DNA from: Taeniopygia guttata
Taxonomy: Eukaryota; Chordata; Aves; Passeriformes; Estrildidae
NCBI RefSeq assembly: GCF_048771995.1
Contig: NC_133059.1
Span: 3,523,001 to 3,587,000, forward strand
Reading direction: 5' to 3'
Length of the DNA stretch: 64,000 bases
Below the pieces are notes generated by a model. That model searched no databases, was not told the origin of the DNA, and saw only the letters and a list, made by a program, of their open reading frames with translations. The position numbers were made by a program, and so were the translations under genes. This document shows, piece by piece, positions 1 through 64,000 of this stretch; position 1 is the stretch's first letter; every line of letters starts with the position of its first letter.

Positions 1-760
1 AATCCATTTTTTTGTGTCTCAAGTCACAAATTTCCTGAAAATTCCTCCCAAATTCCAGGAAAAATCAATTTTTTGGCATCTTAATCCCAAATTTCCATAA
101 GAATTTCCCTCCAGTTCCAGGAAAGATTGATATTTTTTTTTTGTGTCCCAACCCTCAAATTTCCTAAAAATTTTCCTCAAATTCCAGGAAAAACCCATTT
201 TTTAGCATTTAAATCCCAGAATCAGGAATTCCAGAGGCTGGGAAGGGCTCAGGGCTGATTTTTTCCCAGGAAAATTGGGAATTTGGGGATCTGGGAAGGG
301 CTCAGGGCTGGAAAATTGGGAATTCTGGGACTTGGGAAGGGCTTACCGCTGACTTTCTCGGGAAAATTGGGAATTCTGGGATTTGGGGAGGGCTCAGGGC
401 TGGAAAAATGGGAATTTGGGGATTTGGGGAGGGCTCAGGGCTGGAAAATTGGGAATTTGGGGATTTGGGGAGGGCTCAGGGCTGGAAAATTGGGAATTTG
501 GGGATTTGGGGAGGGCTCAGGGCTGGAAAATTGGGAATTTGGGGGTTTGGGGAGGGCTCAGGGCTGGAAAATTGGGAATTCTGGGATTTGGGGAGGGCTC
601 AGGGCTGGAAAATTGGGGATTTGGGGATTTGGGGAGGGCTCAGGGCTGACTTTTCCCAGGAAAAATGGGAATTTGGGGATTTGGGGAGGGCTCAGGGCTG
701 GAAAATTGGGAATTTGGGGATTTGGGAAGGGCTCAGGACTGACTTTTCCGGGTTTTCCAG
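1..760 (+). repeat. ZC3H4 intron: two minisatellites
   Basis: Positions 1-215 hold about 3.5 degenerate 62-bp units around AATTCCAGGAAAAATC. Positions 244-745 hold about 12 copies of a 41-bp G-rich unit containing GGGGAGGGCTCAGGGCTGG. No exon was found here. Confidence 0.8.
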
Positions 761-868
761 AGGCACGCCTCGTCCAGCGAGGAATTTTCGGATCTCAGCG
801 ACGACTCCGATTACAGCCCCGGAGAGAAGGGACACCGGAAATACCGGGAATACAGCCCGGCCTATCCC
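761..868 (+). CDS. ZC3H4: ZC3H4 exon: acidic/serine segment
   Basis: 36 codons, phase 0 at both ends. Reads [15 protein letters not shown] and then [15 protein letters not shown], close to the human segment. Acceptor TTTTCCAG ends at 760; donor GTGAGT starts at 869. The last residues and this donor recur in the following intron at 69-bp spacing. Confidence 0.93.
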
Positions 869-3800
869 GTGAGTTTACTGGGAATACTGGGAGTAAAAAC
901 TGGGAATGAAAACTGGGAATACAGCCCGGCCTATCCCGTGAGTTTACTGGGAATACTGGGAGTAAAAACTGGGAATGAAAACTGGGAATACAGCCCGGCC
1001 TATCCCGTGAGTTTACTGGGAATACTGGGAGTAAAAACTGGGAATGAAAACTGGGAATGGTCACTGGGAAATCCTGGGAATACAGCCCAGCGTATCCCGT
1101 GAGTTTACTGGGAATACTGGGAGTGAAAACTGGGAATGAAAACTGGGAATACAGCCCGGCCTATTCCGTGAGTTTTACTGGGAATACTGGGAGTAAAAAC
1201 TGGGAATTACTGGGAGTAAAAACTGGGAATTTTTGGGAATTCCAGATCCCAACCTGTCCTATCCCATTCCCAGTGCCACCAGTACTCCCAGTTACCCTGC
1301 AATTTTTGGGAATTTTTGGGAATTTTTGTGAATTTTTGGGAATTCCGGATCCCGACCTGCCCCATCCCATTCCCAGTGCCACCAGTACTCCCAGTTACCC
1401 TGGAATTTTTGGGAATTTTTGAGAATTTTTGGGAATTTTTGTGAATTTTTGGGAATTTTTGAGAATTTTTGGGAATTTTTGGGAATTTTTGGGAATTCCT
1501 CATCCCAACCTCTCCCATCCCATTCCCAGTGCCACCAGTACTCCCAGTTGCCCTGGAATTTTGGGAATTTTTGAGAATTTTTGGGAATTTTTTGGAATTC
1601 CTCATCTCGACCTGTCCCCTCCCATTCCCAGTGCCACCAGTACTCCCAGTTGCCCCTCAAGCCCCATCCCAAGGGAATAAAAACTGGGAATTTTTGGGAA
1701 TTTTTGGGAATTCCGGATCCCGACCTGTCCCATCCCATTCCCAGTGCCACCAGTACCCCCAGTTGTCCTGGAATTTTGGGAATTTTTGGGAATTTTTGGG
1801 AATTCCGGATCCCGACCTCTCCAATCCCGTTCCCAGTGCCACCAGTACTCCCAGTTGCCCCTCAAGCCCCATCCCAAGGGAATAAAAACTGGGAATTTTT
1901 GGGGATTCTGGATCCTGACCTGTCCCCTCCCGTTCCCAGTGCCACCAGTACTCCCAGTTACCCTGGAATTTTGGGAATTTTAGGGAATTTTAGGGAATTC
2001 CATGTTCCAGGCTCTCCCATCCCATTCCCAGTGCCACCAGTACTCCCAGTTGCCCCTCAAGCCCCATCCCAAGGGAATAAAAACTGGGAATTTTGGGGAA
2101 TTTTTGGGAATTTTAGGGAATTTTTGGGAATTTTTGGGTATTTTTGGGAATTCCGGATCCCGACCTGTCCTATCCCATTCCCAGTGCCACCAGTACTCCC
2201 AGTTACCCCACAAGCCCCATGCCAAGGGTGTAATCACTGGGAATTTTTGTGAATTTTTGGGAATTTTTGGGAATTTTCGGGAATTCCGGATCCCGACCTC
2301 TCCCATCCCATTCCCAGTGCCACCAGTACTCCCAGTTGCCCCGCAAGCCCCATCCCAAGGGGGACCCCAAAGGCTTCGGGGGCTCCCTGGAGGAATTCCC
2401 GCCCGAGGCCTTCGGCCCCTTCGAGGCCGAGGAGGAGGAGGAGGCGCCCAGGGACGACCTGGACGACTTTTCCAAGGAGCTGAGCCAGTACCGGCGCTGC
2501 AAGGAGGGCACACACCGCGCCCGAGGTACGGAAAAACGGGAAAAACGGGAAAAAACGGGAAAAAGCAAAAAAATCCCAGCCAAACAGGCCGAAAAACAAC
2601 CAAAAAAAATCAATTTTTTATCATTTCCCCCCTATTTTTCGCATTTATTTTCCCATTGACGCCCGTTTTTCCCGTTTATTTTTCTGTTTTTCCCATTTAT
2701 TTTTCTATTTTTCCCATTTTTTCCCATCTTTTTCCGGTTTTTTCCCGTTATTTCCCCATTATTTCCCCGTTATTTCCCCATTTTCTCCCCATTGTTTTCC
2801 CCGTTATCTCCCTTTTATTCCTGGTTTTCTCCTCGTTATTTCTCACATTATTTCCCCGTTATCTCCCCATTATTTCCCCATTATTTCCCCCATTATCTCC
2901 TGTTATTTCCCCCATTATTTCCCCGTTTTCTCCCTGTTTTTCCCGTTATCTCCCCATTATTTCCTCATTATTTCCCCCATTATCTCCCATTATTTTCCCC
3001 ATTATGTCCCGTTATTTCCCCCATTATTTCCCCATTATTTCCCCCATTATCTCCCATTATTTCCGCCATTATTTCCCCATTTTCTCCCTGTTTTTCTCGT
3101 TATCTCCCCGTTATTTCCCCATTATTTCCCCATTATTTCCCCATTATCTCCCCGTTATTTCCCCATTATCTCCCGTTATTTCCCCCGTTATTTCCCCCTT
3201 GTTTTCCCCGTTATCTCCCCTGTTATTTCCCCGTTATCTCCCCGTTATTTCCCCATTATTTCCCCGTTATTTCCCCCATTATTTCCCCATTATTTCCCCA
3301 TTTTCTCCCTGTTTTTCCTGTTATCTCTCCATTATTTCCCCATTATTTCCCCCATTATCTCCCGTTATTTCCCCGTTATCTCCCCGTTATTCCCCCGTTG
3401 TTTCCCCGTTGTTTCCCCCTTGTTTTCCCCGTCATTCCCGGTGTCATTCCCGTTTGTTCCCGCTGTCGGCAGGCCGGGGCCGGGGCCGGCCGTTCCGGGG
3501 CCGGGGCCGGGGCCCGGGGCGGGGCCGGGGGCTGTGCCGGGGCCGCGCCCGCGCCCGCAGCGACCCCGAGGAGGAGGAGGAGCCCTTCGAGGAGGAGCTG
3601 GAGGTCAGCGGGATCCCCTGGGAATGCCGAGCCTTCCGGGCTTCGGGAATCCCGGGAATTGTCCGGGGAATTCTGGCCCCATCCCCCGGGAATTCTGACC
3701 CCAATCCCGGGGGAATTCTGACCCAGTCCCGGGGGAATTCTGACCCAATCCCATGGATCTGGAATCCTGGGAATTCTACAGGGAATTCTGACCCAATCCC

Positions 3801-6800
3801 GGGGGAATTCTGACCCAATCCCGGGGGAATTCTGACCCAATCCCGGGGGAATTCTGACCCAGTCCCGGGGAATTCTGACCCAATCCCGGGGGAATTCTGA
3901 CCCCATCCCGGGGGAATTCTGACCCCATCCCGGGGGAATTCTGACCCTTCCCAGGGGAATTCTGACCCAATCCCGGGGGAATTCTGACCCCAATCCCGTG
4001 GATCTGGAATCCCGGGAATTCTCCAGGGAATTCTGACCCCAATCCCAGGGGAATTCTGACCCAATCCCGGGGGAATTCTGACCCCATCCCGGGGGAATTC
4101 TGACCCTTCCCAGGGGAATTCTGACCCAATCCCGGGGGAATTCTGACCCAATCCCGGGGGAATTCTGACCCCATCCCGGGGGAATTCTGACCCTTCCCAG
4201 GGGAATTCTGACCCCATCCCGGGGGAATTCTGACCCCATCCCGGGGGAATTCTGACCCTTCCCAGGGGAATTCTGACCCAATCCCGGGGGAATTCTGACC
4301 CCAATCCCGGGAGAGTTCTGACCCCATCCCGGGGGAATTCTGACCCCAATCCCGGGGAAATTCTGACCCCAATCCCGGGGGAATTCTGACCCTTCCTGCG
4401 GTTCGGGAATCCCAGGAATTGTCCGGGGAATTCTGACCCCAATCCCGGGGAAATTCTGACCCCAATCCCGGGGGAATTCTGACCCTTCCCGGGGGAATTC
4501 TGACCCCAATCCCGGGGCAATTCTGACCCAATCCCATGGATCTGGAATCCTGGGAATTCTCCAGGGAATTCTGACCCAATCCCGGGGGAATTCTGACCCT
4601 TCCCAGGGGAATTCTGACCCAATCCCGGGGGAATTCTGACCCAATCCCGGGGGAATTCTGACCCAATCCCGGGGGAATTCTGACCCCAATCCCCGGGGGA
4701 ATTCTGACCCCAATCCTGGGGGAAGGGATTTGGGGTGGATTTGGGATGGGTTTGGGATGATTTGGGATGGGTTTGGGGTGGATTTGGGATGATTTGGGAT
4801 GGATTTGGGATGATTTGAGATGGGTTTGGGATGGATTTGGGGTGGATTTGGGGTGATTTGGGCTGATTTGGGATGATTTGGGCTGATTTGGGGTGGATTT
4901 GGGCTGATTTGGGCTGATTTGGGCTGATTTGGGATGATTTGGGCTGATTTGGGGTGGATTTGGGCTGATTTGGGGTGGATTTGGGGTGGATTTGGGATGA
5001 TTTGGGATGATTTGGGATGGGTTTGGGATAGGTGTGGGGTGGATTTGGGATGGGTTTGGGGTGGATTTGGGATGGATTTGGGATGATTTGGGGTGGATTT
5101 GAGATGATTTGAGATGGATTTGGGCTGATTTGGGGTGGATTTGGGATGATTTGAGATGGGTTTGGGGTGGATTTGGGCTGATTTGGGTTTGGTGTTCCCA
5201 GTACTGTGACCCCGAGGAGCCGATGGGCGACGACGACTTCGACGACTTTGCCAAAGAGCTGTCCCAGTACCGGCGCTGCAAGGAGCGCGGCCGGGGTGAG
5301 AGCGGCTGCAGCCCCCCAGATCCCCCCCAAATCCCTCCCAAATCCCCCCCAAATCCCCCCCAAATCCAGCCCAAATCCCCCCCCCAAAATCCAGCCCAAA
5401 TCCAGCCCAAACCCCCCCCAAATCCCTCCCAAATCCCCCCCAAATTCCCCCCAAATCCCAGCCCCAAATCCCCCCCCAAATCCCGGCCCAAATCCCCCCC
5501 AAATCCTGCCCAAACCCCCCCAAATCCAGCCCAAATCCCCCCCCCCAAATCCAGCCCAAATCCAGCCCAAATCCCCCCAAATCCAGCCCAAACCCCCCCA
5601 AATCCAGCCCAAATCCCCCCCAAATCCAGCCCAAACCCGCCCCAAATACAGCCCAACCCCCCCCAAATCCCTCCCAAATCCCCCCCAAATCCAGCCCAAA
5701 CACCCCCAAATCCCTCCCAAATCCAGCCCAAATCCGCCCCAAATCCCCCCCAAATCCAGCCCAAACACCCCCAAATCCCTCCCAAATCCAGCCCAAACAC
5801 CCCCAAATCCCCCCCAAATCCAGCCCAAATCCTCCCCCCCCCCAAAATCCAGCCCAAACCCCCCCAAATCCAGCCCAAATCCCCCCCAAATCCAGCCCAA
5901 ATCCTCCCCCCCCCAAAATCCAGCCCAAACCCCCCCAAATCCAGCCCAAATCCCCCCCAAATCCAGCCCAAATCCCCCCAAATCCAGCCCAAACCTCCCC
6001 AAATCCCTCCCAAATCCAGCCCAAATCCCCCCAAATACAGCCCAAATTCCCCCACCAAAAATACAGCCCAAATCCAGCCCAAATCCCCCCCAAATCCAGC
6101 CCAAACCCCCCCTAATCCCCCCCAAATCCAGCCCGAACCCCCCAAAATCCCTCCCAAATCCAGGCCTAATCCAGCCAAAATCCATCCCCAAATCCACCCC
6201 AAATCCCTCCCAAAATCCCACACAAATCCCCTCTAAATCCCAGCCCAAATCCAGCCCAAATTCCCACCTCAATCCCCAATTCCCAATCCCATTCCCAAAT
6301 CCCAATTCCCACCCCAATTCCCAATTCCCACCCCAATTCCCCAAATTCCCACCCCAAATCCCCAAATTCCCACCCCAATTCTCAATCCCAATTCCCAATT
6401 CCCATCCCAAATCCCAAATCTTAATTCCCAAATCCCATTCTCCAATCCCAAACTCAACTCCCACCCCAAATCCCCAAATTCCCACCCCAATTCTCAATCC
6501 CAAATCCCAATTCCCACCCCAGTTCCCAACCCCAATTCCCAATTCCCAACCCCAAATCCCAACTCCCACCCCAATTCCCACCCCAATTCCCAATTCCCAT
6601 CCCAAATCCCAAATCTTAATTCCCAAATCCCATTCTCCAATCCCAAATCCCAACTCCCACCCCAATTCTCAATCCCAAATCCCAATTCCCACCCCAATTC
6701 TCGATCCCAATTCCCAATCCCCCCCCAAATTCCCGACCCCAATTCCCAATTCCCGACCCCAATTCCCAATTCCCACCCCAATTCCCACCCCAATTCCCAA

Positions 6801-9800
6801 TTCCCCCCCCAAATTTCCGATCCCAATTCCCAATTCCCACCCCAATTCCTGACCCCAATTCCCAATTCCCAATTCCCAATTCCCACCCCAATTCCCAATT
6901 CCCACCCCCAATTCCCCCCAAATTCCCGATTCCAATTCCCAATTCCCACCCCAATTCCCAATCCCCCCCCCAAATTCCCGACCCCAATTCCCAATTCCCC
7001 CCCCAAATTCCCAATTCCCCCCAATCCTGACCCCACTCCGGATCCCGTTGCAGGGCCGGGCCGGGGCCGTGCCCGGGGCCGGGGCCGGGGCGGGAAGGGG
7101 CCGGGTCGGGGTCGGGGCCGCGGCCGCAGCGCCAAAGGCGGCACCGAGGACGACGAGTTCTACGACGAGGAGGGGGTGAGCCCGACCCCCACTGCCCAAA
7201 TCCCCGGATTCTGCCCCAAATTCCCGGGATTTCTGATCCAGAACAGCCCAAATCCCCGGATTCTGCCCCAAATTTCCCAAATCCCCGGGATTTCTGACCC
7301 AGATTTCCCAAATTCACGGGATTTCTGCCCCAGATTTCCCAAATTCACGGGATTTCTGCCCCAGATTTCCCAAATTCACGGGATTTCTGCCCCAGAACAA
7401 CCCAAATTCCCGGGGTTGCTGTCCCAGAACAACCCAAATTCCCGGGGTTTCTGCCCCAGAACAACCCAAATTCCCGGGGATTCTGTCCCAAACTGCCCAA
7501 ATTCCCGGGATTTCTGCCCCAGGACAGCCCAAATTCCCGGGATTTCTGCCCCAAAGTGCCCAAATTCCCGGGTTTTCTGACCCAGGTTTCCCAAATCCCC
7601 GGATTCTGCCCCAAACTGCCCAAATTCCTGGGGTTCTGTCCCAAACTGCCCAAATCCCCGGATTCTGCCCCAAATCTCCCAAATCCCCGGATTCTGTCCC
7701 AAACTGCCCAAATCCCGGGGATTTCTGCCCCAGATTTCCCAAATTCCCAGGGTTCTGTCCCAAATTCCCAGGGTTTCTGTCCCAGACTGCCCAAATCCCT
7801 GGATTCTGCCCCAAACTGCCCAAATCCCCGGGATTTCTGACCCAGGTTTCCCAAATTCACGGGATTTCTGACCCAGATTTTCCAAATCCTGGGGTTTCTG
7901 TCCCAGAACAGCCCAAATTCCCGGGGTTCTGTCCCAAATTCCCGGGATTTCTGCCCCAAATTTCCCAAATTCCTGGGATTTCTGCCCCAGGTTTCCCAAA
8001 TTCCCGGGATTTCTGACCCAAACTTCCCAAATTCCCAGGATTTCTGACCCAGGTTTCCCAAATCCCGGGATTTCTGACCCAAATTTCCCAAATTCCCGGG
8101 GTTCTGTCCCAAATCCCGGGATTCTGCCCCAAATTTCCCAAATTCCCAGCGTTTCTGCCCCAGGTTTCCCAATTCCCAGGGTTTCTGTCCCAGAACAGCC
8201 CAAATTCCCGGGATTCTGCCCCAAATTTCCCAAATTCCCGGGATTTCTGACCCAAACTGCCCAAATCCCCGGGATTTCTGCCCCAAACTGCCCAAATTCC
8301 CGGGATTTCTGACTCAGAACAGCCCAAATTCCCGGGATTTCTGCCCCAGGTTTCCCAAATTCCCAGGGTTTCTGTCCCAGGACAGCCCAAATTCCTGGGA
8401 TTTTTTTCCACCCCAAATCCCAACATTTTCCCCCCAAATTCCTGGCATTTTCCACCCCAAATCCCAAGATTTTCCCCCCAAATTCCTGGCATTTTCCACC
8501 CCAAATCCCAACATTTTCCCCCCAAATTCCTGGCATTTTACACCCCAAAATCCCCCTTTTCTCCCCCAAATTCCTGTGATTTTTTTCCCCCCAAATCTCA
8601 ACATTTTCCCCCAAAATTCCCGGGATTTTTCCCCCCAAATCCCCCATTTTTCCCCCCAAAATTCCCGGGATTTTTAGCCCAGCTTTTTTTTTTTCTTTTT
8701 TTCCCGTTTTTGCCCTTTTTTGCCCCAAATGCGGCACACAGGACGGGGGCGGGTACCGGCGGGAGGACAAGGCTCACCTGCCCGCCGACAAGAAGGGCAA
8801 AGTCATCTGCAAGTACTTCCTGGAGGGCAGGTGCACCTGGGTAAGGAGCACACCTGGCACACCTGGGCACACCTGGGCACACCTGGGCACACCTGGGGGC
8901 ACACCTGGGGGCAGCTGGACACACCTGGGCACACCTGGGTACACCTGGGGGCACCTGGGCACAGCTGGGGAACACCTGGGGGGCACCTGGGAACACCTGG
9001 GGCACACCTGGGGAACAACTGGGCACACCTGGGCACACCTGGGGAACACCTGGGCACACCTGGGCACACCTGGGGCACACCTGGGCACACCTGGGGGCAC
9101 CTGGGGACACACCTGGGGACACCTGGGGGCACCTGGGAACACCTGGGGCACACCTGGGGAACACCTGGGATACACCTGGGGGCACCTGGGGAACGCCTGG
9201 GGTACACCTGGGCACACCTGGGGCACACCTGGGGAACACCTGGGGAACACCCAGACACACCTGGGCACACCTGGGGAACACCTGGGGGCACCTGGGCACA
9301 CCTGGGGGCACCTGGGGGCACCTAAATCCCACCTAAATCTCACCTGTGTCACATCTTCATCTCATCTGTGTCACACCTGTGTCACACCTGTGTCTCACCT
9401 TTATCTCACCTTTATGTCACCTGTGTCTCACCTGTCTCTCACCTGTCCCTCACCTGTCCCAACTGTCTCTCACCTGTCTCACCTGTCCCACCTGTCCCTC
9501 ACCTGTCCCTCACCTGTCCCTCACCTGTCCCTCACCTGTCCCGTGTCCCTCACCTGTCCCCCCGTGTCCCCTCAGGGCGATCACTGCAACTTCAGCCACG
9601 ACGTGGAGCTGCCCAAGAAGCGCGAGCTGTGCAAGTTCTACATCACGGGGTACTGCGCGCGGGCCGACAGCTGCCCCTACATGCACGATATCCTGCCTGG
9701 ACACGGTTAAACACGGGTTAGACACGGGTTAGACATGGGTTAGACACGGGTTAGACACGGGTTAAACCTGCCCCAAACCTGCCCTGAAACTGCCCCCGAC

Positions 9801-12800
9801 AGCTGCCCCTACATGCACGATATCCTGCCTGGACACGGTTTAAACACGGGTTAAACATGGGTTAAACATGGGTTAGACATGGGGTAAACACGGGTTAGAC
9901 ACGGGTTAGACACGGGTTAAACCTGCCCCGAACCTGCCCCGAACCTGCCCTGAAACTGCCCCCGACAGCTGCCCCTACATGCACGATATCCTGCCTGGAC
10001 ACGGGTTAAACACAGGTTAAACATGGGTTAAACATGGGTTAGACATGGGGTAAACACGGGTTAGACACGGGTTAGACACGGGTTAAACCTGCCCCGAACC
10101 TGCCCCGAACCTGCCCTGAAACTGCCCCCGACAGCTGCCCCTACATGCACGATATCCTGCTTAAACACGGGTTAAACACAGGTTAAACATGGGTTAAACA
10201 CGGGTTAAACACGGGTTAAACATGGGGGTAAACATGGGGTAAACGTGCTCCAAACCTGGGAAAAACCCATCCTAAACCCACCCTAAATCCCCCAAACCTG
10301 CCCCAAACCCACCCCAAACCCCCCTAAACCACCCCAAACCCACCAAAATTCACCCCAAGCCCACCTAAACCCACCCCAAACCCACCCCAACCCACCCTAA
10401 ACCCTCCAAAATTCACCCCAAACCCACCAAAATTCACACCAAAACCATCCAAACCCACCCTAAATCCACCAAAATTCACCCCAAACCCACCCCAAACCCA
10501 CCTAAATCCACCCCAAACCCACCAAAATTCACCCCAAACCCTCCTAAACCCACCCCAAACCCACCCTAAACCCTCCTAAATCCACCCCAAACCTTCCAAA
10601 ATTCACCCCAAATCCCCCCAAACCCCCCCAAACCCACCCAAATCCCCCCAAATTCCCCCAAACCCACCCCAAACCTAGCTGGGGCGTTTTTGGGTTTTTC
10701 CTTGACGTCCCCACGGGATTTCCCGTGTAAGTTGTTCCACACCACCGGACACTGCATCAACGGCGACACCTGCATGTTCTCCCACGCGCCGCTCTGCGAC
10801 GACACCCGACAGCTGCTGGACAAGGTATGGCACACCTGGGCACACCTGGGCACGGTTTAAATTACACCTGGGCACACCTGGGCACGGTTTAAATTACACC
10901 TGGGCACACCCCACATCACACCTGGGCACAGCCCAGATCACACCTGCATGTTCTCCCACGCGCCGCTCTGCGACGACACCCGACAGCTGCTGGACAAGGT
11001 ACACCTGGGCACACCTGGGCACACCTGGGCACACCTTAAATCACACCTGGGCACACCTGGGCACAGCTCACATCACACCTGGGCACGGCTCAGATCACAC
11101 CTGCATGTTCTCCCACGCGCCGCTCTGCGACGACACCCGACAGCTGCTCGACAAGGTATGGCACACCTGGGCACACCTGGCACACCTTAAATCACACCTG
11201 GGCACACCTGGGCACACACCTGGGTACCGCTCACATCACACCTGGGCATGGTTTAATCACACCTGGGCACGGCTCAGATCACACCTGCATGTTCTCCCAC
11301 GCGCCGCTCTGCGACGACACCCGACAGCTGCTGGACAAGGTACGGCACACCTGGCACACCTGGGCACACCTTAAACCACACCTGGGCACACCTTAAATCA
11401 CACCTGGGCACACCTGGGCACACCCCACATCACACCTGGGCACGGCTCAGATCACACCTGCATGTTCTCCCACGCGCCGCTCTGCGACGACACACGACAG
11501 CTGCTCGATAAGGTATGGCACACCTGGGCACACCTGGGCACACCTGGGCACACCTGGCACACCTGGGCACACCTCACATCACACCTGGGCACACCTGGGC
11601 ACACCTGGGCACGGCCCAGATCACACCTGCATGTTCTCCCACGCGCCGCTCTGCGACGACACGCGACAGCTGCTGGATAAGGTACACCTTAAATCACACC
11701 TGGGCACACCTGGGCATGTCTCACATCACACCTGGGCACACCTGGGCACACCTGGGCACACCTGGGCACACCTGGGCACGGCTCACATCACACCTGCATG
11801 TTCTCCCACGCGCCGCTCTGCGACGACACCCGACAGCTGCTCGATAAGGTACACCTTAAATCACACCTGGGCACACCTGGGCACACCTGGGCACGGTTTA
11901 AATTACACCTGGGCACACCTGGGCACAGCTCACATCACACCTGGGCACACCTGGGCACACCCCAAATCACACCTGGGCACAGCTCACATCACACCTGGGC
12001 ACACCTGGGCACACCTGGCACACCTTAAATCACACCTGGGCACACCTGGGCACACCTGGGCACGGCTCAGATCACACCTGGGCACACCTGCATGTTCTCC
12101 CACGCGCCGCTCTGCGACGACACCCGACAGCTGCTGGATAAGGTAAGGTACACCTGGGCACACCTGGGCACACACCTGGGCACACCTGGGTACAGCTTCC
12201 ATCACACCTGGGCACACCTGGGCACGGCTCAGATCACACCTGGGCACACCTGGGCACACCTGGGCATGGCTCACATCACACCTGGGCACAGCTTAAATCA
12301 CACCTGGGCACGGCTCAGATCACACCTGGGCACAGCTGGGCACACCCAGCCCCTTCCAGTTTCTTTCAGTTTCTCCCAGTTTAACCCAGTTTCTCCCAGT
12401 TTATCCCAGTTTCTCCCAGTTTAACCCAGTCCATCCCAGTTTAACCCATCCCAGTTCCCCCAGTCTAACCCATTTAACCCCTTCCCCCCCAGATGCTGGC
12501 CGAGGACGCCGAGGCGGGCGCAGTGCCTGCCGCTCTGTCCCAGTTTAACCCAGTTTCTCCCAATTTCTCCCAGTTTAACCCAGTTTCTCCCAATTTCTCC
12601 CAGTTTAACCCAGTTTGCTCCATCCCAGTCTCTCCCAGTTGACCCAGTTCACCCAGTTTAACCCTTTCGCCCCCAGACACTGGCCGAGGACGCCAAGGTG
12701 GGCGCAGTCCCTGCCGCTCTGTCCCAGTTTAACCCAGTTTAACCCAGTTTAACCCAGTTTCTCCCATCCCAGTCAATCCCAGTTTAACCCAGTCCATCCC

Positions 12801-15800
12801 AGTTTAACCCAGTCACTCCCAGTCTAACCCGTTTAACCCCTTCCCCCCCAGATGCTGGCCGAGGACGCCGAGGCGGGCGCAGTGCCTGCCGCTCTGTCCC
12901 AGTTTAACCCAGTTTCTCCCAGTTTAACCCAGTTTGCTCCATCCCAGTTTAACCCAGTCCATCCCAGTTCCCCCAGTCTAACCAGTTTAACCCCTTCCCC
13001 CCCAGATGCTGGCCGAGGACGCCAAGGCGGGCGCAGTCCCTGCCGCTCGGTCCCAGTTTAACCCAGTTTAACCCAGTTTAACCCATCCCAGTCAATCCCA
13101 GTTTAACCCAGTCCATCCCAGTCCATCCCAGTCTAACCAGTTTAACCCCTTCCCCCCCAGATGCTGGCCGAGGACGCCGAGGCGGGCGCTGTCCCTGCCG
13201 CTCTGTCCCAGTATAACCCAGTTTAACCCAGTTTCTCCCAGTTTAACCCATCCCAGTTCACCCAGTTTAACCCCTTCCCCCCCAGATGCTGGCCGAGGAC
13301 GCCGAGGCGGGCGCAGTGCCTGCCGCTCTGTCCCAGTTTAACCCAGTTTAACCCAGTTTCTCCCAGTTTAACCCATCCCAGTCCATCCCAGTCCATCCCA
13401 GTTCACCCAGTTTAACCCATTTAACCCCTTCCCCCCCAGATGCTGGCCAAGGACACCGAGGCAGGCGCAGTCCCTGCCGCTCTGTCCCAGTTTAACCCAG
13501 TTTCTCCCAGTTTCTCCCAGTTTCTCCCATCCCAGTCCATCCCAGTTTAACCCAGTCCATCCCAGTCTCTCCCAGTTGACCCAGTTCACCCAGTTTAACC
13601 CCTTCCCCCCCAGATGCTGGCCGAGGACGCCGAGGCGGGTGCAGTGCCTGCCGCTCTGTCCCAGTTTAACCCAGTTTATCCCAGTTTGCTCCATGCCAGT
13701 CGCTCCCAGTCCATCCCAGTTCACCCAGTCTAACCAGTTTAACCCCTTCCCCCCCAGACACTGGCCGAGGACGCCGAGGCGGGCGCAGTCCCTGCTGCTC
13801 TGTCCCAGTTTAACCCAGTTTAACCCAGTTTAACCCAGTTTCTCCCAGTTTAACCCATCCCAGTTCCCCCAGTCTAACCCATTTAACCCCTTCCCCCCCA
13901 GATGCTGGCCGAGGATGCCGAGGCGGGTGCAGTCCCTGCCGCTCTCTCCCAGTTTCTCCCAGTTTAACCCAGTTTCTCCCAGTTTAACCCAGTTTCTCCC
14001 AGTTTAACCCAGTTTCTCCCATCCCAGTTTAACCCAGTTTAACCCAGTTCACCCAGTTTAACCCTTTCCCCCCCAGATGCTGGCCGAGGACGCCGAGGCG
14101 GGCGCAGTGCCTGCCGCTCTGTCCCAGTTTAACCCAGTTTAACCCAGTTTAACCCAGTTTAACCCAGTTTAACCCATTTTAACCCAGTTTCTCCCATCCC
14201 AGTCCATCCCAGTTTAACCCAGTCCATCCCAGTCGCTCCCAGTCCATCCCAGTCCATCCCAGTCTAACCCATTTAACCCTTTCCCCCCCAGATGCTGGCC
14301 GAGGATGCCGAGGCGGGCGCAGTGCCTGCTGCTCTGTCCCAGTTTCTCCCAGTTTAACCCAGTTTCTCCCAGTTTAACCCATCCCAGTCCATCCCAGTCT
14401 AACCAGTTTAACCCCTTCCCCCCCAGATGCTGGCCGAGGACGCCGAGGCGGGCGCGCAGGACGAGAAGGAGCTGCAGGAGCTGCGCAAACAGGGCATCGA
14501 CCCCCTGCCCAAACCCCCCCCGGGCGTGGGGCTGCTGCCCACCCCCCCCCGGCCCCCCTCCCCCCCCCGCGGCCTGCCCCTCCCCCCCCCGCCCCCCCTG
14601 CCCCTCCCCCCGCCCCTGGAGCCCCCCCTGGAGCCCCCCCCGGACCCCTTCAAGAAGATCCCGTCGCTCTTCGAGATCGTCGTGCGGCCCACGGGGCAGC
14701 TGGCCGAGAAGCTGGGGGTCAGGTGGGCACAGCTGGGCACACCTGGGATACACCTGGGCACAGCTGGGGCACCTGGGGGCACCTGGGGGCACCTGGGCAT
14801 GGCTGAGATCACACCTGGGGCACAGCTGGGGCACCTGGGGGCACCTGGGATACAGCTGGGCATACCTGGGGGCAGCTGGGCACACCTGGGGCACACCTGG
14901 GGGCACCTGGGGTACACCTGGGTACATCTGGGGTACACCTGGGCACAGCTGGGGACACCTGGGGACACACCTGGGGGCACCTGGGATACAGCTGGGCATA
15001 CCTGGGGGCAGCTGGGCACACCTGGGGCACACCTGGGGGCACCTGGGGGGCACCTGGGCACACCTGGGGGCACCCGGACACAGCTGGGCACAGCTGGGGG
15101 CAGCTGGGCGTCAGGTGGGCACAGCTGGGCACACCTGGGGGCACCTGGGTACACCTGGGGCACAGCTGGGGACAACTGGGCACACCTGGAGCACAACTGG
15201 GGACAACTGGGCACACCTGGAGCACAACTGGGGACAACTGGGGCACACCTGGGGGCACCTGGGTACAACTGCGGGCACCTGGGGGCACCTGGGCACAGCT
15301 GGGATACACCTGGGGGCACCTGGGGACACACCTGGGGGCACCTGGGCACACCTGGGTGCAACTGGGCATGGCTGAGATCACACCTGGGCACACCTGGGGC
15401 ACACCTGGGCACACCTGGGGGTCAGGTGGGCACAGCTGGCACACCTGGGGGCAGCTGGGGAACACCTGGGGGCACCTGGGCACACCTGGGGGCAGCTGGG
15501 GGCACAGCTGGGATACACCTGGGTACATCTGGGCATGGCTGAGATCACACCTGGGCACAGCTGGGGGTACCTGGGGCACACCTGGGGCACTCCTGGGGCA
15601 CCAATTTCATTCCCAATTTTCCCACTTTCCCGTCTTTTCTTCCCATTCCCATCCCAATTTTCCCCATTTTTCTCCCAATTTCCCCGTTCCCATCTAAATT
15701 TCCCCATTTTTCCCGTTTTTCTCCCAATTTCCTGTTTTTCCCCCAATTTCACTCCCGTTTTCCCGTTTTTCCCGTTTTTCCCCCGTTTTTCCCCAATTTC

Positions 15801-18800
15801 ACTCCCGTTTTTCCCCCGTTTTTCCCATTTTTCCCAATTTCACTCCGTTTTCCCCCTTTTTTCCAGGCACCCGGGGCCGCCCCCCCCGCGCTTCCCGGGC
15901 CCCCCCGGGGCGCCGCCCCTCCCCCACCCCGAGCTGGGGGGGGGGTTCGAGGAGCCGCCCCTCCCCCACCCGGGGCTGCCCCCCCCGGGCTTCTACGAGG
16001 GGGGAGGGGCGTTCTACCCCCCCGAGGGGCTGGAGAGGGAGACCCCCCCGGGGGGGAGGGGCCAGGTGAGCGGGGGGGGGGGGAGGGGAGATTGGGGTGG
16101 GGGAGGGGCAATTGGGGTGGGGGAGGGGAGATCCGGGGTGGGGGAGGGGGAAATTGGGGTGGGGGAGGGGAAATTGGGGTGGGGGAGGGGAAATTGGGGT
16201 GGGGGAGGGGAGATCCGGGGTGGGGGAGGGAAAATCCCGGGAAAATGGGGGGGGAGGGGGGCAGGTGATCCCCAAATCCCCCAATTCCAGCCCAAAACTC
16301 CCAATCCCACCCCAAACTCCCCAATCTCACCCCAAACCCACCATTTCCACCCCAAACTCCCCAATTCCACCTCAAATCCCCCAATCTCACCCCAAACCCC
16401 CAATTCCACCCCAAAATCCCCTCTCCCCACCCCAAATCCCCCATTTCCACCCCAAACTCCCCCATTTCCACCCCAAATCCCCTCTCCCCACCCCAAATCC
16501 CCCATTTCCACCCCAATCCCACCCCAAATCCCCTCTCCCCACCCCAAATCCCCCAATCCCACCCCAAATCCCCCATTTCCACCCCAAATCTCCCATTTCC
16601 ACCCCAAATTCCCCATTTCCACCCCAAATCCCCTCTCCCCTCCCCAAATCCCCCATTTCCACCCCAATTCCACCCCAAATCTCCCTCTCCCCACCTCAAA
16701 TCCCCCAATCTCACCCCAAACCCCCCAATTCCACCCCAAATCCCCCATCTCCACCCCAATCAAACCCCAAATCCCCTCTCCCCACCCCAACCCCCCCTCT
16801 GCCCCCAACAAACCCCCAAAATCTCCTTTTTTCCCCCAAACAGACGACGACTTCGCCTCCTACGCCGCGGCCGAGGGCCCCGGGGGGGATCCGCGCTTCC
16901 CCGAGGGGTCCCTGGAGGCCGAGGGCGGCCCGGGGGTCCCGGGGGGCCCCGGGGGGGTCCCGGGGGGTCCCGGGGGGGTCCCGGGGGGTCCCGGGGGGGG
17001 TCCCGGGGCCCTGGCGGAGCTGCTGCCGTCGGCGCAGCGCGCGCTCTTCCTGCGCATCCGCCACAAGCAGCGGCACGAGGAGCGCGGCCGGAGGGCGGCC
17101 GAGGGCGGCCGGGGAGAGCGGCAGCACGAGGAGGGTGAGCCGGACCCCAAATCCGGGTTCTGAGCCCCGAAATTCGGGTGTGAGCCTCGAAATCCTCATC
17201 CTGAGCACCGAAATCCTCATCCTGAGCTGAGCCCCAAAATCCCAGTCCTGAGCCTAAAATCCCTGTCCTGAGCTGGTCCTGAAATCCCAGTCCTGAGCCG
17301 GACCCCACATCCCGGTCTGAACCCCGAAATTCGGGTCTGAGCCCCGAAATTCTCATCCTGAGCCCCGAAATTCTCATCCTGAGCTGAGCCCCAAAATCCC
17401 GGTCCTGAGCCCCGAAATCCCGGTCCCAAGCCCCGAAATCTGGTCCTGAGCACCGAAATTCGGGTCTGAGCCCCAAAATTCCAGTCCTGAGCTGAGCCCC
17501 GAAATCCCGGTTCTGGGCCCCAAAATCCCGGTCCCGAGCCCAAAATTCGGGTCTGAGCCCTGAAATCCTCACCCTGAGCCTAAAATCCCGGTCTGAGCCC
17601 CGAAATTCTCATCCTGAGCCCCGAAATCCTCACCCTGAGCCTAAAATCCCGGTCCTGAGCCGGACCCCAAATCCCGGTCCTGAACCACAAAGTTCGGGTG
17701 TGAGCCCCGAAATTCTCATCCTGAGCCCCGAAATTCTCATCCTGAGCACCGAAATTCGGGTCTGAGCCCCGAAATTCTCATCCTGAGCCCCAAAATCCTC
17801 ACCCTGAGCCTAAAATCCCAGTTCTGAACCCCAAAATTCTGGTCTGAGCCCCAAAATCCTCATCCTAGGCACTGAAATTTGGTCCTGAACCCCAAAATCC
17901 CGGTCCCAAGCCCCAAAATTCGGGTCTGAGCCCAAAAATCCTCACCCTTAGCCCCGAAATTTGGTCCTGAACCCTGAAATCCCGGTCCCGAGCCCCAAAA
18001 TCTGGTCCTGAGCTGAGCCCCGAAATTCTCATCCTGAGCCCCGAAATCCTCATCCTGAGCTGAGCCCCAAAATCCCGGTCCTGAGCTGAGCCCCAAAATC
18101 CCGGTTCTGAGCCCCAAAATCCTCATCCTGAGCTATTATTTCTCTTTCTATTTTAATATTTATTTCTAGTTTCATTTCTATTTTAATATTTATATTTATA
18201 TTTATATTTATATTTATATTTATATTTACATTTACATTTACATTTACATTTACATTTAATTTACATTTCTGCCCCCCTCCCAGCAGACCCCGGCAGTTGG
18301 TACTCGAGCGACGAGGACGACGCCGACGGCGGCAGCGGCAGCGTCTCCTCCATCCTCAAATCGCTGCGGCAGCAAAGCTCCGCCCGAGCCCCCAACGCAC
18401 CGGGGGACCCCCCGAGCGACCCCCGCCTGCCGCGGCCGCCCCGGCCCGCCGGGCCCCGGCCCCGGGACCCGCGGCTGGCCCGGAACCGGGAACCCAGTCC
18501 CGAGTCCGGTCCGTGGGACCCGCGGCTGGCCCGGAACCGGGAACCGAGCCCCGAGCCCGGTCCGTGGGACCCCCGTTTGTCCCGGAACCGGGAGCCGAGC
18601 CCCGACCCCGGCCCGTGGGATCCCCGTTTGTCCCGGAACCGAGAGCACAGTCCCGAGCCCGGCCCGTGGGACCCGCGGCTGGCCCGGAACCGGGAACCGA
18701 GCCCCGAGTCCGGTTGGAACCCGCGTTTGTCCCGAAACCAGGAGCCCAACCCCGATCCCGGTTGGGACCCCCGTTTGTCCCGGAACCGGGAGCCCAGCCC

Positions 18801-20310
18801 CGATCCCGGTCCGTGGGATCCGCGTTTGTCCCGAAACCAGGAGCCCAACCCCGATCCCGGTTGGGACCCCCGTTTATCCCGGAACCGGGACCCCAGCCCG
18901 GATCCCGGTCCCTGGGACCCCCGTTTATCCCGGCACCGGGAGCCCAGTCCCGAGTCCGGTTGGGATCCGCGGCTGGCCCGGAACCGGGAGCCCAGTCCCG
19001 ATCCCGGTCCCTGGGACCCCCGTTTATCCCGGAACCGGGACCCCAGCCCGGATCCCGGTCCCTGGGACCCCCGTTTGTCCCGGCACCGGGAGCCCAGCCC
19101 CGATCCCGGCCCCTCGGACCCCCGTTTGGCCCGGCACGGCCCCCGCCCGGAGCCCGTTCCCCGGGGCGGAGCCGAGGATGAGGATGGCGAGCGGATCCCG
19201 CGGGACAAAGCTCTGCCCATCCCCCTGGAAGCCGCTCCGGGACAGACCCCGCGGGACCCCCGGCGCGACCCCCGCCGCTTCCCGCAGCTCCGCGGGGACG
19301 CGGCGGCTCCGGTGCCGCTGCCGCTGCCGCCGTTCGCCCGCTCCGTGCTCTGGAGCCCCGAGGATCTCATCCCGGTGCCCGTTCCGCGGCAGGACCCGTG
19401 TCCGCTCCCGGTGGGCTCCGGTGCCGACCCCCGGCTGCTCCGGCCGGCCCCCGGCCCCTCGGACCCGCGGCAGCCGCGACCCGCGACCACCGGCGGCGAC
19501 CCCGGCCCGGCGCTGCCGGACTTCGAGCTGCTCTCCAGGATCCTCCAGAGCGTCGCCGCTTCCTCCTCCTCCTCCTCTTCCTCCTCCTCCTCCTCCTCCT
19601 CCTCCTCGGGGGACAAGCCCAGCGACCCCCGCGTCAGGAAAGCTCCTCCCGCCGACCCGCGGCTGCAGAAACCGCCGGAGGGTGGAAATAATTCCCAAAA
19701 AGCGCCGGAATTCGGGAATCAGCCCCGGGACTCACCGGACACCGATCCCGGTCCCGCCATCGCTCCGTACGACCCGCGGCTGAGCTGGACCGGCGGTTCC
19801 GCCCAGAGCAGCAGCGTCCTGAGCGCCATCAGCCTGTACGACCCGCGCACGGCCAGTCCGGGCAAAGAGGCCCAAAACGACGCGAATTCAGCCCAAAAAA
19901 GCGACGCGCCGAAAGCGGCCAAAGCCAAAGAGCCGCCGCCGTTCGTGCGGCGCTCGGCGCTGGAGCATCCCGAGAGCGGCTCCGGCGGTACCGGCGGCAC
20001 CGGCGGCACCGAGCGGGCGGAGCCCACGGACCGCTACAACAGCTACAACCGACCCCGCGCTAAAAGCGCCGCTCCCGGGGACACCGGCGGCGCCCCGGCC
20101 GCCCTGCACAGCCTCCCGGTGCCCCCCGTGTTCGGCCCGGCCCGGCCCGGCCCCGGCCCCGGCACCGGCACCGGCACCGGCACCGGCACCGGCAGCCCCT
20201 TCCCGGGGGGCAGCCCCGGCCCGGAGCCCCCCGGGGATGGGGCGGACAAAGGGTCGCTCAAGGACGTGTTCAAAGGCTTCGACCCCACGGCCTCGCCCTT
20301 CTGCCAGTGA
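761..20310 (+). CDS. ZC3H4: ZC3H4, CCCH zinc-finger protein 4 (5' part missing), 12 exons
   Basis: Nuclear RNA-binding protein; with WDR82 it forms the Restrictor complex that ends early and non-coding transcription by RNA polymerase II (known for the family). Exons seen: 761-868, 2318-2525, 3473-3603, 5202-5295, 7054-7175, 8742-8840, 9576-9687, 10715-10824, 14427-14722, 15867-16065, 16844-17134, 18284-20310. In order they give an acidic Ser/Tyr-rich segment, RG-rich blocks alternating with [12 protein letters not shown] repeats, three CCCH fingers, a proline-rich stretch, the conserved [20 protein letters not shown] block, PSAQRAL(F)LRI, and a DPRL-repeat C terminus ending [13 protein letters not shown] like the human protein. 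Phases agree at every junction except 16065/16844, which is off by one base. The start codon and first exons lie before the window. ZC3H6 is the nearest alternative, but the C terminus fits ZC3H4. Confidence 0.97.
850..1200 (+). repeat. ZC3H4: 69-bp repeat carrying a ZC3H4 exon end and its donor
   Basis: TACAGCCCGGCCTATCCC|GT recurs with donors at 869, 938, 1007, 1099 and 1168. The first units are exactly 69 bp (23 codons) and open, so using the second or third donor would lengthen the protein in frame by one or two units ending EYSPAYP. Confidence 0.85.
1205..2317 (+). repeat. ZC3H4: Repeat carrying the next ZC3H4 acceptor and exon start
   Basis: Units of about 90-160 bp mix GGGAATTTTTGGGAATTCC runs with ATTCCCAGTGCCACCAG, the acceptor and first codons of the exon at 2318. 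Nine decoys (AG ends near 1273, 1376, 1529, 1631, 1743, 1836, 1939, 2031, 2183) precede the real one; several also carry the next codons. Confidence 0.85.
2318..2525 (+). CDS. ZC3H4: ZC3H4 exon: first [12 protein letters not shown] block
   Basis: 208 nt, enters in phase 0 and leaves one base. Encodes [15 protein letters not shown], an acidic run, and [19 protein letters not shown]. The acceptor TTCCCAG at 2317 is the last of about ten near-identical copies in the upstream intron. It is chosen because only this copy leads into the acidic conserved coding sequence. Confidence 0.92.
2530..3465 (+). repeat. Pyrimidine-rich minisatellite, ZC3H4 intron
   Basis: From about 2640, units around CCCCATTATTTCCCCGTTAT fill the intron up to the branch region. 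They form one very long polypyrimidine tract before the acceptor at 3472. No coding content. Confidence 0.8.
3473..3603 (+). CDS. ZC3H4: ZC3H4 exon: RG-rich block 1
   Basis: 131 nt, enters after one base and leaves in phase 0. Encodes [20 protein letters not shown] followed by an acidic tail ending EEEELE-like residues; the Arg-Gly repeats match the human RGRG region. Acceptor GTCGGCAG, donor GTCAGC. The following intron becomes a 22-bp minisatellite. Confidence 0.88.
3620..4725 (+). repeat. 22-bp GAATTC minisatellite, ZC3H4 intron
   Basis: Near-perfect units of GGGGGAATTCTGACCCAATC with CCATCCC or CTTCCC variants, nearly 50 copies. It creates very long open frames on the minus strand that are repeat artefacts. 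Confidence 0.9.
4725..5195 (+). repeat. TTTGGGATGA/TTTGGGCTGA minisatellite, ZC3H4 intron
   Basis: 10-11-bp units alternate TTTGGGATGA, TTTGGGCTGA and TTTGGGGTGG up to the acceptor at 5201. Confidence 0.85.
5202..5295 (+). CDS. ZC3H4: ZC3H4 exon: second [12 protein letters not shown] block
   Basis: 94 nt, enters in phase 0 and leaves one base. Encodes [16 protein letters not shown], then [15 protein letters not shown]. The human protein has [13 protein letters not shown] followed by SKELNQYRR at this place. Acceptor GTTCCCAG, donor GTGAGA. Confidence 0.93.
5305..7050 (+). repeat. Two C-rich minisatellites, ZC3H4 intron
   Basis: 5305-6250 is CCCAAATCCAGCCCAAATCC; 6255-7040 is CCCAATTCCCAATTCCCACC. 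Both are simple short units with no stops in some frames, which produces proline-rich artefact frames. Confidence 0.85.
7054..7175 (+). CDS. ZC3H4: ZC3H4 exon: RG-rich block 2
   Basis: 122 nt, enters after one base and leaves in phase 0. Encodes an Arg-Gly tract and then [15 protein letters not shown], matching the human NDDEDFYDEDMG segment before the zinc fingers. Acceptor CCGTTGCAG, donor GTGAGC. Confidence 0.91.
7185..8735 (+). repeat. 28-bp and 43-bp minisatellites, ZC3H4 intron
   Basis: 7185-8400: units of about 28-30 bp around CCCAAATTCCCGGGATTTCT and GCCCCAGA. 8400-8690: about 43-bp units around CCAAATTCCTGGCATTTTCC. A short T-rich tract then leads to the acceptor at 8741. Confidence 0.85.
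8742..8840 (+). CDS. ZC3H4: ZC3H4 exon: start of CCCH finger 1
   Basis: 99 nt, phase 0 at both ends. Encodes [18 protein letters not shown]. The first two cysteines of finger 1 (C-x7-C) are here; the third Cys and the His are in the next exon, so the finger is split by an intron. Acceptor CACACAG, donor GTAAGG. Confidence 0.95.
8845..9570 (+). repeat. CACCTGGG and CACCTGTC minisatellites, ZC3H4 intron
   Basis: 8848-9325 is a 12-bp GGCACACCTGGG array, probably seeded by the exon end GCACCTGG|GTAA. 9335-9570 is CACCTGTCCCT/CACCTGTGTCT. Every unit holds the E-box CACCTG. Confidence 0.82.
9576..9687 (+). CDS. ZC3H4: ZC3H4 exon: rest of finger 1 and all of finger 2
   Basis: 112 nt, 37 codons plus one base. 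Encodes [18 protein letters not shown] then [19 protein letters not shown], a complete C-x7-C-x5-C-x3-H finger. The exon ends CATGCACG and is followed by ATATCCTGCC, not GT. This is the 5' splice site of an AT-AC U12-type intron. Using it restores the expected Met-His-Gly-Asp-Phe-Pro junction exactly. Confidence 0.93.
9669..10250 (+). repeat. ZC3H4: Four copies of exon end plus U12 5' splice site
   Basis: GACAGCTGCCCCTACATGCACG|ATATCCTGC, broken here as CTACATGCACG then ATATCCTGC, occurs with splice points at 9688 (real), 9820, 9986 and 10152. Spacing is 132, 166 and 166 bp. Between copies are GGGTTAAACACGGGTTAGAC units. Confidence 0.9.
9688..10714 (+). other. ZC3H4: AT-AC (U12-type) intron of ZC3H4
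   Basis: The intron begins ATATCCTG (minor-spliceosome consensus RTATCCTT) and ends CCTTGAC, seven bases, CCAC|GGGATT. TTTTTCCTTGAC at 10695-10706 fits the U12 branch consensus TTCCTTRAC, with the branch A about 9 nt from the AC acceptor. There is no usable AG just before the exon and no GT at its start. With these borders one base carries over and the protein reads CPYMHGDFPCKL as in human. The first 560 bp hold three more copies of the exon end plus 5' splice site; 10255-10672 is a CCCCAAACCCACC-type minisatellite. Confidence 0.9.
10715..10824 (+). CDS. ZC3H4: ZC3H4 exon: CCCH finger 3
   Basis: 110 nt, entered after one base, ends in phase 0. Encodes [20 protein letters not shown] then [17 protein letters not shown]; the finger is C-x8-C-x5-C-x3-H. 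Donor AAG|GTATGG at 10825. Seven further copies of the last 55 or so bases plus a GT follow in the intron, so which donor is used cannot be told from sequence alone. Confidence 0.93.
10825..12345 (+). repeat. ZC3H4: Seven extra copies of the ZC3H4 finger-3 exon end with donor
   Basis: CTGCATGTTCTCCCACGCGC through GACAAG|GT recurs with donors near 10999, 11156, 11340, 11513, 11682, 11848 and 12141, spaced 160-290 bp. GGGCACACCTGGGCACA units separate the copies. Each copy starts inside the exon and runs on into intron. Confidence 0.9.
12350..14426 (+). repeat. ZC3H4: Twelve extra copies of a ZC3H4 acceptor and exon start
   Basis: TTCCCCCCCAG|ATGCTGGCC and the next 21 exon bases recur near 12491, 12676, 12850, 13004, 13160, 13285, 13438, 13613, 13757, 13899, 14075 and 14290 before the real one at 14425. 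Spacing is 125-215 bp, filled with CAGTTTAACCCAGTTTCTCC. After 30 exon bases the copies read GTGCCTGCC or GTCCCTGCC instead of the true exon. Confidence 0.9.
14427..14722 (+). CDS. ZC3H4: ZC3H4 exon: proline-rich segment and [10 protein letters not shown] block
   Basis: 296 nt, enters in phase 0, leaves two bases. Encodes [19 protein letters not shown], then [20 protein letters not shown], a proline-rich run, and [20 protein letters not shown]. The acceptor is the last of thirteen similar ones. Only this copy reads on into the conserved sequence; the others switch after 30 nt. Donor GTCAG|GTGGGC, itself copied twice downstream. Confidence 0.95.
14725..15860 (+). repeat. CACCTGGGGG minisatellite and C/T tract, ZC3H4 intron
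   Basis: 14725-15600 is an 11-13-bp CACCTGGGGGCACCTGGG array. It includes two further copies of the exon end GTCAG|GTGGGC near 15113 and 15421. 15600-15860 is T/C-rich (CCCGTTTTTCCC), serving as the polypyrimidine tract. Confidence 0.8.
15867..16065 (+). CDS. ZC3H4: ZC3H4 exon: Pro/Gly-rich, FYEGGG segment
   Basis: 199 nt, enters after two bases and would leave in phase 0. Encodes [20 protein letters not shown] and later [18 protein letters not shown], corresponding to the human NFYENFYQQQEGMEME region. Donor CAG|GTGAGC. Long G and C runs (10 G at 15936-15945) are present. The next exon needs one carried-over base that this exon does not supply, so a base may be missing from a homopolymer here. 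Confidence 0.83.
16066..16840 (+). repeat. G-rich then C-rich minisatellites, ZC3H4 intron
   Basis: 16070-16262: 19-20-bp units GGGGAAATTGGGGTGGGGGA, rich in G-runs that could form G-quadruplexes in the RNA. 16270-16835: units CACCCCAAATCCCCCATTTC. Confidence 0.82.
16844..17134 (+). CDS. ZC3H4: ZC3H4 exon: DDDFASY, PG-rich, [10 protein letters not shown] segment
   Basis: 291 nt ending with one carried base. The conserved frame reads [15 protein letters not shown], a GGPGGVP repeat, [17 protein letters not shown] and HEE, like human [17 protein letters not shown]. Acceptor CCAAACAG, donor G|GTGAGC. This frame requires one base from the previous exon, which does not provide it. Confidence 0.86.
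17140..18280 (+). repeat. GAGCCCCGAAAT minisatellite and TTTATA array, ZC3H4 intron
   Basis: 17140-18135: about 20-bp units GAGCCCCGAAATTCTCATCC. 18140-18260: an A/T island of TTTATA and TTTACA hexamers just before the NAGNAG acceptor. Confidence 0.82.
18281..18286 (+). promoter_or_regulatory. ZC3H4: NAGNAG tandem 3' splice site, ZC3H4 last exon
   Basis: CAGCAG just before the last exon. Splicing at the first AG gives EE-A-DPGSW, at the second EE-DPGSW; human EE-G-DTGNW favours the first. Both keep the frame. Confidence 0.6.
18284..20310 (+). CDS. ZC3H4: ZC3H4 last exon with expanded DPRL repeats and stop
   Basis: About 675 codons to TGA at 20308-20310. Begins [13 protein letters not shown] and SILKSLRQQ, then 13 tandem 16-17-residue units DPRL(A/S)RNREPSPxPGPW (about 18466-19130). 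Conserved blocks follow: [62 protein letters not shown] and [18 protein letters not shown] Ser run lies near 19560-19607. The acceptor is a NAGNAG (CAGCAG at 18281-18286). Using the first AG gives the length expected from human. Confidence 0.96.
18466..19130 (+). repeat. ZC3H4: Coding minisatellite: 13 DPRL(S/A)RNREPSP units
   Basis: In-frame 48-51-bp units inside the last ZC3H4 exon. Human has a few scattered DPRL motifs here; the tandem expansion is specific to this sequence as far as I can tell. Confidence 0.88.
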
Positions 20311-23300
20311 GGGTGAGGAGGGTGGGGAGGGAGAAATGGGGTGAAGGGGGTGGAAATGGGGTTAGATCGGTGGAAATGGGGTTAAATGGGTGGAAAATGT
20401 GGTTAAATTGGTGGAAATGTGGTTAAATTTGATCAAAATGTGGTTAAATGGGTGAAAAATGTGGTTAAATTGGTGAGAAATGTGGTTAAATGGGTGGAAA
20501 ATGTGGTTAAATTGATGGAAAATGTGGTTAGATTGGTGAAAAATGTGGTCAAGTTGGTGGAAAATGTGGTTAAATTGGTAAAAATTGGGTTAGATTGGTG
20601 GAAAATGTGGTTAAATGGGTGGAAATGTGGTTAAATAGGTGAGAAATGTGGTTAAATTGGATCAAAATGTGGTTAAATTGGCCCAAAATGTGGCCAAATT
20701 GGATCAAAATGTTAAATCAGCTCAAAATGTGGTTAAATTGAATCAAAATGTGGTTAAACTGGATCAAAATGTTAAATTGGATCAAAATGTGGTTCCATTG
20801 GCTCAAAATGTGGTTAAACTGGATCAAAATGTTAAATTGGATCAAAATGTAGTTAAATCTGATCAAAATGTGGTTCCATTGGATCAAAATGTTAAATCAG
20901 CTCAAAATGTGGTTAAATCTGATCAAGATGTGGTTAAATTGGATCAAAATGTTAAATTGGATCAAAATGTTAAATTGGCTCAAAATGTGGTTAAATTGGC
21001 TCAAAATGTGGTTAAATTGGATCAAAATGTTTAATCTGCTCAAAATGTGGGCAGATGTGGTTAAATTGGCTCCAGATGTAGTTAATTTGGCTCCAGATGT
21101 GGGCAGGTGTGGTCAAATCCGCCCAAAATTCACCCAGAATTCACCCAAAATTCACCCAGGTCTGCTGGAATCCACCCAAAATCCACCCAAATCCACCCAA
21201 AATTCATCCAGGTCTCCAAAATCCATCCAGACCGACCCAAATCTACCCAAATTTACCCAAATCCACCCAAAAATCCACCCAAAATCTGCCCAAATCCATC
21301 CAGACCCACCCAAATCTACCCAAATTTACCCCAAAAAATCCACTTCAAATTTATCCAGGTTTCCCAAATCTGCCCAAATCCACCCAAAATCGGCCAAATT
21401 TACCCAAATCCACCCAAATATACCCAAATTTACCCAAATCCACCCAAAATCTGAGGCTGGAGGGAAAAGTTGAGGATCCACCCCAAGGAAAGGAGAGAAT
21501 CGGCCCCAAAAAGTGAAATTTGAGCCCCAAAAAATGAAATTTAACCCTGGAAAATCGAATTGGAGGCAAATTGACCCAAAAAAATCCAAATTGACACCAA
21601 AAAAAATCCAAAAAAAATCCCAAATCCGACCCCAAAAAAACCCAAATTTGATGCCAAAAAAAGCAAAATCCGACCTCAATTCCACCCAATTTATTCCAAA
21701 ACTTCGATCCGCCCCAAATGCACAAAATCCACCCCCAAAAAACCCCAATTCCACCCCAAAAAATCCCCCAAAATTCCCAAATTCCCCCGGAATTGGCCCG
21801 GGAGCAGCCGATCCTCGGGCTGAATTTTGGGGGAATTTTGTCCCTTTTTGGGCCCTTCTCAGCCATAAAAATTGTAAATAAATCCCAAATTCTCCCAAAA
21901 TTCCTGAGGATTTTCCCTTGCGGTGACTTGGGCTTGAAATTCCCATTTTTTTTCCCAAAAAAATCCCAATTCCAGGGGAAAAAAACCAAATTTTGAGGGT
22001 TTGAGCAGCAAAAAAGCCAAAAAAAAAATCAGGAAATAATGGGAAAAAATCAAAGTGCGTAAAAAATAGACAAAAAATGTGAAATTGTACCCAAAATTTC
22101 ATAAAAAACGGTGGGAAATATTGAAAAATATGAGATAAAAGCCCCAAAAAAGGGGAAAAAAATCAAAACAACAGAAAAATCCCCAAAATCGTGGCAAAAA
22201 AATGGAAATTCACCTAAAAATGGGCAAAAATCGTGGAGGAAATGTCAAAAATTCCATCTAAAAGCCACTAAAAAGGCAGAAAAAATTGAAAATATCCCAA
22301 AATTCTCTTGAAAATAAAAATGGGGGAAAAGCAAATTAAAATAAAGTAAAATAAAAATTAGAATTTGTCAAAAATCAGGGGAAATGTCCAAAATCTGCAA
22401 TAAAAATAGAGTCCAAAAGGAGTGGAAAATCATGAAAAAATTAATTTAAATCCATCAAAAATTGTTTAAAATGCAAAAAAAAAAAGGGAAAATTAAGAAT
22501 TGCACGTGGAAATAAAATCAAAAATCATAGAAAAAAGGGTAAAATTGGGAAAAATCAACAAAAATCCATAAAAAGACACACAAAAAAAAGAAAATAAATT
22601 AAAATACAACCCAAAAATGCAGGAAAATGAGGGGAAAGGACAAAAAAGTGAAAATCCAGCAAGAAAATGTTAAAATATTGTTAAAATCAGCCAAAAAATG
22701 AAGAATTTGATTTTAAAATTGTAAAAAAAATCCGGAAAATGATGAAATAATGAAAAAATTGGTGGGAAATCAATGAGGAAATACAGAAAGGAGAAAAAGG
22801 GGAAAATTATGGGAAAAGAAAATAAAAATTCACAGAAAATAATGAAAAAAAGATCCCAAATTGGTGGAATTAAAAAAAAAAAAAAAATCAAAAATTTACT
22901 TGAAAAATCTCATTAAAACGGACAAAAAAAAAAAGAAAAAATCATGAAAAAAACGCTCCAAAAATAGAAGAAAACACCAAAAAAAGACCAAAAATCACGT
23001 TAAAAATAGAATTTTAAAGGTGAAAACGTGGAAAATTCTCAAAATCCATAAAAAGTGACAAAAAATTCACAAAATTCCTCAAAAAAAATCCTAAAAAAGT
23101 GGAATTTTTTTTCCTTAAAAAGACCCAATTTTAGGCAGTTTGGGGTCGGAATTTTGGGATAAATTTGGGGGTTTTTGGGAAAAAAAAAAAAAATTCCAGT
23201 TTGGGAGCAGCTGTGAAGATCCCAAAAAAAAAAAAAACAAAATTGGGAATTTTCCACTCGAAAATTGGGATTTTTCCACCCAAAAATTGAGATTTTTTTT

Positions 23301-23760
23301 TCCGCTCAAAATTGGGAATTTTTCACCCAAAAATTGGGATTTTTCCACCCAAAAATTGAGATTTTTTTTTTCCGCTCAAAATTGGGAATTTTTCACCCAA
23401 AAATTGGGATTTTTTTCCACCCAAAAATGGGGATTTTTTTTTTCCACTGAAAAATTGGGATTTTCAGCCCCAAAACTGGGATTTTTCTCCCCAAATTTGG
23501 GGATTTTCAGCTCAAAAATTGATATTTTTTCCACCCAAAAATGGGGATTTTTTTAAATAGTTTTTTTTTTTTTCCTTTGATTTTCCGGGAATTTTTGGGG
23601 GGAAATTCGGGAATTTTTGTAAAAGAATTTCTCGGTATTGGAATTTTTTTTTTTTTTTTTAGGGAATTTTTGGGGCCCCTCGAGGGCCGCGGGTGGGGGA
23701 GGGGCGGCGGGGGCGGGGAATGATGTAATAAATATGTAAATATATGCAAATGAACCTGGC
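20311..23760 (+). other. ZC3H4: ZC3H4 3' UTR and flank, AT-rich
   Basis: 20330-21110 is a TGGTTAAATTGGATCAAAAT minisatellite. 21110-21460 is ACCCAAATCCACCCAAA. 21480-23100 is A-rich unique-looking sequence. 23230-23560 has about 80-bp units of TTTTCACCCAAAAATTGGG. Base composition drops sharply from the coding region. No second gene was seen. Extent of the UTR is inferred from the poly(A) signals. Confidence 0.6.
23727..23732 (+). terminator. ZC3H4: Candidate ZC3H4 poly(A) signal AATAAA
   Basis: AATAAA in ATGTAATAAATATG, at the end of the AT-rich stretch and before the next gene's G-rich flank. Earlier AATAAA motifs (for example 21877-21882) could give shorter transcripts. Confidence 0.5.
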
Positions 23761-23769
23761 TGGACTCAA

Positions 23770-24879
23770 ATTTGGGGGAAATTTGGGGTTTTTGGGGGGT
23801 CCCGGATGAATTTTTGGGGTTCCCGGGGGGAATTTGGGGTTTTTGGGGGTTCTTTAAATGATTTTTGGGGGTTTTTGGGGGGATTTTTGGGGGTCCTGGG
23901 GGGAATTTTGGGGGTCTCAGATGAATTTTTGGGGGTCCTGGGGGGGATTTGGGGATTTTTTGGGGGTCTCAGGGCAAATCTGGGGGGTCCCGAGGAAATT
24001 TTTAGGGTTCCCGGGTAGAATTTTGGGGTTCCCGGGTGGATTTTTGGGGTTCCCGGGGGATTTTTGGGGTTCCTGGAGGAATTTTTGGGGTTCCCGAGTG
24101 GAATTTTGGGGTTCCCGGGTGGAATTTTTGGGGTTTTGGGGGGAATTTTTGGGGTTCCCGGGTGGATTTTTGGGGTTCCCGGGTGAAGTTTTTGGGCTCC
24201 CTGGGGAATTTTTGGGGTTCCCGAGTGGAATTTTGGGGGTCCCGAGTGGAATTTTGGGGGTCCCGAGTGGAATTTTGGGGTTCCCGGGTGGATTTTTGGG
24301 GTCCCCGGTGGAATTTTGGGGTTCCCGGGTGGAATTTTGGGGTCCCGAGTGGATTTTTGGGGTTCCCGGGGGATTTTTGAGTTTCTCGGGTGGATTTTTG
24401 GGGTTCCCGGGGGAATTTTTGGGGTTTCCGGGTGGAATTTTGGGGTTCCCGAGTGAATTTTTTGGGGTTCCCGGGTGGAATTTTGGGCTCCCGGAGGAAT
24501 TTTTGATTTTTTTTCTCTTTTTTTCCCATTTTTGGCTTTTTTCCCCCCAATTTTTCCCGCGGGGCCTCAGCAGGAACGGGGGGGGGGGGGGGGGGGAGGG
24601 GCGGCGCTTCCGGCCCAGATGTTCCCAACAGCTGGAAGGGGGGGGGAGGGGCGCGTTTCTCCCGAATTTTGGGGTCCCCTCCCCATTTTTGGGGTCCCCC
24701 TCCCCATTTTTGGGGTCCCCTCCCCCATTTTTGTTTCCCCTCCCCCATTTTGGGGTCCCCTCCCCATTTTTGGGGTCCCCTCCCCCATTTTTGGGGTCCC
24801 CTCCCCCATTTTTGGGGTTCCCTCCCCCATTTTTGGGGTCCCCCTCCCCATTTTTGGGACCCCCTCCCCATTTTGGGGG
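23770..24879 (-). repeat. PPP1R14A 3' flank: G-rich minisatellites
   Basis: 23770-24500 (plus reading) is TTCCCGGGTGGAATTTTGGG, about 23 bp per unit. 24565-24590 is a poly-G run. 24660-24880 is CCCCTCCCCCATTTTTGGGG, ending at the stop codon. No AATAAA was seen on the minus strand here, so the 3' end of this gene is not placed. Confidence 0.75.
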
Positions 24880-24972
24880 TCACGGGGGTTCCTCATTTTT
24901 GGGGGGGGGTCTCTGCAGCAGCCGCTGCTTCGGGAGCCCCCGGAGCTGCTCCAGCAGCTGCTCAATGAACTC
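24880..24972 (-). CDS. PPP1R14A: PPP1R14A exon 4, C-terminal helix and stop
   Basis: 30 codons plus [23 protein letters not shown] then [10 protein letters not shown]. Acceptor GGCCCGCAG. The part after the helix runs into the CCCCAAAAATGGGG minisatellite, so the shorter C terminus may have been created by the repeat. Confidence 0.88.
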   Translation of the reverse strand, partial: EFIEQLLEQLRGLPKQRLLQRPPPKNEEPP

Positions 24973-27900
24973 CTGCGGGCCAATTACCGCTAATTAACGC
25001 TAATTAACCCCTCCTTAATTAACCCGCCCCTCCCCCCGCCATAAGGGGGGGAGGGGCCCCCCGGAAGCGCCGCTCGCGCTCGAGGCCGAATTTTTTGGCC
25101 TTTTAAAGTTCGGCCGGGAGCGGAGCCGGGGGGGGGGATGGGCGGTGACCCCTCCCCCGCCCCTCCCCCACCCTCCCCTCCCCCCCCGGGTGTGGCCCCT
25201 CCCCCCAAATTGGCCCCTCCCCCCCAATTTCTGCTCCCCGATTCGCCCCTCCCCCAATTTCCCCATTTTCCCCCTCCCCCATTTTCCCCCTCCCTAAATT
25301 TTCCACCTCCCCAATTTTCCCCCTCCCCCATTTCCCCCTCCCCCCAATTTTCCCCCAAATTTCCCCCCAAATTTCCCCCTCCCCCCAAATTTTCCCCCTC
25401 CCCAAATTTCCCTCCCCCCAAATTTCCCCCTCCCCAAATTTCCCCCTCCCCAAATTTCCCCCTCCCCCCAAATTTCCCCCCAAATTTCCCCCTCCCCCCC
25501 AAATTTCCCCCCAAATTTCCCCCTCCCCCCAAATTTTCCCCCTCCCCAAATTTCCCCCTCCCCAAATTTCCCCCTCCCCAAATTTCCCCCTCCCCAAATT
25601 TCCCCCTCCCCCCAAATTTCCCCCCAAATTTCCCCCTCCCCCCCAAATTTCCCCCCAAATTTCCCCCTCCCCCCAAATTTTTCCCCCTCCCCAAATTGTC
25701 CCCCTCCCCCATTTCCTCCTCCCCCACTTACCCCTCCCCCCAAATTTCCCCCATATTTCCCTCCCCCCCAAATTTCCCTCCCCAAATTTTGCCCCTCCCC
25801 CATTTTCCCCCTCCCCCATTTTCCCCCTCCCCAAATTTCCCCCTCCCCCCAAATTTCCCCCAAATTTCCCCCCAAATTTCCCCCTCCCCCCAAATTTCCC
25901 CCCAAATTTCGCCCTCCCCCCATTTTTCCCCTCCCCCATTTTCCCCCTCCCCCAAATTTCCCTCCCCAAATTTCCCCCTCCCCCCAAATTTCCCCCTCCC
26001 CCCATTTCGCCCTCCCCCCAAATTTCCCCCCAAATTTCCCCCCAAATTTCCCTCCCCAAATTTCCCCCTCCCCCAAATTCCCCCTCCCCAAATTTTCCCC
26101 TTCCCCAAATTTTCCCCCTCCCCAATTTTCCCCCTCCCCAAATTTTCCCCTCCCCAAATTTTCCACCTCTCCCCCAAATTTCCCCCCAAATTTCCCCCCA
26201 AATTTCCCCCCGAATTTCCCCCTCCCCAAATTCCCCCTCCCCCACCTGTGTATCAGCGGTGCAGGAGCTCAGAATGGCCTGGATGGGAAGGGGTTAATTA
26301 ATTCGGGGTTCATTAATTCGGGGTTCATTAATTCGGGGTTCATTAATTAGGGGGTCATTAATTAACCCCCCCCCAAATTTCCCACCTGGATTTTTTGGGT
26401 TCTCTCCTCGTCCGTCTCCAGTTCCAGGAGCTCATCGAGGTTCAGCTCCTCCGGCATCTGCCCCTCCTGGGGGACCCCAAAATGTCCCCAAAATGTCCCC
26501 AAACCCCCCCAAAATGTCCCCAACCCCCCCCAAAATGTCCCCAAACCCCCAAAATGTCCCCAAACCCCCCCAAAATGTCCCTGACCCCCCCAAAATGTCC
26601 CCAAATCCCCCCCAAAATGTCCCCGACCCCCCAAAATGTCCCCAACCCCCCCAAAATGTCCCCAAACCCCCCCAAAATGTCCCCAAACCCCCCCAAAATG
26701 TCCCCGACCCCCCCAAAATGTCCCCAAACCCCCCCAAAATGTCCCCAAACCCCCCCAAAATGTCCCAGTCGGCCCCTCCCCCTCCCTCCCGCTCTCCGTT
26801 CCCACGGGTGGGGGAGGGGAGATCCCGCCTGGGACCCTCGGGGCTCGTCCCGGTCCCGGTCCCGGTTCTGATCCCGGTTCTGATCCCGGTCCCGGTTCTG
26901 ATCCCGGTTCTGATCCCGATCCCGGTTCTGATCCCGGTTCCGATCCCGGTCCCGGTTCCGATCCCGGTTCTGATCCCGGTTCTGATCCCGGTCCCGATCC
27001 CGGTTCCGATCCCGATCCCGGTTCTGATCCCGGTTCTGATCCCGATCCCGGTTCCGGTCCCAGTCCCGTTCCCGGTCCCAGTCCCGTTCCCGGTCCCCGT
27101 TCCTTTCCCTGTCCCCATTCCGGTCCCGGTCCCGGTCCTGGTCTCACTCCCGGTCCTGGTCCCGGTACCGGTCCCATTCCCGCTCCCCATTCCCCAGTTC
27201 TGGTCCCATTCCCGGTCCCGTTCCCCGTTCCCGGGGGACCACTCCCGGTCCCATCCCGGTCCCACTCCCGTTCCCGGTCCCCATCCCGGTCCCCATCCCG
27301 GTCCCATCCCGGTCCCACTCCCGGTCCCATCCCGGTCCCTTCCCGGTCCCCATCCCGGTCCCATCCCGGTCCCATCCCGGTCCCATCCCGGCCCCATCCC
27401 GGTCCCATCCCGGTCCCACTCCCGGTCCCCATCCCGGCCCCATCCCGTTCCCATCCCGGTCCCCATCCCGGCCCCATCCCGTTCCCATCCCGGTCCCCAT
27501 CCCGGTCCCTTCCCGGTCCCATCCCGGTCCCCATCCCGGTCCCATCCCGGTCCCATCCCGGTCCCACTCCCGGTCCCATCCCGGTCCCATCCCGGTCCCC
27601 ATCCCGGTCCCATCCCGGCCCCATCCCGGTCCCATCCCGGCCCCATCCCGGTCCCATCCCGGTCCCACTCCCGGTCCCCATCCCGGCCCCATCCCGTTCC
27701 CATCCCGGTCCCCATCCCGGTCCCTTCCCGGTCCCATCCCGGTCCCCATCCCGGTCCCATCCCGGTCCCATCCCGGTCCCACTCCCGGTCCCATCCCGGT
27801 CCCATCCCGGTCCCCATCCCGGTCCCATCCCGGTCCCATCCCGGTCTCCATCCCGGTCCCACTCCCGTTCCCGGTCCCCATCCCGGTCCCATCCCGGTCC

Positions 27901-29541
27901 CATCCCGGTCCCATCCCGGTCCCCATCCCGGTCTCCATCCCGGTCCCACTCCCGTTCCCGGTCCCATCCCGGTCCCATCCCGGTCCCACTCCCGGTCCCA
28001 TTCCCGGTCCCCATCCCGGTCCCATCCCGGTCCCATCCCGGTCCCATCCCGGTCCCCATCCCGGTCCCATCCCGGTCCCATCCCGGTCCCCATCCCGGTC
28101 CCATCCCGGTCCCGTTCCCGGTCCCATCCCGGTCCCATCCCGGTCCCACTCCCGGTCCCATTCCCGGTCCCATCCCGGTCCCACTCCCGGTCCCGTTCCC
28201 GGTCCCATCCCGGTCCCGGTCCCGGTCCCATCCCGGTCCCACTCCCGGTCCCGTTCCCGGTCCCATCCCGGTCCCACTCCCGGTCCCGTTCCCGGTCCCG
28301 TTCCCGGTCCCCGTTCCTTCTCCCGGTCCGTGTCCCTTTCCCTGTTCCCATTCTGCTCCCGGTCCCGGTTCCCGGTTCCCGGTTCCCAGTCCCGATCCCC
28401 ATCCCGGTCCCATCCCGGTCCCCATCCCGGTCCCACTCCCGTTCCCGGTCCCACTCCCGGTCCCATCCCGTTCCCCATCCCAGTCCCGTTCCCGGTCCCA
28501 TCCCGTTCCCCATCCCGGTCCCATCCCGGTCCCATCCCGGTCCCATCCCGGTTCCCAGTCCCGATCCCCATCCCTGCTCCCGGTCCCGGTCCCGGTTCAT
28601 TTTCCTGGTCCCGGTCCCGTTCCCGGTCCCGTTCTCGGTCCCCACTCCCGGTAGAGCTCCCTGAGCCTCCAGTCCTGTACCGGGTCCCGGTCCCGGTCCC
28701 GGTCCCGTTTCCATGCCCCGTTCCCGGTCCCGTTCCCAGTTCCCCCGCCCCGTCCCCGGTTCCCGGTCCCGGTGCCGGTCCCCATCCCCGGTTCCCCTGC
28801 CCCATCCCCGGTTCCCGGTCCCGGTTCCCCTGCCCCATCCCCGGTTCCCCTGTCCCGGTCCCGGTTCTGGTCCCCATCCCCGGTCCCCCGCCCCATCCCC
28901 GGTATCCCTGTCCCGTTCCCGGTTCATCCCAGGTCCCCGGTCCCGGTCCCTGTTCCGGTCCCCATCCCCGGTTCCCCTGCCCCATCCCCGGTTCCCGGTC
29001 CCGGTTCCCCCGCCCCATCCCTGGTCCCCATCCCCGGTTCCTGGTCCCCATCCCCGGTCCCGGTCCCTGTTTCGGTCCCCATCCCCGGTTCCCCTGCCCC
29101 GTTCCCGGTTCCCGGTCCACCCCAGCTCCCCGGTGCCGGTGCCGGTACCCGTCCCCGGTAGAGCTCCCCGAGCCTGCCGTCGATCCACTGCTCGGTGTCC
29201 AGCCGCCGCTGCAGCTCCCGCCGGTTGTACTTGACCGTGACCCGCGCCGAGCGCCGCTGCACTCCGGGGCTGCGGCGGGGGGACCCCCGGCCCGGTTCGA
29301 GCCCCCGCGGGGACCCCCGGCCCGGTGAGAGCCGCCCCGGGGACCCCCGGCCCGGTTCGAGCCCCCGCGGGGACCCCCGGCCCGGTGAGAGCCGCCCCGG
29401 GGACCCCCGGCCCGGTTCGAGCCCCCCCGGGGACCCCCGGCCCGGTGAGAGCCCCCCCGGGGACCCCCGGCCCGGTTCGAGCCCCCGCGGGGACCCCCGG
29501 CCCGGTTCGAGCCCCCCCGGCCCCGCCCGGTTCGCCGCCAT
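24880..29541 (-). CDS. PPP1R14A: PPP1R14A (CPI-17), myosin phosphatase inhibitor, complete
   Basis: Cytosolic inhibitor of myosin light-chain phosphatase (PP1c with MYPT1), activated by PKC or ROCK phosphorylation of one Thr in smooth muscle. Exons (minus): 29541-29149, 26466-26386, 26278-26246, 24972-24880; 393, 81, 33 and 93 nt, all phase 0. The predicted protein has 199 residues against 147 in human. Residues 10-89 are eight decapeptide repeats absent from human. [20 protein letters not shown] follows, with Thr102 at the position of human Thr38, then [48 protein letters not shown] and [13 protein letters not shown]. The C terminus is about 12 residues shorter than human. It is head to head with SPINT2, as in human. 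Confidence 0.96.
24977..26245 (-). repeat. PPP1R14A intron 3: CCCAAATTTCCCCCTCCCC array
   Basis: Starts with about 110 bp of AT-rich TTAATTAACGC sequence, then more than 1 kb of CCCAAATTTCCCCCTCCCC units. Both strands give long repeat frames with no family resemblance. Confidence 0.85.
26246..26278 (-). CDS. PPP1R14A: PPP1R14A exon 3, 33-nt micro-exon
   Basis: 11 codons [11 protein letters not shown] between acceptor CCATCCAG and donor GTGGGG. The human exon is also 11 codons (GLLKSCGKPVE). Too short for ORF finders; found by length, phase and the L-x-S-C match. Confidence 0.85.
26279..26385 (-). repeat. PPP1R14A intron 2: TTCATTAATTCGGGG units
   Basis: A 107-bp intron. It holds four 16-bp units of GGGGTTCATTAATTC; short and AT-rich compared with its neighbours. 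Confidence 0.75.
26386..26466 (-). CDS. PPP1R14A: PPP1R14A exon 2
   Basis: 27 codons: [20 protein letters not shown] then ERTQKIQ. Acceptor CCCCCAG, donor CAG|GTGGGA. Matches human EADMPDEINIDELLELESEE in length and spacing. Confidence 0.95.
26467..29148 (-). repeat. PPP1R14A intron 1: 2.3-kb CCCATCCCGGTCCC array
   Basis: 26490-26770 is CCCCAAAATGTCCCCAAACC. 26840-29130 is CCCATCCCGGTCCC and variants, one of the longest arrays here. Read on the transcribed strand it is GGGACCGGGATGG, dense in GGG runs. It yields a 1045-residue minus-strand frame that is an artefact. Confidence 0.88.
29149..29541 (-). CDS. PPP1R14A: PPP1R14A exon 1: repeat N terminus and inhibitory core
   Basis: 131 codons from ATG (29541-29539, context ACGATGG) to CGG before donor GTACCG. 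Holds the eight [10 protein letters not shown] decamers and the RVTVKY phosphorylation motif. The start is the only Met upstream in frame near the CpG-rich promoter and gives MAANRAG, like human MAAQR. Confidence 0.92.
29280..29530 (-). repeat. PPP1R14A: Coding minisatellite: eight 30-bp units in PPP1R14A exon 1
   Basis: 30-bp GC-rich units encode GL(E/S)PGRGSP(R/G), eight times, residues 10-89. Units alternate between E and S versions, suggesting higher-order 60-bp duplication. Confidence 0.9.
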
Positions 29542-31016
29542 CGTTCGGGACGCGGCACCGGAGCGGCACCGGGGGAAGGGGCCGAGGGGCGGGGCCTAAC
29601 GGGGCGTGACGGGGCGTGGTTTGCCCAGACCACGCCCCTTTAGCATAAATTAATGCGTTTGAAGGGCGTGGTGGGGGCGTGGCTTAGTCAGACCCCGCCC
29701 CATTTAGCCCCCATTACCTTGTAAGGGAGTGGGCGTGGCTTCGCGCTGTGGGTGTGGCTTCGCGTGGTGGGCGTGGCCAACCCCCGACCCCGCCTAAACT
29801 CCCCCAACCCCTCCCACAAACTCCCTAAAATTCCCCAAAATATTCCCCAAACCCTCCCTAAAATCCCCTAAAATCCCCCAAAACACCCCCAAAACCTCCC
29901 CAAAATCCCCCAGACCCCCAAAACCCCCCCAACAGTCCCCAAATCCCCCCAAAATCCCCCAACCCTCCCTTAAAATCCCCTAAAATCCCCCAAAATCCCC
30001 CAAAATCCCCCAACCCTCCCTAAAATCCCCTAAACCCCCTAAAATCGCCCAACCCTCCCTAAAATCCCCTAAACCCCCCAAAATCCCCCAACCCTCCCCT
30101 AAAATCCCCTAAAATCCCCCAAAATCCCCCAATATCCCCCAAACCTCCCTAAAATCCCCTAAACCCCCTAAAATCCCCTAAACCTCCCAAAATCCCCCAA
30201 CCCTCCCTAAAATCCCCTATAATCCCCCCAAATCCCCCAAAATCCCCCAACCCACCCCTAAAATCCCCTAAAATCCCCTAAAATCCCCTAAAATCCCCCA
30301 ACCCTCCCCTAAAATCCCCCAAACCCCCCAAAATCCCCCAAAATCCCCCAACCCTCCCCTAAAATCCCCTAAAATCCCCCAAAATCCCCCAACCCTCCCT
30401 AAAATCCCCTCAAATCCCCCAAAATCCCCTAAAATCCCCCAACCCTCCCCTAAAATCCCCTAAACCCCCTAAAATCCCCCAACCCTCCCTAAAATCCCCT
30501 AAAATCCCCCAAACCCCCTAAAACCCCCCCAAACCTCCCCTAAAATCCCCTAAAATCCCCCAAAATCCCCCAAAATCCCCCAAGCCTCCCCTAAAATCCC
30601 CTAAAATCCCCCAACCCTCCCTAAAATCCCCTAAAATCCCCAAAAATCCCCCAAAATCCCCCAACCCTCCCTAAAATCCCCCAAAATCCCCCCAACCCTC
30701 CCTAAAACCCCCCCAACCCTCCCCTAAAATCCCCTAAAATCACCAAATCCCCCCAAAAATCCCCAAATCCCCCCAAAACCCCCCCGGAACAGCGGCGCGA
30801 TTTCCCGCCTCACATGCAAATGAAGGGGCGTGGCATCACCGCAAAGAACCGCCCTCCATCCAATCCACGGCGTGGGCGTGGCTTCGCGCGGTGGGCGTGG
30901 CCTGGGCTCGTGGTGGGCGTGGCCAATGCCAACCGATTTCCCCGCGCGCTGGGCGTGGTTTGGGCTCAGGTGGGCGTGGCCCGGGCGCACCTGGGTGACG
31001 TCACGGCTCACCTGCG
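29542..31016. promoter_or_regulatory. Shared PPP1R14A/SPINT2 promoter region
   Basis: The two start codons lie 1475 bp apart and point away from each other. 29580-29780 and 30825-30990 contain many GGGCGTGG (Sp1/KLF-like) boxes. 29800-30790 is a CCCTAAAATCCCC minisatellite. No TATA box was recognised beside either start. Bidirectional activity is inferred from the layout. Confidence 0.6.
30996..31003. promoter_or_regulatory. CRE palindrome TGACGTCA
   Basis: A perfect CREB/ATF site 14 bp before the SPINT2 start codon; probably in the core promoter or 5' UTR. Confidence 0.6.
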
Positions 31017-31113
31017 ATGGCGGCGGGGCGGCTCCTCCCGGTGCTGCTGCTGCTCGCGGGGGGCGCGGGGGGAACCGGCCCCGACCCCCCCGGTGGTCCC
31101 GCCGCCCTCGCCG
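31017..31113 (+). CDS. SPINT2: SPINT2 exon 1: signal peptide
   Basis: 32 codons plus one base: MAAGRLLPVLLLLAGGAGG, a leucine-rich signal sequence. ATG at 31017 has G at -3 and +4. Donor G|GTACCG. Confidence 0.85.
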
Positions 31114-34100
31114 GTACCGGGGGCTGAGGGGGGTTGGGGGTTTGGGGGGTTTGGGGGTGATTTTAGGGGGTCCTGTGGGGGATTTTGGGGGATCCTGGGG
31201 TGGGGTTGGGGGAATTTGGGGGGAGTTTGGGGGGTCCTGGGGGTGGTTTGGGGGGAATTTGGGGGGTCCCGGGGAGAATTTGGGGGAATTTGGGGGGGGG
31301 GGATTTGGGGGGTCCTGGGGGGGGGTTTGGGGGGTCTTGGGGAGGATTTGGGGGAATTTGGGGGGGGGATTTGGGGGGTCCTGGGGGGGAATTTGGGGGA
31401 TTTTGGGGGGAATTTGGGGGGTCTTGGGGAGAATCTGGGGGGTCCTGGGGGGTCCTGGGGGGTCTTGGGGGGAATTTGGGGGGTCCTGGGGGGTCTTGGT
31501 GAGGATTTGGGGGGTCCCGGGGAGGATTTGGGGTGAATTTTGGGCTGAATTTGGCGGATTTCGGGGTCGCTAACGGTGATTTCCCCCAGCCCGGTGCCGG
31601 TTACCGGGTCGGGGCTGGATTTGGGCTGAATTTTGGGCTGAATTTGGCCCATTTTGGGGTCGTTACCGGGTGATTTCCCAGCCCGGTGCCGGTTACCGGG
31701 TCGGGGCTGTAATTTTGGGGTGAATTTGGCCGATTTCGGGGTCACTAACGGGAGTTTCCCCAGCCCGGTGCCGGTTACCGGCGCTCACCGGCCGCTGCCG
31801 CGCCTCCATCCCGCGCTGGTTTTTCAACGCCTCCTCCGGGAGCTGCGAGAGTTTCGTGTTCGGCGGCTGCGGCGGCAACGGGAACAACTTCGGCAGCGAA
31901 CGGGAGTGCCGCGAGAGCTGCGGGGGCGCCGGTGGGCACCGGGAATACCGGGGGGGATAACGGCAATACCGGGAATACCGGGAGGGACCGGGAACACCGG
32001 GAATACCGGGGGATAACGGGGGGGATAACGGGGGAGGGAACGGGAACAACTTCGGCAGCGAACGGGAGTGCCGCCAGAGCTGCGGGGGTACCGGGACACC
32101 GGGAACACCGGGAATACCGGGGGGATAACGGGAATACCGGGAGGGACCGGGAACACCGGGAATACCGGGGGGGATACCGGGAGGGACCGGGGGATAACGG
32201 GGAATAACGGGGAGGGAACGGGAACAACTTCGGCAGCGAACGGGAGTGCCGCCAGAGCTGCGGGGGTACCGGGACACCGGGAATACCGGGAACACCGGGA
32301 GGGACCGGGGGATAACGGGAAATCCCGGGGGAGGGAACGGGAACAACTTCGGCAGCGAACGGGAGTGCCGCGAGAGCTGCGGGGGTACCGGGACACCGGG
32401 AGGGACCGGGAACACCGGGAAATACCGGGAGGGACCGGGAGGGACCGGGGGATACCGGGGGATAACGGGGGAGGGAACGGGAACGGCTTCGGCAGCGAAC
32501 GGGAGTGCCGCGAGAGCTGCGGGGGTACCGGAACACCGGGAATACCGGGAGGGACCGGGGGATAACGGGAAACACCGCGGGGAATAACGGGGAATGCCGG
32601 GGGGGGGGGGGGAATGGGAACAGCTTCGGCTGTTCCATTTTTTGCCATTTCCCCCCCCATTTTTTTTCCCATTTTTCCCCCGATTTTTCCCATTTTCCCC
32701 CATTTTTCCCCTTTTTGCCCATTTTTCCCCTTTTTTCCCATTTTCCCCCATTTCCCCCCCATTTTCCCCATTTTTCCCCCATTTCCCCCATTTTCCCCCC
32801 ATTTTTTTAATTTTTTGCCATTTCTTCCAATTTTTTCCCCATTTTTTCAATTTCCCCCCATTTTTCCCCATTTCTCCCCATTTTCCCCCCATTTCTTCCC
32901 ATTTTTTCAATTTTCCCTCATTTTCCCCCGTTTTCCCCCTTTTTCCCCCATTTTCCCCACATTTTTCCCATTTCCCCCCATTTTTTTCAATTTTTCCCCA
33001 TTTTCCCCCCATTTCCTCCACTTTCCCCCCATTTTTTTCCATATTTTCCTCATTTTCCCCCATTTTCCCCTATTTTCCCCCATTTCCTCCACTTTCCCCC
33101 CATTTTTCCCCTTTTTCCCCATTTTTCCCCTTTTTCCCCATTTTTCCCATTTCCCCCCATTTCCCCCCATTTTTCCCCATTTTCCCCCATTTTTTCCCAT
33201 TTTTCTCATTTTTTTCCCATTTTCCCGCAGCTCCCTCCGATCTCGGCAGCGCCAACTCCACCCTCGCAGGTAACGCGGAAATTCGGAGTTTTTCAGGGAA
33301 AATTCTAAATTTTGGAGGGAAAATTCTGATTTTTGCAGGTTTTTGCCCCGGATTTCCCCCTAAATTCAGAATTTTACCAATTTTTGCCCCGGATTTCCCC
33401 ATAAATTCAGCATTTTGCCGGTTTTTGCCCCGGATTTCCCTGTAAATTCAGAATTTTGCCATTTTTTGACCCAAATTTTCCCTGTAACTTCTGTTTTTGC
33501 CAGTTTTTGAGCAGGATTTCACTGGAAATTCTGAATTTTGACTTTTGAAGGGAAAACTATATTTTGGACAGGAAATTCTGAATTTTTCAGGGGAAACTGT
33601 GAATTTTGGAGGGAAAAATCATATTTTGACCCAGATTTTCCCCTAAATTCAGATTTTTTCTGTTTTTTGCCCCAGATTTCCCCCTAAATTCAGATTTTTG
33701 CCGATTTTTGCCCCAGATTTCCCCCTAAATTCAGATTTTTGCCGATTTTTGCCCCAGATTTCCCCCTAAATTCAGATTTTTTCTGGTTTTTGCCCCAGAT
33801 TTCCCCCTAAATTCAGAATTTTGCCGATTTTTGCCCCAAATTTCCCCCTAAATTCAGAATTTTGCCAATTTTTGCCCCAAATTTCCCCCTAAATTCAGAA
33901 TTTTGCCGGTTTTTGCCCCAGATTTCCCCGTAAATTCAGATTTTCTCTGGTTTTTCACTTGGATTTTCCCCCTAAATTCAGATTTTTTCTGGTTTTTGCC
34001 CCAGATTTTCCCTGGAAATTCAGAATTTGGAAGGGAAAATTCAGATTTTTGCCAGTTTTTACCCAGATTTCCCCATAATTCCCGTTTTCCCCCAGAGCTG

Positions 34101-36121
34101 TGCTCGGCGCCGCCGGTGCCGGGGCCGTGCCGGGCGGCGTTCCCGCGCTGGTTTTACGTTCCGGCGGAGAAATCCTGCCGGGAATTCACCTACGGCGGCT
34201 GCCGCGGCAACGCCAACAACCACCGGGACCGGAGCGAGTGTCTGCGGCGCTGCCGCCCCCGCGGTGAGCCAGAAACGGCCAGATTCAACCCAAAAATGGG
34301 CCGGAATTGGGGGGGAAATTGGGATAAAAATGGGGAAAAAATGGGGAAAATAATCACCGAAATTGGGGTAAAAATGGGGAAAATAATCGCCAAAATTGGG
34401 ATAAAAATGGGGAAAATAATCACCGAAATTGGGGGGGAATTGGGGTAAAAATGGGGAAAATAATCACCGAAACTGGGGGGAAATTGGGGGGAAAATGGGG
34501 AAATTAATCGCCAAAATTGGGGTAAAAATGGGGAAAATAATCACTGAAATTGGGATAAAAATGGGGAAAAAATCGCCAAAATTGGGGGGGAAATTGGGAT
34601 AAAAATGGGGGGAAAAATCACCAAAATTGGTGGGAAAATTGACATAAAAATGGAAAAAATAATCACCAAAATTGGTGAGGAATTGGGATAAAAATGGGAA
34701 ACTAATTCGTGAAAATTTGAAAAAAAAAATTCCAAAAATTGGTGGGGAAATTGGGATAAAAATGAAAAAAAAAAAAATCCCCAAATTTGGCGGGAATTGG
34801 AATAAAAATGAAAAAAACTTTGTGAAAATGAAAAAAAAATCCAGCGAAATTGGCCAGAAAGTTTGGCGAAAATTAAAAAGAAAAAATCTCCAAAATTTGC
34901 CCAAAATCCCCAAATTTTGCCCCAAATCCCAACCCCGGCTCCGTTTCCCCCCAGATGATCTCGGCGAGGAATTCCGGCGATTCTTCTCCTCCAAAGGTGA
35001 ATTTTGGGGGGTCCCAAAATGGCCCCAAAATGTCCCAAAATGGCCCCAAATGGCTCCAAAATGGCCCCAAAATGGCCCCAAATGTCCCAAAATGTCCCAA
35101 AATGGTCCCAAAATGGCGCCAGAATGGCCCCAAATGTCCCAAAATGGCCCCAAAATGGCCCCAAACCCCTCCCAGTGTCCCTGACCCCATTTTGGGGTGT
35201 CTCTGACCCATTTTGGGGTGTCCCTGACCCATTTTGGGGTGTCCCTGACCCATTTTGGGGTGTCCCTGACCCCTCTCTCTCCCCAGGAGCCTTTTGGGGT
35301 GCCCCTGACCCATTTTTGGGGTGCCCCTGACCCATTTTTGGGGTGTCTCTGACCCATTTTGGGGTGTCTCTGACCCATTTTTGGGCTGTCCCTGACCCAT
35401 TTTGGGGTGTCCCTGACCCATTTTTGGGGTGTCCCTGATCCCCCTCTCTCTCCCCAGGAGCCTTTTGGGGTGTCCCTGACCCATTTTGGGGTGTCCCTGA
35501 CCCATTTTGGGGTGCCCCTGACCCATTTTTGGGGTGCCCCTGCCCCTCTCTCCCCAGGAGCCTTTTGGGGTGCCCTGCTGGTTTTGGGGTGACCCTGACC
35601 CATTTTGGGGTGCCCCTGACCCATTTTGGGGTGTCTCTGACCCATTTTGGGGTGACCCTGTCCCATTTTGGGGTGTCCCTGTCCCATTTTGGGGTGTCCC
35701 TGACCCATTTTGGGGTGTCCCATTTTGGGGTGTCCCTGTCCCATTTTGGGGTGCCCCTGACCCATTTTTGGGGTGTCCCTGACCCATTTTGGGGTGCCCC
35801 TGCCCCCTCTCTCCCCAGGAGCCTTTTGGGGTGCCCTGCTGGTTTTGGGGTGACCCATTTTGGGGTGTCCCTGTCCCCTCTCTCCCCAGGAGCCTTTTGG
35901 GGTGTCCCTGACCCCATTTTTGGGGTGTCCCTGCCCCCCGTCTCTCCCCAGGAGCCTTTTGGGGTACCCTGCTGCTTTTGGGGGGCTCTCTGGCGGCCGG
36001 GCTGGGCCTGGCCCGGGGTCGGTACCGGGGTCGGTGTCGGTGTCGGTACCGGGAGGAGCCGCGAGCGCCGGGAGCCGCCGAGGACCGGGAGCGGCTGGTG
36101 AAGGAGCCCAGCCTCGCCTGA
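31017..36121 (+). CDS. SPINT2: SPINT2 (HAI-2), two-Kunitz protease inhibitor, complete
   Basis: Type I membrane inhibitor of serine proteases such as HGF activator, matriptase, hepsin and prostasin. Exons: 31017-31113, 31764-31931, 33231-33269, 34096-34263, 34955-34996, 35952-36121; all internal junctions are phase 1. The predicted protein is 227 residues (human 252): signal peptide 1-20, Kunitz 1 with Cys at 35, 44, 60, 68, 81, 85 and P1 Arg45, short linker, Kunitz 2 with Cys at 104, 113, 129, 137, 150, 154 and P1 Arg114, a transmembrane helix about 172-192, and a basic then acidic tail. Both P1 residues are Arg as in human. N54-A-S is a likely glycosylation site near the human one. Confidence 0.95.
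31130..31763 (+). repeat. SPINT2: SPINT2 intron 1: G-rich array and acceptor copies
   Basis: 31130-31550 is GGGGGAATTTGGGGGGTCCT. 31570-31763 has two decoy copies (about 31581 and 31672) of TTCCCCCAGCCCGGTGCCGG, the acceptor and start of exon 2, before the real one. Confidence 0.85.
31764..31931 (+). CDS. SPINT2: SPINT2 exon 2: Kunitz domain 1
   Basis: 168 nt, phase 1 in and out. Motif order: C-x8-C, GRCRASIPRWFFN, SFVFGGCGGNGNNF, ECRESC. Human has GRCRASMPRWWYN and FVYGGCDGNSNNY. The acceptor end and the donor end both recur as decoy arrays on the intron sides. Confidence 0.95.
31932..33230 (+). repeat. SPINT2: SPINT2 intron 2: copies of the Kunitz 1 exon end, then C/T tract
   Basis: Four copies (about 32037, 32217, 32335, 32478) of GGGAACAACTTCGGCAGCGA through the last Cys and donor GGGG|GTACC lie in a CCGGGAATACCGGGAGGGA array. 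A fifth fragment is near 32615. 32640-33220 is a CCCATTTTTCCCC polypyrimidine array. Confidence 0.87.
33231..33269 (+). CDS. SPINT2: SPINT2 exon 3: 39-nt linker exon
   Basis: Encodes APSDLGSANSTLA between the Kunitz domains. N-S-T is a possible glycosylation site. Acceptor TTCCCGCAG, donor G|GTAACG; phase 1 fits both neighbours. Confidence 0.78.
33270..34095 (+). repeat. SPINT2 intron 3: 41-bp minisatellite
   Basis: Units of about 41 bp: CCCAGATTTCCCCCTAAATT with CAGATTTTTGCCGATTTTTG. No exon sequence recognised. Confidence 0.8.
34096..34263 (+). CDS. SPINT2: SPINT2 exon 4: Kunitz domain 2
   Basis: 168 nt. ELCSAPPVPGPCRAAFPRWF, then the GGCRGNANN motif and ECLRRC; all six cysteines are present, P1 is Arg. 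Same length as the Kunitz 1 exon. Confidence 0.95.
34264..34954 (+). repeat. SPINT2 intron 4: AAAATGGGGAAAATAATC array
   Basis: 34285-34830 has 30-40-bp units of TGGGGAAAATAATCACCGAA with TTGGGATAAAA. It turns A-rich and then C-rich towards the acceptor. Confidence 0.8.
34955..34996 (+). CDS. SPINT2: SPINT2 exon 5: juxtamembrane linker
   Basis: 42 nt encoding DDLGEEFRRFFSSK, acceptor TTCCCCCCAG, donor G|GTGAAT. Phase 1 on both sides; no strong similarity, assigned by phase and position. Confidence 0.75.
34997..35951 (+). repeat. SPINT2: SPINT2 intron 5: acceptor copies of exon 6
   Basis: 35010-35170 is CCCAAAATGGCC. After that come CCTGACCCATTTTGGGGTG units with five decoys of CTCTCCCCAG|GAGCCTTTTGG near 35287, 35458, 35558, 35819 and 35890. 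Two decoys also copy the next codons (CTGCTGGTTTTGGGG). Confidence 0.86.
35952..36121 (+). CDS. SPINT2: SPINT2 exon 6: transmembrane helix and tail
   Basis: GAFWGTLLLLGGSLAAGLGL, a hydrophobic helix, then RGRYRGRCRCRYREE, EDRERLVKEPSLA and TGA. Human tail ends KEQLVKNTYVL. Chosen over five upstream look-alike acceptors because only this copy stays open to a plausible tail. Confidence 0.88.
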
Positions 36122-37535
36122 ACCCCCAAATCGCCTGAAATCACCCCAAAAATAACCCGAAATCACCCCAGAAATAACCCTGAAATCCCCTGAAATCACC
36201 CCAAATACAGCCCTGAAATCACCCCAAAAATAGCCCTGAAATCACCCCAAATATAGCCCTGAAATCACCTCAAATATAGCCCTGAAATCACCCCAAATCA
36301 CCCCAAATATAGCCCTGAAATCACCCCAAAAATAGCCCTGAAATCACCCCAAATCACCCCAAATATAGCCCTGAAATCACCCCAAAAATAGCCCTGAAAT
36401 CCCCTGAAATCACCCCAAATACAGCCCTGAAATCAGCCCAAAAATAGCCCCAAATCACCCCAAATCACCCCCAAAAATAGCCCTGAAATCACCCCAAAAA
36501 TAGCCCCAAAATCACCCCAAAAATAGCCCCAAAATCACCACAAAAATAGCCCTGAAATCACCCCAAAAATAGCCCCAAAAATAGCCCTGAAATCACCCCA
36601 AAAATAGCCTGAAATCACCCCAAATATAACCCTGAAATCACCCCAAATCACCCCAAAACCAGCCTGAAATCACCCCAGAAATAGCCCCAAAATCACCCCA
36701 AATATAGCCCCGAAATCACCCCAAATCACCCACAAAATTGCCCTGAAATCACCCCAAAAATAGACCCAAATCACCCCAAATATAGCCCTGAAATCACCTG
36801 AAATCACCCCAAATATAGCCCCAAATCATCCCAAATATAGCCCTGAAATCACCCCAAATCACCCCAAAAATAGCCCTGAAATCACCCCAAATAACCCCAA
36901 ATATAGCCCTGAAATCACCCCAAATATAGCCCTGAAATCACCCCAAAAATAGCCCCAAAATCACCCCAAATCACCCCAAAAATAGCCCCAAAATCACCCC
37001 AAATCACCCCAGAAATAGCCCTGAAATCACCCCAAAAATAGCCCCAAATATAGCCCTGAAATCCCCTGAAATCACCCCAAATATAGCCCTGAAATCACCT
37101 TAAAAATAGCCCCGAAATTACCCCAAAAATAGTCCCAAATCACCCCAAAAATAGCCTGAAATGACCTCAAAAATAGCCTCAAATCACCCCAAAAGTATCC
37201 CCAAAATCACCCCAAAAATAGCCCCAAATCACCCCAAAAATAGCCCTGAAATCCCCCCAAATAACCCCAAAAATAGCCCCGAAATAGCCCAAATCACCCC
37301 AAATATAGCCCTGAAATCACCCCAAAAAGTCTGAAATCACCCCAAATCACCCCAAAAATAGCCCCGAAATCACCCCAGAAATAACCCTGAAATCCCCTGA
37401 AATCCCCCTAAAAATATCCCCCAAATCACCCCAAAAATAGCCCCAAATCCCCCCAAAAATAGCCCCAAAATCACCCCAAAAAATTCCCAAAAATCCCCCA
37501 AAAAATCCCCAAGAATCCCCCAAATCCCCTCCTGA
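36122..37535 (+). repeat. SPINT2 3' UTR/flank: CCCTGAAATCACC minisatellite
   Basis: About 1.4 kb of 22-24-bp units ATAGCCCTGAAATCACCCCA, starting directly after the stop codon. No gene. Confidence 0.85.
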
Positions 37536-38230
37536 CTCTGATCCCTTCTCTGATTTTTATGGATTTTTATAGGGAATAAATGGAATTTTGGGATGGGTGG
37601 GTGGGAAAAACCTAAAAATAAAACCCAAAAAAATAAAAATAAAAATCTCCAAAAATCCTTAAAATATTTCCCAAAAAAATTCCAAAAAAATTCCCAAAAT
37701 GCCCCAAAATCCCCAATCCCTGCTCTGATTTTTATGGATTTTTATAGGGAATAAATGGAATTTTGGGATGGGCGGGTGGGAAAAACCTAAAAATAAAACC
37801 CAAAAAAAAAAACCAAAAAAGAAATCTCAAAAAAATCCTCAAAATATTTCCCAAAAAAATCCCCAAAAAATTCCCAAAATGCCCCAAAATCCCCAATCCC
37901 TGCTCTGATTTTTATGGATTTTTATGGGGAATAAATGGAATTTTGGGATGGGCGGGTGGGAAAAACCTAAAAATAAAACCCAAAAAAATAAAAATAAAAA
38001 TCTCCAAAAATCCTTAAAATATTTCCCAAAAAAATTCCCAAAAAATTCCCAAAATGCCCCAAAATCCTCAATCCCTGCTCTGATTTTTATGGATTTTTAT
38101 AGGGAATAAATGGAATTTTGGGATGGGCGGGTGGGAAAAACCTAAAAATTAAACCCAAAAAGATAAAAATAAAAATCTCAAAAAAATCCTCAAAAAAAAA
38201 TTCCCAAAAAATTCCCAAAAAATCCCAAAA
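37535..38230 (+). repeat. SPINT2: Four tandem 175-180-bp units, each with AATAAA
   Basis: Each unit holds TCTGATTTTTATGGATTTTT, GGGAATAAATGGAATTTTGG, a GGGTGGG run and an A-rich tail. AATAAA is at 37575, 37750, 37930 and 38105. This looks like a SPINT2 poly(A) site multiplied in place. Confidence 0.8.
37575..37580 (+). terminator. SPINT2: First of four candidate SPINT2 poly(A) signals
   Basis: AATAAA followed by a G-rich downstream stretch (GGGATGGGTGGGTGGG), as expected for a cleavage site. Identical motifs follow in the next three units. Confidence 0.55.
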
Positions 38231-38235
38231 TTGCC

Positions 38236-38880
38236 CCAAAATTTTTTGGGGACGCCCAAAATTGGCGCCGCCCCCTCCCCAAATTGAAGCACCCGAGCGC
38301 AGCCGGGACCTGCAGCGTTTTTGGGGGGTCCTCGGGGGTCTTTGGGGGGGGTCCCCGGGGGTGGGGAAGGGTCACAGAGATTTTGGGGTCCCCTCGGGTG
38401 ACCTAAAGAACCTTTGGGGGCTGCCGGGGTCCCCCCAAAATTTTTTGGGGACCCCCAAAATTAGCGCCGCCCCCTCCCCAAATCGGAACCCGCGACCGTA
38501 TTTGGGACTTGCAGCGTTTTTTGGGGGGTCCCCGGGGGCACTCGGGGGGGTCCTCGGGGGTGGGGAGGGGTCCCAGAGATTTTGGGGTCCCCTCGGGTGA
38601 CCTAAAGAACCTTTGGGGGGTGCGAGGGTCCCCCCAAAACTTGTTGGGGACCCCCAAAATTGGCGCCACCCCCTCCCCAAATTGAAGCACCCAAGAGCAA
38701 CCGGGACCTGCAGCGTTTTTGGGGGGTCCTCGGGGGGATCCCCGGGGGTGGGGAGGGGTCCCAGAGATTTTGGGGTCCCCAGGAGGAGCAGAGGAACCTT
38801 TGAGGGCTGCGGGGGTCCCCCCAAAATTTTTTGGGGACCCCCAAATCGAACCGACAAACCCCAGCCGGGACCAGCAGCGT
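38236..38880 (-). repeat. CKM: CKM 3' end multiplied: about 185-bp units
   Basis: Units near 38239, 38425, 38615 and 38810 share GGTCCCCCCAAAATTTTTTG, GCGCCGCCCCCTCCCCAAAT and GCAGCGTTTTTGGGGGG. The unit nearest the gene has GCAGCGTTTATTGG (the poly(A) signal on minus); the distal ones read GCAGCGTTTTT. Confidence 0.82.
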
Positions 38881-38885
38881 TTATT
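38880..38885 (-). terminator. CKM: CKM poly(A) signal AATAAA
   Basis: TTTATT on plus, 122 bp past the stop codon, in GGTTCCAATAAACGCTGC read on minus. Three further copies of the surrounding sequence downstream have lost this motif. Confidence 0.82.
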
Positions 38886-39006
38886 GGAACCGCTCTGGGG
38901 GGACTCGGGGGGTCCCCGGGAGGACTCGGGGGGGCCCCGGGAGGATTTGGGGGGTCCCCGGGAGGATTTGGGGGGTCCCCGCGGGGGTCCCCAGCCGCCC
39001 CCTCCC

Positions 39007-39185
39007 CTATTTCTGCGCCGGGATCATGTCGTCGATCGGCTGCTTCTGCTCCAGCTTCTTCTCCATCTCCACCATCAGCTTGACGCCGTCCACCACCATC
39101 TGCACCTGCTCCACCTCCGAGAAGCCCAAGCGGTCGGCGTTGGAGATGTCGAACACGGCGCCCACCGCGGCCGTGTCCACCCCCC
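39007..39185 (-). CDS. CKM: CKM exon 8: C terminus and stop
   Basis: [58 protein letters not shown], then TAG at 39009-39007. Acceptor GTCCAG|GGGGGG; seven related copies lie upstream in intron 7. Confidence 0.97.
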
Positions 39186-42100
39186 CTGGACAGATGGACA
39201 GATGGACACACGGACACAGGGGCGGTCAGTGAGCTACGGACAGCTCTGGACACGGCTGACCACTCCTGTCCATCCCCTGACCACTCCTGTCCATCCCCAT
39301 CCATCCCTGTCCATCCACTGCTCGATGGCTCCATGGTCCCACTGTGTCCGTGTCCACCCCCCCTGGACAGATGGACACACGGACAGATGGACACAGGGGT
39401 GGTCAGTGAGCTATGGACAGCTCTGGACACCGCTGACCACTCACTGACCACTGCTGACCACTCCTGTCCATCCCCTGACTGCCCAGTGTCCACCCAGTGT
39501 CTGATGGCTCCATGGTCCCACTGTGTCCGTGTCCACCCCCCCTGGACACACGGACACACGGACAGATGGACACAGGGGTGTTCAGTGAGCTATGGACACC
39601 ACTGACCACTCCTGACCACTCACTGACCACTCCTGACCACTCCTGACCATCCCCTGTCCATCCCCATCCATCCACTGCTCGATGGCTCCATGGTCCCACC
39701 GCGGCCGTGTCCACCCCCCCTGGACACACGGACAGATGGACACAGGGGTGGTCAGTGAGCTACGGACAGCTCCGGACACCGCTGACCACTCACTGACCAC
39801 TGCTGACCACTCCTGACCATCCCCTGACTGCCCAGTGTCCATCCAGTGTCTGGTGGCTCCATGGTCCCACTGTGTCCGTGTCCACCCCCCCGGACAGATG
39901 GACACACGGATGGATGGACACAGGGGTGGTCAGTGAGCTACGGACACCACTGACCACTCACTGACCGCCGCTGACCACTTCTGTCCATCCCCTGACCATC
40001 CCTGTCCATCCAGTGTCTGATGGTCCCACCGCGGCCGTGTCCACCCCCCCTGGACAGACGGACAGATGGACACACGGACAGATGGACAGAGGGGTGGTCA
40101 GTGAGCTACGGACACCACTGACCACTCACTGACCACCACTGACCACTCCTGTCCATCCCCTGACCATCCCCTGTCCACCCAGTGTCTGATGGCTCCATGG
40201 TCCCACTGTGTCCGTGTCCACCCCCCATGGACAGATGGACAGATGGACACATGGACAGATGGACACAGGGGTGGTCAGTGAGCTACGGACACCACTGACC
40301 ACTCACTGACCACTGCTGACCACTCCTGACCATCCCCTGTCCATCCCCTGACCACCCAGTGTCTGATGGCTCCATGGTCCCACTGTGTCCGTGTCCACCC
40401 CCCCTGGACAGATGGACACACGGACAGATGGACACAGGGGTGGTCAGTGAGGCAAGGACACCATTGACCACTCACTGACCGCCGCTGACCACTCGTGACC
40501 ACTCCTGACCACACCTGCCCTACCTCAGGTGAATTTGGGGGTGTCCCCTCCCAACTCAGGTGAATTTTGGGGATGGAATTCTGTCCCTCAGGTGAATTTG
40601 GGGTGTCACCATCCCCACCAGGTGAATTTTGGGATGGAATTTTCCCCACCCAGGTGGTTTTGGGGTCCCACCTGTGCCCCGCTTCTGCAGGCGCAGCCGC
40701 TTGAGGATCTCCTCGAACTTGGGGTGCTGGCTGAGGTGAATTTTGGGGTGTTCCTGCCCTACCTCAGGTGAATTTTGGGGGTTCCTGCCCTCCCTCAGGT
40801 GAATTTTGGGGTCCCACCTGTGCCCCGCTTCTGCAGGCGCAGCCGCTTGAGGATCTCCTCGAACTTGGGGTGCTGGCTGAGGTGAATTTTGGGGATGTTC
40901 CTGCCCTACCTCAGGTGAATTTTGGGGATGTTCCTGCCCTACCTCAGGTGAATTTTGGGGATGTTCCTGCCCTAGCTCAGGTGAATTTTGGGGTCCCACC
41001 TGTGCCCCGCTTCTGCAGGCGCAGCCGCTTGAGGATCTCCTCGAACTTGGGGTGAATTTGGGGCTGTCATTTCCCCATCCAGGTGAATTTTGGGATGGAA
41101 TTTTCCCCTCCAGGTGAATTTTGGGGGTGTCCCCTCCCAGCCCAGGTGTTTTTGGGGTCCCACCTGTGCCCCGCTTCTGCAGGCGCAGCCGCTTGAGGAT
41201 CTCCTCGAACTTGGGGTGCTGGCTGAGGTGCTGCAGGCGCACGTGGACGCCCCCGCGCAGCCCCGTGCCCAGGTTGGAGGGACACGTCAGGATGTAGCCC
41301 AGGTGCTCCGTCCACATGAACGGGTGGCCCGCCTGCTTGAAGATCTCCTCGATCTGGGGACAGGATGGGGACAGGATGGGGACAGAGAGGGGACAATGAG
41401 GGGACAGGATGGGGACAGAGAGGGGACAATGAGGGTACATTGAGGTGACAGTGAGGGGACAGAGAGGGGACATTGAAGGGACAATGAGGGGACATTAGAG
41501 GGGACAGGATGGGGACAATGAGGGGACAATGAGGGGACATTGAGGGGACAGTGAGGGGACAAATCCCAAATCCTCAGTGTCCCAAATGTCCCCAGGTGTC
41601 CCCAAAATGTCCCTAAATGTCCCCAAAATGTCCCCTGACCTTCTCAAGGCCGACACCTCCTTCATGTTCCCTCCCTTTTCTCCATGGAGATGTGACCCCA
41701 AAACCTCCATGTCCCCAAACCTTCCATGTCCCCAAATGTCCCCAATGTCCCCAAAATGTCCCCAAATGTCCCCAGGTGTCCCCAAATGTCCCCAAATGTC
41801 CCCAAATGTCCCCAAATGTCCCCAAATGTCCCCAAATGTCCCCTGACCTTCTTGAGGCCGACGCAGAAGCGCCGGAACACCTCCTTCATGTTCCCGCCCT
41901 TCTCCATGGAGATGACGCGCAGGTGATCCTCCTCGTTCACCCACACCAGGAACGTCTTGTTGTCGTTGTGCCTGGGGACAGCCATGCCAGGTGTGCCCAG
42001 GTGTGCCAGGTGTGCCCAGGTGTGCCAGGAACACCCCCAGGTGTGCCCAAGTACCCCCCAGGTGTGCCCAGGTGTGCCAGGAACACCCCCAGGTGTGCCC

Positions 42101-45100
42101 AGGTGTGCCAGGTGTGCCCAGGTGTGCCCAGGTGTGCCCAGGAACCCATCAGGAACCCACCAGGTGTGCCCAGGTGTGCCCAGGAACCCACCAGGTGTGC
42201 CCAGGTGCCTCCAAAAGCTCCCCAGGTGCCCCCAGGTGCCCCCAAGAACCCCCCAGGAACCTTCTGGGTGCCACAAGGTGCCCCCAGGTGTGCTCCAGGT
42301 ACCTCCGGGTGCCCCAAGCTTCCCCCCAAACCCCCCCAAATGCTCCCAAGAACCTCCCCAGGTACCCCAGGTGCCCCCAAGAACCCCCAGGAACCTCCTG
42401 GGTGCCCCCAGGTGCCCCCCAGATGCCCCCAAGAACCCCTCAAGAACCTCCTGGGTGCCCCCAGGTGTGCTCCAGGTCCCTCCAGGCGCCCCAAGCTTCC
42501 CCCAAAACCCCCTGAAACCCCACCAAACCCCTCCCAGGTGCCCCAGGTACCCCCCAGGTACCCCCCAGGTGCCCCAGGTACCCCCAGGTGCCCACCAGAT
42601 GCCCCCAAAACCCCTCCCAGGTGCCCCAGGTGCCCCCCAGGTGCCCCAGGTACCCCCCAGGTGCCCCCAGAATTCCCCCAGGTGCCACAAGGTGTCCCCA
42701 GGTGTGCTCCAGGTACCTCCAGGTGCCCCAAGCTTCCCCCAAAACACCCCAAAATACCCCCCAAACCCCTCCCAGGTGCCCCAGGTACCCCCCAGGTGCC
42801 CACCAGATGCCCCCAAACCCCTCCCAGGTGCCCCAGGTACCCCCCAAAAGCCCCCGAAATGCCCCCAAACCGCTCCCAGGTGCCCCCAGGTGCCCGCGGT
42901 GCCCACCAGATGCCCCCAGGTGCCCCCAAGAACACCCCAGGAACCTCCAGGTGCCCCAAGCTTCCCCCAAAACCCCCCAAAATGCCCTCAAACCCCTCCA
43001 AATGCCCCCCAAACCCCTCCCAGGTACCCCCTAGGTGCTCCCCAGGTGCCCCCAGGTGCCCCCAAGAACCCCCAGGAACCTCCTGGGTGCCCCCAGGTGT
43101 GCTCCAGGTCCCTCCAGGTGCCCCAAGCTTCCCCCAAAACCCCCTGAAATGCCCCCCGACCCCTCCAGGTGCCCCCCAAACCCCTGCCAGGTGCCCCCAG
43201 GTACCCCCAGGTGCCCCCAGGTGCCCCCAAGAACCCCCCAGGTGCCACCTAGGTGCCACAAGGTGTCCCCAGGTGTGCTCCAGGTCCCTCCAGGTGCCCC
43301 AAGGTTCCCCCAAAACCCCCTGAAATGCCCCCAAACCCCTCCCAGGTGCCCCCAGGTGCCCCCGGTGCCCACCAGATGCCCACAAGTACCCCCCAGGAAC
43401 CTCCTGGGTGCCCCCAGGTGCCCCCCAGGTGCCCCCAAGAACCTCCCAGGAGCCTCCTGGGTGCCACAAGGTGCCCCCCAGGTGCCCCCAGAATTCCCCC
43501 AGGTGGCACAAGGTGCCCTCCAGACCCCTCCAGGTGCCCCCAGATGTGCTCCAGGTCCCTCCAGGTGGTTCCAACTGCCCCAAGCTTCCCCCAAACCCCC
43601 TGAAATGCCCCCAAAACCCCCCCCAGGTGCCCCAGGTGCCCCCAGGTGCCCACCAGATGCCGCGGGCGTCGGGCCAGTCGCGGGCCATGCCCGATGCCAG
43701 CAGCAGGGGCGACACGGGTTTGTCGAAGAGGAAATGGTCGTCGATGAGCTGCTGCTGCTCCTGCTCCGTCATGGCCTTCAGCGGGTAGTAGCGCCCCTTG
43801 AACTCCCCCTCCAGACTGTTCAGGGCTGCGGGGCGGGCAGGGCTGGGCACGGGCCGGCCTGGGCACGGGCCCACCTGGGCACAGGCCTGGGCACGCACCT
43901 GGGCATGGCCGGAACACGCCCGGGACACGCCCAAATCCATCCCAAATCCATCCCTAATTCATCCCAAATCAATCAGAAATTCATCCCAAATCCATCCCAA
44001 AACCCCACCTGGGCATGGGCCTGGGCATGGCCAGCCACGCCCAGCCACACCAAATGTGGATTGGTCGTGTATATGTGTGCCAAATCCACCCAAATTCACC
44101 CAAATCTATCCCAAATCCATCCCAAAATCCCACCTGGGCATGCACCTGGGCACGGGCCTACCTGGGCACGGGCCTGGGCACGGGCCCACCTGGGCACACA
44201 CCTGGGCACGGCCGGGACATGCCCGGGACACTCCCAAATCCATCCCAAATCCACCCCAAACCCAGCCCAAATTCATCCCAAATCCATCCCAAAATCCCAC
44301 CTGGGCACGGGCCTGGGCATGGCCGGGACATGCCCAGGACACGCCCAGCCACGCCAAACGTGGATTGGTCGTGTATGTGTGTGCCAAATCCACCCCAAAT
44401 GCACCCAAATCTATCCCAAATCCATCCCAAAATCCCACCAGGGCACGCACCTGGGCATGCACCTGGGCACAGCCTGGGCACGGCCAGGACACACCCGGGA
44501 CACTCCCAAATCCATCCCAAATCCACCCCAAACCCAGCCCGAATTAATCCCAAATCCATCCCAAAATCCCACCTGGGCACGGGCCTACCTGGGCACGCAC
44601 CTGGGCACGGCCAGGACACGCCCAGCCATGTCCAGGCCACGCCCGGGACATGCCCGGCCACGCCAAACGCAGATTGGTTGTGTACATGTGTGCCAAATTC
44701 ATCCCAAATCCATCCCAAAATCCCACCTGGGCACGCACCTGGGCACGGGCCTGGGCACGGGCCTGGGCACGGGCCTGGGCATGGCCAGCCACGCCCAGGA
44801 CACTCCCAAATCCATCCCAAATCCATCCCAAATCCGTCCTAAATCTATCCTAAATCTACCCCAAATCCACCCAAATCCATCCCAAAATCCCACCTGGGCA
44901 CGGGCCGGGCACACACCTGGGCACGGCCAGGACACGCCCAGCCACGCCCAGACATGCCAAATGTGGATTGGTTGTGTACGTCTGTGCCAAATCCATCCCA
45001 AATCCACCCAAATCTATCCCAAATCCATCCCTAATTCATCCCAAATCAATCAGAAATTCATCCCAAATCTATCCCAAAACCCCACCTGGGCATGCACCTG

Positions 45101-48100
45101 GGCATGCACCTGGGCACGGCCAGGACACTCCCAAATCCATCCCAAATCCATCCCAAATCCACCCCAAACCCAGCCCGAATTAATCCCAAATCCATCCCAA
45201 AACCCCACCTGGGCACGGGCCTACCTGGGCACGCACCTGGGCACGGGCCTGGCACGGGCCCAGCACGCCCGGGACACTCCCAAATCCATCCCAAATCCAT
45301 CCCAAATCCACCCCAAACCCAGCTCGAATTAATCCCAAATCCATCCCAAAATCCCACCTGGGCACGGCCTGGGCATGCACCTGGGCATGACTAGCCACGC
45401 CCGGCCACGCCCGGCCACGCCAAATGTGGATTGGTTGTGTACGTCTCTCCCAAATCCATCCCAAATTCATCCCAAGTCCATCCCAAATCTATCCCAAATC
45501 CATCCCAAAATCCCACCTGGGCACGGGCCTACCTGGGCACACACCTGGGCACGCACCTGGGCATGGCCGGGACACGCCCGGGACACTCCCAAATCCATCC
45601 CAAATCCATCCCAAATCTATCCCCAGATCCATCCCAAACCCACCCCAAATCCCATCCCAAAATCTCCCCGAAATCCACCCCAATTCCAGACCCCAAATCC
45701 ACCCCAAATCCACCCCAAATTCCATCCCAAACACACCCCAAATCAATCCTAAATCCACCCCAAATCTACCCCAAATCCACCCCAATTCGAAACCCCAATT
45801 CCAAACCCCAAATCCATCCCAAAATCTACCCCAAATCCACCCCAAATCCATCCAAAATTAATCCCAAACCCGCCCCAACCCCAACCCCACCCTCTTAGGC
45901 CACACCCACCCACCACACCCATTTAGGCCACACCCACCCTACCACACCCATGCGGACTATGCCCACCACACCCACACAGGCCACACCTCTTTAGGCCACT
46001 CCCACCCGGCTACACCCACCAGTGTCACACCCATTTAGGCCACGCCCACCCGGCCACACCCTCTCAGGCCCCGCCCACCCTGCCACACCCTCTCAGGCCC
46101 CGCCCACCTTTGACCGAGAGCTTCTCGATGGCGCGGCGCTCCCCGCGGCTGCAGTGCGGCGGCAGCGAGTAACCCTTGATGCTGCGGCCGGTGCGCACGC
46201 GGCTGCTCAGCACGTACTTGGGGTCCAGGTCCTCGCCGCCCTGCGCCCCAAAACCGGTCACCCCAAAAAACCCCAAAAATCCACCCAAAAAAACCCCAAA
46301 TTCCACCCAAAAAACCCCCCAAAAACTCCCATTGAAATATTCCCAAATAGAGCCAAAGTATCTCCCCAATGAGACCCCCACACTGCTCAGCACGTACTTG
46401 GGGTCCAGGTCCTCGCCGCCCTGCGCCCCAAAACCGGTCACCCCAAAAACCCCGAAATTCCACCCCAAAAACCCCCCAAGAATCTCCCATCGAAATATCC
46501 CCAAATAGACCCAAAATCATCCTGAAATATCTCCCCAGTGAGACCCCCGCCCTGCTCAGCACGTACTTGGGGTCCAGGTCCTCGCCGCCCTGCGCCCCAA
46601 AACGGGTTACCCCAAAAAAACCCCAAATTCCACCCCAAAAAACCCCAAAATTACACCCAAAAACTCCCCAAAAACTCCCATCGAAATATCCCCAAATAGA
46701 CCCAAAATCATCCTGAGATATCTCCCCTATGAGACCCCCGCCCAGCTCAGCACGTACTTGGGGTCCAGGTCCTCGCCGCCCTGCACCCCGAAACGGGTCA
46801 CCCCAAAAAAACCCCAAATTACACCCAAAAAACCCCAAAATTACACCCAAAAAACTCCCATCGAAACATCCCCAAATAGACCCAAAATCATCCTGAGACA
46901 TCTCCCCAATGAGACCCCCGCACTGCTCAGCACGTACTTGGGGTCCAGGTCCTCGCCGCCCTGCGCCCCAAAAACCGGTCACCCCAAAAAAACCCGAAAT
47001 TCCAACCCAAAAACCCCGAAATTACACCCGAAAAACCCCAAAATTCCACCCCCAAAAACCCAAAATCTCCCCCTTAAAGAAATCCCCCCCAAACCCCTCC
47101 TGAGGTGGCTTTGAGGGGCCACCACCCCTTCCTGCCCTCCTGAGACCTCTGGTGGCCCTCTCAGATTTTGGGGACCTCTCCAAATTTTGGGGACCCTCCC
47201 AAATTTTGGAACCCCCCCAGATTTGGGGGTTCCCCCCCCAAATTTTGGGGTCCCCACCTTGAGGTTCTCGTGGTTGAGGTCGGTGCGGTGCTTATTGGTG
47301 GCTTTGAGGAGCATCACCCCATGGTGGCCCTGTCACCCCTTCCTGCCCTCCTGAGACCTCTGGGGACCTCCCAGATTTTGGGGACCCTCCCAAATTTTTG
47401 GAACCCCCCAAATTTTGGGGTTCCCCACCTTGAGGTTCTCGTGGTTGAGGTTGGCGTTTATCGGTGGCTTTGTGGGGTCACCCCTTCCTGCCCTCCTGAG
47501 ACCTCTGGTGGCCCTCCCAGATTTTGGGGACCCTCCCAAATTTTGGAACCCCCCAAATTTCGGGGTTCCCGCCCAGATTTGGGGTCCCACCTTGAGGTTC
47601 TCGTGGTTGAGGTCGGTGCGGTGCTTCTCGGTGGGTTAGTGGCATCACCCCATGGTGACCCCGTCACCCCTTCCTGCCCTCCTGAGACCTCTGGTGGCCC
47701 TCCCAGATTTTGGAACCCCTCCCAAATTTTGGACCCCCCAAATTTTGGGGTCCCACCTTGAGGTTCTCGTGGTTGAGGCTGGTGCTTATCGGTGGCTTTG
47801 TGGGGTCACCCCATGGTGGCCCCGTCACCCCTTCCTGCCCTCCTGAGACCTCTGGTGGCCCTCCCAGATTTTGGGGACCCTCCCAAATTTTGGAACCCTC
47901 CCAAATTTTGGAACCCCCCCAAAATTTCGGGGTTCCCACCTTGAGGTTCTCGTGGTTGAGGTCGGTGCTTATCAGTGGCTTTGTGGGGCATCACCCCATG
48001 GTGGCCCCATCACCCCTTCCTGTCCTCCTGAGACCTCTGGGGACCTCTCCAAATTTTGGAACCCCCCCAAATTTTGGAACCCCCCAAATTTCGGAACCCC

Positions 48101-50990
48101 CCAGATTTGGGGTCCCACCTTGAGCTTCTCGTGGTTGAGGTCGGTGCGGTGCTTATCGGTGGGTTTGAGGGGCATCATCCCATGGTGGCCCCATCACCCC
48201 TTCCTGCCCTCCTGAGACCTCTGGTGGCCCTCCCAGATTTTGGGGACCCTCCCAAATTTCGGGGACCCTCCCAAATTTTGGAACCCCCCCAAATTTCGGG
48301 GTTCCCCACCAGATTTGGGGTCCCCACCTTGAGGTTCTCCTGGTTGAGGTTGGCACTTCTCGGTGGCTTTGAGGGGCATCACCCCATGGTGGCCCCACCA
48401 CCCCTTCCTGCCCTCCTGAGACCTCTGGTGGCCCTCCCAGATTTTGGGGACCCTCCCAAATTTTGGAACCCCCCAAATTTTGGGGTTCCGCCCAGATTTG
48501 GGGTCCCACCTTGAGGTTCTCGTGGTTGAGGTCGGTGCGGTGCTTGTCGGTGGGTTTGTAGCCGCCGTGCCGGTCCTGGATCACGGGGTCGAAGAGCTCC
48601 TTGAACACCTCGTAGGACTCCTCGTCCCCGGCCACGCAGCCCACGGTCATGATGAACGGGTGGCCTGGGGTCACCGGGGTCACGGGGTCACCGGGGTCAC
48701 CGGGGTCACCAGGGGTCACCGGGGTCACCGGGGTCACCAGGACCAGTATGGGACTGGGATTGGGTATGGGACCAGTATGGGATTGGAGAGCGACCCACGG
48801 TCATGATGAACGGGTGGCCTGGGGTCACCGGGTCACCGGGGTCAGCGGGGTCACCGGGGGTCACCAGGGTCACCGGGGTCACCGGGACCAGTATGGGACT
48901 GGGATTGGGTACTGGGACCAGTATGGGATTGGAGAGCGACCCACGGTCATGATGAACGGGTGGTCTGGGGTCACCGGGGGTCACCGGGGTCACCGGGGTC
49001 ACCGGGGGTCAGCGGGGTCACCGGGGGTCAGCGGGGTCACCAGGGGTCACCGGGGGTCACCGGGGTCACCGGGGGTCACCGGGACCAGTATGGGACTGGG
49101 ATGGGCTACTGGGACCAGTTTGGGATTGGAGAACGACCCACGGTCATGATGAACGGGTGGCCTGGGGTCACCGGGGTCACCGGGGTCACCGGGGTCACCA
49201 GGGGTCACCGGGGGTCACCAGGGGTCACCGGAGTCACCGGGGTCACCGGGACCAGTATGGGACTGGGATGGGCTACTGGGACCAGTATGGGATTGGAGAG
49301 CGACCCACGGTCATGATGAAGGGGTGGCCTGGGGTCACCGGGGTCACCGGGGGTCACCGGGGTCACCGGGGGTCACCAGGGGTCACCAGGGGTCACCAGG
49401 ACCAGTATGGGACTGGGATTGGGTATGGGACCAGTTTGGGATTGGAGAGCGACCCACGGTCATGATGAACGGGTGGCCTGGGGTCACCGGGGTCACCGGG
49501 GTCACCAGGGTCACCGGGGTCACCGGGAGGTCACCAGGGGTCACCGGGGTTACCGGGACCAGTATGGGACTGGGATTGGGTACTGGGACCAGTACGGGAT
49601 TGGAGAGCGACCCACGGTCATGATGAACGGGTGGCCTGGGGTCACTGGGGTCACAGGGGTCACCGGGGTCACCGGGGTCACCGGGGTCACCGGGGGTCAG
49701 CGGGGGTCACCAGGGTCACCAGGGGTCACCAGGGTCACCGGGGTCACCAGGACCAGTATGGGACTGGGATGGGTTACTGGGACCAGTATGGGACTGGAGA
49801 GCGACCCACGGTCATGATGAATGGGTGGCCTGGGGTCACCGGGGTCACCGGGGTCACCGGGGTCACCGGGGGTCACCGGGGTCACCGGGGTCACCAGGGT
49901 CACCAGGACCAGTCTGGGACTGGGATGGGCTACTGGGACCAGTATGGGACTGGGACTGGGGCTGAAGACCCCATGGGTGGCCTGATGACCCCATGAATGG
50001 TCTGATGACTCCATGGGTGGGCTGATGACCCCATGGATGAGTTGGAGACCCCATGGGTGGCCCGGGGACCCCATGGATGGCCTGATGACCCCATGGATGG
50101 CCTGATGACCCCATGGACCATTTGGAGACCCCTTGGGTGGCCTAATGACCCCATGGGTGGCCTGATGACCCCTCAGGTGGGCTGAAGACCCCATGGATGA
50201 GTTGGAGACCCCATGGACCATTTGGAGACCCCTCGGGTGGCCTTATGACCCCATAGATGAGTTGGAGAACTCATGGATGGGCTGATGACCCCATGGGTGG
50301 GCTGAAGACCCCATGGCCCATTTGGAGACCCCATGGGTGGGCTGATGACCCCATAGATGGCCTGAAGACCCCATAGATGGCCTGATGACCCCATGGATGG
50401 CCTGATGACCCCATGGATGAGTTGGAGACCCCTTGGGTGGGCTGATGACCCCATGGGTGGGCTGATGACCCCTCGGGTGGGCTGATGACCCCATGGATGG
50501 CCTGATGACCCCATGGATGGCCTGATGACCCCATGGACCATTTGGAGACCCCTTGGGTGGGCTGATGACCCCATGGGTGGGCTGATGACCCCTTGGGTGA
50601 CCTGATGACCCCATAGATGAGTTGGAGACCCCATAGATGGCCTGAAGACCCCATAGATGGCCTGATGACCCCATGGATGGGCTGATGACCCCATAGATGA
50701 GTTGGAGACCCCATGGGTGGGCTGAAGAGCCCTTGGATGGCCTGATGACCCCTCAGGTGGGCTGAAGACCCCCCGGGTGGGCCGGTCGGGGACGCACCGG
50801 GGTTGTCCACGCCGGTCTGGATGACGTCGTCGAGGGTGAAGCCGCTCGGGGTCTCCTTGTCGCGCAGCTTCTGGTAGAGCGCCGGCGTGAGGACCTTGGC
50901 CATGTGGTTGTTGTGCTTGGAGAGGTCCGGGAACTCCTCCTCGGCCGAGAACTTCTGCTTGTACTTGTTGTGGGTGTTGCTGAAGGGCAT
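39007..50990 (-). CDS. CKM: CKM, muscle creatine kinase, complete coding region
   Basis: Cytosolic kinase that transfers phosphate between ATP and creatine in muscle, bound in part at the M-line. Coding exons (minus): 50990-50798, 48664-48510, 46240-46108, 43825-43654, 41971-41848, 41353-41164, 39185-39007. They total 381 codons plus stop, the family length, with every phase consistent. Key residues are present: Glu232 in VWVNEEDH, Cys283 in [15 protein letters not shown], and the ADP-binding arginines in [12 protein letters not shown]. It starts [11 protein letters not shown] and ends DDMIPAQK. The sequence is nearest to avian M-type rather than brain-type (CKB). Intron positions match the vertebrate gene; introns 1-7 are minisatellites. 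Confidence 0.98.
39186..41163 (-). repeat. CKM: CKM intron 7: copies of exon 8 start and exon 7 end
   Basis: 39190-40500: about 175-bp units of GACAGATGGACACAGGGGTG with TGACCACTCACTGACC, each carrying GTGTCCACCCCCCCTGGAC (exon 8 acceptor edge) near 39352, 39527, 39706, 39878, 40034, 40213 and 40388; two have lost the AG. 40510-41163: CAGGTGAATTTTGGGG units with three copies of the exon 7 donor edge at about 40669, 40811 and 40995. Confidence 0.86.
41164..41353 (-). CDS. CKM: CKM exon 7: active-site cysteine
   Basis: 190 nt: [59 protein letters not shown]. Cys283 lies in the CPSNLGTG signature. Donor ACAG|GTGGGA; three decoy copies of the last 50-60 bases follow. Confidence 0.97.
41354..41847 (-). 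repeat. CKM intron 6: GGGGACA and CCCCAAATGT arrays
   Basis: 41360-41560 is GGGGACAATGAGGGGACA; 41580-41840 is TGTCCCCAAATGTCCCC. A partial copy of exon 6 (41632-41693) is embedded. Confidence 0.82.
41848..41971 (-). CDS. CKM: CKM exon 6
   Basis: 124 nt: completes Trp218, then [41 protein letters not shown]. Carries catalytic Glu232. A damaged copy of its 3' part with donor is at about 41632-41693. Confidence 0.97.
41972..43653 (-). repeat. CKM: CKM intron 5: CCCCCAGGTGCCCC array with donor copies
   Basis: 41980-42200 is CCAGGTGTGCCCAGGTGTG; to 43650 it is CCCCCAGGTGCCCCAAGCTT and similar, with CAGGTG in almost every unit. GTGCCCACCAGATGCC (exon 5 donor edge) appears near 42588, 42796, 42905 and 43368. 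Confidence 0.82.
43654..43825 (-). CDS. CKM: CKM exon 5
   Basis: 172 nt: [57 protein letters not shown] and a split Trp. Donor ATCTG|GTGGGC; the donor edge CATCTG|GTGGGC recurs four or five times in the downstream intron. Confidence 0.97.
43826..46107 (-). repeat. CKM intron 4: long GGGCACG/CAAATCCATCCC units
   Basis: 43840-45590: 200-330-bp higher-order units with CACCTGGGCACGGGCCTGGG, GCCACGCCAAATGTGGATTG and ATCCCAAATCCATCCCAAA. 45600-45890 is simple CCAAATCCACCCC. 45890-46100 is GGCCACACCCACC. No exon. Confidence 0.8.
46108..46240 (-). CDS. CKM: CKM exon 4
   Basis: 44 codons plus one base: [44 protein letters not shown]. Contains nucleotide-binding arginines. The 5' half with acceptor is repeated four times in intron 3. 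Confidence 0.97.
46241..48509 (-). repeat. CKM: CKM intron 3: copies of exon 4 start and exon 3 end
   Basis: 46241-47090: four copies (about 46388, 46554, 46746, 46926) of CTCAGCACGTACTTGGGGTC through the acceptor. 47100-48509: seven copies (about 47257, 47428, 47590, 47757, 47939, 48118, 48328) of ACCTTGAGGTTCTCGTGGTT, the exon 3 donor edge, set in CTCCTGAGACCTCTGGTGGC units of about 170-180 bp. Confidence 0.9.
48510..48664 (-). CDS. CKM: CKM exon 3
   Basis: 155 nt: [51 protein letters not shown]. Phase 1 in, 0 out. Its acceptor end is copied seven times upstream in intron 2 and its donor end seven times downstream in intron 3. Only this copy joins the two ends. Confidence 0.96.
48665..50797 (-). 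repeat. CKM: CKM intron 2: copies of exon 3 start, then ATGG array
   Basis: 48665-49930: seven copies (about 48796, 48945, 49137, 49306, 49457, 49611, 49806) of CACGGTCATGATGAACGGGT with the acceptor, embedded in GGGGTCACCGGGGTCACC. 49970-50790: 20-bp GACCCCATGGATGGCCTGAT units. Confidence 0.9.
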
Positions 50991-50997
50991 GGTGGCA
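50798..50997 (-). CDS. CKM: CKM exon 2: start codon and N-terminal domain
   Basis: Acceptor CCCCGCAG, 7 nt of 5' UTR (TGCCACC), then ATG at 50990 in an ideal Kozak context. 64 codons plus one base: [52 protein letters not shown]. The first 18 or so codons, ATG and acceptor are copied once upstream at 51083-51146. Confidence 0.96.
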
Positions 50998-51082
50998 CTG
51001 CGGGGACATGGGGACATCGTGGGGACACCGTGGGGACATCGTGGGGACACCATGGTGGGAATGGGGACACGGGGACAGGAAC

Positions 51083-51146
51083 TCCTCCTCGGCCGAGAAC
51101 TTCTGCTTGTACTTGTTGTGGGTGTTGCTGAAGGGCATGGTGGCAC
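51083..51146 (-). pseudogene. CKM: Partial copy of CKM exon 2 with acceptor and ATG
   Basis: Minus strand: CTGCAG|TGCCACC ATG and about 20 codons identical to CKM ([20 protein letters not shown]), then GGGGACA repeat. No donor follows. It is an exon-edge duplicate in intron 1, about 150 bp upstream of the real exon. Confidence 0.88.
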
Positions 51147-51943
51147 TGCAGGGACATGGGGACACCGTGGGGACATGGTGGGGACATCATGGGGACATGG
51201 GGACACCATGGAGACATGGGGACATGGTGGGGACATGGAGACACCATGGGGATATGGTGGGGACATGGTGGGAATGGGGACATTGAGGGGACATTGTGGG
51301 GAGACCGTGGGGACATGGGGACATGGTGGGGACACCGTGGGGACACCATGGGGACACCGTGGGGACGGACATGGGGACGTCATGGGGACACCATGGGGAC
51401 ATGGTGGGGACACCATGGGGACATCGGGGGACATGGTGACACAGGGGACACCATGGGGACACCATGGGGACACTGTGAGGACATGGGGACACAGTGGCAC
51501 TGTGGGGACACGGGGACAGCCAGGTGACACGGGGGATCACGGGGACAGCCAGGTGACACCAGGGGACACCGTGGGGACATGGTGGGAATGGAGACATGGG
51601 GACATCATGGGGACACCATGGGGACATCAGGGGACATGGTGACACAGGGGACACTGAGGGGACATTGTGGGGACACTGTGAGGACATGGGGACACGGGGA
51701 CATGGTGGCACTGTGGGGACACGGGGACAGCCAGGTGACACTGGTGACATGGGGTGGGGGGGACACACGACTCTGGGGCGTGTCCTGGTGGGCGTGTCCA
51801 TCCAGGGGGCGTGTCCCGAAATGGGCGTGTCCCTCAAGGGGCGTGTCCATCAAGGGGCGTGTCCCTCAGGGGGCGTGTCCTTAAGGGGGCGTGTCCTTAA
51901 AGGGGGCGTGGCCGCCCCGCTCCGCTCCATGTTCGGGTCGGGG

Positions 51944-51953
51944 CTATTTATAG
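51944..51953 (-). promoter_or_regulatory. CKM: MEF2-type / TATA-like site CTATAAATAG
   Basis: CTATAAATAG on minus fits the MEF2 consensus YTAWWWWTAR and also a TATA box. Mammalian CKM has MEF2 sites in its enhancer and in intron 1, so an intronic muscle element is the likelier reading; an alternative promoter is possible. Confidence 0.5.
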
Positions 51954-52932
51954 CGGGGGGGGAGGGGCGGGGGGGGCGTCCCGGCGACACCGGGGGGGGG
52001 TCGGGACCCGGTCCCGGTCCCAAATCCCGGTCCCGAACCCCGGTCCCAATCCCGGACCCCAATCCCGGTCCCGGTCCTGAATCCCGGTCCCAAATCCCGG
52101 TCCTGGACCCCAATCCGGTCCCGGTGACACCGGGGGGGTTCGGGTCCCGGTCCCGGTCCCAAATCCCGGTCCCGACTCCCGGTCCTGGACCCAAATCCCG
52201 GTCCCGGTGACACCGGTGGGGGGGGGGTCGGGACCCGGTCCCGGTCCCGGTCCCGAATCCCGGTCCCAGACCCCAATCCCGGTCCGAAATCCCGGTCCCG
52301 GTGACACCGGTGCGGGGGTCGGGTCCCGGTCCCGGTCCCGGACCCCAATCCCGGTCCCGACTCCCGGACCCGGTCCCGATCCCGGTGACACCGGGGGGGG
52401 GATCCGGTCCCGGTCCCGGACCCCAATCCCGGTCCCAAATCCCGGTCCCGGTCCCGCTCCCAGTCCCGATCCCAAATCTCGGTTCCGGTGACACCGGTGC
52501 GGGGGTCGGGGCCCGGTCCCGGTCCCGGACCCAAATCCCGGTCCCAAATCCCGGTCCCGGTCCTGGTCCCAGTCACGATCCCAAATCTCGGTTCCGATGT
52601 CACCGGGGGGGGTCGGGACCCTGTCCCGGTCCCGGTCCCGGTCCCAAATCCCAGTCCCGGTGACCCCGGGGGTGTCCCGACCCTTCCTGAGGGTCCCGGT
52701 GGTCCCGGGGGGGGTCCCGGTGGTCCCGGGGGGGTCCCGGTGGTCCCGGGGGGGTCCCGGGGGTCTCCCGGGGGGTCCCGGTGGTCCCGGTGGTCCCGGG
52801 GAGGGGTCCCGGGGGTCCCGGGGGGGGTTCCGGTGGTCCCGGGGGATCCCGGGGGGGTCCCGGGGGTCTCCCGGGGGTCTCCCGGTGGTCCCGGTGGTCC
52901 CGGGGGGGGTCCCGGGGGGGTCCCGGCCGTAC

Positions 52933-53000
52933 CTGTTCAGTCTCAGCGGGGCCGGGTCGGGTCGGGGTCGGGCCGGTACCGGGCGCGGGGGGGAACGGTG
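52933..53000 (-). other. CKM: Candidate CKM non-coding exon 1
   Basis: Ends CTGAGACTGAACAG|GTACGG on minus. The 5' border is a guess from the TATA position. Would splice to the acceptor at 50998 just before the start codon. Confidence 0.45.
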
Positions 53001-53023
53001 GGACCGGGACCCCCCAGGGGCGC

Positions 53024-53030
53024 TTTTATC
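53024..53030 (-). promoter_or_regulatory. CKM: Candidate CKM TATA box (GATAAAAG on minus)
   Basis: Lies about 90 bp upstream of a clean donor, the right spacing for a short non-coding first exon as in other CKM genes. The only A/T motif in a very GC-rich stretch. Confidence 0.5.
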
Positions 53031-53229
53031 CCCCCCGGGACCCCCCCCAGGCCCGGGGGGCTCCGGGGGGACCCCAAACCGGGCGGGGCCGGGCCCTGGC
53101 GGGGCCGCCCCCGGCCCGCGGGAGACCCTCGGGGACCCCCGGAGCCGCCCCCCGGTGTCCGGTGTCACCGGGAGGGGGGGAGGGGATGGGGGGGGGGCAC
53201 GCGGCACCTGCCGCCCCCCGGGGCCGCGG

Positions 53230-54660
53230 GGAGGGGGCGGGACCACCCCCGAAATAACGGGACCCTCCCCCGAAATAACGGGAACACCCCCCGAATAACG
53301 GGAACACCCCCAAAATAACGGGACCCCTTTAAATACCGGGACCCTCCCAAATTAACGGGACCACCCCCCGAATAACGGGACCCTCCCCAAAATAACGGGA
53401 CCCCTTTAAATAACGGGACCCCCCCAAATTAACGGGACCCCTGCAAATTAACGGGACTCCCCCTCAAATACCGGGACCCCCCCCAAAATAACGGGACCAC
53501 CCCCAAAATAACGGGACCACCCCCAAAATAATAACGGGACCCCTTTAAATACCGGGACCACCCCCAAATTAACGGGACCCTCCCCAAAATAACGGGACCA
53601 CCCCCCCCCCAAATACCGGGACCACCCCCAAAATAACGGGACCACCCCTCAAATACCGGGACCCCCCCCAAAATAACGGGACCCTCCCCCGAATAACGGG
53701 ACCCCTTTAAATAACGGGACCCCCCCTCAAATAACGGAACCTCCGCAAATTAACGGGACCCCCCATCAAATACCGGGACCCCCCCAAATACCGGGACCAC
53801 CCCCCAAAAAAACGGGACCCCCCCCCAAATACACCGGAATTAACGGCGGGGGGGGAAACAGAAAACCCCAAAATTTAATTGGGGGGGGGTCAGAAAACCC
53901 CAAAATTTAATTGGGGGGGGGGGTCAGAAAACCCCAAAATTTAATTGGGGGGGGGTCAGAAAACCCCAACATTTAATTGGGGGGGGGTCAAAAAACCCCA
54001 AAATTTAATTGGGGGGGTCAGAAAACCCCAAAATTTAATTGGGGGGGGGTCTGAAAACCCCAAAATTTAATTGGGGGGGGGGTCAGAAAAATCAGAAACC
54101 CCCAAAATTTAATTGGGGGGGGGGGTCAGAAAACCCCAAAATTTAATTGGGGGGGGGTCGAGGAGCCCCAAAAATGAATGAGGGGGGGTTGGGTAGGAAT
54201 TGAGGGGGGGGAACCCCCAAAATGTAATTTGGGGGGGGGTCGGGGGGGATCCGCTGGCTCAGGGCAGTTCCCGGGGGGGGGGAGGGGACCCCCCCAGCCC
54301 CGCCCCTCCCCCCCCCCCCCCCTCCCCCCCCCCGGTATTTTTAGGTCGGCTCCGGTTTCCGGGGGGGGGATCCGGTGTCAAATTTTGGGGGGGGGGGTGG
54401 GGGAGGGGCACGGGAGGGACGAGGGGGGGGGGAACCCCAAAAACGCCCCTCCCCCAAAAATATCCGGGGGGGGGGAGGGAAACTGAGGCACGGAACGACC
54501 CCAAAAATTAATTAAAATATTAACCCTTCCCCCCCCCCCAAATAAATCCAGTGGATCCCCCCCAAAATGTCTATGGGGGGGGTGACACCCCCAAATTTTG
54601 GGATGGGGGAGGGGATTCTGGGGGGGCGGGGTTTAAAAAGGGGCGGAGCCGTGGGGGGAG
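53230..54660. repeat. CKM-ERCC2 intergenic arrays
   Basis: 53240-53845: ATAACGGGACCCCCC units with 10-20-bp spacing. 53850-54175: nine units of about 35 bp, GGTCAGAAAACCCCAAAATT plus a poly-G run. 54240-54500: long G and C runs. No gene was seen, although MARK4/KLC3 neighbour this pair in human. Confidence 0.8.
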
Positions 54661-54672
54661 GGGAAATCTGAT

Positions 54673-54678
54673 TTTATT
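54673..54678 (-). terminator. ERCC2: ERCC2 poly(A) signal AATAAA
   Basis: TTTATT on plus in GATTTTATTGGGG, about 815 bp past the ERCC2 stop, with a G/C-run region beyond. Confidence 0.65.
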
Positions 54679-54679
54679 G

Positions 54680-55490
54680 GGGGGGGTGACAAAAATGGGG
54701 GATCGGGGGGGGGGAGGGGGGAGTGGATCCCGCTGGGATCCCTGGGGGGGATCCAGTCCCTCCTCCAGGTGTTTTTGGGGGGTCCAGATCCCGCTGGGGG
54801 GGTCCAGATCCCCTCCCCCAAAGGGATCCGGTCCCAATTTGGCATTTTTGGGGATCCAGTCCCTCCTCCATCTGTTTTTGGGGGGTCCAGATCCCACCTG
54901 GGGGGTTCCAGATCCCCTCCCCCAAAGGGATCTGGTCCCAATTTGGCATTTTTGGGGGTCCAGATCCAACTGGATCCCACGGAGGGATCAATTTCCTCTT
55001 CCAGCTGTTTTTGGGGGGTCCAGATCCCCTCCCCCAAAGGGATCCAGTCCCAATTTGGCATTTTTGGGGATCCAGTTCCTCCTCCAGCTGTTTTTGGGGG
55101 TCCAGATCCCACCTGGGGGCTCCAGATCCCCTCCCCCAAAGGGATCCGTTCCCACTCCGGCAATTTTGGGGGTCCAGATCCCACTGGATCCCTGGGGGGG
55201 ATCCAGTCCCTCCTCCAGGTGTTTTTTGGGGGTCCAGATCCCGCTGGGGGGGGCCAGATCCCCTCCCCCAGAGGGATCCAGTCCCGATTTGGCATTTTTG
55301 GGGATCCAGTTCCTCCTCCAGCTGTTTTTGGGGGCTCCAGATCCCCTCCCCCAAAGGGATCCGGTCCCGATTTGGCATTTTTGGGGGTCCAGATCCCACT
55401 GGATCCCACAGAGAGATCAATTTCCTCTTCCAGCTGTTTTTGGGGGGTCCAGATCCCGCTGGGATCCCTTGGGTGGATCCCGGGGGTCTC
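54680..55490 (-). repeat. ERCC2: ERCC2 3' UTR: about 125-bp units
   Basis: Six or so units with GATCCCCTCCCCCAAAGGGA, CAATTTGGCATTTTTGGGG and TCCTCCAGCTGTTTTTGGGG. It lies between stop and poly(A) signal, so the repeat should be in the mRNA. Confidence 0.75.
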
Positions 55491-63357
<7,867 letters not shown>

Positions 63358-64000
63358 CTGGATTTTGGGGGAGATTTGGGCTTATTTGGGACCCCAAAAA
63401 TCCCAACATTTCTAAAATCCCAAAAATCCCCCCAGAAATCCCTCAAAAAACTCAAAAATTCCCCAAAAAAACCCCAAAAATCCCCCCAAAATCCCTCCCC
63501 AGAGCTCCAGGAGCAGCTGCCCCTAATTTCGGGTCACTGCTGGATTTTGGGGGGATTTGGGGTTATTGGGACCCCCAAAAAAACTCCAAAACTGCCAAAA
63601 ATCCCAGAAATCTGAAAGACCCCAAAATTCCCTCAAAAAAACCCAAAAAAAACCCCAAAATCCCCAAATTTCCCCCAGCCCCAATGATGTCCTCGCAGAT
63701 CTCAAATTTGGAGATCACGGTCACCCCAAAACATCCAAAATTCCCCCAAAATCCCCCCCAAAAAACCCCAAAATCCCTCTGAGACCCCTCCCCAAAATCC
63801 CCCAGACCCCAAAAACCCCAAAATCCTCAAATTTCCCCCCAAAAATCCCAAAATTTCCCCCAAATTTCCCCCAGCCCCAATGATGTCCTCGCAGATCTCA
63901 AATTTGGAGATCACGGTCACCCCAAAACCTCCAAAATTCCCCCAAAATCCCCCCAAAAAACCCCAAAATCCCTCTGAGACCCCTCCCCAAAATCCCCCAG
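63358..64000 (-). repeat. ERCC2: ERCC2 intron 16: fragments of exons 16 and 17
   Basis: 63500-63545 copies the exon 17 acceptor edge. 63680-63722 and 63875-63917 (minus) read VTVISKFEICEDI, like human VTISSKFETREDI at the end of exon 16. Neither has a GT where a donor is expected (GACATCATTGGGG). The true exon 16 is probably beyond the window. The rest is CCCCAAAATCCCC sequence. Confidence 0.6.

Follow-up and report, generated by a model that had tools for sequence, protein, structure and literature searches.

Exon stuttering and related systems

Tandem copying of exon ends has been described on chicken dot chromosomes under the names exon stuttering and sequence stuttering (Hron et al., 2026, Genome Biol Evol evag038, PMC12954441). 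In the sections of that report drawn on here, the copied exon part measures 20–187 bp (median 36), lies within 1 base of the exon border in more than 90% of cases and is present in 1–44 copies (median 4). Stuttering shows a strong preference for dot chromosomes, paralogues elsewhere are without it, and its lengths are polymorphic between individuals. For chicken PHF8, the overall repeat organization is stated to have been confirmed in raw nanopore reads (PMC12954441). In a literature search, the stuttering terms were found for this publication only.

Hidden avian genes likewise have introns of GC-rich tandem repeats, but the copying of exon edges with their splice sites, as found here, is not described in the excerpts used of that account (Beauclair et al., 2019, PMC6792250); exon copies also go unmentioned in the excerpts of the chicken genome paper PMC9974502. 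Intron gain by tandem genomic duplication, as outlined in the relevant part of PMC4974935, likewise entails tandem duplication across exon sequence, but there the duplication yields a new intron, whereas the arrays described here have produced no intron, and every copy carries a single kind of splice site. An intron-gain reading of the present arrays was rejected because the joined proteins align without array-derived insertions; this was seen for the joined CKM, ERCC2 and ZC3H4 zinc-finger proteins in alignments with solved relatives.

In exon duplication and mutually exclusive exons, the tandem copies are whole exons with both splice sites. These systems also place tandem exon copies within an intron, but none of the 33 arrays considered here (those of the window and of ERCC2 outside it) contains a whole exon, as the preliminary description had stated, and a whole-exon duplication reading was likewise rejected.

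Copies of exon edges in the window

The window, i.e. the whole stretch of 64,000 nucleotides analysed, is a real further example of exon stuttering, a phenomenon already known in chicken; the preliminary description had placed it in no named class, which the chicken report, in the sections used, contradicts. As in those sections, the end portion of a coding exon, together with the donor or acceptor beside it, is repeated in tandem through the adjoining intron, matches are proximal and not distal, and related genes elsewhere are clean. The median exon part is 36 bp in chicken and 35.5 here, and the median copy number 4 and 3.5, respectively. Unlike what those sections report, the present genome is apparently of songbird type, a U12 AT-AC donor has an array, AATAAA regions are repeated, two coding exons hold in-frame arrays, and the coding signature, size cap and short-exon deficit have been measured.

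The exon models used were ZC3H4 E1–E12, SPINT2 S1–S6, PPP1R14A P1–P4, CKM K1–K8 and ERCC2 exons 17–23. A junction copy was defined as a match through the junction with at least 12 exon nt, at least 6 intron nt and a BLAST score of at least 50. At 22 of the 64 splice junctions of 32 complete introns, 90 extra copies of the exon edge with its splice site are found in the adjacent intron, and all 90 lie in their own intron on the sense strand, which bears out the central claim of the preliminary description. Raw matches numbered 127 at 25 junctions, of which 37 were removed (E9d 15; K2a 14, one with score 51; E10d 2; S5d 2; K5d 1; and 1 each at P1d, S2d and R22d). Over the 22 arrays there are 1–12 copies per junction (median 3.5), or the 2–13 given earlier when the real edge is counted, and the exon part is 17–69 nt (median 35.5). 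ZC3H4, SPINT2, CKM and ERCC2 had been named correctly as carriers, but PPP1R14A, the fifth gene of the window at 24.9–29.5 kb, had been missed. The arrays, apart from that of ZC3H4 E7, are as follows.

869..1198, + strand: ZC3H4 E1 donor array; 4 copies, edge of 29–32 nt plus GTGAGT, unit mostly 69 nt
1245..2317, + strand: ZC3H4 E2 acceptor array; 9 copies, ...cccag plus 24–44 nt of E2
10825..12171, + strand: ZC3H4 E8 donor array; 7 copies, 59 nt of the 110-nt exon
12463..14426, + strand: ZC3H4 E9 acceptor array; 12 copies, 29 nt of E9
15091..15139, + strand: ZC3H4 E9 donor; 1 copy, score 74, edge motif common to other introns
28622..28674, - strand: PPP1R14A exon 1 donor; 1 decayed copy, GG for GT, score 51, marginal
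31559..31763, + strand: SPINT2 S2 acceptor; 2 copies, 18 exon nt
31932..32554, + strand: SPINT2 S2 donor array; 4 copies, up to 61 exon nt, junction not aligned as GT
35257..35951, + strand: SPINT2 S6 acceptor array; 5 copies, 14–32 exon nt
39186..40433, - strand: CKM K8 acceptor array; 7 copies, 25 exon nt
40643..41163, - strand: CKM K7 donor array; 3 copies, 55–67 exon nt
41609..41692, - strand: CKM K6 donor; 1 decayed copy, 67 exon nt, 72% identity, GT retained
46241..46991, - strand: CKM K4 acceptor array; 4 copies, 36–38 identical exon nt
47226..48509, - strand: CKM K3 donor array; 7 copies, 49–53 exon nt
48665..49860, - strand: CKM K3 acceptor array; 7 copies, 25 exon nt
51078..51175, - strand: CKM K2 acceptor; 1 copy, 68 identical exon nt including the start codon
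56395..56431, - strand: ERCC2 exon 22 donor; 1 copy, 17 exon nt, score 54, marginal
56722..57127, - strand: ERCC2 exon 22 acceptor; 2 copies, 52 exon nt
57585..58773, - strand: ERCC2 exon 21 donor array; 6 copies, 69 exon nt
59128..59199, - strand: ERCC2 exon 21 acceptor; 1 copy, 42 exon nt
62218..62626, - strand: ERCC2 exon 18 acceptor; 2 copies, 54–66 nt of the 93-nt exon
63502..63542, - strand: ERCC2 exon 17 acceptor; 1 copy, 42 exon nt
63677..63920, - strand: ERCC2 exon 16 donor edge; 2 of 3 copies, 40 exon nt

The top junction-spanning match in any other intron scores 47, and the top score in 10 mononucleotide shuffles is 25. Against 94 kb on both strands, the 22 positive junctions gave just two out-of-place matches (scores 59 and 54), both from the E9 donor; because out-of-place matches reach these scores, P1d (51), R22d (54) and one K8a copy (56) are regarded as marginal. 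A stricter, published-style screen (blastn-short, matches of at least 20 nt at 42.1 bits or more) gave 69 matches in proximal introns, at 18 of the 64 junctions, none in the other (distal) introns of the same gene, and none at the cut-off in shuffled sequence (one shuffle per gene; best 24.3 bits). The E9 donor does have a motif found elsewhere; a generic motif as the cause of the copies was rejected, as the exon screen has no distal matches. The copied part ends within 1 base of the exon border in 59 of the 69 screen matches, and more than 1 nt from it in ten (E8d 4, S2d 4, K6d 1, E9a 1).

The donor or acceptor had been described as intact, and the splice dinucleotide is indeed kept in 83 of the 90 copies, but not in seven (S2d 4, K8a 2, P1d 1). 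The S2d misses are three alignment gaps and one GC, and another GT is readable in those copies. Donor copies lie donor-side and acceptor copies acceptor-side in 9 of 9 introns having both, with one kind of site per copy; the restriction of copies to the intron side, also stated earlier, follows in part from the definition. Further ERCC2 exons, lying outside the window, likewise have copies, at 11 of 30 junctions. Sequence beyond the window, where the real ERCC2 exon 16 is found at 64252–64315, confirmed the in-window copy of the exon 17 acceptor, a further junction beside the 22, and two of the three copies of the exon 16 donor.

A U12-type intron in ZC3H4

U12-type AT-AC introns are characterized by an ATATCCT donor and a TCCTTRAC-like branch point near an AC acceptor. 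Motifs of this kind are found in the E7–E8 intron of ZC3H4, which by these motifs appears to be of the U12 AT-AC type.

9688..10182, + strand: ZC3H4 E7 donor array of the putative U12-type AT-AC intron; 3 copies beside the real donor
10699..10714, + strand: end of the E7–E8 intron; single branch-point-like TCCTTGAC (at 10699) and AC acceptor at 10713–10714, unrepeated

The real donor, ATATCCT, is at 9688 and the copies are at 9820, 9986 and 10152, each with 24 identical exon nt. The joined ZC3H4 protein aligns with PDB 2cqe without a gap across the E7–E8 junction. No publications treating U12-type introns together with ZC3H4 were found in the literature search. As for splice sites per intron in general, there are up to 13 near-identical acceptors or up to 8 donors, and the minor-spliceosome donor is present four times.

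Repeats at 3′ ends and within coding exons

Repeats carrying or resembling AATAAA regions are present at two places, presumed from sequence to be the poly(A)-signal region of SPINT2 and the 3′ end of CKM.

37572..38127, + strand: 3′ of the SPINT2 stop codon; four identical 26-nt copies with AATAAA
38303..38887, - strand: CKM side; AATAAA segment (38865–38887) and three copies further downstream without AATAAA

The exons had been called single and intact, which is not fully so: ZC3H4 E12 holds an in-frame array of about 13 copies of a 51-nt unit, and PPP1R14A exon 1 a 30/60-nt in-frame array. A rule that repeats inside coding exons are always a multiple of three was rejected, since this is true of 17 of the 26 TRF rows in exons; the rest are weaker readings of the main arrays or short arrays beside them.

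Chromosomal setting

The contig is 4.45 Mb in length and looks like a dot chromosome. TRF cover is 0.77–0.93 in contig samples at 2.5–3.6 Mb and 0.06–0.12 at 0.5–2.0 Mb; in the window it is 0.813, against 0.007–0.018 in single 10-kb samples of contigs C1, C5 and C20. The creatine-kinase paralogue loci (on C7, C12, C40 and C41) gave no matches in 23 approximate introns, their exon ends being approximate and some exons unfound.

Origin of the arrays

The best explanation, with a probability of roughly 0.78, is local tandem amplification in which half-exon copies are tolerated and the exon edge belongs to the array family. Intron sequence of the dot chromosome would be amplified by repeated local tandem duplication, and the arrays homogenized through slippage, unequal exchange or conversion. 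A duplicated block that straddles a splice junction would bring into the intron a copy of the exon edge with a single splice site. This half-exon would be tolerated because the opposite splice site is absent and definition as an exon is therefore unlikely, and the real edge beside the intact exon would remain the one used. Blocks with a whole exon, or with much of one, would be removed by selection. Newer copies would be made from the exon edge, or corrected against it, while the edge evolves under protein constraint. The combination first proposed, in which the exon is under selection while the intron undergoes slippage or unequal exchange, stays the best reading.

The sizes of the exon parts are consistent with such a filter. 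Under uniform offsets, a crude null, 6.3 of the 33 arrays would be expected to have a whole exon (P0 = 0.0003). In all 33 arrays the exon part is at most 69 nt and makes up less than half of the unit. This is no absolute cap, since exon parts in the sections used of the chicken report reach 187 bp (PMC12954441). Junctions of short exons are also deficient in copies: pooled, 2 of 24 junctions have copies at exons of 85 nt or less vs 31 of 69 at longer ones (p = 0.001, with a cut-off picked after the data were seen and junctions of one exon not independent). The corresponding values are 0/14 vs 22/50 in the window, 2/10 vs 9/19 outside it (p = 0.23, not significant), and 2/22 vs 31/69 when two exons with an assumed outer end are omitted (p = 0.002). 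A strict rule that short exons never stutter was rejected, as ERCC2 exons 14 and 16, both short, have copies.

Alternatively, the size cap could reflect a process begun in introns and reaching only a little way into exons. The edge-only pattern would then be mechanical, with the register of intron-seeded arrays sliding slightly into exons and no filter needed. This is the most credible competitor, although unlikely. Intron repeats are present regardless of edge copying (TRF covers 41222 of 44139 intron nt, while 22 of 64 junctions have copies), and exon parts are short even beside long exons. By itself, however, it leaves the short-exon deficit unexplained, weaker as that is outside the window, and the in-frame arrays of E12 and PPP1R14A exon 1 indicate that amplification can act within coding exons.

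The exonic parts of the copies display a coding signature. Variable sites at codon positions 1, 2 and 3 number 29/310, 12/312 and 35/307. N/S of the exonic parts, corrected by the intronic spectrum, is 0.51 in the window, 0.54 in ERCC2 outside it and 0.53 pooled (p = 0.0005); out of sample, the N/S test gives p = 0.048, and codon-position rotation alone is not significant (p = 0.21). At sites where all copies differ from the exon, N/S is 0.69 (p = 0.18). Variation is lower in exonic parts (115/1338) than in intronic parts at least 7 nt from the junction (112/755; p = 1.5e-5). Extensions of the exon to the copies are a multiple of three in 35 of 90 cases and also stop-free in only four (E1d +69, E1d +138, K4a +180, K7d +492). 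Thus, the new in-frame peptide envisaged earlier is mostly unavailable, and the signature is unlikely to stem from copies being translated.

Mean distances in the 20 arrays with at least three copies are 4.8% between exon and copy and 4.3% between copies, and the exon edge and its copies behave as members of one family. Similarity is not predicted by distance from the exon (mean rho -0.15, negative in 6/11), nor are neighbouring copies more alike than others (9/16); simple outward growth from the exon is therefore unsupported. The image of exon ends pulled outward does not fit either, as the edge is still present beside the intact exon and is one of the family.

Perhaps conversion also runs from intron to exon, with the arrays serving as a reservoir from which exon ends are rewritten, subject to a selective filter. 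Exon ends and copies would then form one concertedly evolving family with two-way traffic, past states of exon ends would be stored, and the coding edge, the minor-spliceosome donor included, would be rewritable. Both the reservoir and the wider proposal are rather improbable. The single family is in keeping with them, as is a synonymous excess that extends to sites at which part of the copies still agree with the exon (37 S and 44 N pooled; corrected N/S 0.45, p = 0.0003). Covered edges, however, do not evolve faster. Between ERCC2 and the human protein, 32 of 219 covered residues differ vs 133 of 538 uncovered (p = 0.002, covered slower), and between CKM and the rabbit protein 14 of 113 vs 23 of 268 (p = 0.26). 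Arrays as a reservoir for faster protein change were rejected, ERCC2 going in the opposite direction and CKM being not significant.

That the copies function as alternative splice sites, decoys or added peptide is very improbable: the splice dinucleotide is kept in most copies and four extensions are open in frame, but these are just 4 of 90, and splice dinucleotides (4/64 variable, S2d excluded) show no clear excess in conservation over the remaining intronic sites (112/755; p = 0.06). Repeated assembly of one edge is highly improbable, and had been judged unlikely in the preliminary description: although low-complexity GC-rich arrays are difficult to assemble, the copies differ mutually and in spacing, the coding signature is present, four paralogous loci are clean in the same assembly, and the sections used of PMC12954441 state that nanopore reads bear out the general structure of chicken PHF8.

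Significance

The window documents exon stuttering outside the chicken reference genome. That apparently untranslated sequence bears a coding signature points to repeated copying from the exon or correction against it. Local tandem amplification with tolerated half-exon copies suggests a quantitative rule, by which half-exons with one splice site are tolerated and whole exons are not. If this rule holds, the arrays would be natural experiments on exon definition.

Copies of exon edges in adjacent introns

Tandem arrays in which an exon edge is repeated together with its splice site are found inside adjacent introns of a DNA segment that encodes five genes:

ZC3H4, + strand; the zinc fingers align with KIAA1064 (2cqe)
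SPINT2, + strand; two Kunitz stretches matched
PPP1R14A, − strand; matches PP1_inhibitor
CKM, − strand; aligns end to end with a solved muscle creatine kinase
ERCC2, 3′ part, − strand; joined exons 2–23, including sequence outside the window, align with human XPD

The exon models come from direct reading of the sequence, with translation as a check; the outer ends of terminal exons (CKM exon 1, PPP1R14A exon 4, SPINT2 exon 1 and the coding ends) are assumed. Tandem repeats make up 93% of the 32 complete introns (41222 of 44139 nt), and the median intron length is 1212.5 nt. The modelled exons 10 and 11 of ZC3H4 (16065–16844) join out of frame; the likely cause is a wrong homopolymer length or a border set in the wrong place. 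Exon 12 displays a tandem acceptor, cagcag (NAGNAG), at 18281–18286.

The screening criteria published for chicken give 69 exon matches in neighbouring introns, and these belong to 18 of the 64 junctions. Under these criteria, the other introns of the same gene yielded no exon matches in the five genes, and shuffled introns (one shuffle per gene) gave a best match of at most 24.3 bits. Junction queries produced 127 raw matches; 37 were discarded, including every match of the ZC3H4 exon 10, SPINT2 exon 5 and CKM exon 5 donors, which leaves 90 copies that cross the splice site within their own intron, at 22/64 junctions. The donors of PPP1R14A exon 1 (score 51) and ERCC2 exon 22 (54) are marginal, as out-of-place matches (47; 59 and 54) reach similar scores. 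When the 22 positive junctions are compared with 94 kb on both strands, 113 matches scoring at least 50 are on the sense strand of their own intron region, real edges counted, and only two are elsewhere, both of the ZC3H4 exon 9 donor.

An out-of-sample set consists of 20 kb fetched from outside the window, in which ERCC2 exons 2–17 were modelled and the size and coding tests rerun. It has 44 copies at 11 of 30 junctions, and the best match in a non-adjacent intron scores 45. Each copy carries a single kind of splice site. In all nine introns with arrays at both ends (five in the window, four in the ERCC2 extension), donor copies keep to the donor end of the intron and acceptor copies to its acceptor end.

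ZC3H4 introns at 8841–9323, 10825–12346 and 14723–15597 have a CACACCTGGG motif in common, and the exon 9 donor also matches in L015 on the opposite strand; such sharing between introns has come from either spread or parallel origin. The CKM exon 2 acceptor copy at 51078–51175 contains the start codon; if spliced in, it could possibly provide an additional translation start.

Boundaries other than GT-AG

The ZC3H4 intron between exons 7 and 8 begins with ATATCCT and finishes with TCCTTGAC...CCAC, and the protein joins across it without a gap. The ATATCCT donor is found four times, with 24 exon nucleotides identical in every copy; the branch-point-like motif is single. This is a putative minor-spliceosome (U12-type AT-AC) intron with a repeated donor. 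As an AT-type donor is repeated, the copying process is independent of GT-AG signals.

Downstream of SPINT2 (37572–38127), a 26-nt segment bearing AATAAA is present as four identical units. At the presumed CKM 3′ end (38303–38887) there is an AATAAA segment with three downstream copies that have no AATAAA. Transcript ends appear to stutter as exon ends do, the AATAAA segments near both genes presumably being poly(A) signals in use.

Extent of the exon in the copies

The preliminary description stated that copies never include the whole exon, and this holds: none of the 33 arrays contains one, vs 6.3 expected with uniform unit borders (P0 = 0.0003); for window arrays alone the expectation is 3.5 (P0 = 0.014). 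In 33/33 arrays the exonic stretch never exceeds 69 nt or 0.46 of the unit, the unit in single-copy arrays being taken simply as the distance to the copy. Copies are found at 2/24 junctions of exons of 85 nt or less vs 31/69 of longer exons (p = 0.001), with a cut-off picked after data inspection and junctions that are non-independent within an exon. Without CKM exon 1 and PPP1R14A exon 4, the short-exon value is 2/22 (p = 0.002). The deficit is strong inside the window (0/14 vs 22/50) and a mere tendency outside it (2/10 vs 9/19, p = 0.23, ERCC2 exon 2 donor excluded).

This size rule fits selection via exon definition; a half-exon copy may be tolerated because its partner splice site is missing. 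The main rival is a mechanical process with limited reach into exons. Chicken copies are reported with exon parts of 20–187 bp (Hron et al., 2026; PMC12954441), and therefore the size cap is not absolute.

That exons stay single and intact, as was also proposed, is correct as regards whole-exon copies but not as regards in-frame arrays within exons. The last ZC3H4 exon has a 51-nt coding array of about 13 DPRL-type copies (18464–19134); thus instability reaches exons too, if the frame is kept. PPP1R14A exon 1 has an in-frame 30/60-nt coding array of EPGRGSP type (29279–29520).

Coding signature

Exonic sites that vary within copies number 29/310, 12/312 and 35/307 at codon positions 1, 2 and 3 (phase-rotation p = 0.0003); on the out-of-sample exons alone this test is non-significant (p = 0.21). 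When the substitution spectrum seen in the intronic portions of these copies is used for correction, N/S comes to 0.51 for the window (0.27–0.79 when junctions are bootstrapped); the out-of-sample ERCC2 exons give 0.54 (p = 0.048), and the two sets combined 0.53 (p = 0.0005). Variation is lower in exonic (115/1338) than in intronic parts (112/755) of copies. The synonymous excess persists at sites that the exon still shares with part of its copies (pooled N/S 0.45, p = 0.0003); where every copy differs from the exon, N/S is 0.69 and non-significant (p = 0.18).

New in-frame peptide had been suggested as a consequence of the arrays, but just 4 of the 90 copies in the window could lengthen the reading frame stop-free. 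For this reason the signature most likely stems from the constrained history of the exon itself, the copies being snapshots of, or corrected against, the exon edge. The edge-to-copy distance is about the same as that between copies (0.048 vs 0.043); the edge is closer than copies are to each other in 9/20 arrays and further in 7/20. Exchange between copies and exon may be ongoing. Faster protein change at exon edges covered by copies and growth of arrays outward from the exon are both unsupported.

Chromosomal setting and relation to exon stuttering

Contig 36, which carries the window at 3523001–3587000, is 4.45 Mb in a genome of 1.14 Gb in 41 contigs. Its TRF cover is 0.77–0.93 at 2.5–3.6 Mb (five 10-kb pieces) and 0.06–0.12 at 0.5–2.0 Mb (four pieces). 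Single 10-kb pieces gave 0.61–0.90 in contigs 33, 34, 35, 38 and 39, 0.33 in contig 37, 0.21 in contig 25, 0.18 in contig 30, and at most 0.02 in contigs 1, 5 and 20.

Four other creatine-kinase loci, to which labels are tentatively given, are found on contigs 7 (CKB-like), 12 (mitochondrial-type), 40 and 41. Their distribution over the contigs is compatible with numbering of the songbird type, in which 1A and 4A are included and Z and W come at the end. Their TRF cover is 0–0.04, except for 0.15 at the contig 12 locus. No exon copies were found in their 23 approximate introns, exon ends being the ends of tblastn matches and some exons being undetected.

The engine of copying may be slippage, unequal exchange or conversion, and Hron et al. 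(2026; PMC12954441) likewise only speculate about it. These authors have described exon stuttering on chicken dot chromosomes, and they report that local repeat expansions are seen in some other birds too. Thus, the zebra finch arrays, whose class had been thought unnamed, are a further example of a known phenomenon.
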